From: Prevotella sp.
GTDB lineage: Bacteria; Bacteroidota; Bacteroidia; Bacteroidales; Bacteroidaceae
Length of the DNA: 53,145 nucleotides
Reading direction: 5' to 3'
Assembly: GCA_017548605.1 (NCBI GenBank)
Contig: JAFYZT010000012.1
Location: forward strand, 1-53,145
Shown here: piece by piece, positions 1 to 53,145 of the stretch
Numbering within the stretch: position 1 is the first letter of the stretch
How the letters are laid out: every line of letters begins with the position of its first letter
Made by a program: the position numbers and the translations under genes
Notes under the pieces: model-generated
Told to the model about the DNA's origin: nothing
Database searches by the model: none
The model's input: only the letters and a program-made list of their open reading frames with translations

Positions 1-35
1 ATCCTTTCCGGTGATACGATTTTCAGTTTCAGCAT
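1..35 (-). CDS. atpC: ATP synthase epsilon subunit, N-terminal fragment
   Basis: Only the first 11 codons are in the window; they read MLKLKIVSPER on the minus strand, which fits the start of the F1 epsilon subunit. The subunit couples the F1 head to the central stalk and restrains ATP hydrolysis. The start lies 5 nt after the atpD stop, so the two are almost certainly co-transcribed, as in other Bacteroidetes atp clusters. The gene continues beyond base 1. Confidence 0.8.
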   Translation of the reverse strand, partial: MLKLKIVSPER

Positions 36-40
36 ATACG

Positions 41-1579
<1,539 letters not shown>

Positions 1580-1665
1580 TTAAATTGTTAATATTATCAA
1601 GGATTTGTTTAACTTCGCAAAGTTACAAAAAAGAAATGTATTCGCACAACAAATGCCGTGAATTT

Positions 1666-2643
1666 TTAGATGCTTAGTTCATCAAGCACCTTGATAAGTT
1701 TTTTGTCGAATGGTTTATCACTTCTTATTGCCTCACTCAGCGGTACATACACCACTTCGTTGTTTCTGACACCAATCATTACATTGCGTTGCCCTTGCAG
1801 TATAGCTTCTATAGCTCCCACGCCTGTTCGACTGGCGAGAATGCGGTCGTGAGCTGTCGGACGTCCTCCACGTTGCAAATGTCCAAGTATGGACACGCGC
1901 ACATCGAAATTCGGGAATTCTTTTCTTACGCGTTCCGCATAATAAAGAGCTCCGCATTTGGGACTTTCCGAGACGATAACGATACAGCTCTTCTTTGATT
2001 TTCTGATGCCCCTTTCCATAAATCGCGCCAACTGGTCAACATCAGTAGAGTCTTCCGGTATGATAGCCGCCTCGGCACCGCTTGCTATGGCACTGTTCTG
2101 TGCAAGGAATCCCGCGTCACGTCCCATTACTTCAACGAAGAAGATTCGTTCGTGGCTCTGTGCGGTATCACGTATGCGGTCTACACAATCCATGATGGTG
2201 TTCATGGTAGTATCGTAACCGATAGTTGAGTCGGTGCCATATAAGTCGTTATCTATGGTTCCCGGCAGTCCGATACAACATACATCATATTCCTGTGCAA
2301 AGTGCATGGCACCAGTGAGCGAACCATTGCCTCCAATGACGATGAGTGCATCGATACCATGTTTAACCATGTTGTCATAGGCTTTTTGTTTTCCTTCGGG
2401 CGTCATGAATTCCTTGCTACGCGCCGTTTTTAGGATTGTGCCGCCTGACATGATGATGCCACTGACATTTTCCGTTGTGAAAGGCTTAATCTCATCATTG
2501 ATAAGTCCGTCGTAGCCACGATAGATGCCCATGATATTGAAACCATTGCAAATGCCCGCACGTGTGACGGCACGGATTGCTGCGTTCATGCCCGGCGCAT
2601 CACCGCCAGAGGTCAATACACCAATTGTTTTTATTCTTGCCAT
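1666..2643 (-). CDS. pfkA: ATP-dependent 6-phosphofructokinase
   Basis: Glycolytic kinase converting fructose 6-phosphate to fructose 1,6-bisphosphate in the cytosol. I chose the ATG at 2643 ([18 protein letters not shown]), giving 325 residues; an in-frame start 51 nt upstream would add a non-homologous tail. Family motifs: nucleotide loop [21 protein letters not shown], the catalytic segment [21 protein letters not shown] and [13 protein letters not shown]. Length is typical of bacterial PfkA (about 320). The leader contains two sets of short-period repeats and a C-rich hairpin element. It may be read on from nhaD, since no clear -7 box is visible between the two. Confidence 0.97.
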
Positions 2644-2684
2644 ATTGTTGTTTAGTTTTGAGGTTTGAGGTTTTGAGAGAGAAT

Positions 2685-2723
2685 GACAAACCACCCCTAT
2701 CCCTCCTTAAAATAAGGAGGAGA
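2685..2723. repeat. C-rich/G-rich hairpin repeat, copy A
   Basis: Begins GACAAACCACCCCTA and contains CCTCCTTA, an AAA loop, then TAAGGAGG (2702-2720). The same 15-nt opening recurs at 36400-36414. Related hairpins occur at 14265-14312, 26789-26840, 29218-29240, 34669-34697 and 36335-36460. It lies in the pfkA leader; function unknown. Confidence 0.7.
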
Positions 2724-2760
2724 ATAGTAACTTAGACCTCCTTGTGTATTATTAGTTTTA

Positions 2761-2823
2761 TTCAACGTTCAATGTTCAATGCCAAACATTAAATGTTCAA
2801 CGTTCAATGTTCAACGTTCAACG
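2761..2823. repeat. Nine-unit array with 7-nt period
   Basis: Nine consecutive 7-mers fill 63 bp without a phase break: TTCAACG, TTCAATG, TTCAATG, CCAAACA, TTAAATG, TTCAACG, TTCAATG, TTCAACG, TTCAACG. The array starts right after the nhaD stop codon (2826-2828) in transcription order and precedes pfkA. A closely related 7-nt array is at 51256-51304 before the M48 protease gene. Confidence 0.85.
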
Positions 2824-2825
2824 TA

Positions 2826-4211
2826 TTAGATGGTGAAGGCGAGAAGGATAAGACCCGCTATCCATCCGATGAGTGCATTTACACCCACTTTTCGGAAGAA
2901 CCAACCCACTCTGACGTGTTCCATTTTCATGAACGCTATGCCACTCATAGAGCCGATGACCATGATGTTTCCACCCGCTGCTACAGCAAAGGAAATCATT
3001 TTCCAATATGCGCCGTTTTGCGCATAGTCGGTGATTGTGGAAAGTGCAGTGCCTTCCATTCCACTGACAGCATGGAACGAAATAAAGCTCATGGCAGTTG
3101 CGAAATTGTCGAGTACCGTGCTGAATATTCCTATGATGCCACCCATGATCCATACATTATGGATATGTTTGTCGCAGATGTTAGCAAGCCATCCAATAGC
3201 TCCCGTTTCCTTCACCACTCCTATTGCCAGCATGATGCCCAGCACAAAAAGCATCATCTGAATCACACCATATTGAAGGGCCAATGGTTTGCGGTTGGAG
3301 GTCATCTTGTCGATGCGCATGAGTTTTCTGTTGAAAATTTCGTTGACAACCCACAGCACAGAAAGCACGCATGTTGCACCAAGGAACGGACTGAGTTTTG
3401 TGATGTTATGGAAGGTAGGAATGAACCACAGTCCACCTATTCCCACGAAAAGCATAACAACACGTTGCCATACATTGAGGTTAGTGTCGTCGCCCCTGTA
3501 CGGCATCTGCCGCCATTCAATGTCAACCCTTTCCGGTAACGCCCTACCGAGCAAGAACGTAGGCACCGCCCATAGCGCAATACATGGAAGGAGGAGTGAG
3601 AAGGAGAAATTGGATGCCGTTACCGCCTCCATGTTCCAGAGCACCAGGCCTGTAGGGTCACCTATGACGGTGAGTGCCCCTCCGCTATTTGCCGCCAGTA
3701 CGATAGCGCTGCCATAGATGAGTCGTTGGCTACGAGTCGGGATGAGTGAACGCATGATGACCAGCATCATGACCGTTGTCGTCACATTATCGAGGTTGGC
3801 AGAGAGGAGGAACGTCACTGACGTGAGTGCCCACAACAGCCGACGGCTTTTTCTTGTCTTTACCCATGACGAAATGAAATCGAAACACCCGTTGTTATTC
3901 AATATCTCAACGATGGTCATAGTAGCGAGCAGGAAGAGCACGACTTCGGCCGCCCTACCCACATATTTTAGGAAGATTTCCTGAGCGATGTATTGTTTTA
4001 CCGCCGTGCTGGTGGCCACGGCCCCGTTGAGGAAATCGACATATTCGCCATTATGCTGGCTTGTGACAAAGTCAGTACCCCAGCAGATATAGAGCACCCA
4101 TCCCACTGTGCCGGCGAAGATTGCGACAGCCGCCTTATTAACGTTTGTAATCTTCTCTGTGGAAATGAGCACAAACGCCATCAGTAATATGGCAACGAGG
4201 ATAAGAGTCAT
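2826..4211 (-). CDS. nhaD: NhaD-type Na+/H+ antiporter
   Basis: Inner-membrane antiporter of the ArsB/NhaD (ion transporter) superfamily, expected to expel Na+ (or Li+) in exchange for protons. I start it at ATG 4211 (MTLILVAILLMAFVLIS), giving 461 residues and about a dozen hydrophobic segments; the longer frame to 4268 would cover its own promoter. Characteristic polar membrane motifs are LDNVTTTVMMLVI, SGGALTVIGDPTGL and LDNFATAMSFISFH near the C-terminus. It is transcribed away from putA, with its own consensus promoter and a large inverted repeat at 4256-4299. Confidence 0.93.
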   Translation of the reverse strand: MTLILVAILLMAFVLISTEKITNVNKAAVAIFAGTVGWVLYICWGTDFVTSQHNGEYVDFLNGAVATSTAVKQYIAQEIFLKYVGRAAEVVLFLLATMTIVEILNNNGCFDFISSWVKTRKSRRLLWALTSVTFLLSANLDNVTTTVMMLVIMRSLIPTRSQRLIYGSAIVLAANSGGALTVIGDPTGLVLWNMEAVTASNFSFSLLLPCIALWAVPTFLLGRALPERVDIEWRQMPYRGDDTNLNVWQRVVMLFVGIGGLWFIPTFHNITKLSPFLGATCVLSVLWVVNEIFNRKLMRIDKMTSNRKPLALQYGVIQMMLFVLGIMLAIGVVKETGAIGWLANICDKHIHNVWIMGGIIGIFSTVLDNFATAMSFISFHAVSGMEGTALSTITDYAQNGAYWKMISFAVAAGGNIMVIGSMSGIAFMKMEHVRVGWFFRKVGVNALIGWIAGLILLAFTI

Positions 4212-4237
4212 TGAGGGTTTAAAGTTTATATCAACTG

Positions 4238-4269
4238 CAAAGATAGGGTAAAACAAAGAGAAATGCAAA
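4238..4269 (-). promoter_or_regulatory. nhaD promoter
   Basis: On the minus strand TTTG (4266-4269), 20 nt, then TATCTTTG (4238-4245): an exact match to the Bacteroidetes sigma-70 consensus TTTG/TAnnTTTG. It gives a leader of about 25 nt before ATG 4211. Confidence 0.85.
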
Positions 4270-4299
4270 ATAAAACGACATTAATTTTGCATTTCTCTT
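4256..4299. promoter_or_regulatory. Perfect 16-bp inverted repeat over the nhaD -33 box
   Basis: Left arm AAGAGAAATGCAAAAT (4256-4271) and right arm ATTTTGCATTTCTCTT (4284-4299) are exact reverse complements separated by 12 nt. The left arm contains the nhaD -33 element (4266-4269). Its position suits a repressor or activator operator; no regulator gene is adjacent, so the binding protein is unknown. Confidence 0.7.
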
Positions 4300-4510
4300 G
4301 TTTCTGGACTGGTTTTATATTGATTAAAGTTTTTTGAAGTTAAGAAGTTATTGCGGCTAAGCCGCTCTGAAGTTAAAAGCCAATACCCCAGTCCGACGTT
4401 TATTGTCGGATAGGAGCCACCAATGAGTGGATGTAACCAGCGAAATAGACTTTTTACTCATTATCAATGAAAAAAAGAATGATTAAGGAACAACATATTG
4501 AAAAAAACGC
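4300..4510. other. Non-coding nhaD-putA spacer with small stem-loops
   Basis: No ORF is convincing here. Visible structure: GCGGC-taa-GCCGC near 4354-4366, TCCGAC/GTCGGA with a 7-nt loop around 4393-4411, and CCAC/GTGG shortly after. These lie upstream of both flanking promoters, so they would not be in either leader. I found no consensus promoter for a separate RNA. Function not determined. Confidence 0.4.
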
Positions 4511-4518
4511 TATATTTG
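4511..4518 (+). promoter_or_regulatory. putA -7 box
   Basis: TATATTTG followed by CAG matches TAnnTTTG and lies about 53 nt before the putA start. No good TTTG lies 19-21 nt upstream, so the -33 element is weak. Confidence 0.65.
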
Positions 4519-4570
4519 CAGATGTTAACCCGAACAATTTAAAAACACATCACAACACCTTAAATTTTCG

Positions 4571-7500
4571 ATGATGGAAACACAGCCATTACCCACCATT
4601 CAAGAAGTGTTCACTTGGATGCGCAAGCTTTACGATGAGAGTTATGCCGGATTGACCCGTTTGGAGCGCGGCGAACAGCACATGTACGGTACAATGGTCA
4701 CCACCCCAAGCGACAAAAAATTCATTGTCCGCATGTTAGATGAAACCAGCCAGGTTCGCGACACCCAGAAATTGGCCCGAAGAGTGAAAGACCTTATTGA
4801 CCAATACGGCATTCCCAAGTTTTTGGGTGGTACTGACCACGCCCTCTTCTGGATGTATCAGAAGTTTGCCTACCTGCCCTTGTTCAACTGGGCCGCTGTG
4901 CCCATCATCAAATGGCGTCTGCGTAGAGACACCAGTCGGGTGATTATCAATGCCGCCCGTCCGAACCTGACGAAACACCTTGCCACCCGTTTTCAAGAAG
5001 ACGTTGGCCAGAATGTTAACCTATTGGGTGAGGTCGTGTTAGGAGACGGTGAAGCCGACAAACGCTACCTGTCCTATTTGGAAGCGTTAAAAGAACCCGA
5101 TATCAATTATATCTCAGTGAAGATTTCCGGCATCTACGCACAGACTCACGCATTGAACTATAAGGAAAGTTTCCCTGAACTCATCCGTCGTATGTCAGCG
5201 TTGTACCAAGCCGCCATCGACAACCCCTACACCACCCCATCTGGTGAGACTCGTCCGAAGTTCATCAACCTGGACATGGAGGAATACAAAGATGCCCACT
5301 TGACGATGAAGCTGTTCAAAGATGTTCTATCCCTACCCCAGTTCAAAAACTACGAGGCGGGCATTGTGGTTCAGGCCTACCTGCCCGATGCCTGGGATTT
5401 CCAGAGCGAGTTGTTGGAGTTTGCCCGGAAGCGTGTTGCCGAAGGAGGTTCTCCCATCAAGATGCGTATCGTGAAAGGCTGTAATCTTGACATGGAGAAC
5501 ATTGTCAGTGACCTTCGCGGCTGGCCCAACCCCGTGAGGAGCAACAAGACAGAGGTGGATGCCAATTATCTGCACATCATCGAACGCGGCTTGAAGCCCG
5601 AGAATGCGAAGGTGCTGCATATAGGCATGGCCTCGCACAATCTTTTCACCATCTCCTATGCCTACCTGCTGACCGAAAAGTACCAAACGCCGAAGGACTG
5701 TTTCTGTTTCGAGATGTTGGAAGGTATGGCCAACCATGTGTGGCGTGCCCAGAAAAAATTGGGAAACCACGTCATCCTCTATACTCCCGTTGTGAAAAAA
5801 GAGCATTTCCTCAACGCCATCTCTTATTTAGTAAGGCGCATGGATGAAAACACCGCCCCTGACAATTTCCTCACCCACTCCTTCTCGTTGAAACCCGACA
5901 CCAAGGAATGGCATGATTTGGAACAACAGTTCATCGATGCCTATAACATGAAAGATAACCTCACCCACGAGCCCACGCGCACTCAGGACCGCAACAAGCC
6001 CTACGAAGGTCAGGTGCTTCGTGATGAGATGTTGAACGAGCCCGACACCGATTTCGACCGTTTCTGTAACCAAGAATGGGTGGAGAAGATATTTGCCAAA
6101 TGGAAGTCCGACGGCAAGATGAGCGGTGAGAAAGCCTCCTGGGGCAACTGGCATCCCGGGCAGCTATTGCCCACACAGATAGGCAACGAATTAGTATATA
6201 ATGATGACCATGTGAGTTATTACGACCGTTCCCAGGAGGGAGATATCAAAATCTGTGAGATGTCACGTGCCAATAAAACGCAGACCGAGCGTATTCTTGC
6301 CATTGCCGCCCAGGATTCCGGCGGTTGGCGTAAGACTACCATAGATGAACGTCATGCCATCATGTATAAGGCTGCCAACCTATTAGGACAGATGCGCGGT
6401 GATTTGAACGGTTCGATGTGTGCCATCACCGGCAAGACCATCGAGGAAGCCGATGTCGAGGTGAGTGAAGCCATCGACTACTGCCGTTTCTACACCACGA
6501 CGATGAAGAAATACGCGCAGCTTGATGACATTGACATGAAGGCGAAGGGAGTGGTGTTAGTCCTGTCACCCTGGAATTTCCCCTGCGCCATCCCTTGCGG
6601 CGGTATCGTTGCCGCCCTGGCTTCCGGTAACACCTGTATCCTGAAGCCAGCCACCGTAGCTGCTCCTGTAGCCTGGTTATTTGCCAAAGCCTTCTGGGAT
6701 GCCGGTGTGCCAAAAGAAGCCCTTCAAGTAGTCATCACCGATCGTGAAGCCACCCCGTTGCTCACATCGTCGTCTTTGGTACAACACATCATCTTGACCG
6801 GTGGCACCGATACCGCCCAATCGATTGCCAAGGCCAATCCCCGCAAATCGTTGTCTGCCGAGACCGGTGGTAAGAACGTGATGATACTCTCTGCCAAGGG
6901 TGACCGCGACCATGCCATCATGAATGCCTGCCGCAGCGCATTCGGCAATGCCGGTCAGAAATGTTCTGCCTGTTCACTGCTATTGGTAGAGCGTTCGGTT
7001 TACGACAATCCCGAGTTCTTCGAAAAATTGAAAGACTGCGCTTCTTCGCTTAAGGTCGGCGGTGTGTGGAATGCCGGCAATATTGTCGGTCCAATGATTA
7101 CCAACAAGAATGAGAAACTGCAGAAAGCCTTCGAGTTGGCACCCGGCGAGCGTTGGCTTATTGCCCCCGAGTTTGTTGATACCAAGAAATACATATTGAA
7201 ACCCACCATCAAAGTGAATGTTAAGCCCGATTCCTTCACTTTCCGCACTGAGTTATTCGCTCCTTTACTGGCTGTTGCTCCCTACGACACGCTGGAAGAA
7301 GCCGTCGCGTTGGTCAACGGTCTTGATTACGGCCTGACCAGCGGTCTGCAATCACTTGATGAGCAGGAACAGAGATATTGGAAGAACCACGTGGAAGCCG
7401 GCAACCTATACATCAACCGAGGTATCACCGGTGCCGTGGTAAACCGTCAACCATTCGGTGGCATGAAGTTATCAGCCTTCGGACCTGGTCTTAAAGCCGG

Positions 7501-8053
7501 AGGCCCTAATTACTGTATGCAGTTCATGACCATCTCCGACAAAGTCGGCATCGCGACCGACTATAAGAAGTCGTATGCCGAATGGTATGAGAGAGAGTTT
7601 GCCCACGCCCGAAACATCCAACCCCAGATACGCGGTGAGCAGAATGTGTTCCGCTATCTGCCATTGCAGCGAGGTATGGTATTACGACTGTTTGGTGACG
7701 AGACATTGGAGCATATTCAGATGGTACAGTTAGCTGCCCGGACCGTGGGCACACCTCTGACCATCTCCGTAAACGCCGACCATCCACTTTTGTCGCAGCT
7801 CAACGGGGATGTTGTGGAAGAGAATCTGGAAGCATTCTGTGAAGGAATGAACCGATATGAGCGTGTGCGCACCATTTCCAAGAATGTACCCGATGCGGTA
7901 TTTGAAGCCGCCGCCCATTGCGATAGATATATTGCCCAATCGTTACCCGTCAAGAACGGTCGTGTAGAGTTGGCATTATATATTAAGGAGCAGTCTATTT
8001 CGAATGAGTATCACCGATATGGTTCACAGATTGAAGTGCCCGATGTGGAGTAA
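4571..8053 (+). CDS. putA: Bifunctional proline dehydrogenase / L-glutamate gamma-semialdehyde dehydrogenase
   Basis: Oxidises proline to glutamate in two steps. The FAD-dependent proline dehydrogenase barrel occupies roughly residues 100-450 (VSVKISGIY, MRIVKGCNL, EMLEGMANH) and the NAD-dependent aldehyde dehydrogenase roughly 560-1000. In the latter, SPWNFPCAIPCGG and ILTGGTD bind the cofactor, E764 in LSAETGGKN is the general base and C798 in GQKCSA is the nucleophile. A tail of about 130 residues follows. At 1160 residues it is the short form, without the DNA-binding ribbon-helix-helix domain, so it is not expected to repress its own gene. ATG 4571 or ATG 4574 could be the start. Single gene, with its own promoter and a strong terminator. 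Confidence 0.96.
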   Translation: MMETQPLPTIQEVFTWMRKLYDESYAGLTRLERGEQHMYGTMVTTPSDKKFIVRMLDETSQVRDTQKLARRVKDLIDQYGIPKFLGGTDHALFWMYQKFAYLPLFNWAAVPIIKWRLRRDTSRVIINAARPNLTKHLATRFQEDVGQNVNLLGEVVLGDGEADKRYLSYLEALKEPDINYISVKISGIYAQTHALNYKESFPELIRRMSALYQAAIDNPYTTPSGETRPKFINLDMEEYKDAHLTMKLFKDVLSLPQFKNYEAGIVVQAYLPDAWDFQSELLEFARKRVAEGGSPIKMRIVKGCNLDMENIVSDLRGWPNPVRSNKTEVDANYLHIIERGLKPENAKVLHIGMASHNLFTISYAYLLTEKYQTPKDCFCFEMLEGMANHVWRAQKKLGNHVILYTPVVKKEHFLNAISYLVRRMDENTAPDNFLTHSFSLKPDTKEWHDLEQQFIDAYNMKDNLTHEPTRTQDRNKPYEGQVLRDEMLNEPDTDFDRFCNQEWVEKIFAKWKSDGKMSGEKASWGNWHPGQLLPTQIGNELVYNDDHVSYYDRSQEGDIKICEMSRANKTQTERILAIAAQDSGGWRKTTIDERHAIMYKAANLLGQMRGDLNGSMCAITGKTIEEADVEVSEAIDYCRFYTTTMKKYAQLDDIDMKAKGVVLVLSPWNFPCAIPCGGIVAALASGNTCILKPATVAAPVAWLFAKAFWDAGVPKEALQVVITDREATPLLTSSSLVQHIILTGGTDTAQSIAKANPRKSLSAETGGKNVMILSAKGDRDHAIMNACRSAFGNAGQKCSACSLLLVERSVYDNPEFFEKLKDCASSLKVGGVWNAGNIVGPMITNKNEKLQKAFELAPGERWLIAPEFVDTKKYILKPTIKVNVKPDSFTFRTELFAPLLAVAPYDTLEEAVALVNGLDYGLTSGLQSLDEQEQRYWKNHVEAGNLYINRGITGAVVNRQPFGGMKLSAFGPGLKAGGPNYCMQFMTISDKVGIATDYKKSYAEWYEREFAHARNIQPQIRGEQNVFRYLPLQRGMVLRLFGDETLEHIQMVQLAARTVGTPLTISVNADHPLLSQLNGDVVEENLEAFCEGMNRYERVRTISKNVPDAVFEAAAHCDRYIAQSLPVKNGRVELALYIKEQSISNEYHRYGSQIEVPDVE

Positions 8054-8062
8054 CAGATATCG

Positions 8063-8102
8063 AAACAATCCCCTTCCTTGGCGTCAAGGAAGGGGATTGT
8101 TT
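8063..8102 (+). terminator. putA terminator (perfect 18-bp stem)
   Basis: Arms AAACAATCCCCTTCCTTG (8063-8080) and CAAGGAAGGGGATTGTTT (8085-8102) pair perfectly around a GCGT loop. It sits between the convergent putA and the BspA-like gene and could stop transcription from both sides. Confidence 0.9.
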
Positions 8103-8128
8103 ATATTGGAGGAGATAGAGATTAAAGT

Positions 8129-8938
8129 TTAAAATTCCTGCATGTGAGTGAATTTATTCCAGAAATTGGCACTCATGTATGACTCTCGTGCTCCACGCGG
8201 GATATACAGTGTAGCATTGGACACTACTGCCGGGTCGAAAGCATTCTCCATTGCCGGAGCCCTTTTTGAACGCATCATAATAGCCTGCAAGGGGCAACCG
8301 ATAAAGGCCATGTTACTTACGCTCTCTAATGTTGCGGGCAACACCACCTGACGTAGGTTAGAATATCCGTGGAAAGCTGCCGTATAAATATGGTGTACTC
8401 CATCAAGCACCTCTACTTCATCAAGCGGCAACCCTTCCGGGCATCGTACCAACGTTTCCATGTCGGCGGTATATAGAATACCATCTACCGCTTTGTATTT
8501 GGTGCAGTTCACCGTACGGAATTCCCTCAGATTGGGACAGTTAGAAAACGCGTCGTTGGATATTGAGCGTGTCTTGTCGGGAATAGTGATACGTTGCAAC
8601 ATAGAGCATCCATAGAACATACGCGCTGTTATTTGATTGCGATGTGTATAACAGTCTTGGTCGGTGCCCGTTCCGAAGTATCGTCCACCACCGCTCACGA
8701 TACGTGCCTCAGAGAGGTCAAGGTCTTGTAGCAATCCTTTCGCGCTGCACATATCACGTAGTGTAACGATGTCATCTCCATTAATTTCACCTGTAATTTT
8801 CAAGTTAGTCACCGACATCCTAGACGGTCCGAGAGCCTGTGCCAGTCCACCAGCGATGACGTTTACTGTACGCTGCGATTGTGCCATCATGGTGATGGAA
8901 GTCATGAGGCAAGCAGCAATAATCAATAGTTTTTTCAT
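8129..8938 (-). CDS. BspA-like leucine-rich-repeat secreted protein
   Basis: 269 residues with a signal peptide (MKKLLIIAACLMTSITMMAQ) followed by LRR_5 (BspA-type) repeats; recognisable units include LQRITIPDKTRSISNDAF, LREFRTVN and LRQVVLPATLESVSNMAF. Proteins of this type are secreted or surface-anchored in oral and gut Bacteroidales, where BspA of Tannerella binds host proteins; the ligand here is unknown. There is no clear type IX sorting domain; the sequence ends in FWNKFTHMQEF. The leader is an array of 10-nt repeats (8961-9050). Confidence 0.85.
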   Translation of the reverse strand: MKKLLIIAACLMTSITMMAQSQRTVNVIAGGLAQALGPSRMSVTNLKITGEINGDDIVTLRDMCSAKGLLQDLDLSEARIVSGGGRYFGTGTDQDCYTHRNQITARMFYGCSMLQRITIPDKTRSISNDAFSNCPNLREFRTVNCTKYKAVDGILYTADMETLVRCPEGLPLDEVEVLDGVHHIYTAAFHGYSNLRQVVLPATLESVSNMAFIGCPLQAIMMRSKRAPAMENAFDPAVVSNATLYIPRGARESYMSANFWNKFTHMQEF

Positions 8939-8960
8939 TGTTATTTGAAATCTTATTATT

Positions 8961-9050
8961 TAGGATAATCTAGGATAATGTAGGCATTTCTAGGAAAGCC
9001 CAGGGAGTTCTAGGAAAATCTACAGAGTTGCAGGAAAACCTGGGGTTATT
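8961..9050. repeat. Nine-unit array with 10-nt period
   Basis: Nine consecutive 10-mers, for example TAGGATAATC, TAGGATAATG, TAGGCATTTC, TAGGAAAGCC, CAGGGAGTTC, TAGGAAAATC, TACAGAGTTG, CAGGAAAACC. The units have diverged but the 10-nt phase is intact. The array covers the stop codon of the upstream gene (9046-9048) and most of the leader of the BspA-like gene. A related 10-nt array is at 40011-40080. Confidence 0.85.
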
Positions 9051-9372
9051 CCAGTTGTTGCAGGTATTGTTCTTTTACGTCTTTTTCTATTTCCTCGAGG
9101 GTGCGTCCTGGGATGGTAGTGCTTTTGATGAAGACGCAGATAGCAAAAACTACGATGGTCACCCCTACGGTAGCCAGCCAACGCAGCAGTTCGTTGGCTA
9201 TTGGGATATAGTTATAACTTACGATACCCGCCACCACAGGTATGGCGAACAACAGCCAGTCGGCACCCGACTTCATCTTATAGCCTTCTAGCGTCTGTTG
9301 GTATTCTTTATTTTCCGCAAGCAGGCGTTTCCGCTCACGCATCCACGCCTGTTGCTTTTCCTGATCTGACAT
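9046..9372 (-). CDS. Small membrane protein, function unknown
   Basis: 108 residues starting MSDQEKQQAWMRERK (an adjacent upstream ATG at 9375 is possible). A charged, probably helical N-terminus of about 37 residues is followed by two hydrophobic spans, at about 39-56 and 62-85, and a charged C-terminal tail rich in Glu and Lys. I do not recognise a family. It begins 31 nt after the lldP stop on the same strand, so it is probably the second gene of the lactate permease operon. Confidence 0.7.
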   Translation of the reverse strand: MSDQEKQQAWMRERKRLLAENKEYQQTLEGYKMKSGADWLLFAIPVVAGIVSYNYIPIANELLRWLATVGVTIVVFAICVFIKSTTIPGRTLEEIEKDVKEQYLQQLE

Positions 9373-9403
9373 CAATTTCTATGAGTATAAGAAGTATATT
9401 AAA

Positions 9404-11011
9404 TTAGAACACGTGCAGTCCGAGGAATACCATGAGACCATTCATGAGTATCCAGAATATGGCGAACGGCATCGTTTTGCGCATGATTTCACCGTCTTGT
9501 CCCTCCATATCACATGCTGCTGTAGCGATGGCGATGCTCTGTGGAGAGAGTAGTTTACCGCCCTCCGAACCAGCACAGTTGGCTGCTGCCAGCCAGTTGG
9601 TCTCATTTCCGGTTACGCCGAAGAATGTACCTTGGTGGACGAGTCCCAGGTCGCTCGCGGCTGTAGCCTGCAGTTTACCGAAGAGAATGTTTGCATTGGT
9701 GGCAGAGCCCGTGACGAAGGTACCGATGGAGCCAATGAGTGGTGCGAAGAACGGGAAGACGGAACCAGTGAGTTCCACCAAGCCCTTGGCAATGTCGTTG
9801 GTCATTCCTGTATTGTTCATCAACATGGCCATGGCCACAAGACAGCAGATGGTTACTACGGTCTTTTGCAGATTGATAGTGGTCTTAGCCAGCAATTTCA
9901 TCAAGCGTCCAAAGCTCAGACCTTGGATGAGTCCGCCGATGACAGCACCGAGGAAAATCATCAGGCCAGCATTGGAGAGCCAACCGAACTTAAAGGCGTT
10001 GCCGATGACGGGGATGTCGAACTTGGTCACCAGCGTGTTGTTAAGCAACTCATTAACTGGTGGCACAATCTTACTGGAGATAAGAATAAAGAAGATGATG
10101 AGCGCATATACGCTCCAAGCCTTGAGCGTCTTGGTCACACCAAATTTCTTTTTCTCAACCTTCACGCCCTCGGCATCAGCCTCGGTATTCTTGATAAACA
10201 GTTTGTTATAGATGAGCATCGCTATGATGGCAGCCACGGAACCGAGGATAGCAGGTGTCTCAGGGCCAATGAAATGTGCGCAGCAGAACTGCACGGTGAT
10301 GGAGAAAGCTCCCACGAAGAGCGCTATGGTCAGGTTCTTGAGAATCTTCTTCCGGTCAGTCATCATAAGGATGAGGAACGGCGTGATGAAGAACATGAGT
10401 GAAAGCTGCAATATGATGAATGTAGCCACCTCGCAAAGCTCTGCAGGTGTAGCAGCGCCACTGGCAGCCACCTGATTGGCAAGCGTTGTAGCGGGCAGTC
10501 CCACGGCGCCAAAGCCTACGGCTACCGTATTGGCCACAAGACAGATAACTGCAGAGAACATCGGTTTGAAGCCTAATCCAATAAGTATGGCAGCAGGTAT
10601 GGCCACAGCCGTTCCAAAACCAGCCATACCCTCGAGCACACCGCCTAGTCCCCAAGTAAGCAACAGCACAAGCAATCCCTTGTCAGAAGTCATCTGTATG
10701 AACTGTGTCTTTATGGTCTCTATTTCCTTCGTCTCACACAATATATTATAGCTGAATATTGCGCAGATAATAATCAGGATGATGGGGAAACAGGCTTTAA
10801 GAAAGCCTTCGATGACCGACCAGAGTGTGATGCCAGAGATGCTAACATCAGTATACTTCTCAGGAATGATGCCCATCGCAGGTGCTGCGAATAGTGCAAG
10901 GAGAATGGTGACCACAAGAGTTACGATAGCACTCTTATAGCCTGAAACTTTGAATCCCATCATCAAAACTATGAGTAATACGATAGGAATTGCAGAAACT
11001 AAAGCTGTCAT
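9404..11011 (-). CDS. lldP: L-lactate permease (LctP family)
   Basis: 535 residues with about a dozen membrane spans; the start MTALVSAIPIVLLIVLMMGFK and motifs GGVLEGMAGFGTAVAIPAAI and GSATNANILFGKLQ are typical of LctP/LldP permeases, which bring lactate (and often glycolate) in with protons. It is transcribed divergently from the FAD/Fe-S dehydrogenase gene at 11232 across a 220-bp shared control region, which supports lactate as the substrate. The minus strand carries a -7 box at 11072-11079. Confidence 0.92.
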   Translation of the reverse strand: MTALVSAIPIVLLIVLMMGFKVSGYKSAIVTLVVTILLALFAAPAMGIIPEKYTDVSISGITLWSVIEGFLKACFPIILIIICAIFSYNILCETKEIETIKTQFIQMTSDKGLLVLLLTWGLGGVLEGMAGFGTAVAIPAAILIGLGFKPMFSAVICLVANTVAVGFGAVGLPATTLANQVAASGAATPAELCEVATFIILQLSLMFFITPFLILMMTDRKKILKNLTIALFVGAFSITVQFCCAHFIGPETPAILGSVAAIIAMLIYNKLFIKNTEADAEGVKVEKKKFGVTKTLKAWSVYALIIFFILISSKIVPPVNELLNNTLVTKFDIPVIGNAFKFGWLSNAGLMIFLGAVIGGLIQGLSFGRLMKLLAKTTINLQKTVVTICCLVAMAMLMNNTGMTNDIAKGLVELTGSVFPFFAPLIGSIGTFVTGSATNANILFGKLQATAASDLGLVHQGTFFGVTGNETNWLAAANCAGSEGGKLLSPQSIAIATAACDMEGQDGEIMRKTMPFAIFWILMNGLMVFLGLHVF

Positions 11012-11071
11012 AGGATTTTCAGTTTTGTATAATAATAAAGGTTATGTAGTCGATTATTAGATTATTTGCTG

Positions 11072-11079
11072 CAAATATA
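11072..11079 (-). promoter_or_regulatory. lldP -7 box
   Basis: TATATTTG on the minus strand followed by CAGC, 60 nt upstream of the lldP start. No good -33 match is seen 19-21 nt further upstream. Confidence 0.6.
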
Positions 11080-11122
11080 CGATAAAAAAGCGAAAAATAC
11101 ACATTTATTTCATTTTTTTTAC

Positions 11123-11201
11123 TATCTTTGCATAAGATAGACTGCATCTCGGAAAAAAATGGACACATTCTTTTATTTCCGCCGGATATGTATTATCTTT
11201 G
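11123..11201 (+). promoter_or_regulatory. Two -7 boxes upstream of the D-lactate dehydrogenase gene
   Basis: TATCTTTG occurs at 11123-11130 and again at 11194-11201 on the plus strand, 71 nt apart. The second is 30 nt before the start codon and is the likelier promoter; the first could give a longer leader. Confidence 0.6.
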
Positions 11202-11231
11202 TAGCAAACAATCTAAAAACCTATAGAGCCT

Positions 11232-14200
11232 ATGACAAACGAAATTCTTAAGGCGTTTAGGCGTATCATTCCATCTGATCGTCTATACACCGACGAGTTG
11301 CGTACCCTTGGTTGGGGTACCGACGCCAGTTTTTACCGCCAGATTCCCCAGTTAGTTATCCGCAGTGACAGCGAAGATGAGATTTCTCAGGTTGTGAAGT
11401 TGTGCAAGGAGCTTCAACTGCCCTACACGTTCCGTGCCGCCGGCACCTCGTTATCCGGACAAAGTTGCACCGACAGCGTGCTCATCGTTGCCGGCAAGCA
11501 TTGGGAGAAATATGAGTTGATTGAGTCCAAGGATGGCGAGGACCTGTCCATCCGTCTTCAGCCCGGCATTGTTGGCTCCCGTGTCAATGAGATTCTGAAG
11601 CCCTACGACCGTGTATTCCCCCCTGACCCGGCTTCCATTGGATCCGCCATGGTAGGTGGCATTGTCTGCAACAATGCATCCGGCATGAATTGCGGTGTCC
11701 ATGCCAACAGCGACCGCATGTTGATTTCCGCCCGACTGATACTCACTGACGGTACCATCCTTGACACTGGTGACGAAGCGAGCAAGGCTGCTTTCCGCAA
11801 GAGTCATCCTGACTTTATAAAACAAATAGAAAATCTACGTGACAAAGTTCGTGCTGACAAAGAATTATCGACGCGCATCCATAACAAATACCTTATTAAA
11901 AATGTAACCGGATTGAATCTCCGTCCGTTGGTGGCCTATGATGATCCCTTCGACATTATCGCCCACAGCCTTGTCGGTTCCGAGGGAACATTGGCGTTCT
12001 TGTCTGAGGTGACCATGCGCACGTTACGTGATTATAAATACAAGGCATCCGCGATGGTCTATTTCCTGACCATGAAGGAGAGTTGCGAGGCCGTGGTGGC
12101 CATGAAACAGTTGAAGGCTGGTTCCGAGGATTTGAAGATGAGCGCCGAAGACTTGATGGTGAAGAGTGCCGAGATGCTCGACTACAAGTCATTAAGTTCC
12201 GTTGATGACCCTGTGTTCTTGCAGTATAAAAAAGACGTGGATGCCGGCAAGATTGAAGGAGTGGAACCTGGCGACTATCACAACCTGACAGCCATCCTCA
12301 CCGAGACCAAGGGTATCACACACGAGCAGCTATTGGAGAAGATTGAGCATATCAAGAAATGTCTTGGTCAGTTCCGTCTATATATCCCCGCAGAATTTAC
12401 TGAAGACCCTGCCATTTATGGCAAATACTGGGCTATACGTTCTGGTATTTTCCCATCAGTTGGCGGTACCCGTCCCGTGGGTACCTCTTGCTTAATAGAA
12501 GATGTCGCCTTCCCCATCGCGTCGTTGCCTGAAGCCACTGTGAAGTTACAGCAACTCATTGCTGATCATGGTTACGATGATGCCTGTATCTACGGTCACG
12601 CCTTCGAGGGCAATTACCACTTCATTCTCAACCAGAGTTTCAAGAGTGAGAGCGAAGTGAACCGTTATGCCGACATGATGCGCGCCGTGGCGAAGTTGGT
12701 TGTCGAAGGATACGACGGTTCCTTAAAGGCAGAACACGGCACAGGTCGCAACATGGCTCCCTTTGTGAAATACGAGTGGGGAGAGAAGGCCTATGAGGTG
12801 ATGAAAGAGTTGAAGTCCATTTTCGACCCCGACGGTCTGTTGAATCGCGGTGTTATCTTCAACGACGACCCGAACTGTTTCATAAAATGCCTGAAGCCCC
12901 TTCCTGTGTTAGACTACGACTTCGACAAGGTACCCGACGGTGGTCATTACCTGATGGATCCCAGTCTCTCGACCTCGAAGGAAACCATCGAGCAGGTGAA
13001 ACGTGCCAATAAATGTATCGAGTGCGGTTTTTGCGAAGTCAACTGTATGTCATGCGGTCTTACCCTATCGAGCCGTATGCGCATTGCCGTCCAGCGCGAG
13101 ATTCGTGAATTGGAATCCACGGGTACAGACCTTGCCCGTGCAGCCACTTTGCGTAAACAATATAAATACTATGGCGACCAGACATGCGCTACTGATGGTC
13201 TTTGCTCCACCTCATGTCCAATGAAGATTAATACCGGCGAGTTGACTCACCTTATTCGTCAAATGGACATGTTGAACAGTAAGATGGGCTACAAGGCCGG
13301 CGAGTTTGCCGCCAACCACATGGCCGGTATCAAGAAAGGCCTTCGTGTGGTACTCGACGTAGCTCATTTCGGTCATGTCACCTTGGGACCGAAACTCATG
13401 AGCAGTGTGTGCCGCGGCATGAATAAAATGGGTCTTCCCTTATGGACCACCGCCATGCCCAAGAAGCGTCGCCAGCCCAAGCCGTCAGACCTGACGAAAA
13501 TGATTATCGACGAAAGTCTGCCCCATACCGAGAAACATCAAGAACCAGACACTGATTTAAAGGTGGTATATTTCCCCAGTTGCATCAACCAGACGATGGG
13601 ACTTTCGAGAAAGTCACCCGCTAAGCATCCGTTGGTTGATGAAGTGTTGGAATTGATGCATAAGGCCGGCTATGAGACCATCTTCCCCGAAGGCATGGAA
13701 CGGATGTGCTGTGGTCAGATTTGGGAAAGTAAAGGAATGCTCGAGATTGCTGACCGTAAGAGTGCTGAATTGGAGGCTGCTTTATGGAAGGCCTCCCAGG
13801 AAGGCCGATATCCCGTATTGTGCGCTCAGAGTCCTTGCCTGCACCGTATGCGTAAGGTGATGAAGAAGATGAAACTTTACGAGCCAGCCGAGTTTATCAT
13901 GACCTATCTTAAAGACCGTCTTGATTTCCATCCCATCGACCGTCCTGTTGCCCTTCACCTCACCTGTTCTACACGTGAAATGGGAGTTGATAAGGATATG
14001 ATAGCATTGGCCAAGATGTGCAGCACCAAGGTTTACCTGCCCGAGGGTGTCGGCTGCTGTGGATTTGCCGGCGACCGTGGCTTCACCTTCCCTGAAATGA
14101 ACAAGTATGCCCTTCGCAAGTTACGTCCACAAATAGAAGAGCACCATATCGAGGTAGGTTATTCCAACAGCCGCACCTGCGAGATTGGTTTGGAAACAAA

Positions 14201-14264
14201 TACCGGTATCCCCTATATGAGTATTGTGTACTTGGTAAACGAGTGTACGACGAGAAAGGGATAG
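11232..14264 (+). CDS. FAD- and Fe-S-dependent D-lactate dehydrogenase-type oxidoreductase
   Basis: 1010 residues combining an N-terminal FAD-binding/FAD-oxidase module with a C-terminal iron-sulfur module (GlcD-GlpC type). FAD contacts are FRAAGTSLSGQSC, PDPASIGSAMVGG and GSEGTLAFLSE. Two cysteine clusters follow, CIECGFCEVNCMSCG and CATDGLCSTSCP, which suit [4Fe-4S] centres. Two CCG-type segments are at the end (CCGQIWES, GCCGFAGDRGF). This architecture oxidises 2-hydroxy acids and passes electrons to the quinone pool. D-lactate is my inference from the divergent lactate permease; D-2-hydroxyglutarate or glycolate remain possible. ATG 11232 fits the family start. Confidence 0.88.
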   Translation: MTNEILKAFRRIIPSDRLYTDELRTLGWGTDASFYRQIPQLVIRSDSEDEISQVVKLCKELQLPYTFRAAGTSLSGQSCTDSVLIVAGKHWEKYELIESKDGEDLSIRLQPGIVGSRVNEILKPYDRVFPPDPASIGSAMVGGIVCNNASGMNCGVHANSDRMLISARLILTDGTILDTGDEASKAAFRKSHPDFIKQIENLRDKVRADKELSTRIHNKYLIKNVTGLNLRPLVAYDDPFDIIAHSLVGSEGTLAFLSEVTMRTLRDYKYKASAMVYFLTMKESCEAVVAMKQLKAGSEDLKMSAEDLMVKSAEMLDYKSLSSVDDPVFLQYKKDVDAGKIEGVEPGDYHNLTAILTETKGITHEQLLEKIEHIKKCLGQFRLYIPAEFTEDPAIYGKYWAIRSGIFPSVGGTRPVGTSCLIEDVAFPIASLPEATVKLQQLIADHGYDDACIYGHAFEGNYHFILNQSFKSESEVNRYADMMRAVAKLVVEGYDGSLKAEHGTGRNMAPFVKYEWGEKAYEVMKELKSIFDPDGLLNRGVIFNDDPNCFIKCLKPLPVLDYDFDKVPDGGHYLMDPSLSTSKETIEQVKRANKCIECGFCEVNCMSCGLTLSSRMRIAVQREIRELESTGTDLARAATLRKQYKYYGDQTCATDGLCSTSCPMKINTGELTHLIRQMDMLNSKMGYKAGEFAANHMAGIKKGLRVVLDVAHFGHVTLGPKLMSSVCRGMNKMGLPLWTTAMPKKRRQPKPSDLTKMIIDESLPHTEKHQEPDTDLKVVYFPSCINQTMGLSRKSPAKHPLVDEVLELMHKAGYETIFPEGMERMCCGQIWESKGMLEIADRKSAELEAALWKASQEGRYPVLCAQSPCLHRMRKVMKKMKLYEPAEFIMTYLKDRLDFHPIDRPVALHLTCSTREMGVDKDMIALAKMCSTKVYLPEGVGCCGFAGDRGFTFPEMNKYALRKLRPQIEEHHIEVGYSNSRTCEIGLETNTGIPYMSIVYLVNECTTRKG

Positions 14265-14312
14265 CACCCACCCCGGCCCAAACCCACCCCGGCCCTCCCA
14301 AAGGGAGGGGGT
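14265..14312. repeat. C-rich/G-rich hairpin repeat, copy B (double)
   Basis: Directly after the dehydrogenase stop codon the motif ACCCACCCCGGCCC occurs twice in tandem, and the second ends in the hairpin CCCTCCC-aaa-GGGAGGG (14293-14309). It resembles copy F at 36335-36389. It has no T-tract, so it is not a standard terminator. Confidence 0.75.
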
Positions 14313-14363
14313 ATATAGAATGAAAAAGTAAGTAAATAAATATTAATCAATAAACAATCTATT

Positions 14364-15500
14364 ATGAAGAAATTGATGATTCTGGCCCTGTTAGTGACGG
14401 GCTCTGTGCTGTCAGCGAGTGCTCAGGATAGCAAAGGAGGCGTTGAATTGCCTCAATGGATAAAAAACATTAAGCTGAGCGGCTACGGTATGTTGCAATA
14501 TCAGTATGAAGACCCTGAGGGCGGCGACCACAATGAATTCAACCTCCGTCTGTTCCGCCTTATTGCCGACGGTAAGATTGGCGATGTGGACTGGCGTGCA
14601 CAGCTGCAAGGCACCAATGCCAAGGGACCTGGCGAACCGACAGTCCAGCTGGTTGACCTATATGCTGAATGGGTGAAATACAAAGAGTTTCGTGTTCGCG
14701 CAGGTCAGTTCAAGCGTGCTTTCACTTTTGAAAACCCCACGCACCCCATCACACAAGGATGGTATTCGTATGCTTTGGTGGTGAACAATCTTTCTGGTTT
14801 TGGCGACCGAACCGGTGAAAAGTCGAGCGGTGGACGCGATATCGGTATACAAGTTCAAGGTGATGTGCTCCCCAATAGTGACGGGCGTCCATTGGTTCAT
14901 TACCAAGTGGGAGTATACAATGGTGAAGGTATCAACCGCAAGGACAAGGACCATCGTAAAGATGTTATCGGTGGCGTTTGGGTGATGCCCATCAAGGGCT
15001 TACGAATAGGTGCATTCGGTTGGACGGGCAGTCACGGTGGCATGTCGGCCATGGTGACCGACTTGAATGACCCTTCGATTACTACAGAGGTGTCTATCGG
15101 TAGCGTTCCCCTGAACAGGTACTGTCTGTCTGCAGAATGGGACAAGGATGAATATACCTTCCGAACAGAGTATATCCACAGTCAAGGATGGGGTGTTGCA
15201 CCCAGTCAGGCAGGTAAGGGCTCAACGCTAATAGACTACAGCAATGGTGACAAGGCCGATGGTTGGTATGTCTTCGGTATTGTACCTGTCATCAAATCGA
15301 AACTGCACGCCAAGGCACGTTACCAGACCTATCGTCAGGCAAAAGACTGGGATACATCAAAGACAATGTATGAAGTAGGTTTGAACTATTTCTTCTACAA
15401 GAACCTGCAGCTGAACTTTGAATATGGTCTTGTGAACAACCGCGCCTTAGCCAAACACAACTACAATTTCATTGATTTGGAGTTGGACTTCAGATTCTGA
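14364..15500 (+). CDS. Outer-membrane porin (OprO/OprP-like)
   Basis: 378 residues. A signal peptide (MKKLMILALLVTGSVLSASA) is followed by alternating beta-strand sequence and a C-terminus ending in aromatic residue F (FIDLELDFRF), as expected for an outer-membrane barrel. LRLFRLIADGKIGDVDWRAQ and VRAGQFKRAFTFENP resemble the phosphate-selective porin O/P family. It follows the dehydrogenase gene by 99 bp on the same strand and may supply the pathway substrate; that link is inferred. The 124 bp to the next gene (convergent) show only a weak GGTGAGAG/CTCTCACC pairing. Confidence 0.85.
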   Translation: MKKLMILALLVTGSVLSASAQDSKGGVELPQWIKNIKLSGYGMLQYQYEDPEGGDHNEFNLRLFRLIADGKIGDVDWRAQLQGTNAKGPGEPTVQLVDLYAEWVKYKEFRVRAGQFKRAFTFENPTHPITQGWYSYALVVNNLSGFGDRTGEKSSGGRDIGIQVQGDVLPNSDGRPLVHYQVGVYNGEGINRKDKDHRKDVIGGVWVMPIKGLRIGAFGWTGSHGGMSAMVTDLNDPSITTEVSIGSVPLNRYCLSAEWDKDEYTFRTEYIHSQGWGVAPSQAGKGSTLIDYSNGDKADGWYVFGIVPVIKSKLHAKARYQTYRQAKDWDTSKTMYEVGLNYFFYKNLQLNFEYGLVNNRALAKHNYNFIDLELDFRF

Positions 15501-15624
15501 TGTGAGAAGTCTGTGGTGAGAGGGAGAAAAAGGTGGGAGAATCGCTCGCTGGTGCGGGCTGTTCTCTCACCTAATTATGTGGTGATAATATCAAGGGCAC
15601 AGTCTATAGAGAAAAGCTTACAAG

Positions 15625-16629
15625 TTACCGACGTTTGAGGATGACGTAGATGATGACAGGTGCACCGACGAGAGGGGTGATGGCGTTAAGAGGGATTATA
15701 CCATGTTCTCCCGGCAGGTAACAAAGAGCATTACAGAGCAGTGCCACTACCGCCCCAGTTATCATCGTGGCAGGGAGCAGCAAACGATGGTTGTCAGTAC
15801 ATAGGAGCAGTCGCGCTATATGAGGCACCGCCAGTCCTATGAATGCTATAGGGCCGCAAAATGCCGTGGTGATGGCTGTTAACAATCCTGTAGCCAGCAG
15901 CAGAATATTTCGGGTACGTCGTGTGTTGATGCCCAGATTTTCCGCATACCGTTCCCCAAGGAGCAAAGCATTGAGTGGCTTGGAGAGCATCAACGCAAGC
16001 ACCAGTCCGAGTATCGTCACTATCGCGAATACCGGCAGTTGGCGCATGGAAACCCCTCCGAAATTACCCATACCCCATACCATAAACGACTTCACCCCCT
16101 CTTCCGTTGCGAAGAAATTAAGCAGCGAGATGGCCGAGGAGGCGAGGTACCCAATCATGATACCTATGATAAGCAGCATGACGTGATTACGCACGATGGT
16201 TGAGAAGAAGAATATGATGGCCGTTACTACCATCGCCCCGATGAAGGCGGCGACCAATATCGCCATGAATCCCGATGCAGAGAACACTCCCGTCTGTAGT
16301 TGTCCACCCATAAGCAGCATAACCAGTGCAACACCCAAGCCAGCTCCGTTGCTGATACCAAAGATAGACGGTCCAGCCAACGGGTTTTTAAATGCTGTTT
16401 GCAACATGAGACCGCTGACGGCAAGTGCTGCTCCACAAAGTATGGCAGCTACCATCTGCGGCAGTCGCGCTTGTACAACGATATATCGCCAACTCTCCTT
16501 TGCAGGTTCCTCTCCGAATAGTATGCTGAAAACATCAACGGCTGGAATGCGTACCGAACCCACCAGCATATTGATAGCGGCGAGTGCCAACAAAAGGAGC
16601 GTCATGATGGGGAAAAAAGACTTTTGCAT
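15625..16629 (-). CDS. FecCD-family ABC transporter permease
   Basis: 334 residues, about nine to ten membrane spans, with family motifs ILCGAALAVSGLMLQTAFKNPLA (abridged in sense), LGINTRRTRN and GPIAFIGLAVPHIARLL. FecCD/BtuC permeases import ferric siderophores, haem or cobalamin across the inner membrane. It lies 63 bp after the binding-protein gene on the same strand. Normally an ATPase gene (fecE/btuD) follows, but the next gene is the convergent porin, so the ATPase must be encoded elsewhere. Confidence 0.92.
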   Translation of the reverse strand: MQKSFFPIMTLLLLALAAINMLVGSVRIPAVDVFSILFGEEPAKESWRYIVVQARLPQMVAAILCGAALAVSGLMLQTAFKNPLAGPSIFGISNGAGLGVALVMLLMGGQLQTGVFSASGFMAILVAAFIGAMVVTAIIFFFSTIVRNHVMLLIIGIMIGYLASSAISLLNFFATEEGVKSFMVWGMGNFGGVSMRQLPVFAIVTILGLVLALMLSKPLNALLLGERYAENLGINTRRTRNILLLATGLLTAITTAFCGPIAFIGLAVPHIARLLLCTDNHRLLLPATMITGAVVALLCNALCYLPGEHGIIPLNAITPLVGAPVIIYVILKRR

Positions 16630-16692
16630 TTTTAAATGTGGAATGACGAGTTACGAATATCGAGTTGTCGCTACGTGATGAAGAATTATGAA

Positions 16693-17823
16693 TTACTGCA
16701 AGGGTTGATAGTATCTTGGGGTACCGAGATTGAGGTTAGGATGAGCAAGGATAATGAAGTCGCGGAGAAGCCAGTCAGGATGGAAAGGAGTTTCCTCGAA
16801 GAAAGGTACCTTGGAAGAATTGCAAGCATATACCTGATGTTCACGTACCGCTTTCAGTTGATTATACCCTTGGTATTCTGCAAGCAAGTCATTGTATGTG
16901 AAGGGTTGGTCACCATTGTATTTGAAAAGCCAGATATCTGTTTCTCCCGCCTTGTCGAGCACCGCCTCGAATGGTAGCGACAGGCTTCCCGCCTTATCAT
17001 TGTCAGCGAAAGCATATCCTGCATTGGCATCAGCGATAAGTTGTCCGACGACACTCTTTCCACCAGCCACATACCATACCGACCCCGTTTTACGTTCGGT
17101 AATAATGGATAATCCCTTTTCCTCTTTTGCTGCCATTGTTTTTAGCGCGTTGTAGGCAGAATCAACCTCTTCGAAGAGTTGTCGCGCCTGTTGTTCACAT
17201 CCGAAGAGCATGCCGTAGAAAATCATCCATTCTGCCCTGCCCAACGCTGTTGGTTCCATATAGTCGGCACACTCAAAATATGGTATGTCTATCTCCTCCA
17301 CCTTGCCATAGCCTCCCGTATTCTCAAATGGCGAGAGGAGCATCACGTCGGGTTGCAGGTCGATTATTTTTTCCACCATGGGGTTCATGCCGTCACCACA
17401 GTCAACAACCCGACCCTCAGCAATTCGTTTAAGCAGTGCCGGAAGTACCATGTATCGGCTGTCGCACACCCCTACTATCTTGTCTTTCGCCCCAAGATAT
17501 TGCAGGAGTTGACAGTGAGCCGTGGTGAATATTACCCCTTTCTCGACAGGCACCTTGATGATGTCTCCCTGCGGCAGGTTGTCAGGTATTTGTTTATTTC
17601 TGTCAACGAGGACATAACGGTGGAGTGTCTGTCCCGCCTTCCACGGGTTGTCGATGGAAACGGTGGTGTAATCAGCGTGTTTGACAACATGGAGTAGTGT
17701 GGCGTACTTCAGGGCGAGCGTATCACCTTGAACATCTTGTGAAGATATGTTAGTGTTGCGGCAGGCTATGAGAGAGAATGCCACGAACACGAATAACACG
17801 AATTGACTTACTACGTTTTTCAC
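16693..17823 (-). CDS. ABC transporter substrate-binding lipoprotein (BtuF/FecB-like)
   Basis: 376 residues with a lipoprotein signal ending SLIAC, the modified Cys being residue 21. Downstream sequence fits the TroA-like fold with two lobes: KVPVEKGVIFTTAHCQLLQYLG, IVGVCDSRYMV, IIDLQPDVMLLSPFE and a long linking helix near 230-260. It should capture a metal chelate (ferric siderophore, haem or corrinoid) in the periplasm and hand it to the permease encoded next. The ligand cannot be told from sequence. It follows the phosphatase gene by 45 bp. Confidence 0.88.
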   Translation of the reverse strand: MKNVVSQFVLFVFVAFSLIACRNTNISSQDVQGDTLALKYATLLHVVKHADYTTVSIDNPWKAGQTLHRYVLVDRNKQIPDNLPQGDIIKVPVEKGVIFTTAHCQLLQYLGAKDKIVGVCDSRYMVLPALLKRIAEGRVVDCGDGMNPMVEKIIDLQPDVMLLSPFENTGGYGKVEEIDIPYFECADYMEPTALGRAEWMIFYGMLFGCEQQARQLFEEVDSAYNALKTMAAKEEKGLSIITERKTGSVWYVAGGKSVVGQLIADANAGYAFADNDKAGSLSLPFEAVLDKAGETDIWLFKYNGDQPFTYNDLLAEYQGYNQLKAVREHQVYACNSSKVPFFEETPFHPDWLLRDFIILAHPNLNLGTPRYYQPLQ

Positions 17824-17868
17824 GAATATAACTAAATAATGTTCAACAATGGATTAAACGAATTGTTT

Positions 17869-18369
17869 TTACGTTTTTCGCGTTAAAATACTACGGATTT
17901 CACAGAGGAGGCCTTGGCAACCGTCCTCAATGAGGTCAAGGGCAAGTTCGAAATCGCTGTCTCCTCCATAATAAGGGTCTGGCACGGATGAACGACCTTT
18001 GTAGTTGATAAAATAATCCGCCATTCGCCATATTTTGGTACGGTCATCATCAGAACGGGCCTGTCGATTTACAGCCTGATAGTTTTCCTCATCCATGACC
18101 ACGATGATATCGAAGCGTTGGAAATATGAGGCATTGAACTGTTGTGCCCGACTATCGAGCGTATATCCCCGTGCTGCTGCATGACGACGCATCCGTTTAT
18201 CGGGCAGGTCTCCCACGTGCCACGGTCCGATGGCCGCCGACTCGATATGCAGACACCGTCCCAGATGACTATCATCCGCTACCTTTCTCATCACTGCCTC
18301 CGCCGCCGGAGAGCGACAAATGTTGCCGAGGCAAATGAAGAGAATGGATAAATGATTACGCTCTTTCAT
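17869..18369 (-). CDS. Low-molecular-weight protein-tyrosine phosphatase
   Basis: 166 residues. The CX5R phosphate loop CLGNICRS places the nucleophile at C13 and the arginine at R19; the acid/base aspartate is in VPDPYYGG near the C-terminus. Such phosphatases act on phosphotyrosine proteins, often tyrosine kinases of exopolysaccharide export, but none is nearby. The ATG at 18369 lies 4 nt after the -7 box TATTTTTG, so the mRNA is probably leaderless. It heads a run with the ABC binding protein and permease. Confidence 0.92.
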   Translation of the reverse strand: MKERNHLSILFICLGNICRSPAAEAVMRKVADDSHLGRCLHIESAAIGPWHVGDLPDKRMRRHAAARGYTLDSRAQQFNASYFQRFDIIVVMDEENYQAVNRQARSDDDRTKIWRMADYFINYKGRSSVPDPYYGGDSDFELALDLIEDGCQGLLCEIRSILTRKT

Positions 18370-18373
18370 GATG

Positions 18374-18381
18374 CAAAAATA
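18374..18381 (-). promoter_or_regulatory. Phosphatase gene -7 box, leaderless arrangement
   Basis: TATTTTTG on the minus strand followed by CATC and then ATG. Transcription starting about 5-7 nt after the box would begin at or within the start codon. Confidence 0.7.
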
Positions 18382-18387
18382 AGGAAA

Positions 18388-18435
18388 ATTAAATAATTAT
18401 AAAATTAAAAGATTGAATAATTAAAAGAATGTAGA
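18388..18435. repeat. Six-unit array with 8-nt period
   Basis: ATTAAATA, ATTATAAA, ATTAAAAG, ATTGAATA, ATTAAAAG, AATGTAGA follow without a phase break. The unit ATTAAAAG is shared with arrays at 41182-41221 and 43264-43311. Here the array lies between the divergent promoters of the phosphatase and the small secreted protein. Confidence 0.8.
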
Positions 18436-18445
18436 AGAAAAAGTG

Positions 18446-18453
18446 TATATTTG
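18446..18453 (+). promoter_or_regulatory. -7 box of the small secreted protein gene
   Basis: TATATTTG followed by CATTC, 45 nt before ATG 18498. The leader after it is AT-only low-complexity sequence with an approximate 7-nt period. Confidence 0.65.
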
Positions 18454-18497
18454 CATTCATAATTTATAATTGATAATTAACAATTAAATAAATAGAT

Positions 18498-18974
18498 ATG
18501 AAAAGGGTATTACTGATAGCATTGAGCACATTCGTGCTGAGTTTGGGAACGGTATCGACAGTAATGGCCACCGAAGCGCAAGGTACGGTGATGCCTAGTA
18601 AGGACAACCGTTTTACCAAGCAGGACAAAAAAGCCATCAAACTGATTGAAAAATTCTACAAGAAATTTTACACCAAGTGGGCAGAGAACGGCGAGGCTCC
18701 AGCCAATCTAGACCAGATACTCACTGGGAAATGTATCATCAAGTTACGCTCACTTTATGAATACGATGGCGACGGCATTGCCATGTGGACGTTCTGGATG
18801 TTGAACACCGATGCCGGTGAAGATGCTGGTCCGTTTGTGAGTCGCAACATCGTTCCATTGGGCAATAACTGGTATCGAGTGACCAACAGACACGCAAACC
18901 GTTCGGAAGTGCTCCGCGTTCGCGTGATTGAGACTCCCGACGGTTTGAGAATAGACGATGTCGTGAATGATTGA
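18498..18974 (+). CDS. Small secreted protein, function unknown
   Basis: 158 residues with a signal peptide (MKRVLLIALSTFVLSLGTVSTVMA). The mature part begins with a Lys-rich helix (KKAIKLIEKFYKKFYTKW) and continues with predicted strands including NWYRVTN and EVLRVRVIETPDGLRIDDV. The arrangement resembles DUF3828-like secreted proteins of Bacteroidetes, but this is a weak resemblance and no function follows from it. It is a single gene with its own promoter, convergent with the kinase gene downstream. Confidence 0.75.
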   Translation: MKRVLLIALSTFVLSLGTVSTVMATEAQGTVMPSKDNRFTKQDKKAIKLIEKFYKKFYTKWAENGEAPANLDQILTGKCIIKLRSLYEYDGDGIAMWTFWMLNTDAGEDAGPFVSRNIVPLGNNWYRVTNRHANRSEVLRVRVIETPDGLRIDDVVND

Positions 18975-18978
18975 CGTT

Positions 18979-19005
18979 TAAGGCCTTAAATAATTTAAGA
19001 CCTTA
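18979..19005. terminator. Bidirectional hairpin between convergent genes
   Basis: Arms TAAGGCCTTAAAT (18979-18991) and ATTTAAGACCTTA (18993-19005) pair with one mismatch. The right arm includes the stop codon of the kinase gene (18995-18997). AT-rich flanks on both sides suit termination in both directions. Confidence 0.55.
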
Positions 19006-20014
19006 CAAGCTGACATATCTGTTCGTCTGTGGCAAGATTAAAATCGCCAGGCACCTGGTTTTTTAATGTTGCCGCAGCAAGTGCATAATCGACCCACCGT
19101 TGCGGATCATCGGCAAAATGGAGTGCCGCATGAATGCTTCCCGCCGCGAAGGCATCTCCCACACCTACAGGGTCGACAATATCCTTAATGTCGTGTATGA
19201 CCGATGGCATCATCTTTCCATCGGCAATCATGATGGCCGTGAGCACATGGTGTCGCGGTTCAGGTTGACTTCGTATCCCGATAATCATGCGTTTGCATCG
19301 CGGACATAACGCATGCAGTTCCTTACACCACTCTTCATACGCCTTGAGATCCATCTTATAGTCCGCCGAGGTAGCCTCAAAGGGGATACGCTTTCCTGTG
19401 ATGTATTCGAACTCTATGACATCGCCGAACATTACGTCGCAGCGCTGCATCATGCGAACGAGCGTCTCTTTGGGGTCAGCACCATAATTCCACAAAGCAC
19501 TGCGGTAGTTGATATCGAATGATACTGTCAGCCCCATCTCATCCGCCACATCAAGTGCCTCAAAAGTGGCATCCGCCGACGACTGGGATATTGCTGCTGA
19601 GATGCCCGAAGTATGGAACACCTTCGCCCCTTTGAGTATATTGCGCCATGGAATGATGCCTGGAGCAAGTGATGAGAACGGCGTGTTATCACGGTCGTAG
19701 ACAGTTTTCGACTTTTGTCGTGAAGCTCCTTGTTCCAAGAAATATGACCCTATTTTGCCTTCCGAGCGCAGGACGCGCGAAGTGTCGATACCATATTGTG
19801 CCAGGCGGTGCACAGCGGCGTTGCCTACTATGCCCAAAGGCAGTCGTGTGACATATCCCACGCTATCGCCAAGTGTAGCAAGCGATACGGCCACATTAGC
19901 CTCACTTCCGGCGAACTTTACCTCGTCGGGATTTGATGTTTCTATAGACTGACTAGCATCATCGAGGCGCATCATGAACTCGCCGAAACATATTACATCC
20001 AAGTTCTTCATCAT
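18995..20014 (-). CDS. PfkB-family sugar kinase (2-keto-3-deoxygluconate kinase-like)
   Basis: Starts at ATG 20014 (MMKNLDVICFGEFMMRLD) or the adjacent ATG 20011, giving 338-339 residues. Family features: the N-terminal FAGSEANVAVSLATLG sugar-binding segment and the catalytic GVGDAFAAG anion hole with its aspartate base. Closest in feel to KdgK, which phosphorylates 2-keto-3-deoxygluconate for the Entner-Doudoroff branch of uronate breakdown; fructokinase is the alternative. No uronate genes are adjacent. The -7 box TATCTTTG is at 20039-20046. Confidence 0.85.
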   Translation of the reverse strand: MMKNLDVICFGEFMMRLDDASQSIETSNPDEVKFAGSEANVAVSLATLGDSVGYVTRLPLGIVGNAAVHRLAQYGIDTSRVLRSEGKIGSYFLEQGASRQKSKTVYDRDNTPFSSLAPGIIPWRNILKGAKVFHTSGISAAISQSSADATFEALDVADEMGLTVSFDINYRSALWNYGADPKETLVRMMQRCDVMFGDVIEFEYITGKRIPFEATSADYKMDLKAYEEWCKELHALCPRCKRMIIGIRSQPEPRHHVLTAIMIADGKMMPSVIHDIKDIVDPVGVGDAFAAGSIHAALHFADDPQRWVDYALAAATLKNQVPGDFNLATDEQICQLVRS

Positions 20015-20038
20015 ATAAAAAGTTTTATAACTACGATG

Positions 20039-20046
20039 CAAAGATA
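20039..20046 (-). promoter_or_regulatory. Kinase gene -7 box
   Basis: TATCTTTG on the minus strand followed by CATCG, 25 nt upstream of ATG 20014. Upstream sequence (20061-20084) is GATTAAAG-type 8-nt repeats rather than a clear -33 box. Confidence 0.65.
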
Positions 20047-20154
20047 ATGAAAAATAAAATGATTAAAGAATTTAAAGATTAAAAAAATGGGTGATTGAAC
20101 AGAAATAAGAATAAATAGAATGATTAAGTTCTGATAGTGAATTTTTATTAGCAT

Positions 20155-20351
20155 TCGGAAAAGTTCAAACAAGTTTGGCTTTTCGCTCGTTTATCCGTAC
20201 CTTTGACTTCGTCGAAGGTACTCTCACTCGGAAAAGTTCAAACAAGTTTGGCTTTTCGCTCGTTTATCCGTACCTTTGACTTCGTCGAAGATACTCACAC
20301 TCGGAAAAGTTCAAACAAGTTTGGCTTTTCGCTCGTTTATCCGTACCTTTG
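20155..20351 (+). promoter_or_regulatory. Triplicated 73-bp promoter repeat before topB
   Basis: Copies start at 20155, 20228 and 20301, exactly 73 bp apart; the third is cut off at its -7 box by the topB start. Each contains TTTG, 20 nt, TACCTTTG, a perfect consensus promoter, with the -7 boxes at 20198-20205, 20271-20278 and 20344-20351. Upstream of the -33 box each copy has an imperfect inverted repeat (GGAAAAG and CAAAC against GTTTG and TTTTCG). After copies 1 and 2 comes the 11-bp palindrome CTTCGTCGAAG. Copies 1 and 2 differ at two positions. Confidence 0.85.
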
Positions 20352-20356
20352 CAATC

Positions 20357-22369
20357 ATGATTGTTTGCATAGCAGAGAAACCGAGTGTGGCCAGAGATAT
20401 TGCAAGGATTATCGGGGCCACATCGCAGAAGAACGGATATATGGAAGGCAACGGGTATCAGGTGACGTGGACTTTCGGTCACCTGTGTACGCTGAAAGAG
20501 CCCCATGACTATACCGATGCATGGAAGCGTTGGTCTCTCACCTCATTGCCAATGATTCCTCCCCGTTTCGGTATCAAACTAATAGAAGACGAGGGTATCA
20601 AGAAACAGTTTGCTGTCATCGAACAACTGATGCAACATGCCGACAGCATCGTGAACTGCGGTGATGCCGGTCAGGAGGGTGAGCTTATCCAACGCTGGGT
20701 AATGCAGAAGGCGAAGGTGACCTGTCCTGTGAGGCGCTTGTGGATATCATCTATGACCGACGAGGCCATCCGAGAGGGATTCCAGAAGTTAAAGGACCAA
20801 AGCGATTACCAATCATTATATATGGCTGGATTGAGCCGTGCCATCGGCGACTGGCTGCTTGGCATGAACGCCACCCGTCTGTACACCCTCCGTTACGGTC
20901 AAAACCGTCAGGTGCTGAGTATCGGCAGGGTACAGACCCCTACTCTCGCCTTGATTGTGAACCGTCAGAAAGAGATAGACCGTTTTGAACCCGAGCCCTA
21001 TTGGGTATTGGCCACGAAATACCGTGATGTGGTGTTTACCGCCACGAAAGGTCGTTTTACTGTGAAGGAAGAGGGAGAGCGTGCCTTTGCTACCATTGCA
21101 GACAAGCCTTTTACCGTTATCGATGTCCAGAAGAAAAACGGCAACGAGGCTCCTCCCCGTTTATACGACTTGACCAGCCTACAGGTGGACTGCAACAAAA
21201 AGTTCGGCATGAGTGCCGAAACTACACTGAACACCATACAGTCATTGTACGAACGTAAATTGACCACCTACCCTCGTGTAGATACCCAATACCTGCCTGA
21301 TGATATGTACCCGAAGTGTCCAGGAATTCTACGCGGCTTACATGGATACGAAGCACTGACCGCCCCCCTGGCTGGAAAGACATTGCCTAAGAGCAAGAAA
21401 GTGTTCGACAACTCGAAGGTCACAGACCACCATGCCATCATCCCCACCGGGGTGGCCGCCACGAATCTTTCCGACCTAGAGCGTCACGTCTACGACCTTG
21501 TGACTTGCCGGTTCATCAGCGTTTTCTATCCCGTGTGTCAGTTTGCTACAACAACTGTATTAGGACGTGTGGAGACCACCGACTTCAAAGTCAGCGGCAA
21601 GCAGATATTGGTTCCAGGCTGGCGTGTGGTATATGCCAAAGATACGACGGAGAACGATGATGACGAGTCGAAGAAGAAAGACGAGGAGCGTACTCTTCCT
21701 GCCTTCGTCGTCGGTGAGAGTGGTCCCCATGAGCCCACGCTAACGGAAAAATATACTACCCCGCCGAAATACTACACCGAGGCCACATTGCTGCAAGCCA
21801 TGGAGACCGCCGGCAAGTTCGTCGATGACGAGGAGCTCCGTGCTGCCATGAAAGAGAACGGCATCGGTCGCCCATCATCACGAGCGAGCATCATTGAAAC
21901 ACTTTTCAAGCGCCATTATATCCGACGGGAACGGAAAAACATCGTGGCCACAGTAACCGGCATCGAGCTGATTGACCTCATCCGAGAGGAATTATTGAAG
22001 AGCTGCGAATTAACGGGTATCTGGGAAAAGAAACTGCGCGAGATTGAGCAGAAGAAATATGATGCCGGACAGTTCATCAACGAGTTGAAGCAACAGGTGA
22101 CAGCCATCGTGCAACAGGTGATGACCGACCCTACTAACAGGAGGATTACTTTAATGAGTGATGAATCACGGGAGATGAGTGATGGGCGAAAAACGACTAA
22201 AAGGGTTAAGAGCAAGGAGCATGGAGCAAGAGAGGAAAAGATTTCAGATGCACTCATAGGGAAGAAATGCCCTTTGTGCGGACAGGGAACTATTATCAAG
22301 GGAAAAACAGCCTACGGCTGCAGCCGGTGGAAAGAGGGCTGTACGTACAGGGAATATTTTAAAGGATGA
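20357..22369 (+). CDS. topB: DNA topoisomerase III (type IA)
   Basis: Relaxes and decatenates DNA through a transient single-strand break. I chose ATG 20357 (MIVCIAEKPSVARDIARI, the usual Toprim start), giving 670 residues; an upstream in-frame start at 20276 lies inside the promoter repeat. The metal-binding Toprim residues are in NCGDAGQEGELIQ, and the active-site tyrosine is Y305 in KLTTYPRVDTQYL. The C-terminus has one zinc-ribbon-like unit (CPLCGQG then CSRWKEGC). The last -7 box ends 5 nt before the ATG, so the proximal transcript is probably leaderless. It overlaps the next gene by 4 nt (ATGA). Confidence 0.95.
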   Translation: MIVCIAEKPSVARDIARIIGATSQKNGYMEGNGYQVTWTFGHLCTLKEPHDYTDAWKRWSLTSLPMIPPRFGIKLIEDEGIKKQFAVIEQLMQHADSIVNCGDAGQEGELIQRWVMQKAKVTCPVRRLWISSMTDEAIREGFQKLKDQSDYQSLYMAGLSRAIGDWLLGMNATRLYTLRYGQNRQVLSIGRVQTPTLALIVNRQKEIDRFEPEPYWVLATKYRDVVFTATKGRFTVKEEGERAFATIADKPFTVIDVQKKNGNEAPPRLYDLTSLQVDCNKKFGMSAETTLNTIQSLYERKLTTYPRVDTQYLPDDMYPKCPGILRGLHGYEALTAPLAGKTLPKSKKVFDNSKVTDHHAIIPTGVAATNLSDLERHVYDLVTCRFISVFYPVCQFATTTVLGRVETTDFKVSGKQILVPGWRVVYAKDTTENDDDESKKKDEERTLPAFVVGESGPHEPTLTEKYTTPPKYYTEATLLQAMETAGKFVDDEELRAAMKENGIGRPSSRASIIETLFKRHYIRRERKNIVATVTGIELIDLIREELLKSCELTGIWEKKLREIEQKKYDAGQFINELKQQVTAIVQQVMTDPTNRRITLMSDESREMSDGRKTTKRVKSKEHGAREEKISDALIGKKCPLCGQGTIIKGKTAYGCSRWKEGCTYREYFKG

Positions 22370-23640
22370 ATACCCCACCACCATATAATCAACATGAGGA
22401 GAATCCGATAAATCCATCGGTTCCACCTCCATACGTTCCTTCTGAACAAGGGACAAATGAGCAGATTTACCAACAGGCCTATCTGGATGGTTACAAACAG
22501 GCGTACCAAGATGCCATGACGCAGATGGAAGCGACAAATAACCCTGCGCCAGCTCAAGGAACTGCGAATGTTCCTGAAAACGGTACGCCAAAACGATATT
22601 ACCGACGCAGGGGGATGGGTAAAGGATTAGGTTGCGCTTTCACCATTGTCGGTTTTATGCTGTTAGGTAGCATTGGTCTGCTGTTCAACCTTGGTGACAA
22701 TAAATCGGCTGGTACTGCTCAGCCCGTTCATTTTGCCACACCCACAGACAGTTCAGTCATCGCTGAGCATAGAAGCGTGGAAAGCGGCAGTAAAGTATGG
22801 ACCATCGACGACGTGCCCATGGCACATTTGGAACATAAGAACGAATATGTGAGCGACCCTGATGGTTATCTGACCGCCTCGCAGAAAGCCTACGCCGACA
22901 GTTTCCTATACCTGTTAGAACATGTTCAACGTACAGAGTCAGCCTTTATTCTGGTTGGTCATGTACCTGACAAAGACACTTATCGTTTTGCCATCGACCT
23001 TGGCCGGAAATACGGCATCAGCAGTGCAGACGAGCACCGCGGCGTTACCGTTGTCATTGCCGTGGAAGACAGGAAATACACCATAGCCACATCGCAGGGA
23101 GTTCAGGGAGTGTTGACCGACATGCAGTGTAACCGCATCGCCCAGCAACACATTATTCCTCACATGAAAGCCGGCAGGACCGCCGCTGCCGTCATACGCA
23201 CCAGTCAAGCCTTATACTACACTATGGCCGACGGTTATCCTCATCTGGACGGCGACAGTCTAAGTCGTGAAGATTTCGAGCGTTTGGAGCGCAGCGGTCA
23301 GGTGTATGCCAGTCGGTTATCTCAAGGCAACGGTGGTGGCAGCAGTGAATTGACCCCTGCTCAAGAGCGCACGACAGGAGCCATCGGTACTGCTATCAGC
23401 CTTGGGTTACTTTTCCTATTGTGGAAAATACGCCAGCGTCGTTCCAAGATGGTGGAATATTATGACACCGGGACGACAGGTAGTTACAGATACAGTCATA
23501 ATTACAGTTCCTACAGTAATGATGACGATGATGACGACTATGGCTATAGCAGTAGCAGCAGTAGTAGCAGTCATTATGATGGTGGTTCATATGGAGGCGA
23601 TAGCAGCTACGATGGTGGCGGTTCGAGCGGAGGATGGTAA
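22366..23640 (+). CDS. TPM-domain membrane protein
   Basis: 424 residues. A Pro/Gln-rich N-terminus of about 80 residues precedes a membrane span at about 84-104, then a TPM domain at roughly 150-290 (VSDPDGYLTASQKAYADSF opening; VTVVIAVEDRKYTIATSQGV). A second span at about 331-350 is followed by a Tyr/Ser/Asp/Gly-rich tail ending GGGSSGGW, the usual C-terminus of this family. TPM proteins in bacteria have been linked to phosphatase-like activity and membrane-complex assembly, but the role here is unknown. Translationally coupled to topB by an ATGA overlap. Confidence 0.85.
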   Translation: MNTPPPYNQHEENPINPSVPPPYVPSEQGTNEQIYQQAYLDGYKQAYQDAMTQMEATNNPAPAQGTANVPENGTPKRYYRRRGMGKGLGCAFTIVGFMLLGSIGLLFNLGDNKSAGTAQPVHFATPTDSSVIAEHRSVESGSKVWTIDDVPMAHLEHKNEYVSDPDGYLTASQKAYADSFLYLLEHVQRTESAFILVGHVPDKDTYRFAIDLGRKYGISSADEHRGVTVVIAVEDRKYTIATSQGVQGVLTDMQCNRIAQQHIIPHMKAGRTAAAVIRTSQALYYTMADGYPHLDGDSLSREDFERLERSGQVYASRLSQGNGGGSSELTPAQERTTGAIGTAISLGLLFLLWKIRQRRSKMVEYYDTGTTGSYRYSHNYSSYSNDDDDDDYGYSSSSSSSSHYDGGSYGGDSSYDGGGSSGGW

Positions 23641-23703
23641 ACCGAGGCAATAAAAGGGAGGGTTGTGCGTTATTTATAATAGCTAAAGTAGGAATAGTAG
23701 CTA

Positions 23704-25833
23704 TTGAGAAAAATTGTGAATTATTATAAGAATATAATAAGTTGTTTGTTTTCGGTGCTGACGGAGAAGTGGGCATCAGTGCTGACGGTCATAGTGGTAT
23801 CGGTATTTGTATCGACGATGTTTTCATGCAGTGCTGACAGGAATATGAAACGTGGCGAGAAATATCTTGCCCTGGGCGAGTATTTCGATGCCGGCAACGA
23901 ATTCAAACAAGCCTATTCGAAGACCTCTCCGAAGGACCGCTCTCGTCGTGGTCAGATAGCTTCCAAGATGGCATTTTGTTATGAGCGAATCAATGCCACC
24001 CAGAAAGCTATCGCCGCCTACCGCAATGTCATCCGTTACAAACAGGATGACGGAGAGACTCACTTGTCTTTGGCTCGTCAGTTATTGAAGAACGGCAATT
24101 ATAAAGAAGCCGCCCAAGAGTATCGCATTGCCCTTGACTCGTTGACAGACAACCGTCTGGCCCGTGAAGGCTTGACCGCTGCCACACAGGCTCCTGAATG
24201 GAAGAAAGCTGGTTCGCGATATACGATAAAGAAGATGGACGTGTTCAATAGTCGTCGTGCCGAATATTCGCCGATGCTATTTGGCGACCAATTTGATCAG
24301 TTATATTTCACCTCTACGCGCAATGAGGCCCAGGGCGATGAGTTGAGTGGCATTACTGGCACCAAGCCTGGCGACATTTTCATGTCGCAAAAAGACGACA
24401 AAGGAAAATGGAGCCGTCCCGAGCCCGTCAGTGGCGGTCTGAACAGCGCATTTGACGAAGGAGCCTGTTGCTTCAGCGTTGACGGCAGGGAGATGTTTCT
24501 CACACAATGTGTGATGGATGCCAGTTATCCCCGTTATGCCAAGATTATGCAGTCGAACCGCAGTGATGCCGCCTGGGGTAAGCCTACCGCAGTGGAACTC
24601 TCGAAAGACACCCTGTCGAGCTTTGCCCACCCAGCCATCTCCCCCGACGGTCGTTGGTTATATTTCGTGAGCGACATGCCCGGTGGGCAAGGCGGTTTGG
24701 ATATCTGGCGTGTCCGTTTGACAAGTGCCGGTTATGGCGGCGTCGAGAATGTGGGTACTCCCATCAACACCCCCGGGGATGAAATGTTTCCCACTTTCCG
24801 TCCGAACGGTGACCTATATTTTTCCTCGAACGGTCATCCCGGCATGGGTGGTCTCGATATTTTCATTGCCTCCGTTGGTAACGACCGTCGCTGGCATCTG
24901 GAACATCCCGGTTATCCGTTGAACTCTCAGGGTGATGATTTCGGCATGACATTCGAAGGTCCTCACAACCGTGGTTTTTTCTGTTCCAATCGTGGTGACG
25001 GTCGCGGATGGGATCATATCTACAGTTTCGAGAAACCCGAGATCATCCAGACCGTGAAAGGTTGGGTATATGAGGTTGACGGTTATGAATTGCCTGCCGC
25101 ACAAGTATATATGGTAGGTGACAACGGTACCAACCTCAAGTTGTCGGTGAAAGGAGACGGGTCGTTTGAACAAGTATTGACCCCAGGAGTGAACTACATC
25201 CTCATGGCCACCTGCCCAGGTTTTCTGAACCATAAGGAAGAACTGCACGTGGTGGAAACACAGGAGTCGGAAGAGCACACCTTGCAATTCCCCTTGGCCA
25301 GCATCTCCGTGCCTGTGATGATTGACAATATATTCTACGATTTTGACAAAGCCACCTTGCGTCCAGAATCCACCACCGCCTTGGATGACCTGGTGAAGTT
25401 ACTCGAACAAAATCCCAATGTGACTATTGAGTTGAGTGCTCACTGTGACTACAAAGGTTCGGAAGCCTATAACGAGCGACTATCGCAGCGCAGGGCCGAG
25501 TCGGTGGTGAACTATCTCATCGAGCACGGTATCAGCAGCGACCGTCTCACCCCTGTGGGTTACGGCAAAGGCAAGCCCAAGACCATCCGTAAGAAATTGG
25601 CTGAGACATTTACTTGGCTGAAGGAAGGCGATGTGCTGACTGAGGAGTTTATCAAACAGTTGAATGACGAACAGCAAGAGATATGCAACCAGCTAAATCG
25701 AAGGACAGAATTTATCGTGCTGCGCACGACCTATGGGATGTTTGACCAAGACGGTAACCTGAAGAACCCGCCTCCTGTACGGAAACAGGAAAAGGAAGGG
25801 TTGGAACCCGACGGTTTTGACTTCGAATTTTGA
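23704..25833 (+). CDS. porE: PorE-like OmpA-family lipoprotein (TPR, propeller, OmpA)
   Basis: About 709 residues from TTG 23704; GTG 23716, 23755 or 23779 are also possible starts. A hydrophobic segment ending FVSTMFSC suggests a lipoprotein (Cys at 42 counting from the TTG). Then come TPR-like helices (about 50-160), PD40/beta-propeller repeats (about 205-420; ISPDGRWLYFVSD, FSVDGREMFLTQ), a carboxypeptidase-regulatory-like fold (about 455-530) and an OmpA peptidoglycan-binding domain (YDFDKATLRPES, LSQRRAESVVNYL). This domain order is that of PorE of the type IX secretion system in Porphyromonas, thought to anchor the machine to peptidoglycan. No other por genes are in the window. Confidence 0.82.
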   Translation: MRKIVNYYKNIISCLFSVLTEKWASVLTVIVVSVFVSTMFSCSADRNMKRGEKYLALGEYFDAGNEFKQAYSKTSPKDRSRRGQIASKMAFCYERINATQKAIAAYRNVIRYKQDDGETHLSLARQLLKNGNYKEAAQEYRIALDSLTDNRLAREGLTAATQAPEWKKAGSRYTIKKMDVFNSRRAEYSPMLFGDQFDQLYFTSTRNEAQGDELSGITGTKPGDIFMSQKDDKGKWSRPEPVSGGLNSAFDEGACCFSVDGREMFLTQCVMDASYPRYAKIMQSNRSDAAWGKPTAVELSKDTLSSFAHPAISPDGRWLYFVSDMPGGQGGLDIWRVRLTSAGYGGVENVGTPINTPGDEMFPTFRPNGDLYFSSNGHPGMGGLDIFIASVGNDRRWHLEHPGYPLNSQGDDFGMTFEGPHNRGFFCSNRGDGRGWDHIYSFEKPEIIQTVKGWVYEVDGYELPAAQVYMVGDNGTNLKLSVKGDGSFEQVLTPGVNYILMATCPGFLNHKEELHVVETQESEEHTLQFPLASISVPVMIDNIFYDFDKATLRPESTTALDDLVKLLEQNPNVTIELSAHCDYKGSEAYNERLSQRRAESVVNYLIEHGISSDRLTPVGYGKGKPKTIRKKLAETFTWLKEGDVLTEEFIKQLNDEQQEICNQLNRRTEFIVLRTTYGMFDQDGNLKNPPPVRKQEKEGLEPDGFDFEF

Positions 25834-25846
25834 GAAGTTATAAACG

Positions 25847-27247
25847 ATGATGCTGCCTGATACTTTTTGCAAGAGGACACGAGCATTGCTAGGCGACGAG
25901 CGATGGTCGGTGATGGAGAACGCCCTTAGTAAAGAGCCAACGGTTAGTGTACGTTGTAACCCATGGAAAAGTGCAGGATGGCAACCTGAGCGATGGCAGA
26001 CAGATGGTGCGGTGCCCTGGTGTGCTGAAGGCTTTTATCTGAAAACACGGCCTTCGTTCACCTTCGACCCATTTCTACATGCCGGAGTCTATTATGTTCA
26101 GGAGGCCTCATCGATGTTCGTGAGTCATGCGGTGCGGGAGTTGGTGAAAATGTGGGACGAGGAACGAGGGATGTTGGTATTAGACATGTGTGCTGCCCCA
26201 GGCGGAAAAAGCACTGCCATGTTGGGTGCACTGCCCAAAGACAGTATGTTGTTCAGCAACGAGCCTCTCCGCTTACGAGCTAACATTTTAGCCGAGAACC
26301 TATCGAAATACGGTCATCCTAACGTTGTGGTAACCAACAACTACCCTAATGACTATGAGCGTTCCGGTCTGCTTTTTGACTTGATACTGTGTGATGTTCC
26401 CTGTTCTGGCGAAGGGATGTTCCGCAAGGATGCCGGTGCTATAGAAGAATGGTCAGAAGAACATGTGAGACAATGCAGCCAATTGCAGCGAGAAATTGTG
26501 AATAGTGCTTGGAAGGTACTTCGTCCCGGTGGTTTTCTCATCTATTCCACCTGTACTTTTAATCGTGAGGAAAACGAAGACAATGTGCGATGGATGGTGG
26601 ATGAACTGGAAGCTACCCCATGGCTAATAGATTACGATAGGAATTGGGGTATCCAAGGTTCAATGACAGAAGAATATGCCGGACCATGTTACCGTTTCCT
26701 TCCAGGATTCACACGAGGAGAAGGGTTATTTATGTCTGTGGTGAGAAAGCTCCCTCTAGAAAACACAGAAAGAGGACAGAAGAAGAACATCCCCCTGCCC
26801 CCCTCCAAAAGAAAAGGGAGTAATTTGCAAAAGGGGAAAAAAGCAATTGAATGGATTGAGGGAAATGAGGGTTATGAGGTGCTGAATAAGGGTGACATGG
26901 TATATGGTGTATCACGCCGCTGGTTATCAGAAGTAGAGAGAGGGATGATGCATTTGCGTGTGTTACAGGCCGGAGTGACGTTGGGTACGCAGAAGGGAAA
27001 AGATTTGTTGCCTGATGTGCGACTAGCATTGTCCACGGTGCTGCGTCACGATGCTTTCCCCCAGATGGCTCTTGATTATGAGCAAGCCATGGCCTACCTG
27101 CATCGTGAGGCATTGGTGTTCCATGATACGCCACGAGGTGTCGTGCTGGTGAGTTACCAAGGGTTTCCGTTAGGATTTGTGAAGAACGTGGGTAACAGAG
27201 CTAACAATCTGTACCCAGCCGAGTGGAGGGTGAGAAAAAGAGAGTGA
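25847..27247 (+). CDS. RsmF-like RNA (cytosine-5-)-methyltransferase
   Basis: 466 residues of the NOL1/NOP2/Sun family, which methylates cytosine C5 in rRNA with S-adenosylmethionine. The cofactor loop is LDMCAAPGGKST (about 111-122). The two catalytic cysteines are C186 in DVPCSGEGMF and C236 in STCTF. A C-terminal RNA-binding region follows. Residues about 315-331 (NIPLPPSKRKGSNLQKG) do not look like the family and correspond to a C-rich/G-rich repeat in the DNA (26789-26840), apparently inserted in frame. It starts 13 bp after the PorE-like gene. ATG 25850 is an equally possible start. Confidence 0.9.
   Translation: MMLPDTFCKRTRALLGDERWSVMENALSKEPTVSVRCNPWKSAGWQPERWQTDGAVPWCAEGFYLKTRPSFTFDPFLHAGVYYVQEASSMFVSHAVRELVKMWDEERGMLVLDMCAAPGGKSTAMLGALPKDSMLFSNEPLRLRANILAENLSKYGHPNVVVTNNYPNDYERSGLLFDLILCDVPCSGEGMFRKDAGAIEEWSEEHVRQCSQLQREIVNSAWKVLRPGGFLIYSTCTFNREENEDNVRWMVDELEATPWLIDYDRNWGIQGSMTEEYAGPCYRFLPGFTRGEGLFMSVVRKLPLENTERGQKKNIPLPPSKRKGSNLQKGKKAIEWIEGNEGYEVLNKGDMVYGVSRRWLSEVERGMMHLRVLQAGVTLGTQKGKDLLPDVRLALSTVLRHDAFPQMALDYEQAMAYLHREALVFHDTPRGVVLVSYQGFPLGFVKNVGNRANNLYPAEWRVRKRE
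26789..26840. repeat. C-rich/G-rich repeat inside the RsmF-like gene, copy C
   Basis: A run of CCCCCTGCCCCCCTCC is followed by AAAAGAAAAGGGAG and AAAAGGGG, echoing the intergenic hairpin family but within a coding region. The frame stays open through it. Confidence 0.55.
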
Positions 27248-27307
27248 CGGATGAGGAAAGAGGAGGAAAAGATAGAAGAAGATATTTGAAATAATATATT
27301 TAATTAT

Positions 27308-28102
27308 ATGAGACAATATTTAGATTTGTTGGAGCGTATTACGCGTGAAGGCGTTAAGAAGACTGACCGTACGGGTACTGGTACGATTAGCGTGTTCGGT
27401 CATCAGATGCGCTTTAACCTGAGCGACGGTTTTCCGTTGCTGACCACAAAGAAACTGCATTTGAAGTCGATTATCTACGAATTGTTGTGGTTTCTTCACG
27501 GTGATACCAATGTGCGTTACTTGCAAGAGCATGGAGTACGTATCTGGAACGAATGGGCCGATGAAAATGGCGAGTTGGGACCCGTTTATGGTCATCAGTG
27601 GCGTTCTTGGCCCGACTACCATGGTGGCACCATTGATCAGATAGCGAAAGTAGTGAACACCATCCGCACGAATCCCGACTCCCGTCGCATCATTGTGAGT
27701 GCTTGGAATGTGGCTGAGGTTGATGACATGGCCCTCCCCCCCTGCCACACCCTTTTCCAATTCTACGTTGCCGATGGTCGTTTGAGTTTACAGCTCTACC
27801 AACGCAGTGCCGACACCTTCCTTGGCGTACCCTTTAACATTGCCTCATATGCCCTGCTGCTGCAGATGATGGCTCAGGTAACCGGTTTGGAAGCCGGTGA
27901 CTTTGTACATACTTTCGGTGATGTACATATCTATCTTAACCATCTTGAGCAGGTGAAGCTGCAATTGACGCGCGAACCGCGATCATTGCCCCGCATGATT
28001 CTCAACCCTGACGTGAAGGAATTAACCGATTTCCAATATGAGGATTTCCATCTGGAAGGTTATGACCCGTGGCCCCATATCCCCGGTGTGGTGAGCGTTT
28101 GA
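27308..28102 (+). CDS. thyA: Thymidylate synthase
   Basis: 264 residues, the same length as E. coli ThyA. It methylates dUMP to dTMP with methylenetetrahydrofolate, producing dihydrofolate. The nucleophile is C146 in [12 protein letters not shown]; the N-terminal phosphate-binding DRTGTGT and the [18 protein letters not shown] segment are also present. It is 60 bp after the methyltransferase gene and 22 bp before folA, whose enzyme recycles the dihydrofolate produced. Confidence 0.98.
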
Positions 28103-28124
28103 TGAAGAATTAAGAATAAATAAT

Positions 28125-28613
28125 ATGAAGATTGCTATTATTGCAGCGGTGGCGAAGAATCGTGCCATTGGCTATAAAAACAAGCTGTTATATTGGTTGC
28201 CAAATGACCTTCGACGTTTCAAGTCATTGACCACGGGACATACCATCATTATGGGCAGGAAAACTTTTGATTCCTTGCCGAAAGGAGCATTGCCCCATCG
28301 TAGGAATATCGTGCTTAGTCGCTGTACAAAGGCCTTGCCAGGATGTGAATGTTACGCTTCGCTGGAAGAGGCGTTTGCTCACTGCGAAGAAGATGAGGAA
28401 GTGTTCATTATAGGTGGAGCAAGTGTCTATAAGCAGGCTATGCCATTGGCTGACAAGCTTTATCTTACCGAGGTGGATGATGAGCCGACACAGGCCGATG
28501 CTTTTTTCCCGCCGTATCAAGAATGGGAGAAAGAGAAAGAAGAATGGCATGACACTGATGAGCATCATGCCTTTCGATATGGTTTTGTGGATTACATCAG
28601 GGGTAAAGAGTAA
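28125..28613 (+). CDS. folA: Dihydrofolate reductase
   Basis: 162 residues. Reduces dihydrofolate to tetrahydrofolate with NADPH, closing the cycle opened by ThyA. Seen: AAVAKNRAIGYKNKLLYWLPNDLRRFK (short form: WLPNDLRRFK with the catalytic Asp), GRKTFDSLPKGALPHR for NADPH binding, and EVFIIGGASVYKQA. It ends 5 bp from the stop codon of the convergent Lrp-type gene, with no obvious terminator between. Confidence 0.97.
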   Translation: MKIAIIAAVAKNRAIGYKNKLLYWLPNDLRRFKSLTTGHTIIMGRKTFDSLPKGALPHRRNIVLSRCTKALPGCECYASLEEAFAHCEEDEEVFIIGGASVYKQAMPLADKLYLTEVDDEPTQADAFFPPYQEWEKEKEEWHDTDEHHAFRYGFVDYIRGKE

Positions 28614-28618
28614 GAGGA

Positions 28619-29095
28619 TTAGTCTTCATCGACAGGGAAGTCGGTGACAGGCAGTTGGCGTTCTATAGCCGCATTGAACGAAATGACCGTCTCGCTTCGT
28701 GACAAGCCTAAGGGCTGCAGTTGGTCATGAATGATATTCAGGAGATGGTGGTTATTCCGGGCATAAATTTTAATGAACATGTCAAACCCGCCTGTGGTAT
28801 AATGACATTCCACCACTTCAGGTATTTTCTTCAGTTCTTCAACAACGCGGTCGAAGTGTTCCGGATTTTTCAGGAACAGTCCGATATACGCACATGTTTC
28901 ATACCCTATCTTTTCCGGGTCGATGACAAACTGGGAGCCTTTAATGATGCCCAGGCTTGTCAGTTTTTGTATCCTTTGATGGATGGCAGCTCCACTCACG
29001 TTGCAAACACGTGCGACCTCAAGAAATGGAATTCGTGCATCCTCTGCGATGAGTTTGAGGATTTTTTTGTCTAATGCGTCTAAACGATGTGCCAT
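28619..29095 (-). CDS. Lrp/AsnC-family transcriptional regulator
   Basis: 158 residues from ATG 29095 (MAHRLDALDKKILKLIAED); the longer frame to 29179 overlaps its own promoter. An N-terminal winged helix-turn-helix (FLEVARVCNVSGAAIHQRI) is followed by the RAM ligand-binding domain (GFDMFIKIYARN). Such proteins sense amino acids and form octamers on DNA. Target genes cannot be deduced; autoregulation is common. No amino acid operon is adjacent. Confidence 0.92.
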   Translation of the reverse strand: MAHRLDALDKKILKLIAEDARIPFLEVARVCNVSGAAIHQRIQKLTSLGIIKGSQFVIDPEKIGYETCAYIGLFLKNPEHFDRVVEELKKIPEVVECHYTTGGFDMFIKIYARNNHHLLNIIHDQLQPLGLSRSETVISFNAAIERQLPVTDFPVDED

Positions 29096-29148
29096 ATTAA
29101 TAGGGTTTGAAAATTGAAGATTAAGGGTGATTATTATTATTTGTTTGG

Positions 29149-29180
29149 CAAAGATACACCAAATAATTATTATTTGCAAA
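29149..29180 (-). promoter_or_regulatory. Lrp-type gene promoter
   Basis: On the minus strand TTTG (29177-29180), 20 nt, TATCTTTG (29149-29156): a full consensus match, giving a leader of roughly 45-50 nt before ATG 29095. Confidence 0.85.
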
Positions 29181-29217
29181 TTTTAAGGGGCAAAAAGTAA
29201 CAATTTATCATCAAACA

Positions 29218-29240
29218 TCCCCTCCTTTCTACAGGAAAGG
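29218..29240. repeat. Short C-rich hairpin, copy D
   Basis: CCCCTCCTTTC, then GAAAGG (CCTTTC 29224-29229 pairs with 29235-29240). A reduced relative of the other hairpin repeats, just beyond the stop of the exbD gene, where it could act as a weak terminator or 3' end stabiliser. Confidence 0.45.
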
Positions 29241-29270
29241 TATAATAGAAGAGAAAAATGGGAGGAGAAA

Positions 29271-29771
29271 TTAGGGGCGTTTAGCAGATGTTTCGGTGGC
29301 AGAGTAGTTGATACGTAGAGCATTGGCACGACGTAATTGTTGTTTCACGTCGGTGATGAGTCCCATATTAGTATTTCTATCTGCTTTGATGCTAACGGTC
29401 ATGTTAGGTAAATCGGCAGGATTCATTCGTTCCCTCTCTGCTACGATGTATGGTGCAATCTCTTCGATACGAGCAATTTTGTCATTGAGTTGAATATGTT
29501 GTGATACCGACTCCTGCCCCCTCCCCGTGGATGAGGTAACTGTATGCTGAGGGGTGTTGAATGGTTTCCCAATATGGATATAGGAAACAGCTGTTTTCTT
29601 TGTGAGTCGTGTCAGTTCTGTTCCTTGTGGCATTTTGTATTGTACCTTCAGCGTCACCTTTCTCATATGAGTGACAATCATAAAGAAGAAAAGGACCGTG
29701 AAGATGAGGTCTGGCATTGATGCCGTGTTGAGTTGAGGTACCCCACCCCTTTTGTGGCGGTATATTCTCAT
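29271..29771 (-). CDS. exbD: ExbD/TolR-family biopolymer transport protein (second copy)
   Basis: 166 residues: a short cytoplasmic N-terminus, a single membrane span (MPDLIFTVLFFFMIVTH) carrying the proton-path aspartate D21, and a periplasmic domain. With ExbB it converts proton motive force into movement of a TonB-like partner at outer-membrane receptors. The 4-nt ATGA overlap with the preceding exbD gene indicates translational coupling. No tonB gene is in the cluster. Confidence 0.88.
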   Translation of the reverse strand: MRIYRHKRGGVPQLNTASMPDLIFTVLFFFMIVTHMRKVTLKVQYKMPQGTELTRLTKKTAVSYIHIGKPFNTPQHTVTSSTGRGQESVSQHIQLNDKIARIEEIAPYIVAERERMNPADLPNMTVSIKADRNTNMGLITDVKQQLRRANALRINYSATETSAKRP

Positions 29772-30403
29772 GGCTGTACCTCCTTTCCTGTTTGTGATGA
29801 CGTGACAGTGCTCGGTGACGGTTGTTTGTCATCTAAATAAATTTCACTGACACGCTGTGGGTAATATTCCCGGAGTGCTGTTTTTTGGTTATCGTCACAG
29901 CCGGCGTAGGATTGGTGGAAGCGCTGTTGAGCCAATTTGTCACGAAGCTGTCGATAAGTGGCAACGATGATGTTTTGCACCTTAAAGTAGAGGTCGTAAC
30001 TGCTATTGCGCGCTGCCTCCAGTTGTATAACATGTCTGTCGGTGATGTTACATCTTCCGAGAAGAGGAATGTCGCGTGACCGCTTTTCCGGCAGTGTATC
30101 GCTGTTGTTTGGGTTATCGATGAAACAGAGAAGCCTGTTTCCAAGCTGTCGAGTGCTCATCCGTGTTCCATTAACAAGGAGTTGATCATCTTCGTTGATG
30201 GTTACCTGCAAAACATTTCGTTGGCTGACATCTCTTTCCTGCATCAGTTCGTTTTCTGTGATAGGCGGCAGCTGTCGAGTCAGTCCCTTGTCGATGTCCA
30301 TGGACGTGACGACAAGAAAGAGAATGAGCAGCATGAACGATATGTCGGCCACGGATGCCGTGTTCAGCTGTGGTACGGTTCTGCGCTGTCGGAATGAAAA
30401 CAT
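29768..30403 (-). CDS. exbD: ExbD/TolR-family biopolymer transport protein (first copy)
   Basis: 211 residues; N-terminus TVPQLNTASVADISFMLLIL has the conserved aspartate D20 at the start of the membrane span. The periplasmic part is longer and more charged than in the second copy, ending in a Ser/Thr/Pro-rich tail (KQPSPSTVTSSQTGKE). Pairs of exbD genes after exbB are common in Bacteroidetes, probably forming a mixed complex. Starts 28 bp after the membrane-protein gene. Confidence 0.88.
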   Translation of the reverse strand: MFSFRQRRTVPQLNTASVADISFMLLILFLVVTSMDIDKGLTRQLPPITENELMQERDVSQRNVLQVTINEDDQLLVNGTRMSTRQLGNRLLCFIDNPNNSDTLPEKRSRDIPLLGRCNITDRHVIQLEAARNSSYDLYFKVQNIIVATYRQLRDKLAQQRFHQSYAGCDDNQKTALREYYPQRVSEIYLDDKQPSPSTVTSSQTGKEVQP

Positions 30404-30431
30404 TTTACCAGTTAGGAGTGACTAAAAGGCT

Positions 30432-30941
30432 CTAAGGAGCAGTATTGTGTCGTGAGCGCCATGTAGCGTAGAGTGTAGCGATTATGGCTGCGGTAAGCAG
30501 AACAAGGATGGAGCATACGAACATATCCGCCGTTTTGAGCCAAAAAGAATTGGTAAAGCTGTTTCCGTTGACCATCATCGTCTTATTTGACCCGAAGAGC
30601 CATGCGAGCACCATAAGCAATATGGTTCCTCCTGCGACTGCCAATGCTATTCGTCGTGCCGGTATGCCATTGTATGACGATGCATCTTCATCACGCATTC
30701 GCGAGGTCTTTATCAAGCTCCATACAGCCACTACAATTGCCGTGAAAAGTAGAAGAAGCACAAAGGCGACCACCATCCCCGTGAGTAACGGTTCGCGGAA
30801 ATTTGGGTTTTCCGCATAGGGACGATTATAACCTACAAGGAAAAAAAGGACAAACACTACGGCAATTACTACCAGCAATCCGTAGCTCGTCCATCGTGCC
30901 ACTTTTTCTGCGTTCCAATCACGCAACGCATATTGTTTCAT
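30432..30941 (-). CDS. Four-span membrane protein of the exb cluster, function unknown
   Basis: 169 residues with four hydrophobic spans (about 17-38, 52-72, 95-113 and 137-158) separated by short charged loops, both termini probably cytoplasmic. Its start codon overlaps the exbB stop (ATGA), and exbD follows by 28 bp, so it is made in step with the energy-transduction complex and is a candidate accessory subunit. I do not recognise a named family. Confidence 0.75.
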   Translation of the reverse strand: MKQYALRDWNAEKVARWTSYGLLVVIAVVFVLFFLVGYNRPYAENPNFREPLLTGMVVAFVLLLLFTAIVVAVWSLIKTSRMRDEDASSYNGIPARRIALAVAGGTILLMVLAWLFGSNKTMMVNGNSFTNSFWLKTADMFVCSILVLLTAAIIATLYATWRSRHNTAP

Positions 30942-31762
30942 CTTTTTCCTTGGTATTTGACAAGCGCATCAAGCAGTGAAATGGCTGTTTCCTCCATCTC
31001 CGCCGTGAGACGTTCTATCTTGGTTAGGATATAGTTATAAAATATTTGCAGTATGAGTGCCGCAATGATACCGAAGATGGTAGTGATGAGCGCCACCTTC
31101 ATACCCGCCGCCACGATGGTAGGACTGATATCACCTGCCGTCTGTATCTGGTCAAAAGCCATAACCATGCCGATAACCGTCCCGAGAAATCCAAGAGATG
31201 GTGCAATGGCGATGAACAGCGTTATCCACGAGCACCCTTTTTCGAGGTTTGCTGCCTGCACGGCGCCGTATGCCGCCACCGAGCGTTCCACCTCGTCAAT
31301 AGGTTCATTGGCCCGCACCAGCCCTTGGTAACATATCGACGCTACGGGACCGCGAGTGTTTCGGCACATATCTTTCGCGCCGTCGATGTCACCCTCAAGA
31401 ATTTTAGCGTCAACGTCGGCGATGAACCGTTTTGTCTTTATCTCCGAAAGACTGAGGTAAATGATTCTTTCAATACAGAAAGCCAGTCCAATGACCAATG
31501 CCAGCGCCACGAGAGACATGAAACCTGCATTACCTTCAATGAATTTGGTTTTGAGCGACTGATGCAGTCCTCCGCTTTCCATGGGTGCCACAAGCGTGTC
31601 AGCCTCTTGCAGTGCCGCTTCATCAAGAGCTATGTCAAGCGAATCATCAGCATTCTGTTCGGCTGTCTCTGATAGTACAACAGTTGTGTCGCTTTGTGCT
31701 ATTATTGGCGTTGCACATAAGAAGAGCAACGCCAAGAAACATGTTTGTAAAAATTTCAACAT
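30938..31762 (-). CDS. exbB: MotA/TolQ/ExbB proton-channel protein
   Basis: 274 residues from ATG 31762 (MLKFLQTCFLALLFLCATPIIAQ), which gives a signal-like N-terminus and an acidic periplasmic stretch of about 60 residues before the first channel span, as often seen in Bacteroidetes. The three-span core includes GCSWITLFIAIAPSLGFLGTVIGMV (short: APSLGFLGTVIGMV) and GISPTIVAAG-like sequence DISPTIVAAGMKVALITT. It forms the stator pentamer with ExbD. First gene of a four-gene operon. Confidence 0.92.
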   Translation of the reverse strand: MLKFLQTCFLALLFLCATPIIAQSDTTVVLSETAEQNADDSLDIALDEAALQEADTLVAPMESGGLHQSLKTKFIEGNAGFMSLVALALVIGLAFCIERIIYLSLSEIKTKRFIADVDAKILEGDIDGAKDMCRNTRGPVASICYQGLVRANEPIDEVERSVAAYGAVQAANLEKGCSWITLFIAIAPSLGFLGTVIGMVMAFDQIQTAGDISPTIVAAGMKVALITTIFGIIAALILQIFYNYILTKIERLTAEMEETAISLLDALVKYQGKR

Positions 31763-31786
31763 GATAATATTGTATTTTCGTCGTGG

Positions 31787-31794
31787 CAAAAATA
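31787..31794 (-). promoter_or_regulatory. exb operon -7 box
   Basis: TATTTTTG on the minus strand, followed by CC, 25 nt before ATG 31762. A near-match TTCG lies about 20 nt upstream in place of TTTG. Confidence 0.6.
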
Positions 31795-31848
31795 CGAATA
31801 ATCTTTTATAATCACGAAAGATTTGGGATTATATAGATTTTTTTAATA

Positions 31849-33498
31849 TCAGATGACCTCTATGCCCAGTTGTTCGCACAGTTTGAGGCTCATCTCCTTG
31901 AGTTTAAATTTCTGGATTTTTCCTGAGCCTGTCAGTGGGAACTCATCGATGAAGAAGACATATTTGGGAATCTTGTAACGAGCAATCTTTCCACGGCAGA
32001 ACTCCTGCACATCCTCAGGGAGCATCTTCACGCCCTCCTGGAGGATGATGAAAGCACCCACCGCCTCACCATATTTCTTCGAAGGCACGGCAGCCACCTG
32101 CACATCCTTGATGCCCGGCATGTGGTAGAGGAATTCCTCTATCTCACGTGGGTAGACATTCTCGCCGCCACGGATAATCATGTCCTTGATACGTCCCGTG
32201 ATACGGTAGTAGCCCTGTTCATCCTTAATGCCGAGGTCACCTGAGTGGAGGAAACCATTCTTGTCAATCACCTCAGCAGTAGCTTCGGGATTCTTATAGT
32301 ATCCTTTCATCACATTGAATCCCCGACAACACATTTCTCCCTGGACACCCACGGGACACTCCTCGCCAGTCTCCGGATCGAGCACCTTCACCTCAACGAA
32401 AGGATAGTCGCGACCTACCGTTGTGCAACGTTGTTCAAAGGTATCAGTGAGACAGGTGTGCGTCATTCCCGGCGAACTCTCCGTCAGACCGTAGACGCTG
32501 GTGATGGTCATGAACATTTTCTCGGATACCCTTTTCATCAGTTCTATCGGGCATAGCGACCCTGCCATGATGCCAGTGCGCAGGCAGCTCACGTCGAACA
32601 TGGAGAACATAGGATGGTCGAGTTCGGCAATATACATCGTGGGCACGCCATAGAGTGCCGTACACCGTTCCTTATGAATTGATGCGAGCACCACCAACGG
32701 GTCGAACTTCTCCACCATCACCTGCGTACACCCATGTGTGAGACAGTTCATCGTAGCAAGCACTACACCGAAACAGTGGAACAGTGGCACACAGACACAT
32801 AGTTTGTCCTGATCGGTGAAGCCCATGGCCTCACCTGTGAAGTAACCATCGTTAGCAATATTATAATGTGTGAGCATGACGCCCTTGGGAAAACCTGTAG
32901 TGCCAGAGGTATATTGCATGTTGACCACATCGTGGCACGTGACACTTTCCTTGGCTTGTGAGAGCGTCTCGTCGTTGATGTTCTGTCCGAGCAACAACAA
33001 TTCCGCCGTATTATACATACCCCGGTATTTCTCCATGCCAATGAAAACCACGTTTTTGAGATAGGGAAAACGTTCACTGTTGAGATGTCCCCGTTCGCAC
33101 TGTCGCAACTCCGGCAACATCTTATAGGTCATATCAACATAATCACATTCCCATGTACCGTCGGTAATGCACAACGTATGCATGTCGGAGTCCTTACACA
33201 AGTATTCCAATTCCGCCTGTTTATAGTTCGTGTTAACTGTGACAAGTACCGCCCCTATCTTCGCCGTGGCATAAAGAAAAGTGAGCCAATCGGGTACGTT
33301 GGTGGCCCATATGCCTACGTTGCTCCCCTTTTTCACACCGATGGCAAGCAACCCCTTAGCCAAGTTATCGACCCTTTGATTGAACACACTCCATGTGAAG
33401 CGCAGATTACGATCAGAATAGACAATATATTCACGGTCGGGTGTTGTCTCAGCCCAATGTTCGAGCCAGCCGCCGAGGGTACGTTCGGATAATTGCAT
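31849..33498 (-). CDS. AMP-forming acyl-CoA synthetase (fatty-acid--CoA ligase)
   Basis: 549 residues of the adenylate-forming family. It activates a carboxylic acid as acyl-AMP and transfers it to CoA. Seen: P-loop [25 protein letters not shown], the hinge region [19 protein letters not shown] and the C-terminal catalytic lysine motif [12 protein letters not shown]. The chain length of the substrate cannot be judged. It follows the XRE-cupin gene by 98 bp on the same strand; the two probably form a unit in which the regulator senses a related metabolite. The leader has 7-nt repeats. Confidence 0.92.
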
Positions 33499-33536
33499 GT
33501 TAAGTTTGAGGTTTGAGAATTGAGGTTTGTTGTTTA
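33499..33536. repeat. Short 7-nt-period repeat in the ligase leader
   Basis: On the minus strand AACCTCAA, TTCTCAA, ACCTCAA lead into the start codon, with AACAACA upstream. The pfkA leader (2644-2675) has the same vocabulary: CTCAAAAC, CTCAAAC, CTCAAAAC, TAAACAAC. Confidence 0.6.
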
Positions 33537-33596
33537 GAGTGACCTTGTGATATTATACAAACCCGGTAATTATAATATATAGTTTAAAGTTTATGT

Positions 33597-34181
33597 TCAG
33601 AAGGGGATGTAAACAACTGCGAGGATTTTCGCCGACTGTCCTTCAGCACCGTGTACATGGTGCATGACGATGGAGTCGTAGAAGATGCTGTCGCCTTTTC
33701 GAAGTGTATATTTCTCCTTACCGTATGCTATCTCCACTTCGCCTTCCATGACGAAAATAAACTCCTCACCCTCGTGTGCAGAGAGTTTAAAGTCGCGCTC
33801 TTCTGACGGTTGAATGTCAATGATGAATGGTTCCATGTGTCGTCCTGCCTTTTGTTTTGCCAGGGAATGATATTCCATGTGCTTTCGTGCGTCGGTGGAA
33901 TCATTGGAGAAACTGATGCTGTCGTTCTGCTCTCTCTCCTCGGCTCTGCAGACTACAGGTCCCAATTCATCGTTATCATCGAGGAAGGTACCCAGTCGTA
34001 CCCCGAGGGCCCGTGCTATCTTGATGAGTGGTCCGAGCGACGGCAGGTATTGGTCGTTCTCGATGGATGTGATTTGTTCTACGGACAGTCCACTACGCTC
34101 CGACATTTCCTGTAGCGAGATATCCTTTGTTTCCCTTAGTCCCTTGATTTTGGAACCTACGACAGAATGATTGTTAGTCAT
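33597..34181 (-). CDS. XRE-family regulator with cupin sensor domain
   Basis: 194 residues from ATG 34181 (MTNNHSVVGSKIKGLRE). The N-terminal helix-turn-helix (ISLQEMSERSGLSVEQITSIEN) is followed by a linker and a C-terminal cupin barrel (HEGEEFIFVMEGEVEIAYG, LRKGDSIFYDSIVMHHVHG) that should bind a small ligand. It lies directly upstream of the acyl-CoA ligase gene. The inverted repeat CAAATT-N6-AATTTG around its likely transcription start (34214-34231) is a possible autoregulatory site. Confidence 0.92.
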   Translation of the reverse strand: MTNNHSVVGSKIKGLRETKDISLQEMSERSGLSVEQITSIENDQYLPSLGPLIKIARALGVRLGTFLDDNDELGPVVCRAEEREQNDSISFSNDSTDARKHMEYHSLAKQKAGRHMEPFIIDIQPSEERDFKLSAHEGEEFIFVMEGEVEIAYGKEKYTLRKGDSIFYDSIVMHHVHGAEGQSAKILAVVYIPF

Positions 34182-34213
34182 AAATATTACGTGCAAAAAA
34201 TATACTTTTGTAT

Positions 34214-34243
34214 CAAATTGTTACAAATTTGGGTGCAAAAGTA
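34214..34243 (-). promoter_or_regulatory. XRE-cupin gene -7 box and inverted repeat
   Basis: TACTTTTG on the minus strand (34236-34243) matches the -7 consensus. Just downstream is CAAATT (34214-34219), 6 nt, AATTTG (34226-34231), a perfect 6-bp inverted repeat placed over the expected start of transcription. Confidence 0.55.
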
Positions 34244-34315
34244 ATAAATTATTTTCAAACAGCGGAAAAAATGGATATAAATTGTTTGGATAGGTGGTAT
34301 GAAATATATGTAGAA

Positions 34316-34350
34316 AGAAAAAATGGCAGCCTCGAACAAGGGCCGCCATT
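34316..34350 (-). terminator. Terminator of the small 34.4-kb transcription unit
   Basis: On the minus strand AATGGCGGCC, a 9-nt loop, GGCTGCCATT (10 bp with one G-U pair), then TTTTTT. A textbook intrinsic terminator pointing away from any known gene on that strand except the 39-codon ORF upstream. Confidence 0.85.
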
Positions 34351-34396
34351 AAAGGCTGTCATAATAGACAAAATATCGGGGATGTATCCGTCCGAC

Positions 34397-34516
34397 TTAA
34401 TAGGCAAAATAACCGTACCAGTGGCGGGTGTACATCGAAGGCATGGAACCAATTTTCAGTGTGGCCTTCATCGACTCTTCAAAGAGTATGGCAAAACGCT
34501 TCATATACTTTTTCAT
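34397..34516 (-). CDS. Small ORF (39 codons) in its own transcription unit
   Basis: Minus-strand ORF with the N-terminus MKKYMKRFAILFEESMKATL and the C-terminus ending HWYGYFAY. It begins about 20 nt after the expected start of a perfect consensus promoter and ends about 45 nt before an intrinsic terminator, making a transcript of roughly 220 nt. The peptide is basic and rich in Met, Lys and aromatic residues, without a clear membrane span. I do not recognise it; the unit could instead be a small regulatory RNA. A 145-codon frame on the opposite strand overlaps it completely but has no good promoter. Confidence 0.5.
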   Translation of the reverse strand: MKKYMKRFAILFEESMKATLKIGSMPSMYTRHWYGYFAY

Positions 34517-34543
34517 GACAATATGGTTTTGAGTTTGACACGA

Positions 34544-34574
34544 CAAAAGTACATCTTCAACAGGTGGTGTCAAA
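34544..34574 (-). promoter_or_regulatory. Promoter of the small 34.4-kb transcription unit
   Basis: On the minus strand TTTG (34571-34574), 19 nt, TACTTTTG (34544-34551): exact consensus for both elements with normal spacing. Confidence 0.8.
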
Positions 34575-34668
34575 GCGAAAGAGCCTATTATTTCTCAAAT
34601 CGTTGCGACACAAAGCGCGAAATGCGACAAAGCGAGGAAAGATAGTGCAAATTTGTCGCAAAGGAAAG

Positions 34669-34697
34669 CCCCCCCCCTTCCCCCTCCCAAAGAGGGG
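34669..34697. repeat. C-rich hairpin repeat with C9 tract, copy E
   Basis: Nine consecutive C (34669-34677), then TTC and CCCCTC, a CCAAA loop and GAGGGG (34681-34697). It lies past the stop of the secreted-protein gene at 34734. The homopolymer is prone to slippage, but no coding frame uses it. Confidence 0.6.
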
Positions 34698-34733
34698 ATG
34701 AGAAATGAGGAGAGAAGATGAAGAAGAACGAGG

Positions 34734-35267
34734 TTATCTTACCAATTCCTTACGTGCGGTGCCGTCGGAAAGTGTAACGATGTTGACACCCTCGGTTGGT
34801 TGGTTGAGTTTGACTCCTTCGATGGAATAGCGCGAAACCTCGGAGGTAGGATTTATAGGATTGTCATTGGGTGTTGGAGAGATGGGATGGACTGATGATG
34901 TGGGAGACCCGTTGTAGACACCGATAATGACATTTGGGCTGAGGCAAAATGCTTTGGGTGAGATGTAGACCACCGTTGAGGGAATGTACACTCGAGTGGT
35001 GTTTTCAGGAATGGCATAGTCGGTGATGGCCTGAGTGCCCTCCTTGACATAGAAGCCATAGTATGTGCCGTTTGAAAACGCTTTGACAAGTGTTGAACCA
35101 TCCTCGGTATAAAGACCATAAGAAGTAAAGGCCACATTTCCATCTACCGCTTGTTGTGAGAGGACGTCGAAAGGCCCATACACTCCACCTCTATCGTCAA
35201 TGGGAGCTTGTGACCAAGCCTGAAGACCCATGAAGGAACAAACAAGGAACATCAATACTTTTTTCAT
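34734..35267 (-). CDS. Secreted protein with BspA-like segment and type IX-like C-terminal tail
   Basis: 177 residues from ATG 35267 (MKKVLMFLVCSFMGLQAWSQ signal peptide); ATG 35276 is an alternative. The middle contains one or two strands like BspA repeats (TTRVYIPSTVVYISPKAF). A Pro/Ser/Asn-rich linker leads to a tail YSIEGVKLNQPTEGVNIV followed by DGTARKELVR. That tail resembles the short C-terminal sequences of many Prevotella surface proteins (YSxxGxKL...GxNI...DGxxxKxxV), which may direct type IX secretion. It has its own promoter: CTTG, 20 nt, TATTTTTG on the minus strand at 35298-35329. Confidence 0.75.
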   Translation of the reverse strand: MKKVLMFLVCSFMGLQAWSQAPIDDRGGVYGPFDVLSQQAVDGNVAFTSYGLYTEDGSTLVKAFSNGTYYGFYVKEGTQAITDYAIPENTTRVYIPSTVVYISPKAFCLSPNVIIGVYNGSPTSSVHPISPTPNDNPINPTSEVSRYSIEGVKLNQPTEGVNIVTLSDGTARKELVR

Positions 35268-35297
35268 AGTTGTCATAGTTTGGTTGATTTCTAAGGG

Positions 35298-35329
35298 CAA
35301 AAATAAATAATAGTTAGGAAAAATACAAG
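35298..35329 (-). promoter_or_regulatory. Promoter of the secreted-protein gene at 34734
   Basis: Minus strand CTTG (35326-35329), 20 nt, TATTTTTG (35298-35305), about 30 nt before ATG 35267. Confidence 0.7.
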
Positions 35330-35398
35330 AAGTAAGGATTGAATTTTATTGACGGATAATTATGTCAGGTAAAATTTCATTATATTGTATTTTTTGAT

Positions 35399-35406
35399 TA
35401 TTTTTG
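35399..35406 (+). promoter_or_regulatory. -7 box of the gene at 35439
   Basis: TATTTTTG followed by CAATG, 32 nt before the start codon. A TTTC near 35375 could stand in for the -33 element. Confidence 0.6.
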
Positions 35407-35438
35407 CAATGATTATCTACTACTAAGACTTAAACAAT

Positions 35439-36332
35439 ATGAAAAAGATGTTTTTGGCAATGGTCATGGCCGTTTTTGCGGGTGTGGGGAATTTGCAAGG
35501 AACCACACAAATAACTGACGGGAACAAGTATATTGTTGGCTATAGGTACACTGACGATGGAGGGAAAAAATACGAAGTGGAGAAAATTGGCAGCGGTTAC
35601 CTGTTGGCAATAGATGACTCAACGTTGCAGGTTCGTGGATACTGCATGTTAGACAGCGCTGAAATGGAGCTGTTACGCGGCTTGCTGAATGCCGCTTCGT
35701 TGGACAAAAAGAAGCAGGACTTTCGAAGCAGGGATGCCGCAAAAGAAGCCAAGAAGTGGACGGTACGCATCAGGACCTCTGACGGCAATGAAGACGATGA
35801 CGAATGGACGTACCATCGCGGATATATCGACGATACTGTTGTGGCCGATGCTGTTGGTATGCGTAGTTGTATGGAAAATATTGCAGCAATCAATGGACTG
35901 TTGTTAGACCACCTGCAATGGCAACAAGCGAAATACGGTCATCAGGCGATTGCGTGCATGGAGCACTCCGAATACGGTTATATGTATATGATGGTTAGTG
36001 AGGACGGCGAAAGAATCAGTCCCCGTGAAGACTTCTGGTATTTCAACTATGGCGACCATGCCGTTGTGGAGAAGAAACACGTGCGTGAGAAGACGACATA
36101 TGAACTGAGGGTTATTGATCGCCCTGTGGGTGACTTCATCGGGGAGACAGTGAAGGTTGAGCGTTACGTGAAGCCCGACGTGGACATGCGAGTGCTCGAT
36201 GCACCGTCGTCAGTTTATACCTTCTATTTCTTCGATGGGAGGTGCGTGAGTTTCAACCATAATTATATGGAGCGATATGGGGGAGAATGGATTGTGACGA
36301 ATCCCTGGCAGGTAGAAGATGGGGTGAAGTAA
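35439..36332 (+). CDS. Secreted protein, function unknown
   Basis: 297 residues; hydrophobic leader MKKMFLAMVMAVFAGVGNLQG suggests export. The remainder is mixed alpha/beta, with many charged and aromatic residues, and shows no motif I can assign; segments include KYIVGYRYTDDGGKKYEV and SSVYTFYFFDGRCVSFNHN. No cysteine clusters, membrane spans or sorting tail are evident. It is a single gene followed by two copies of the C-rich hairpin repeat. Confidence 0.75.
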   Translation: MKKMFLAMVMAVFAGVGNLQGTTQITDGNKYIVGYRYTDDGGKKYEVEKIGSGYLLAIDDSTLQVRGYCMLDSAEMELLRGLLNAASLDKKKQDFRSRDAAKEAKKWTVRIRTSDGNEDDDEWTYHRGYIDDTVVADAVGMRSCMENIAAINGLLLDHLQWQQAKYGHQAIACMEHSEYGYMYMMVSEDGERISPREDFWYFNYGDHAVVEKKHVREKTTYELRVIDRPVGDFIGETVKVERYVKPDVDMRVLDAPSSVYTFYFFDGRCVSFNHNYMERYGGEWIVTNPWQVEDGVK

Positions 36333-36334
36333 AT

Positions 36335-36460
36335 TACCCACCCCGGCCCTCCTAAAAGAATACCCACCCCGGCCCTCCCGAAGGGAGGGAGAGTTAATTG
36401 ACAAACCACCCCTACTTAAGATTTTGTCCGCTTAAGGACTATATCGCCTTTGGAAAGGAG
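36335..36460. repeat. Composite C-rich/G-rich hairpin repeat cluster, copy F
   Basis: Two tandem units of TACCCACCCCGGCCCTCC (36335 and 36361 onward), the second closed by CCCTCCC-gaa-GGGAGGG (36373-36389). A third unit begins GACAAACCACCCCTA (36400-36414), identical to the opening of copy A at 2685. Its G-rich partner AAGGAGGGG lies about 40 nt further on, as if other sequence had entered the loop. Confidence 0.7.
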
Positions 36461-36539
36461 GGGAAAAGATACGACTCCGAAGAAAAGGAGGGAGAAGGAG
36501 CATAACAACTAAGAAACTCACCGACTTATATATTTAATA

Positions 36540-36571
36540 ACTTAGGAACTTAATAACTTAGAAACTTAGAA
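36540..36571. repeat. 8-nt-period repeat in the GH3 leader
   Basis: ACTT recurs exactly every 8 nt (36540, 36548, 36556, 36564) in units TAACTTAG, GAACTTAA, TAACTTAG, AAACTTAG, ending just before the ATG at 36575. Confidence 0.75.
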
Positions 36572-36574
36572 GAT

Positions 36575-39175
36575 ATGAGAACATTTATGAAAGCAATGAT
36601 GGTGGTAGCGATGTGCTGGTCGTCACAGAGTGGTTTTGCCCAGACCTATGCTTACCAGAACCATCAGTTAAGTGCGCATGAACGCGCCGTAGATTTGTGC
36701 AGCATGCTTAGCCTTGAAGAGAAAGCCATGCTGATGCTCGATGAGAGTCCCGCCATTCCTCATTTAGGCATCAAAAAATTCTTTTGGTGGAGCGAGGCGC
36801 TGCACGGTGCTGCAAACATGGGCAACGTAACCGTGTTCCCAGAGCCTATTGCCATGGCCTCATCGTGGAATCCCGCGCTGTTGTATCGTGTGTTCGATGC
36901 TGCGAGTACCGAGTTTCGAGCACAATACAACGAACGCATGTATCGTGGTAGTGGTGAAGACGAGAAGTTTCATAGTCTATCGGTATGGACTCCCAACGTG
37001 AACATCTTCCGTGACCCCCGATGGGGCCGTGGCCAAGAAACCTATGGCGAGGACCCCTACCTCACCTCGGTAATGGGAACTCAGGTTGTAAGAGGCTTAC
37101 AGGGACCTGAAGATTCCAAATACCGGAAATTGTGGGCCTGTGCCAAGCATTACGCTGTGCATAGCGGTCCTGAGTACACCCGTCACAGTGCCAACTTGAC
37201 CAACGTTTCGCCAAGAGACATGTGGGAGACCTACATGCCCGCCTTCAAAACCTTGGTGCAGGATGCCAAGGTACGTGAGGTGATGTGTGCCTACCAGCGT
37301 TTAGACGACGACCCCTGTTGTGGTTCACAACGACTATTGCAGACCATCCTGCGCGACGAGTGGGGATTTCAGTATCTTGTGGTGAGCGACTGTGGTGCGG
37401 TGAGCGATTTCTATGAGTCGCACAAGTCATCGTCAGACCCCGTTCATGCCAGTGCAAAGGCCACTATTGCCGGCACCGACGTGGAGTGCGGTTATGGCTA
37501 TGCCTATCGCAGCATCCCCGAAGCTGTGAGGCGCGGTTTGATGAGCGAGGTTGAGTTGGACAAGCATGTCATCCGTCTGTTGGAAGGTCGCTTCGACCTT
37601 GGTGAGATGGACGACCCGTCATTAGTGGAGTGGTCGAAGATTCCCTATTCCGTGATGGACTGTAAAGAGCACCGCCAATTAGCCTTGGACATGGCCCGAC
37701 AGACTATTGTATTGCTGCGTAACGAGGGTGGCATTCTTCCTTTGCAAAAGAACAAGGAAAAGATAGCTGTCATCGGCCCCAATGCCGATAACACACCGAT
37801 GATGTGGGGCAACTATAACGGTATGCCCAACAAGACCGTCAACATTCTGGAAGGCATCAGGGCCATGCAGAAGAAAGTGTTCTACCACCCCGGTTGCGAC
37901 CTTACCTATGACAAGGTGATGGACTGTCTGTTGGCCTCCCAATGCAGTTTCGAGGGCAAGAAAGGAATGAAAGGTACGTTTTGGAACAACCGCAAGATGG
38001 AAGGCAAGCCCGTGACCACGGAATACTACACCACCCCCTTGGCAGTCACCACTGCCGGCATGCACAATTTCGCCCCTGGCGTACAGTTGGAAGATTTCTC
38101 CGCCAAATATGAAACCGTTTTCACCCCGAAGGAATCGGGCGAATATGTGGTGAATGTTGACGGTTGCGGCCATTTCGAGTTATATATAGACGGAGAGCGC
38201 AAGTTCCAACACCATATCTGGCGCACCACCCCCAACCGCGTGGCTATTCAGGCCGAGGCTGGCAAGAGTTATAATATCGAGGTTCGTTTCTCGCATATCC
38301 ACACCTATAATGCCAATCTAAAAATCAATATAGCCAAGGAATTGCCCATTGATTACCAGCAGGTCATCCGTCAGTTAGACGGCATTGACAAGGTTATCTT
38401 CGTCGGCGGTATCTCCCCCGCCTTGGAAGGCGAGGAGATGCCTGTTGATATTGACGGTTTCAAGGGTGGCGATCGTACCCATATTGAGTTACCGAAAGTA
38501 CAGCGCGACTTCCTGAAAGCCTTAAAGGCCGCTGGCAAGCACATCATTTTCGTCAACTGCTCCGGCTCTGCCATCGCCCTGCTGCCCGAGACTGAGAGTT
38601 GCGATGCCATTGTCCAGGCATGGTATGCCGGTGAGGAAGGTGGTACCGCCATTGCTGAGGTACTTTTCGGCGATTACAATCCCGAGGGTAAGTTGCCTGT
38701 CACCTTCTACAAGAGCAGCAGTCAGTTGCCCGACTATGAGGATTATTCGATGAAAGGACGCACCTATCGATATTTCGACGACCCATTGTATGCTTTCGGC
38801 TATGGTCTAAGTTATACTACCTTTGCCATCGGTGAGGGGCAATTGAAACCATCACAGAAGAGTGGTGCACTGTATGATTTGGTAGTACCCGTGACAAACA
38901 CCGGTCAGCGAGAGGGTGCCGAGGTGGTGCAAGTGTATATCCGCGACAAAGCAGATGCCGAGGGACCGCTGAAGTCGTTAAGGGCGTTCCAGAAAGTGCA
39001 GTTGAAACCAGGTCAAACGAATACCATTACATTGACGTTGGACAAGAAGAGCTTCGAATTCTGGGATGAGGGTACCAACTGCATGCACAGCAAAACCAGT
39101 GAGTATGAGATATTCTACGGTACCAGTTCACAGGCCAAGGATTTAAAGTGCATAACGGTGAAGGTTGAGATTTAA
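36575..39175 (+). CDS. Glycoside hydrolase family 3 enzyme with PA14 insert (beta-xylosidase/beta-glucosidase type)
   Basis: 866 residues with a signal peptide (ending SGFAQ). The N-terminal barrel has FFWWSEALHG, PNVNIFRDPRWGRGQETYGE and the predicted nucleophile D272 in VVSDCGAVSDF. A PA14-type domain interrupts the second domain at about 470-590 (YVVNVDGCGHFELYIDGER), and a fibronectin-III-like domain closes the protein. This layout is found in Prevotella GH3 xylosidases, so release of xylose from xylan fragments in the periplasm is likely, with glucosidase as the alternative. No SusC/SusD genes are adjacent. Confidence 0.92.
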   Translation: MRTFMKAMMVVAMCWSSQSGFAQTYAYQNHQLSAHERAVDLCSMLSLEEKAMLMLDESPAIPHLGIKKFFWWSEALHGAANMGNVTVFPEPIAMASSWNPALLYRVFDAASTEFRAQYNERMYRGSGEDEKFHSLSVWTPNVNIFRDPRWGRGQETYGEDPYLTSVMGTQVVRGLQGPEDSKYRKLWACAKHYAVHSGPEYTRHSANLTNVSPRDMWETYMPAFKTLVQDAKVREVMCAYQRLDDDPCCGSQRLLQTILRDEWGFQYLVVSDCGAVSDFYESHKSSSDPVHASAKATIAGTDVECGYGYAYRSIPEAVRRGLMSEVELDKHVIRLLEGRFDLGEMDDPSLVEWSKIPYSVMDCKEHRQLALDMARQTIVLLRNEGGILPLQKNKEKIAVIGPNADNTPMMWGNYNGMPNKTVNILEGIRAMQKKVFYHPGCDLTYDKVMDCLLASQCSFEGKKGMKGTFWNNRKMEGKPVTTEYYTTPLAVTTAGMHNFAPGVQLEDFSAKYETVFTPKESGEYVVNVDGCGHFELYIDGERKFQHHIWRTTPNRVAIQAEAGKSYNIEVRFSHIHTYNANLKINIAKELPIDYQQVIRQLDGIDKVIFVGGISPALEGEEMPVDIDGFKGGDRTHIELPKVQRDFLKALKAAGKHIIFVNCSGSAIALLPETESCDAIVQAWYAGEEGGTAIAEVLFGDYNPEGKLPVTFYKSSSQLPDYEDYSMKGRTYRYFDDPLYAFGYGLSYTTFAIGEGQLKPSQKSGALYDLVVPVTNTGQREGAEVVQVYIRDKADAEGPLKSLRAFQKVQLKPGQTNTITLTLDKKSFEFWDEGTNCMHSKTSEYEIFYGTSSQAKDLKCITVKVEI

Positions 39176-39199
39176 TGTTTTAATTTCTGACTTCTCCCC

Positions 39200-39230
39200 C
39201 ATTGAGGTTGTGCATTGCACAACCTCAATG
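39200..39230. terminator. 14-bp hairpin after the GH3 gene
   Basis: CATTGAGGTTGTGC, loop ATT-centred, then the exact complement to 39230. It lies between convergent genes; the following ATATTT is a weak T-tract for the plus strand. The rest of 39231-39396 shows no gene. Confidence 0.55.
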
Positions 39231-39396
39231 ATATTTGGGAAAGACAGGATTTATTCCATCAAATGAATATCTCTCCATCTAAAAGGATGGAGAGTTAAGA
39301 ATTGTTGTGGTAAGATTGTTGTTGGTTCTTTCCGTGTCAATGCTCATGCCTGCATCACGGAGCAGAGCAAGAGAGCTTCTGTCTTTGCATTTATGA

Positions 39397-39993
39397 TTAT
39401 GCTTCGTCGGTTTCGAGGAGGAAGGTTGCCATATTATCTGCCGAATGAATAAGTGACACCAGTGGGAAGCGGCTGTTCGCCTCGGAATAGTTTTGTTTGA
39501 TGTCATAGCTTTGAAAGGGCATATCCCATGGACCCATGTGCCATCGTATGGCCAGTATCTCGTCGTTGTTGAGTTTCAGTCCCAACCGGAGCAGATTGAT
39601 AACCGATTTCTCACCGTGACCTACCGGAAAGAGACTATAGTCGGTATCATAGGTGTCATAAGTCTCCCAATGGTCGTTCTCATCTTTCCTCCATTTTTTC
39701 ACAATCTTGTATAGCGTGGCCTTACACAAATCATGGAGCAATGCGCAGATGATGACACTGTCTTCAGGCAACCGTTTTTCTAGTTCAGGCCGCATTTCGA
39801 GTACTCTTTCACGCATAGCCAGCGCCATGCGGCACACATTCATGGAATGCACCAAAAGTCCTTCTGGACGCGACAAATGTCGTCTCACAGAAGCTGGAGC
39901 CTCGAAGAAATTCGCTTTCTCGAGATATTCAATAACCTTTTCTATTCCTTCGCGATTTGTGTCGCGGAGCATTTGTATAAATTGCTGTTTCAT
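39397..39993 (-). CDS. HD-domain hydrolase
   Basis: 198 residues with the metal-binding HD signature: H of LLVHSMNVC, HD in LLHDLCKATLYK and a later histidine in RWHMGP. These enzymes are phosphohydrolases, often on nucleotides or cyclic nucleotides; the substrate here is unknown. The N-terminus MKQQFIQMLRDTNREGIEKV looks natural. Its leader is an array of 10-nt repeats (40011-40080). Confidence 0.85.
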   Translation of the reverse strand: MKQQFIQMLRDTNREGIEKVIEYLEKANFFEAPASVRRHLSRPEGLLVHSMNVCRMALAMRERVLEMRPELEKRLPEDSVIICALLHDLCKATLYKIVKKWRKDENDHWETYDTYDTDYSLFPVGHGEKSVINLLRLGLKLNNDEILAIRWHMGPWDMPFQSYDIKQNYSEANSRFPLVSLIHSADNMATFLLETDEA

Positions 39994-40010
39994 TAGTTAA
40001 CAAATTATTA

Positions 40011-40080
40011 AGGATTACTTAGGATATTCCAGGAAGACATAGTATAATTGGGAAAACCTATGATGTTATAGGATAAGCTA
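40011..40080. repeat. Seven-unit array with 10-nt period
   Basis: AGGATTACTT, AGGATATTCC, AGGAAGACAT, AGTATAATTG, GGAAAACCTA, TGATGTTATA, GGATAAGCTA. The vocabulary (AGGA plus AT-rich 6-mers) matches the 10-nt array at 8961-9050. It occupies the space between the DUF3298-like gene and the HD hydrolase start. Confidence 0.7.
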
Positions 40081-40087
40081 GTTGTTG

Positions 40088-40753
40088 TTAATAGTATCCC
40101 GAGTAATCGGATTTGAGATATTGGAGGATATCCATGTATCGGAGTTTGAACTCTGCACCAGTGCGATGATATGCCGGTCCGATGACAATGACCCATCCGT
40201 CTGTGAATCCTGCGTTAACGGGGAGGAGACCTTCAGGAACATCCACATCGAGACGGAGGTCACCACGGTATTGCCACATGAGTTGTTTTATTTGTGCCTC
40301 ATCGCAGTTGAATATCTCGTCGAGGGTGATGCGGTGTCCATCTTCTTTGTTGAACGACGCACAGTCAGCAGAGTACCATGTCTCTTCATCTTTGTCGGTA
40401 ATCCACGCTTGAAAGGTGACACACCGTTCGTCTTCAAAAGAACGCTCTATTTTCACCTCCCGCTGACCATGTCCATTGACGAAGAACGAGTCCGCGGCCA
40501 AGCGTAATAACACATTGGCATCGGAAAAATTACGTTGTGGAATCTCAAGGATATCACACACCCATGCGCGGATGGAAGTTACAACATCGGTAGATGGTCC
40601 AGAGATGGGATACTCTAGTTCCGCAGAAAACGCCTTTTGCTGCGAAGCTGTACGTTTGACGGAATAATCTCGTGTATTGACAAATGATTGCGCGAACACG
40701 CCATATGCCATCATCAGGAAAAGGAATGATATGATGTATTTATATTTATGCAT
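40088..40753 (-). CDS. Secreted DUF3298-like (RsiV-like C-terminal domain) protein
   Basis: 222 residues from ATG 40753 (MHKYKYIISFLFLMMAYGVFAQ signal peptide). The C-terminal half, with DGHRITLDEIFNCDEAQIKQ and a final FKLRYMDILQYLKSDYSG, resembles the DUF3298 domain found in RsiV and other exported proteins that bind lysozyme or glycans. A frame extending to 40888 runs across the promoter and was not used. Its promoter faces the next gene's, 110 bp apart. Confidence 0.75.
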   Translation of the reverse strand: MHKYKYIISFLFLMMAYGVFAQSFVNTRDYSVKRTASQQKAFSAELEYPISGPSTDVVTSIRAWVCDILEIPQRNFSDANVLLRLAADSFFVNGHGQREVKIERSFEDERCVTFQAWITDKDEETWYSADCASFNKEDGHRITLDEIFNCDEAQIKQLMWQYRGDLRLDVDVPEGLLPVNAGFTDGWVIVIGPAYHRTGAEFKLRYMDILQYLKSDYSGYY

Positions 40754-40776
40754 ACGTGTCTTTTTTGTGTGGGCTA

Positions 40777-40784
40777 CAAAAGTA
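40777..40784 (-). promoter_or_regulatory. DUF3298-like gene -7 box
   Basis: TACTTTTG on the minus strand, 24 nt before ATG 40753; no clear -33 element. Confidence 0.55.
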
Positions 40785-40823
40785 CGAAAAAAAGTGAGAA
40801 ATATCGCTTTTTCTTCGACAAAC

Positions 40824-40854
40824 CTTGAAAAAATGGATTTTTTCTGTAACTTTG
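40824..40854 (+). promoter_or_regulatory. Promoter of the HExxH protein gene, near-leaderless
   Basis: CTTG (40824-40827), 19 nt, TAACTTTG (40847-40854). Only 8 nt separate the -7 box from ATG 40863. Confidence 0.65.
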
Positions 40855-40862
40855 TCGGCATA

Positions 40863-41186
40863 ATGAAGATTATCCGCAATAGATTCATTCCACTGAAGCG
40901 TTTTGATGCGATGAACCTGTTTGGTGTGCTGTTCTGCCACCGCGATACGCGTTTAACGCCTCAGTTGATTAATCACGAGCGCATCCACACCCACCAGATG
41001 TTGGAGATGCTGGTGGTGGGGTTCTACGTGTGGTATGTGACGGAATGGGTGATTCGTCTGTTTATGCGTGGGAATGCCTATTTCAATATTGGCTTCGAAC
41101 GTGAAGCGTATCGTCACATGCACGACTTGGAATATCTGAAGAGGCGGAAACATTTTGCATGGTGGAAGGAAATGAAAAAAAATTAA
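40863..41186 (+). CDS. Small membrane protein with HExxH motif, function unknown
   Basis: 107 residues from ATG 40863 (MKIIRNRFIPLKRFDAMNLF). It contains NHERIHTHQ, an HExxH-type zinc site (H38, E39, H42), then one hydrophobic stretch (MLVVGFYVWYVTEWVIRLF) and an EREAYRHMHD segment whose glutamate could be a third ligand. The size is far below a normal zinc protease, so it may be a minimal metal-binding or peptidase-like protein. The longer frame upstream crosses the promoter. It precedes the OPT gene by 88 bp of 8-nt repeats. Confidence 0.75.
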   Translation: MKIIRNRFIPLKRFDAMNLFGVLFCHRDTRLTPQLINHERIHTHQMLEMLVVGFYVWYVTEWVIRLFMRGNAYFNIGFEREAYRHMHDLEYLKRRKHFAWWKEMKKN

Positions 41187-41221
41187 AAGATTAAAAGATT
41201 AGAAAATTAAAAGAATAAAAG
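41182..41221. repeat. Five-unit array with 8-nt period in the OPT leader
   Basis: ATTAAAAG, ATTAAAAG, ATTAGAAA, ATTAAAAG, AATAAAAG, starting in the last codon of the preceding gene. A-rich sequence continues to the OPT start at 41275. Confidence 0.8.
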
Positions 41222-41274
41222 ATTGATAAAAGAAGGAGAAAAGACGAAAAAGAGAAAATTATATAATTAACAAT

Positions 41275-43260
41275 ATGAAAGAAGAGAAAGAAATGATGCA
41301 ACTGCCCGAAAATGCGTTTCGGGAGTTGAAAGAGGGTGAAGAATACCATCCGGTAATGTCGCCCGAAAAGACCTATGCAGAAGCCAACGGTTGGTCGATT
41401 ACATGGGGTATTTTGATGGCTATTTTGTTCAGTGCCGCCGCCGCATATTTGGGACTGAAGGTGGGTCAGGTGTTTGAAGCCGCCATCCCCATTGCCATCA
41501 TCGCTGTGGGAGTGTCGACACTTCGCAAGAACCACAACCCTTTGGGTGAGAATGTCATCATCCAGAGTATCGGTGCCTGTTCAGGTGCCGTGGTGGCCGG
41601 TGCTATATTTACTTTACCAGCCATTTACATCCTGCAGGCTAAATATCCTGAAATGACTGCATCGTTTGAAAAAGTGTTTTTCTCGTCACTGTTGGGCGGC
41701 ATCATCGGTATCTTGTTTCTCATCCCTTTCCGTAAGTATTTCGTGAAAGACATGCACGGCAAGTACCCCTTCCCTGAGGCTACTGCCACCACACAGGTGC
41801 TCATCTCCGGTGCTAAGGGCGGCAACCAGGCCAAGCCCCTACTGATAGCAGGTCTGGTGGGCGGTCTGTATGACTTCATCGTAGCCACCTTCGGTTGGTG
41901 GAACGAAGTGGTGACCACACGCATGATTGGTTTCGGCGAGACAATAGCCGAGAAAGCGAAGTTAGTCTTTAAGGTGAACACTGGAGCTGCCGTCTTGGGC
42001 TTGGGTTATATTATCGGTTTGAAATATGCCTTCATTATCTGCCTCGGTTCGTTAGCCGTGTGGTGGCTGATTGTTCCCGTGATGGGTTGGGCTTTCCATG
42101 ACCAAGTGTTGAACATGTGGGACCCGTCGATTACCGACACCGTTGGTGCGATGAGTCCTGAAGCCATCTTCAAGTGTTATGGTAAAAGCATCGGTATCGG
42201 TGGCATCGCCATGTCTGGCATCATCGGCATCATTAAATCGTGGGGTATTATCAAGGGCGCCGTGTCATTGGCCTCAAAGGAGATGAAGGGCAAAGGTGGA
42301 AGCATTGAAGAAGTTCAGCGCACACAACGTGACCTTTCGTTCAAAATCATTGCCATCGGAGCCATTCTGACCATTCTGGTCACTTTTGTGTTCTTCTGGT
42401 TGGGCGTGATGGACGGCAACATACTGTTTGCTGTCGTCGGCATACTTTTAGTGACCATTATTGCTTTCCTTTTCACCACTGTCGCTGCCAATGCCATTGC
42501 CATTGTAGGCAGCAACCCCGTGAGCGGTATGACCCTGATGACATTGATTCTGGCCTCAGTGGTCATGGTTGCTGTTGGTCTGAAAGGCACAGCAGGCATG
42601 GTAGCCGCTCTGATTATGGGTGGTGTGGTATGTACAGCCTTGTCCGTTGCCGGTTCGTTCATTACTGACTTGAAAATCGGTTACTGGTTGGGAACAACCC
42701 CAAAGGTACAGGAGAAATACAAATTCCTGGGTACGTTAGTCAGTGCCGCCACAGTCGGTGGTGTGATGATATTGCTCAACGCCACCTACGACTTTGCCGG
42801 TGGTGAGATAGCCGCCCCGCAAGCTAATGCCATGGCCGCCGTCATTGACCCCTTGATGAACGGTGTCGGCGCTCCATGGTTGTTGTACGGCATCGGAGCC
42901 GCCATAGCCATTATACTGACCCTGTGCAAGATACCCGCCCTACCCTTCGCATTAGGTATGTTCATTCCCTTGGAGTTGAACATCCCACTATTGGTAGGCG
43001 GCGGTATCAATTGGTATGTCACCACCCGTTCGAAGAATGAGGAGGTAAACAAGGAGCGTGGTGAGAAAGGCACCTTGTTAGCCAGCGGTTTCATTGCCGG
43101 TGGTGCGCTGATGGGCGTAGTAAGTGCATTGTTGCGCTTTGCCGGCGTGAACCTGGTGAGTCAGGAATGGCAAGCCAACAGCCTGTCAGAACTCTGCGCC
43201 CTTGGAGCCTATATCCTGCTGATTGGCTATTTCGTGTGGGCGACGAAAAAGAAAGATTAG
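41275..43260 (+). CDS. OPT-family oligopeptide transporter
   Basis: 661 residues, about 14-16 membrane spans. The start MKEEKEMMQLPENAFRELKE gives a cytoplasmic N-tail before the first span (ITWGILMAILFSAAAAYLGL). Motifs KVGQVFEAAIPIAI, GKYPFPEATATTQVL and SNPVSGMT are typical of the bacterial OPT branch, which imports oligopeptides (some members iron chelates) with protons. Single gene; it ends in a strong terminator. Confidence 0.93.
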   Translation: MKEEKEMMQLPENAFRELKEGEEYHPVMSPEKTYAEANGWSITWGILMAILFSAAAAYLGLKVGQVFEAAIPIAIIAVGVSTLRKNHNPLGENVIIQSIGACSGAVVAGAIFTLPAIYILQAKYPEMTASFEKVFFSSLLGGIIGILFLIPFRKYFVKDMHGKYPFPEATATTQVLISGAKGGNQAKPLLIAGLVGGLYDFIVATFGWWNEVVTTRMIGFGETIAEKAKLVFKVNTGAAVLGLGYIIGLKYAFIICLGSLAVWWLIVPVMGWAFHDQVLNMWDPSITDTVGAMSPEAIFKCYGKSIGIGGIAMSGIIGIIKSWGIIKGAVSLASKEMKGKGGSIEEVQRTQRDLSFKIIAIGAILTILVTFVFFWLGVMDGNILFAVVGILLVTIIAFLFTTVAANAIAIVGSNPVSGMTLMTLILASVVMVAVGLKGTAGMVAALIMGGVVCTALSVAGSFITDLKIGYWLGTTPKVQEKYKFLGTLVSAATVGGVMILLNATYDFAGGEIAAPQANAMAAVIDPLMNGVGAPWLLYGIGAAIAIILTLCKIPALPFALGMFIPLELNIPLLVGGGINWYVTTRSKNEEVNKERGEKGTLLASGFIAGGALMGVVSALLRFAGVNLVSQEWQANSLSELCALGAYILLIGYFVWATKKKD

Positions 43261-43263
43261 GAA

Positions 43264-43311
43264 ATTAAAAGATTAAAAGATTTAAAAATTCAAAGATTAT
43301 AAGATTATTGG
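43264..43311. repeat. Six-unit array with 8-nt period after the OPT gene
   Basis: ATTAAAAG, ATTAAAAG, ATTTAAAA, ATTCAAAG, ATTATAAG, ATTATTGG in strict 8-nt phase, directly after the stop codon. The first two units are identical to those in the leader of the same gene. Confidence 0.8.
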
Positions 43312-43312
43312 G

Positions 43313-43365
43313 AACATTCTCATTTCCAGTTATTGATAGACAACTGGGAATGAGGATGTTTCTTT
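43313..43365 (+). terminator. OPT gene terminator
   Basis: A 19-bp stem (43313-43331 with 43342-43360) containing two G-U pairs and a 10-nt loop, followed by TCTTT. The sequence 43366-43448 to the convergent pseudouridine synthase gene shows no further gene. Confidence 0.8.
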
Positions 43366-43448
43366 ATCCCATTCCTTGATTCCTTCAAAGGTGAAGACGA
43401 AAGAGGGAACACGTGACACGTGGGCTATAAACCACGCATCAGCACAAT

Positions 43449-44129
43449 CTATTTGTTCGAGGACCTCACCAACGCTTGCCATAGCTCATCGTCAGGCAAT
43501 TGAGCCGTTACTGTTACGTTCTTTTTGCTGACAGGATGTGTGAATTGCAAATATCTGCTTAGCAAAGATATGCTACCATCGGGATTGCTACGCGGTGCCC
43601 CGTATTTTAGGTCGCCCTTTATGGGACATCCTATATGTGCCAACTGACAGCGTATCTGGTGGTGACGGCCGGTAAAGAGGCGCACCTCAATAAGGTGGTA
43701 GCGTTCCGAATGTGCGATGACACGATAGTGAAGGTGTGCCTTTTTAGCATTTGGCACCTCACGGTCGTAAGCGTAACTCTTATTCTGTCGTTCGTTTCGT
43801 ACGAGCCAATGTACCAAGTCACCCTCTTCCATTTCAGGGCACCTTGCCGTTATGGCCCAGTACGTTTTCTGCACCTCCCCCTTTTGAAACATCTCATTGA
43901 GTCGGGAGAGTGCCTTTGATGTTCGTGAGAAGACGACAAGTCCCGCCACTGGACGATCAAGACGATGCACAACACCGAGGAACACGTTTCCCGGTTTGTT
44001 GTACTTCGTCTTGATGTAATCCTTCACCGTATCAGAAAGTGGCTTGTCGCCCGTTTTGTCGCCTTGGACGATTTCGCCACTTTCTTTATGTACGATGATG
44101 ATATGGTTATCTTCGTAAACGACCTTCAT
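43449..44129 (-). CDS. RluA-family RNA pseudouridine synthase
   Basis: 226 residues from ATG 44129, whose A is also the last base of the fabG stop codon, indicating tight coupling. It isomerises uridine to pseudouridine in rRNA or tRNA. The catalytic aspartate is D58 in VHRLDRPVAGL; the GRHHQIRCQLAHIGCPIKGD segment is also typical. There is no S4 domain, so it is the short RluA/RluC-like form; the target site cannot be predicted. Confidence 0.92.
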   Translation of the reverse strand: MKVVYEDNHIIIVHKESGEIVQGDKTGDKPLSDTVKDYIKTKYNKPGNVFLGVVHRLDRPVAGLVVFSRTSKALSRLNEMFQKGEVQKTYWAITARCPEMEEGDLVHWLVRNERQNKSYAYDREVPNAKKAHLHYRVIAHSERYHLIEVRLFTGRHHQIRCQLAHIGCPIKGDLKYGAPRSNPDGSISLLSRYLQFTHPVSKKNVTVTAQLPDDELWQALVRSSNK

Positions 44130-44875
44130 CACATATTCATGCCGCCGTCTACCTGAATCACCTGTCCTGTGACATAGGATGATAAGTCGGAGGCGAGGAA
44201 TGTTGCCACGTTGGCGATATCTTCAACCGTACCACCTCGACGAAGTGGTATTTTCTGTATCCATTCCTGACGCACATTATCTGGCAGAGCCTGTGTCATG
44301 GCCGTATCGATGAATCCTGGGGCTATGGCGTTGGCACGAATGCCCCGGCTGCCAATCTCCTGTCCTATGCTCTTTGCCAGTGCGATAAGACCAGCCTTGG
44401 AAGCAGCGTAGTTGCACTGTCCTGCGTTTCCATGCACGCCTACCACAGAAGCCATGTTGATGATAGAGCCGCTGCGCTGCCTCATCATGATAGGAGTCAC
44501 AGCATGAATGAAATTGAACGCCGACTTCAAGTTAACGGCAATGACGGCATCCCACTGAGCCTCGGTCATGCGCATCATCAGTCCATCCTTTGTGATACCA
44601 GCATTGTTGACGAGTATGTCAATGGCACCGAATTCCTCTTTAACCTGGTTGACCACCTCTTCTGTCTGCGCAAAGTCGGCCGCGTTGCTGGCATATCCTT
44701 TAGCCTTGACTCCTTTTGCGGCTATCTCCTGTTCAGTGGCCTGTCCATTTTCGTCGATAACGAGGTCGGTGAATGCCACATTGGCTCCTTCTTCTGCAAA
44801 CTTCAGTGCTATCGCTTTTCCGATACCACGTGCGGCTCCTGTGATGAGAGCCGTCTTACCTTGTAATAATCCCAT
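44129..44875 (-). CDS. fabG: 3-oxoacyl-[acyl-carrier-protein] reductase
   Basis: 248 residues, the usual FabG length. It reduces 3-ketoacyl-ACP with NADPH in fatty acid elongation. The cofactor loop TGAARGIGKAIA, NNAG, the catalytic Ser and YAASK, and the C-terminal YVTGQVIQVDGGMNM are all present. Downstream of a TetR gene across a 9-nt repeat array and overlapping the pseudouridine synthase gene by one base. Confidence 0.96.
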   Translation of the reverse strand: MGLLQGKTALITGAARGIGKAIALKFAEEGANVAFTDLVIDENGQATEQEIAAKGVKAKGYASNAADFAQTEEVVNQVKEEFGAIDILVNNAGITKDGLMMRMTEAQWDAVIAVNLKSAFNFIHAVTPIMMRQRSGSIINMASVVGVHGNAGQCNYAASKAGLIALAKSIGQEIGSRGIRANAIAPGFIDTAMTQALPDNVRQEWIQKIPLRRGGTVEDIANVATFLASDLSSYVTGQVIQVDGGMNM

Positions 44876-44912
44876 GTTATTTATAGTTATTTAATCTTTT
44901 CAATATTTTAAC

Positions 44913-44984
44913 AGTTATGATAGTTGTTATAGAAGCTATAGTTGCAATAGAATTTATAGTTGTTATTGTGATTATAGATTCTAC
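44913..44984. repeat. Eight-unit array with 9-nt period in the fabG leader
   Basis: AGTTATGAT, AGTTGTTAT, AGAAGCTAT, AGTTGCAAT, AGAATTTAT, AGTTGTTAT, TGTGATTAT, AGATTCTAC with no phase break over 72 bp. It starts 4 nt beyond the TetR stop codon and fills most of the gap to fabG. A related 9-nt array is at 52821-52874. Confidence 0.85.
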
Positions 44985-44988
44985 AGAA

Positions 44989-45582
44989 TTATTTGGGGAA
45001 TCGTTTTCCGAGAGCACCATAGACGACTTTCGCCACAAGCGGTTTGCTTGTTTCCTCAGTCAATCCGTGTCCCAGTCTACCATAAATATAAGGTACTTCC
45101 AATCCTTTGATACAATAATGGGTAATGTCAGCCACCAATTCGACGTCATCGATATCAAACTCCCCTTCCGCCTTTGCGTCGGAATAGACTTTTCGGAAGA
45201 GTTGTATTTCATCCTCATCGAATTTTTTCCGAACTTTCTCCACCATCCAGATGTTACGGAAAAATTCAGCCCTTAGGTTTCCGTTGCGAACCACTGTTTC
45301 CTTAATCATAAACAGATGGGTGTAAATGAGTTCAATAATTTTATCCTGTGGACTGATTTTTTTCGCAGCCACCTCGTCCATTTTGTCGGAGAGACGTTCC
45401 AACTCCGATTCTATTACGGCATAATAGACATCGTCCTTGCTTTTAAAATAGGTATACAAGGTGCGTCGTCCTCTTCCCGAAGCCACGGCAATGTCATTCA
45501 TGGTGGTACTTTCGATACCGTTTTTTGCGAACAGCTGTCGTGCCACATCGACGAGTTTTTGTCTGGTTTTTGAAATAGACAT
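44989..45582 (-). CDS. TetR-family transcriptional regulator
   Basis: 197 residues. The N-terminal helix-turn-helix (LFAKNGIESTTMNDIAVASG, then RRTLYTYFKSKDD) is typical; the C-terminal ligand domain is unremarkable. It lies upstream of fabG on the same strand, so a role in fatty acid control is plausible but unproven. A palindrome over its own promoter start (45598-45625) suggests autorepression. Confidence 0.9.
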   Translation of the reverse strand: MSISKTRQKLVDVARQLFAKNGIESTTMNDIAVASGRGRRTLYTYFKSKDDVYYAVIESELERLSDKMDEVAAKKISPQDKIIELIYTHLFMIKETVVRNGNLRAEFFRNIWMVEKVRKKFDEDEIQLFRKVYSDAKAEGEFDIDDVELVADITHYCIKGLEVPYIYGRLGHGLTEETSKPLVAKVVYGALGKRFPK

Positions 45583-45597
45583 AATTCAATCCTCCAT

Positions 45598-45629
45598 TTT
45601 GCACATCGTTAATGATGTGTGCAAAAATA
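45598..45629 (-). promoter_or_regulatory. TetR gene -7 box and palindromic operator
   Basis: TATTTTTG on the minus strand at 45622-45629. Immediately downstream CACATC (45602-45607), 6 nt, GATGTG (45614-45619) form an exact inverted repeat within a longer near-palindrome flanked by TTTG and CAAA (45598-45625), covering the expected transcription start. Confidence 0.7.
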
Positions 45630-45713
45630 GATGATTTCTTTTAATTATGCAAATAATTATGTAAAATTAATAGAAAAAAGCCGATTTTTATGAAATATAT
45701 CAAGTATAATGAT

Positions 45714-45721
45714 TATTTTTG
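45714..45721 (+). promoter_or_regulatory. -7 box of the WG-like secreted protein gene
   Basis: TATTTTTG followed by CAGG, 44 nt before ATG 45766. The likely promoter of a two-gene unit with the patatin gene. Confidence 0.6.
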
Positions 45722-45765
45722 CAGGGAATGATGTTGTTTACTAATCCTTTATCATTATATCTATT

Positions 45766-47544
45766 ATGAAACACCTATTACTATTCATATCGGTCGTTTT
45801 CGGTGTTGCCCTGACGGCAGACGCCCAGTTCAATATCCCCCCTGTCACGGGGGTGATGTGTGCCGACTGCGGTGCCGCCAATGGTGAGAACCACCGACCC
45901 AGTTGCAAGTGGTACGAGGGAAGCAGTGACGACGATGACAACTCCACTTCCACCCCGAGCACGTCGCAGACACCCTCGGCGCCGAAGCCCTCGACCCACC
46001 TGCGCGACTACACCCCTCAGAAGACCGAGGCGGAGTTGCGTGCGGAACGGGAGCGTCAGAGAGCCAGAGAAGAAGAAGAGCGTCGGCAAGAGGCTGCCCG
46101 TATTCATGAGGCGTATCTTAGGATACCTGCCGCAGAACGTGAGATGTATGAAAGCATTAAAGAGCAGGAACGTGGCGATTATCGCGTATGTAGCGTGTCG
46201 GGCAAGGGCATGGGTGTCTGGAAAAAATCCAGCGACGGCACTGCCTGGCACTACCCCCCACATTACGAGCGCATCTGGATGATGGACGGTTCCACTGCGA
46301 CCATGCAGCTGAAGTCCACCAAGAAGTGGGGTGTGGAAGATGTAGAAGAACACGAGACCATCATTGACTATGAATACGACGAGGTGAAGTATTACCCTGA
46401 ACTGTCATCGCTGTTTCTCAACAAACGCGACGAATATAGTCGCAACCACTGGGTACTCTTCTCTGGCATCGGAATAATAACCAATTATGACGGATACGAT
46501 TTCGACTTCCAGGATGTGGAACTCAAAGACAATCCCTACCGTGCCTACTGCCAGTTGCAAGACGGCCGATGGCTCATCCTCAACAACATTGACAAATATC
46601 CAGAAGACCCGCTGGGCATAACCATCAGCCGTGTGGTGGACAGTGTGGAGGACCATAAAGTATATCTTGACGGTCATTATCAGGACTGCTTGATTGTGTC
46701 GGAGCCTGACGACGACGGCAAGGTACAGTTTGGACTGATGACCACCGACGGCGAGTTGTTCAGCGACATCAATTATGACAAGATAGAGAAAATGGGGCCA
46801 TTTTCCAATTATGTCAAGGTGTGGAAAGATGGCAAGTGCGGGGTTTTGGAATTGGTTTCAAATCGCGACGCTGACGACGGAAAGACCTATTACGGCTTTA
46901 TGGAGACCATCGCGCCCAAGTATGACATGTTTAAGACCGAGCACTTGATGTTGGCCAAAGACCCGAAGACCTACACCTATTGTATTGTGGGCAACGAGGA
47001 CAAGTATGCGCTGACGCTGGCCGACGTGGAGAAGCCTGTGACGCTGCCCACCATCTATACCGCCGCCGAGGTGGAACGATTCGCACCTCGTCTCTTCTCA
47101 GAAGGCAAGAAGACCACGCCTGTGAGAGAGGATGTGGATAACGACTACAAGGCGTTCTGTGAGACCCGGGCCATCAACGTGCTGCAACGTCTCAATTCGG
47201 CAACCGACAAGGACGAGGCCGTCTATCAGGCACATCAAGACCTGAAAGAAGAGAAATTGCAGAAAGATTACCTCACCATACAGCACGAGCTGCACCGCAG
47301 GGATTATAAGCTGGGCCGTTACGACAAGGCCCGTCAGGCGTATGAGGTGCAGACGGCATGGGGCACGGTGATGCTTCCCGTGCCGCAGTCGGATGCCGAG
47401 GGAGTGAAGAAAGCCTGGAAGGGCGCCGTTCAGGATATGACAATCCGTCCAGCATTGCAATTAAACCAAGACACCTACCGTCCCGTGGTTGCCGGCATCA
47501 GTGCCTTGGTCAATGGCAAGGTATATGGTGTGGAGCAGCCATGA
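45766..47544 (+). CDS. Large secreted protein with WG-like repeats, function unknown
   Basis: 592 residues with a signal peptide ending TADAQ. A small cysteine motif (CADCGAANGENHRPSC, about 32-47) resembles a zinc knuckle; a Ser/Thr/Pro stretch and a charged coiled coil rich in Arg and Glu (about 85-120) follow. Segments such as VKVWKDGKCGVLELVS and YCQLQDGRWLILNN recall WG beta-propeller repeats. The function is unknown. The patatin gene starts 15 bp later, so the two are likely made together. Confidence 0.75.
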   Translation: MKHLLLFISVVFGVALTADAQFNIPPVTGVMCADCGAANGENHRPSCKWYEGSSDDDDNSTSTPSTSQTPSAPKPSTHLRDYTPQKTEAELRAERERQRAREEEERRQEAARIHEAYLRIPAAEREMYESIKEQERGDYRVCSVSGKGMGVWKKSSDGTAWHYPPHYERIWMMDGSTATMQLKSTKKWGVEDVEEHETIIDYEYDEVKYYPELSSLFLNKRDEYSRNHWVLFSGIGIITNYDGYDFDFQDVELKDNPYRAYCQLQDGRWLILNNIDKYPEDPLGITISRVVDSVEDHKVYLDGHYQDCLIVSEPDDDGKVQFGLMTTDGELFSDINYDKIEKMGPFSNYVKVWKDGKCGVLELVSNRDADDGKTYYGFMETIAPKYDMFKTEHLMLAKDPKTYTYCIVGNEDKYALTLADVEKPVTLPTIYTAAEVERFAPRLFSEGKKTTPVREDVDNDYKAFCETRAINVLQRLNSATDKDEAVYQAHQDLKEEKLQKDYLTIQHELHRRDYKLGRYDKARQAYEVQTAWGTVMLPVPQSDAEGVKKAWKGAVQDMTIRPALQLNQDTYRPVVAGISALVNGKVYGVEQP

Positions 47545-47559
47545 ATCTAATTCTGTGTC

Positions 47560-49800
47560 ATGAAGCAACTTCTCATCATCTTGTTTATTTTTCTCGGGAT
47601 TGCTCAGCGAACAATGAGTCAGGAGGAGGAGCCCCGAAAGAAAGTGGCTCTGGTGCTCAGTGGCGGCGGTGCCAAGGGAGTAGCCCACATCGGAGTACTG
47701 AAAGTGTTGGAAAGAGCCGGCATTCCTATCGACCTTATTACAGGTACCAGCATGGGCAGTCTTGTCGGTGGTCTGTATTGCTGCGGTAACAGTGCAACTC
47801 GCCTTGACTCCATAGTCAGGGCTCAGGACTGGACGGAAGTATTCTCCGACAAGGAAGACTTACGATACCAAAGTTTGAAAGAACGAGAGTTTCAAAATAC
47901 CTATGTCTTCTCGACCAGTCTTCGTTTGAAGAAAAGAATAAGACCAATAGGTGGCGGTATCATTATCGGCAAGAACGTCGGCAAGCTTCTAAACACGTTA
48001 ACGACCCCGTATAACGATTCCATAGATTTCAACACTCTTCCCATCCCCTTTGCCTGTGTGGCCACAAACGTTGTGGACAACAGCGAGGTGGTATTCCATA
48101 ATGGTATTCTGAGTGAAGCCATGCGTGCGAGCATGTCGATTCCCGGCGCCTTCTCTCCTGTAAGAAAAGGCGACCAGGTACTTGTTGACGGTGGTTTACG
48201 TAACAATTATCCTGCCGACATAGCCAAAGAGATGGGTGCCGACTATATCATCGGAGTGTCCGTTGCCAGCAAGCTGAAGAAAGCCGATAAATTGCGTACA
48301 GGCACCGACATTTTGCTTCAGATTGTTGATTTCAACTGCAAGAACAAATTTGATGAGAACATTGCCATCACCGACATTCCCATCATTGTCGACACTGAAG
48401 GTTACAGTTCAGCCTCTTTCAGTCCATCCGCCATTGACACACTGATTCGTAGGGGCGAAGAAGCTGCCATGGCGCACTGGGATGAAATCATCGCCCTCAA
48501 AGAGAAGATTTATCCGTCACATCTGAAGCCCCGTCATCAAGATGTCGTTCAAGAACCATTGTCAGACAACCCTTCATACAGAATCGGTGAACTGCGATTT
48601 GAAAACATGCTCCGCAGTGACGAACATTTCATCCGTACGAAATTTAAACTTCGTGAAGGTGACAGTATCGATACCGACCTAACGCATCTCATCATGACCT
48701 CCATCCGTATGGATCGTTTTTATGAGAGTGCAGATATACACATCGAACGAAATGCCGTTGAAATGTCTGATGGTACTAAGGCTGACAGAATAACGCTGAT
48801 AGCCGGCGACAAACGTCCCAACAAGATGAACGTTGGCATCCGTTTTGACACAGAAGAGATTGTTGCGTTACAAACCAATCTCGCCTTTCCCATCCGCCAT
48901 AAACTGCCCATGGAATTCGACTTTACGCTCCGCTTAGGCAAACGCATCAAGGCAGAAGCCAATCTGGAGTTTCACCCCACCAGCATTATCACTCCTACCC
49001 TCACCTTTGGTTTCCACCGCAATGATTACTTCCTCTATGAATATGGCAAGAAGAGTTATGACCTGAGTTATAACCGATTATTTGTCAAAGCTGCTCCACT
49101 TACCTTCAATGTCCGCAATTTCTATTTTAGCATCGGGGCTGCTATTGACTATTACTTCAATTACGACCTGCTGCTCGACCAAGTAGAAGAGCACTACATG
49201 GAGATGCCCAAGCGTGAGCATTTCATCAGTTACTTCGCCAAGGTAGATTACAATAGCGAGAACAATTGGTATTTCCCTACCCGTGGAAGTAAGTTAAAGG
49301 TGCAATATGGCTATTACACTGACAATTTTATCAAATTGAACGATGACATCGGTTTGCATGAGGTGAGTGCCATGTGGCGTACCAATTTTCCTATAAGCCG
49401 GCATCTCTCCATCCAGCCTATGTTATACGGCCGTCTTCTCCACTACGACGACACCCCTGTCATTCTATGCAATATCATGGGCGGTGAATGGTTCGGCCAT
49501 TATATTGAACAGCAACTGCCCTTTGCCGGAGTAGGGCATATTGAACTTCAATATGACAAATTCTTAGCAGCCCAGTTACAAGCTCAATATTCACTGACCA
49601 CTAACAACATCATCCTATTAAAATTTGCTGTAGCTGAGGATGATGACAAATACAGTGATCTATTTAAAAGCAAGGTAATGCTTGGCAGTTCACTAAGTTA
49701 CTATTACAATGCTTTGACAGGGCCTGTCGGTTTGTCGTTGGGCTACAGCAATGTGACCAAGAAACCCTATTTTTACATTAATCTTGGCTATGTGTTCTGA
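47560..49800 (+). CDS. Patatin-like phospholipase with outer-membrane barrel domain
   Basis: 746 residues with a signal peptide (MKQLLIILFIFLGIAQRTMS). The patatin domain has the oxyanion loop SGGGAKGVAHIG, nucleophile S64 in GTSMGS and catalytic D210 in DGGLRNNYP. A POTRA-like stretch (about 340-420) and a C-terminal BamA-type barrel ending in YFYINLGYVF follow. The layout resembles PlpD-type (type Vd) proteins, in which a lipid hydrolase is attached to its own outer-membrane barrel. The substrate is unknown. Confidence 0.9.
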   Translation: MKQLLIILFIFLGIAQRTMSQEEEPRKKVALVLSGGGAKGVAHIGVLKVLERAGIPIDLITGTSMGSLVGGLYCCGNSATRLDSIVRAQDWTEVFSDKEDLRYQSLKEREFQNTYVFSTSLRLKKRIRPIGGGIIIGKNVGKLLNTLTTPYNDSIDFNTLPIPFACVATNVVDNSEVVFHNGILSEAMRASMSIPGAFSPVRKGDQVLVDGGLRNNYPADIAKEMGADYIIGVSVASKLKKADKLRTGTDILLQIVDFNCKNKFDENIAITDIPIIVDTEGYSSASFSPSAIDTLIRRGEEAAMAHWDEIIALKEKIYPSHLKPRHQDVVQEPLSDNPSYRIGELRFENMLRSDEHFIRTKFKLREGDSIDTDLTHLIMTSIRMDRFYESADIHIERNAVEMSDGTKADRITLIAGDKRPNKMNVGIRFDTEEIVALQTNLAFPIRHKLPMEFDFTLRLGKRIKAEANLEFHPTSIITPTLTFGFHRNDYFLYEYGKKSYDLSYNRLFVKAAPLTFNVRNFYFSIGAAIDYYFNYDLLLDQVEEHYMEMPKREHFISYFAKVDYNSENNWYFPTRGSKLKVQYGYYTDNFIKLNDDIGLHEVSAMWRTNFPISRHLSIQPMLYGRLLHYDDTPVILCNIMGGEWFGHYIEQQLPFAGVGHIELQYDKFLAAQLQAQYSLTTNNIILLKFAVAEDDDKYSDLFKSKVMLGSSLSYYYNALTGPVGLSLGYSNVTKKPYFYINLGYVF

Positions 49801-49847
49801 AAAGGTAAAAAGGTAAAAGGGTGAAAAAGTAAAACGGGAAAAAAATA
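49800..49847. repeat. 8-nt-period repeat after the patatin gene
   Basis: AAAAGGTA, AAAAGGTA, AAAGGGTG, AAAAAGTA, AAACGGGA, AAAAAATA in phase, beginning with the last base of the stop codon. No terminator hairpin is visible here. Confidence 0.7.
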
Positions 49848-49939
49848 ATGGGGAGATGGGGTAATGACTAGTTATTTTCATAAAAATCCGAGAAAATAAC
49901 CAAGGTTTTTGTTAAAAGTGGGAAAAAAGAGGGAAAAGA

Positions 49940-49971
49940 TTTGGTTTTACCACGGAAAAGCATTACCTTTG
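49940..49971 (+). promoter_or_regulatory. Initiator tRNA promoter
   Basis: TTTG (49940-49943), 20 nt, TACCTTTG (49964-49971): perfect consensus, 21 nt before the mature tRNA. Confidence 0.85.
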
Positions 49972-49992
49972 CACCCACTTAACGAGAAACAT

Positions 49993-50065
49993 CGCGGAGT
50001 GGAGCAGTTGGTAGCTCGCCAGGCTCATAACCTGGAGGTCGCACGTTCGAATCCTGCCTCCGCAA
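49993..50065 (+). tRNA. tRNA-fMet (initiator, anticodon CAT)
   Basis: 73 nt up to the discriminator A, no encoded CCA. The C1-A72 mismatch and A11-U24 pair mark it as initiator rather than elongator Met. Two features are unusual: the anticodon stem has A29-U41, G30-C40, G31-C39 instead of three G-C pairs, and the T stem has a C52-C62 mismatch (GCACG opposite CCTGC). The 3' end from position 56 on, with the terminator, is repeated at 50199-50248. Confidence 0.92.
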
Positions 50066-50097
50066 CTATGGAGTCCGATTAACATCGGACTTCTTTT
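50048..50097. repeat. 50-bp direct repeat, copy 1 (tRNA 3' end plus terminator)
   Basis: Runs from tRNA position 56 through the terminator T-tract. Copy 2 at 50199-50248 differs at one base (G50077 versus A50228). The offset is 151 bp, leaving a 101-bp insert between the copies. Confidence 0.9.
50072..50097 (+). terminator. Initiator tRNA terminator
   Basis: AGTCCGAT, TAAC loop, ATCGGACT, then TCTTTT. The duplicated version at 50223-50248 has one mismatch in the stem. Confidence 0.85.
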
Positions 50098-50198
50098 GTT
50101 TATAGGCAGTTTCTCACGTGCGACCAAGGTCGCCCTGTTATCTCGCAACAATGATGTCGCCACCGCTGCGCGACAGGCGACTGTTGCTTGATGAAGAA
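50098..50198. other. 101-bp structured insert between tRNA-end repeats
   Basis: Contains a bulged hairpin: GCAACA (50145-50150) plus GTCGCC (50156-50161) pair with GGCGAC (50176-50181) and TGTTGC (50182-50187). No ORF or recognised element. It looks like a remnant left between duplicated attachment-like sequences. Confidence 0.55.
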
Positions 50199-50248
50199 CG
50201 AATCCTGCCTCCGCAACTATGGAGTCCAATTAACATCGGACTTCTTTT
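50199..50248. repeat. 50-bp direct repeat, copy 2
   Basis: 49 of 50 bases match 50048-50097. There is no 5' tRNA half in front of it, so it cannot make a tRNA. It ends 5 bp before the stop codon of the M48 protease gene on the other strand. Confidence 0.9.
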
Positions 50249-50252
50249 TATA

Positions 50253-51248
50253 TTAGAATTGTTCGAGAATTTGTATGCGTTTTGCAGTATCGGGATGTGT
50301 ACTGAAGAGCGAGTTGAAAAAACTCATAAATCCCGCTTTAATACCTTGGGGGTGTATGATATACAACTGAGCAATGTCATCGCGTTTCACCTGTCCAAGT
50401 CCAGGATCACAAGATATTTTGCGCAGGGCGGAAGCCAGTGCCAGCGGATCGCCACAGAGTTCAGCTCCTCCAGCATCTGCCATATACTCTCTTTTTCGAG
50501 ATATGGCAAAACGAGTTAGCAATCCAAAGAAATAAGCGATAGCACTACATATCAACCCTATGATTAATACAATAAACGCACCTCCCACATTATTATCCCG
50601 ACTTCTACTTGAACCTGAGGACCACAAAAGACCATACATCACTCTGACAGTAAGGCTCATAATGGTGGAGATAATGCCCACGAAGATAATACTGGTGATA
50701 AGCAATCGGGTGTCGCGGTTTCGAATATGCGTCAGTTCATGCCCCACAACACCAGCCAATTCATTATCGTCAAGCAGGTTGATAAGTCCTGTAGTAAGCG
50801 TCACGGCATAACTTTTTTTGTCGATACCACTGGCATAGGCGTTCAGCTGCGGATCGTCAACCACAAAGATTTGCGGCATATCCATGCCACATGTCATGGT
50901 GAGATTTTCAACGATGTTATACACCCGCATATTTTCCTTCCTTGTCAATGGTCTTGCACCAGTCGCATGTTTGATCATCGAAGAATTGAAGAAATAGGCG
51001 ATGGTAAACCATATGGCTACGCCACCCACGACCCACGGCAATACGTGCAGAAATTCTTCCCATACCAATGCCATGTCGAAAGTAGAAATAGTTTCTCCAC
51101 TGGCTGTGGTATATGACCCCTGCACATAAAAAAGCACATAGATGAAGACCCACACCATTGCCAGAATGATTATGGGAAACATCAACAGCAACAACACGCT
51201 GAGCATATTGTTGCGGCTGATCTGGGTCTGCATTCCTACATATCGCAC
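50253..51248 (-). CDS. M48-family membrane metallopeptidase (HtpX-like)
   Basis: 331 residues. Two N-terminal membrane spans, the zinc site HELTH in VVGHELTHIRNRDTR, further spans, and a downstream glutamate in REYMADAGGAEL. HtpX-type proteases degrade damaged membrane proteins. ATG 51233 (MQTQISRNN) is an alternative start. It follows lemA by 83 bp; the lemA-M48 pair is frequent in Bacteroidetes and other phyla, which suggests that LemA is a partner of the protease. Confidence 0.92.
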   Translation of the reverse strand: MRYVGMQTQISRNNMLSVLLLLMFPIIILAMVWVFIYVLFYVQGSYTTASGETISTFDMALVWEEFLHVLPWVVGGVAIWFTIAYFFNSSMIKHATGARPLTRKENMRVYNIVENLTMTCGMDMPQIFVVDDPQLNAYASGIDKKSYAVTLTTGLINLLDDNELAGVVGHELTHIRNRDTRLLITSIIFVGIISTIMSLTVRVMYGLLWSSGSSRSRDNNVGGAFIVLIIGLICSAIAYFFGLLTRFAISRKREYMADAGGAELCGDPLALASALRKISCDPGLGQVKRDDIAQLYIIHPQGIKAGFMSFFNSLFSTHPDTAKRIQILEQF

Positions 51249-51255
51249 CTTATTA

Positions 51256-51304
51256 CATTGAAAATTGAATGTTGAACATTAAACATTGATAATTAAACAA
51301 TCAA
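51256..51304. repeat. Seven-unit array with 7-nt period in the M48 leader
   Basis: CATTGAA, AATTGAA, TGTTGAA, CATTAAA, CATTGAT, AATTAAA, CAATCAA in phase over 49 bp, ending shortly before the M48 start (minus strand). Reverse-complement units such as TTCAATG are the same as in the array at 2761-2823. Confidence 0.75.
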
Positions 51305-51331
51305 TGTCATTCTATTCCTATGATTTCAGTA

Positions 51332-51895
51332 TCAGAAACTGATTTCCGGTGCCTTGTCGTATTCCTGACGTTCCTGTTGTGGTATTTCAATCATTGGTTC
51401 CTTTTGGAATCCGAACATGCCGGCAATAATATTCGATGGGAAAGTTTGCACGGCATTATTGAGTTCCTTAGTAGCCGAATTGAAGAATCTGCGAACGGCA
51501 GCCAGTTTGTTTTCAATGTCGGCGATTTCGCTTTGCAATTTGATGAACAGCTTGTCAGCTTGCAATTGCGGATATGCTTCAAGTGTCACCTTTAATCCAG
51601 CAAGAGCATTGGACAGTTGATTTTCAGCGATGACTTTCTCATTGACCGTATTCGCACTCATTGCCGCCGAACGTGCTTTAGTCACTTCCTCAAACACTGT
51701 TTTTTCATGTGCCGCATACCCTTTGGCCGTATTCACGAGTTGCGGGATAAGGTCATGACGTTGTTTTAACTGTACGTCTATATTTGCATAGGCGTTTTCA
51801 CGATTGTTCCTCAGTTTAACCAAACTGTTATACATACTTACCAGCCAGACCCCTATTAATACGAGAATGGCCACAATAACTAAAGCGATAATCAT
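51332..51895 (-). CDS. lemA: LemA family protein
   Basis: 187 residues from ATG 51895 (MIIALVIVAILVLIGVWLVS), a single N-terminal membrane anchor, followed by the LemA core (YNSLVKLRNNRENAYANIDV, LKQRHDLIPQLVNTAKGYAAHE) made of long helices. The frame continues upstream to 52048, but that part crosses the promoter and a terminator and is not family-like. Function is not established; it is co-transcribed with the M48 protease gene. Confidence 0.93.
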   Translation of the reverse strand: MIIALVIVAILVLIGVWLVSMYNSLVKLRNNRENAYANIDVQLKQRHDLIPQLVNTAKGYAAHEKTVFEEVTKARSAAMSANTVNEKVIAENQLSNALAGLKVTLEAYPQLQADKLFIKLQSEIADIENKLAAVRRFFNSATKELNNAVQTFPSNIIAGMFGFQKEPMIEIPQQERQEYDKAPEISF

Positions 51896-51920
51896 AATAA
51901 ACGAATTTAATAGTTTACTA

Positions 51921-51952
51921 CAAAGGTATGATAATTTTGCATCAAAAACAAG
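51921..51952 (-). promoter_or_regulatory. lemA promoter
   Basis: Minus strand CTTG (51949-51952), 20 nt, TACCTTTG (51921-51928), 26 nt before ATG 51895. Confidence 0.75.
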
Positions 51953-52001
51953 CAGGCTTTGAAATTTATCATTTTTTAACAGAATTATGTGAATAATAGA
52001 T

Positions 52002-52041
52002 AATAAAAAAAATCCGGTCGGTTCCAAAAGGAATCGACCGG
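52002..52041 (-). terminator. Terminator of the lytic transglycosylase gene
   Basis: On the minus strand CCGGTCGATTCC, TTTT loop, GGAACCGACCGG (12 bp, one mismatch or wobble; 52014-52041), followed by ATTTTTTTTATT. Confidence 0.88.
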
Positions 52042-52065
52042 TATACAAAATTGAATTAACATTTG

Positions 52066-52491
52066 TTAGCGCATATAGCTCATCACCCTTTCATAATAGC
52101 GTTGGGTGCTGCGTACATTGAAATTGCATCCTCCTTGCCACATTCTTATGGCTCTTTCCACATTGTGTTTGGGGTTGTAGTAGCTCTGAATGATGACGAA
52201 CATTTCCTTCGATTTAGCTACATTGAAACGATCATTGAGGGTGTAGCGTTTTGAGCTGCCACGACGTTTCAAGATATTGTTGCATTCCTGCACCAGCACG
52301 GGTGAGATTTGCAGCACGCCACAGTAGATACCACTTCTGGCATTAGGGTTTCCTTTGCTTTCCACCTGAATAATTGCGTCGATGACCGGAGTCCAATCAT
52401 AATCATTTTCTTCACCTTCTGCTAGCATCACTGTCGGCATCGACATAAAGAACATCATGCTAATAAAAACAAATTTCGCAAGTCTCTTCAT
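52066..52491 (-). CDS. Small lytic transglycosylase-like (SLT) protein
   Basis: 141 residues with a signal peptide (MKRLAKFVFISMMFFMSMPTVMLA). A lysozyme-like core follows: catalytic E44 in AIIQVESKGNPNA, GVLQISP, and AIRMWQGG with a final TQRYYERVMSYM. Such enzymes cleave peptidoglycan glycan strands, making 1,6-anhydro ends. It is near the minimum size for the fold. Single gene with terminator; the -7 box about 145 nt upstream implies a long leader. Confidence 0.88.
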   Translation of the reverse strand: MKRLAKFVFISMMFFMSMPTVMLAEGEENDYDWTPVIDAIIQVESKGNPNARSGIYCGVLQISPVLVQECNNILKRRGSSKRYTLNDRFNVAKSKEMFVIIQSYYNPKHNVERAIRMWQGGCNFNVRSTQRYYERVMSYMR

Positions 52492-52820
52492 TGTTACATT
52501 GGTTATGGAGCCTCAATCATCACGATAACACGGCGGGACTAGGAATAAGTACGAAGTCCGAGCCAAAGCTCCTGTTAGTACTTGGAAGACCATTATAAAT
52601 ATGTGTCGGTCAACCGTTTATTAATTAACTCGGTGCAAAGGTACGAAAAAAAATGCGATGAGCCATGGTTTTAATGTTAGAATTGACCATTTTTAAGAAA
52701 CTGTAAGAAATTATATCAAGTTGAAAATCAACGTTTTGAATATGAAAACGTTTACGTTTTCACAAATGTAAATGTAAAGAAAGTTTAATTTTTGGACGGT
52801 GAGGAGTGAGAGGTGAGAGT
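52492..52820. other. Transglycosylase leader and spacer to the rRNA operon
   Basis: No gene is visible. A minus-strand -7 box TACCTTTG (52636-52643) would give a leader of about 138 nt, which includes the small hairpin GAGC-TTTG-GCTC (around 52562-52573). Upstream sequence (52644-52820) is AT-rich and unstructured apart from a CGTTT/AAACG stretch near 52732-52757. Confidence 0.5.
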
Positions 52821-52874
52821 AGCTATAGCGGCTATAGTGACTATAGATGCTATAGATGCTATAGAGACTGTAGC
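52821..52874. repeat. Six-unit array with 9-nt period after the rRNA operon
   Basis: AGCTATAGC, GGCTATAGT, GACTATAGA, TGCTATAGA, TGCTATAGA, GACTGTAGC in strict phase. It lies just beyond the 5S terminator. CTATAG recurs here and in the fabG-leader array (44913-44984). Confidence 0.85.
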
Positions 52875-52887
52875 GGCCTCAGCCAGG

Positions 52888-52934
52888 AAAAACCAAAAAA
52901 CGAAGGAAGCGCACCCGTGAAGGATGCGCTTCCT
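52888..52934 (-). terminator. rRNA operon terminator
   Basis: On the minus strand AGGAAGCGCATCC, 5-nt loop, GGGTGCGCTTCCT (13 bp with one U-G pair; 52904-52934), then a T-rich tract from the A-runs at 52888-52900. It lies 14 bp beyond the 5S 3' end. Confidence 0.88.
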
Positions 52935-52947
52935 CTATGAAAAAGGG

Positions 52948-53057
52948 GGCGGCTACCTACTCTCCCGCATTGCATTGCAGTACCATCGGCGCAAGCGGGC
53001 TTAACTTCTCTGTTCGGGATGGGAAGAGGTGGAACCCCGCCGCGATAACCACCCGGT
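52948..53057 (-). rRNA. rrf: 5S ribosomal RNA
   Basis: About 110 nt on the minus strand. The central segment GGTTCCACCTCTTCCCATCC, the AGAAGTTAAGCCC segment and GGGAGAGTAGGTAGCCGCC are diagnostic of 5S rRNA. End points are set by pairing of the terminal stem and may be off by a few bases. The remaining 53058-53145 is the 23S-5S spacer; no 23S sequence is reached. Confidence 0.92.
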
Positions 53058-53145
53058 ATGGGGGACACGTCGCGAGAAGCGAAAAAGAAAGAAACCAAGA
53101 CTGTAAATAAGAATATCAATACACACAGGCATACCTTACTGTAAA

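Follow-up and report, generated by a model that had tools for sequence, protein, structure and literature searches.

Diverged tandem arrays of 7-10-nt units in the intergenic spacers of a rumen Prevotella and its relatives

Short tandem arrays in the window

The DNA analyzed here (the window, 53,145 nt) originates from a rumen Prevotella, and short fixed-length repeats are also found in the spacers of many relatives. Among the genes of the window are a β-xylosidase gene, an OPT transporter gene, a tRNA-Met gene and a 5S rRNA gene, and the spacers around them carry the repeats collected in Table 1.

Table 1. Short tandem arrays of the window. Scores are followed by the number of 400 shuffles scoring as high, or by p values; L032 and L033 are orthologous loci.
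Position	Strand	Period (nt)	Unit	Score	Context and orthologues
2655..2677	-	7/8	CTCAAAC/CTCAAAAC, short	TRF score 39, 12% indels	Short way upstream of likely ATG (2643) of gene 1666-2643
2761..2824	-	7	ACGTTGA/ACATTGA (sense), 9.1 units	29; 0/400	Begins 1 nt past upstream stop codon
8955..9022	-	10	TAGATTTTCC (sense), TTCCTAG core, 6.8 units	16; 0/400	Stops 16 nt upstream of start of gene 8129-8938
18387..18425	.	8	ATTAAAAG-like	15; p 0.010 at lag 8	Within divergent spacer 18370-18497
18455..18487	.	7	ATTCATA-like	18; best lag of spacer, p (any lag) 0.020	Within divergent spacer 18370-18497
33499..33535	-	7	CTCAAAC (sense)	13; 0/400 at lag 7; p (any lag) 0.013	Abuts start codon of gene 31849-33498; counterpart absent from the L032 and L033 spacers, which are shorter
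36507..36571	+	8	AACTTAGA, 8.1 units	19; 0/400	Ends 3 nt upstream of ATG of β-xylosidase gene 36575-39175; L032 period identical; L033 AACTAAAG/AACTGTAT, more units
40010..40080	-	10 (claimed)	TCCTA-like, weak	8; p 0.010 at lag 10	Upstream of gene 39397-39993; rejected as a stand-alone array
41177..41224	+	8	AAAAGATT/AAAGATTA	25 in spacer; 0/400	Stop codon TAA 41184-41186 inside first units; place and period matched in L032 and L033
43256..43308	+	8	ATTAAAAG	25; 0/400	Spans and passes stop codon of OPT transporter gene 41275-43260; L032 shorter, L033 none
44890..44975	-	9	CTAT each 9 nt, ~9.6 units	21; 0/400	L032 ~15 units, period unchanged
49800..49843	+	8	AAAAGGTA	18; 0/400	Immediately 3' of stop codon of gene 47560-49800; tRNA-Met 49993-50066 downstream
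51257..51294	-	7	TTCAATG-like (sense)	15; 0/400	Ends 23 nt upstream of start of gene 50253-51233
52822..52877	-	9	CTATAGNNN	31 (stretch 52794-52873); 0/400	Weaker repetitive piece 52794-52821 adjoins; flanked by 5S rRNA gene (52944-53056, minus) and gene 52066-52491 (minus)

The twelve arrays listed in an initial annotation of the sequence were scored by ungapped self-match at the claimed lag and compared with 400 dinucleotide shuffles of their own spacers. For ten of them no shuffle reached the observed score, and the arrays at 18388 and 40011 both gave p = 0.010. When any lag from 5 to 12 was allowed (150 shuffles), 11 of the 12 spacers still exceeded their shuffles (p ≤ 0.02), the exception being that of 40011 (p 0.12; block shuffles 0.10). 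The best lag in the spacer of 18388 was 7, contributed by the neighbouring array, and not 8. The annotation had proposed shuffled spacers as the test of chance, and the arrays survive it: at least six in-phase units occur in 6 of 35 window spacers, against a shuffled mean of 0.54 and a maximum of 3. At lags of 2-30 and scores of 14 or more, 10 of the 34 spacers of the window contain an array; shuffling gives a mean of 1.0 (maximum 3), block shuffling 1.1, and an E. coli control 1 of 59 spacers.

The units had been described as diverged, almost free of indels and common to distant loci, and this description largely holds. Nowhere in the window does a 7-10-nt unit occur three times in a row without a change, and the sharing of units between distant loci was confirmed at the genome level. 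Past the right edges of 275 arrays the repeat continued in register in 18 cases and out of register in one (256 showed no continuation; foreign-unit control, 1/92 out of register), the in-register result being partly a matter of construction because the array finder was ungapped. The CTCAAAC piece at 2655-2677, which contains indels, is a counterexample.

Period spectrum and orthologous spacers in Prevotella

The phenomenon is not peculiar to the window. Arrays of 7-10 nt, with a mode at 7, are over-represented in Prevotella spacers and also present in coding sequences, and periods of 2-6 nt are nearly absent. In 332 kb of spacers, periods 7, 8, 9, 10, 11 and 12 were represented by 130, 74, 31, 12, 9 and 8 arrays, and periods 5 and 6 by one and three; about a quarter of the spacers of the genus hold an array. 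The maximum at period 7 exceeds chance in the genus sample; in the window itself, with three arrays of 7 nt and five of 8 nt, period 8 is no rarer than period 7. The arrays are mainly intergenic (score of at least 16, periods 7-12: 200 in 332 kb of spacer versus 98 in 2.45 Mb of predicted coding sequence). Period 7 also dominates the 110 arrays found in coding sequences (69, with 8 of period 8, 12 of period 9 and 5 of period 6), where multiples of three would be expected to prevail; codon-shuffled genes from 60 of the loci gave two arrays in 0.9 Mb, of periods 9 and 15.

A separate peak lies at period 22 (91 arrays in the same 332 kb) and is almost missing from the present genome; the 22-nt units of other Prevotella are palindromic, with a sequence that differs by locus. 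Many unrelated unit sequences have one narrow set of periods in common. Positions one unit apart mismatch at a rate of 24% (2920/12073). The period mix varies by genome, being mostly 8 in G027, mostly 7 in G034 and mostly 22 in G003, G010 and G016, with 9 the most frequent of the short periods in G004 (permutation p 0.029, families collapsed). About a fifth to a quarter of the arrays have a reverse-complementary partner within the same spacer.

Comparison of orthologous spacers, which the annotation had proposed between strains, was made between species, each species being represented by a single genome in the collections. Relatives mostly keep the period, and the number and spelling of the units change. 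The period was identical in 36 of 41 listed orthologous array pairs, or 32 of 37 after four repeated rows were dropped; for two arrays taken at random the chance of an equal period is 0.37, a value that understates chance because a same-lag array was preferred when the orthologue had several and because genomes differ in period mix. Unit similarity fell from 0.77 to 0.64 with distance (random heptamers, 0.53), one orthologous site had different heptamers in four species, and the array was missing in 47 of 111 comparisons.

In several comparisons the array can be read as having grown from a handful of nucleotides at the upstream stop codon. Where L041 reads 'aaaaagtaa ACGACT atg', L043 has 'aaaaagtaa' followed by 48 nt made up mostly of AAAAAGTA/AAAAGGTA units; other near-empty and filled spacers, likewise selected from 118 orthologous pairs, measure 4 nt in L088 and 140 nt in L075, and 0 nt in L046 against 35 nt in L104 and 45 nt in L048. 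The stop codon was in phase with the array in 21 of 64 stop-adjacent arrays, with 11.1 expected from foreign gene ends, which supports such an origin for a minority of arrays only. Start-adjacent arrays extended into the gene in 1 of 35 cases, the same as in the control.

Origin of the arrays

The arrays are probably the product of mutation, a diverged relative of the heptamer repeats of other bacteria that gains and loses whole units in tolerated DNA and is secondarily dispersed. The underlying step would be a local duplication, by strand slippage or something similar, with at least 7 nt looped out. Loops of this size would escape MutS/MutL repair whereas loops of 1-4 nt would be repaired, and the floor in period length as well as the strict phase would follow because a whole unit is then the only frequent length change remaining. 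Substitutions would diversify the units while whole-unit gain and loss renews them over time, so that the period would outlast any sequence. Arrays would last where length is tolerated, as in co-directional spacers and dispensable coding linkers. Secondarily, a bias against G may act near start codons, and some arrays may have spread as composite elements, copied along with their inverted partners and with linkers that are conserved; the dispersed families and inverted pairs need something besides slippage. Full-length mutS1 and mutL are present in this genome, but since the E. coli control carries MutS and MutL too, they can account for the floor and not for the abundance here. According to PMC4060949, loops of 1-3 bp are repaired efficiently, which by itself does not exclude periods of 5-6. 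Multi-unit duplications were not in excess among long arrays (16 of 91, versus 25.7 after permuting unit order), and the signal of local copying is weak, neighbour similarity in 43 homogeneous arrays being 0.768, 0.775, 0.748 and 0.749 at distances of one to four units (two versus four units, p 0.04).

The initial annotation had offered two readings, selection on length or structure and a mechanism that copies the period but not the sequence. The latter fits well, while selection in leaders as a general rule is unsupported because placement is random-like, structure is ordinary and period 7 leads in genes too. Its contrast with fresh slippage products is reasonable for an individual array, but an old slippage array that turns over by whole units would have the same appearance.

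A possible, if doubtful, alternative is that local duplication in Prevotella obeys a length rule independent of sequence, with one mode at 7 nt (tail to 10) and another at 22 ± 1 nt, and with a heritable, probably enzymatic setting. The first mode would operate in spacers and genes, and the second would correspond to the locus-specific tandem palindromes of the sampled relatives, of which this genome has almost none. The period would be inherited at each locus as the sequence is rewritten, and every genome would have its own characteristic mix of periods, which would be an indication that the step is set by something heritable.

It is unlikely that the arrays are the arms of inverted-repeat elements copied among spacers by transposition or gene conversion, with a G-rich array past a stop codon, a linker and a complementary C-rich array before a start codon. 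Of 40 same-spacer pairs of arrays with equal lag, 45% are reverse complements of each other (≥ 0.85), versus 4% of controls, and a partner matching the reverse complement at 13/14 positions was found in the same spacer for 47 of 229 arrays (21%; foreign units, 2%). This genome also contains a composite element consisting, in order, of a REP-like hairpin, GAGGTGA, GGGGCAA, the linker ATATGCCNGCNGGGTAAT, TTAACTCC and AACATTC arrays; its pattern gave 33 matches versus 5 for the reversed pattern, and 12 of the 13 matches listed look like copies, some incomplete. The pattern GAGRGGTGA is patchy, occurring in 56 of 120 genomes of the genus, with a reversed control equally frequent in some. Against such copying, the window arrays are without a clear complementary partner (the best, 11/14 at 49800, was reached by 14% of foreign-unit controls), several expansion cases can be explained locally without insertion, and the Y1-type (RAYT-type) transposase family PF01797 had no match in this 92%-complete genome (G000), compared with matches in 11 of 19 panel genomes.

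Still less probable is a function in leaders, where the arrays would be kept for protein or ribosome binding, or as unstructured leaders, in a genus not using Shine-Dalgarno sites, a role already proposed for the TAACTGA repeats of Beggiatoaceae (PMC4679880). The absence of Shine-Dalgarno signals, as claimed in the annotation, is borne out: SD-like tetramers occur at -18 to -5 in 24 of 276 of the genome's own ATG genes and in 18 of 276 in a control interval, compared with 47/84 and 2/84 in E. coli stretches. Arrays close to a start codon are rich in A and poor in G (G 0.131, versus 0.253 at distances above 60 nt, p 5e-6; array-free leaders, 0.159), in the window C exceeds G in 7/7 start-side arrays and G exceeds C in 4/4 stop-side arrays, and 7-10-nt arrays are densest in co-directional spacers (1.29 per kb, versus 0.43 in divergent and 0.63 in convergent ones). 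The claim that arrays end shortly ahead of a start codon is, taken literally, correct for 7 of the 12 (0-23 nt, in the sense orientation), but four others begin at an upstream stop codon (2761, 41182, 43264, 49800), and the array at 52821 is placed between the 5S rRNA gene and its neighbour. Across the genus, the position of arrays relative to the start codon does not differ from that of arrays dropped at random into their own spacers (KS p 0.29), with 38% within 15 nt of it against 32% for the random positions, and folding z-scores are alike in spacers with and without arrays (p 0.17). The frequent absence of arrays from orthologous spacers, the differing units of orthologues and the lead of period 7 in genes also argue against this role.

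Two further proposals are highly improbable. Stop-bearing units, with a period mostly not a multiple of three, might insulate termination by placing stops in all three frames past a gene, and such stops indeed occur within 30 nt in 0.55 of 62 array spacers (0.15 shuffled; 0.05 of 298 array-free). Sense stops were seen in 67 of 86 stop-side and 48 of 80 start-side units, where shuffled letters predict 54.0 and 36.9, but on the stop side this is the expected outcome of duplicating DNA that contains a stop codon, and on the start side antisense stops (50/80) equal sense stops, so a strand preference is absent. A dedicated enzyme copying a fixed ~7 or ~22 nt whatever the sequence would agree with the two isolated peaks (7-10 and 22 ± 1), the many unrelated units and the differing period mixes, but there is no candidate gene, the differences among genomes are partly due to dominant families, and the palindromic 22-nt units may be operator-like sites obeying quite different rules. 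Special copying machinery as the source of the arrays is not shown by these data.

Comparison with known repeats

In Prevotella, arrays of this kind can confound leader motifs, operator predictions and the annotation of gene ends. Among described repeats, the BrickBuilt MITE minisatellite of Porphyromonas gingivalis is likewise a dispersed Bacteroidales element with a tandem array, but is described with a 23-nt unit and a defined leader, tail and inverted ends (PMC4596501), whereas the window units measure 7-10 nt; the 22-nt units of the Prevotella relatives come closer to it in length, but vary in sequence by locus. The GGGNATC heptamers of Xanthomonas and Nostoc (Rehm 2015, PMC4692102) are intergenic, vary in length and sequence among close relatives and include some inverted pairs; they are reported as G-quadruplex families, and the window units are not G-tract repeats.

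The TAACTGA direct repeats reported from Beggiatoaceae, Cyanobacteria and five Bacteroidetes (MacGregor 2015, PMC4679880) form heptamer arrays between genes, often shortly upstream of a start codon in the sense orientation and mostly without SD; some overlap the end of the upstream gene, and one set lies reversed just past a stop codon. In that account a single fixed unit is used and related heptamers are seldom repeated, whereas the Prevotella arrays fall into many unit families, of 7-10 nt, that vary by species. TAACTGATAACTGA had no occurrence in 376 kb of this genome, and no rotation of TAACTGA is among the 34 units of 7 nt from this genome.

The closest likeness is to the heptamer class of the long SSRs of prokaryotes (Mrazek et al. 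2007, cited by PMC4679880 and PMC4692102; units of 5-11 nt) and of the SPADE survey (PMC6344855), with a mode at 7 nt, intergenic location, many sequences and no known function; polymerase contact or slippage has already been proposed for the 7 nt in this literature. A related survey defines such repeats by three or more exact copies in a row (7n3, 8n3; PMC4060949), whereas the Prevotella arrays are strongly diverged, span 7-10 nt, occupy about a quarter of the spacers, can be traced between orthologues and are partly in inverted pairs. With no three exact copies in the window, its arrays are a diverged variant and not members under the 7n3/8n3 definition (PMC4060949), although other genomes of the genus do contain exact copies; many arrays escape exact-repeat counts because they are diverged. 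The heptamer excess is already in print, as widespread in bacterial spacers and with no clear clue to function in the account of PMC6344855, and the diverged Prevotella arrays are a new variant of it. With frequent arrays, periods that vary by species, orthologue tracing and some empty or nearly empty orthologous spacers, Prevotella makes the heptamer question measurable.

Phased arrays in the window and beyond it

The genome of the window comprises 3.25 Mb in 55 contigs, and the window is one entire contig (C5). The named loci closest to its beta-xylosidase gene (xyl3A) are from Prevotella assemblies, several of them from water buffalo and other ruminants, and protein identity to the window enzyme is 96% for L032, 92% for L033 and 85% or less for the others (best 80 of 369 loci). 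The twelve phased, diverged tandem arrays listed by the initial annotation were seen at their places both by Tandem Repeats Finder and by direct reading. Against shuffles of their own spacers (lags 5-12), eleven of the twelve stood out (p <= 0.02), whereas the array at 40011 did not (p 0.12). At a score, i.e., ungapped self-match at a given lag, of at least 14, an array was present in 10/34 window spacers, compared with 1.0 in dinucleotide shuffles (max 3) and 1.1 in 40-nt block shuffles; other gene calls, with the end spacer added, gave 11/34 versus 0.76 in shuffles. Runs of six or more in-phase units, proposed to exceed what shuffling yields, occurred in 6/35 window spacers versus 0.54 in shuffles. 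Three consecutive exact copies were found in none of the window arrays.

Arrays were present in 47/163 spacers from 20 other stretches of the same genome (shuffled 2.5, block-shuffled 6.0), in 139/525 spacers of 80 GTDB loci, all centred on one gene as xyl3A relatives (3.8 and 7.0), and in 47/219 spacers of ten further genomes from the genus (2.2 and 4.0). Across these Prevotella sets, arrays account for 7-12% of the spacer DNA. Two E. coli stretches had an array in 1/59 spacers (0.1 and 0.4). A small sample of ten other families of the order gave 1/12, 2/44, 1/26, 1/37, 2/28, 0/21, 4/37 (G053), 0/37, 3/17 (G058) and 8/31 (G059), where shuffling gave means of 0 to 0.5; G059, array-rich with periods 7, 10 and 14, stands apart from most of the other families. 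Within the genus, arrays of 7-10 nt per kb of spacer numbered 0.03-0.10 in sparse genomes (G003, G010, G016, G023), 0.27-0.70 in intermediate ones (G025, G031, G027) and 1.3-1.85 in rich ones (the window's own genome G000, G009, G004, G034). The array catalogues overlap but were drawn at different thresholds: score 14 gave 198 arrays of 7-10 nt, and score 13, applied to a larger sample, gave 275.

Orthologous spacers and gene ends

At orthologous sites, the period outlives the sequence. In 111 directional comparisons, the 7-10-nt array was absent from the orthologue in 47; with an array on both sides, the period was the same in 36 of 41 table rows, equal to 32 of 37 distinct pairs, where two random arrays would agree with a chance of 0.37 and a same-lag array was preferred if the orthologue had several. 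Unit similarity averaged 0.77 (n=17) where the flanks were at least 85% identical and 0.64 (n=19) where they were less so, means that include four repeated rows (two against L002, which is the window's own DNA, and two reciprocal), and the latter value compares with 0.53 for random heptamers (p 0.004). Upstream of xyl3A, AACTTAGA-type octamers are found in the window and in L032, and AACTAAAG/AACTGTAT, in more units, in L033; the array is absent from the more distant leaders examined. Another orthologous site, which in L043 was read as lying inside a gene, carries only 7-nt units, AAGGTTC (L072), CAAGTTT (L102), TCTTACC (L043) and TCTCACC (L097), with no array in L041 and L049. Near the 5' end of a further gene, the units are GGTGTTG (L043), ACTATTC (L042), TTTATTG (L072) and an octamer (L041).

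Set against a nearly empty spacer in a relative, an array often resembles an expansion of the stop-codon surroundings (17 arrays, chosen examples). Thus, 'aaaaagtaa ACGACT atg' in L041 corresponds to 'aaaaagtaa' followed by AAAGGTAA AAAAGTAA units in L043, and the stop codon also lies inside the repeat unit in L087, L102 and L104. The stop codon is in phase in 21/64 stop-adjacent arrays, with 11.1 expected from foreign gene ends; start-adjacent arrays extend into the gene in 1/35, the same as the control. Among stop-side arrays G predominates over C (67 to 39), and among start-side arrays the excess is of C (60 to 36; p 4e-4), a polarity that persists when each spacer contributes a single array (51 to 33 and 48 to 28, p 0.003) and is not significant in array-free spacers (p 0.17). 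It holds for 4/4 stop-side and 7/7 start-side window arrays, that at 52821 being neither.

The organism was correctly described as not using Shine-Dalgarno sites: SD-like tetramers precede ATG in 24/276 cases versus 18/276 farther upstream, compared with 47/84 versus 2/84 in E. coli. A special placement near start codons was not borne out, the positions of the 154 arrays not departing from random placement, and the RNA structure of array spacers did not differ from that of other spacers (99 vs 198).

Period spectrum and probable origin of the arrays

In 332 kb of Prevotella spacers, period 7 dominated with 130 arrays, followed by 8 (74), 9 (31), 10 (12), 11 (9), 12 (8) and 13 (1), while periods 2-6 together gave 12 (one of period 5, three of period 6); a separate peak appeared at 21 (14), 22 (91) and 23 (12). 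In 2.45 Mb of predicted CDS, period 7 again came first at a score of at least 16, with 69 of 110 arrays (6:5, 8:8, 9:12, 11:1, 12:8, 15:7), and 59 of 78 CDS arrays of period 7, 8 or 11 lay >90 nt from both gene ends. At the same threshold, arrays of period 7-12 numbered 200 in the spacers and 98 in the CDS. Period 7 leads in the CDS although a 7-nt unit breaks the reading frame, and this speaks for mutation, not a role in leaders, as the source of the 7-nt length; the genes came from a home-made caller, with some starts off and some 'CDS' arrays possibly in misjudged frames. An apparent tie of CTA/TAG to periods 9-10 (22/55 vs 17.3 with shuffled letters) was discarded, as the contrast stems from depletion in periods 7-8 (34/220 vs 56.1).

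In the explanation that we favour, arrays gain and lose whole units by local duplication and loss, most likely through slippage with loops that escape mismatch repair. The loop-size idea for mismatch repair has already been published (PMC4060949). Whole-unit slippage of this kind would account for the strict phase and the rewritten unit sequence, as well as for the CDS spectrum and the lack of periods of 1-4 nt. It does not explain the missing periods of 5-6, the dispersed inverted elements, or why this genus differs from E. coli. The traces expected from simple copying are weak or absent: higher-order repeats of two to four units, suspected at first from the window, showed no excess (16/91 vs 25.7 after permuted unit order), and the similarity of neighbouring units exceeds that of distant ones only a little. 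Nor is a fixed core with free columns general, since among eight chosen arrays it was clear in L032 18143 (0/5000 permutations), reached p 0.02 in L117 7313 and was non-significant in six.

MutS1 and MutL are both present in the window's own genome. Over a panel of 19 genomes, mutL was above the cut-off in 19 and mutS1 in 18; the exception, G009, gave no full-length MutS1 match, and the assemblies are incomplete. The mutS1 search of G000 returned, besides the full-length protein, an N-terminal-only match (234-aa frame). A second, MutS2-like match, so labelled from its length and matched part, was absent from G000 (92% complete) and present in the other 18. A difference in repair genes as the cause was rejected, given that the array-rich G034 and G004 have the MutS2-like match and G000 is incomplete.

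Composite elements, the 22-nt class and known repeats

Composite elements and 22-nt arrays in the compared loci
Feature	Loci	Components	Remark
Composite intergenic element, own genome	L152-L160, L162-L164	REP-like hairpin, GAGGTGA array, GGGGCAA array, linker ATATGCCNGCNGGGTAAT, TTAACTCC array, AACATTC array	Pieces vary by copy
22-nt arrays (examples)	L205:13835, L207:8084, L214:14145, L214:18795, L217:8593, L048:6040, L104:6032, others		

The linker pattern has 33 matches in the window's own genome (reversed-pattern control 5), and 12 of 13 inspected resemble copies, some incomplete, of a mosaic in which a REP-like hairpin, linkers and several arrays follow one another in a set order. A GAGRGGTGA pattern matched in 56/120 genus genomes with widely differing copy number; G000 had 156 overlapping matches and no control match, and in some genomes (e.g. 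G010) the control was equally frequent. G033 and G070 showed the reverse, with 118 and 64 control matches (AGTGGRG type) and no forward match, another heptamer family. The units that the initial annotation found common to distant loci are explained by dispersed composite elements and GAGRGGTGA-type families. RAYT, the Y1-type transposase of REP elements, was rejected as disperser, no gene being found in G000, and a plasmid search with the 41150-41280 spacer gave no match.

Of 40 pairs of equal-period arrays sharing a spacer, 45% were reverse complementary, versus 4% of controls, with no average rise in forward similarity (0.535 vs 0.516). A complementary partner was present at 13/14 for 47/229 arrays (2% with foreign units) and at 12/14 for 57 (25%; 5% with foreign units), and the G-rich arm was 5' in 31 of 36 co-directional inverted pairs, the reverse in 4 and tied in 1. 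One orthologous spacer has GAGGTGA arms in L104 and GAGGCAA arms in L048, each with its own complement; the window arrays had no clear partner. Window 2689-2745 and L116:17676 appear to share a spacer piece, GACAAACCACCCCT, with a CCTCC/GGAGG hairpin after it; 7-nt arrays adjoin both places.

The 22-nt class has locus-specific unit spelling (mean similarity 0.478 vs 0.469 shuffled; 19/6715 pairs reach 0.8) and self-complementary units (0.597 vs 0.513, p 2e-11), and is nearly missing from the window's own genome (1 array vs 17.7 expected). A 73-nt repeat at window 20155-20351 (2.7 copies, 98% matches) contains CGTACCTTTG, which we take to be a Bacteroidetes-like promoter stretch, and a spacer of L104 has a stretch resembling this piece.

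A title and abstract search, with subscription journals mostly outside its scope, found no published account of diverged, phase-locked 7-10-nt Prevotella arrays or of the 22-nt class. Intergenic heptamer repeats are a known and widespread kind that is unexplained (PMC4679880, PMC4692102, PMC4596501, PMC4060949, PMC6344855). The window arrays do not conform to the exact-copy definition of that class and thus fall outside it by that definition; we file them as a variant of the known heptamer repeats, new in being diverged.
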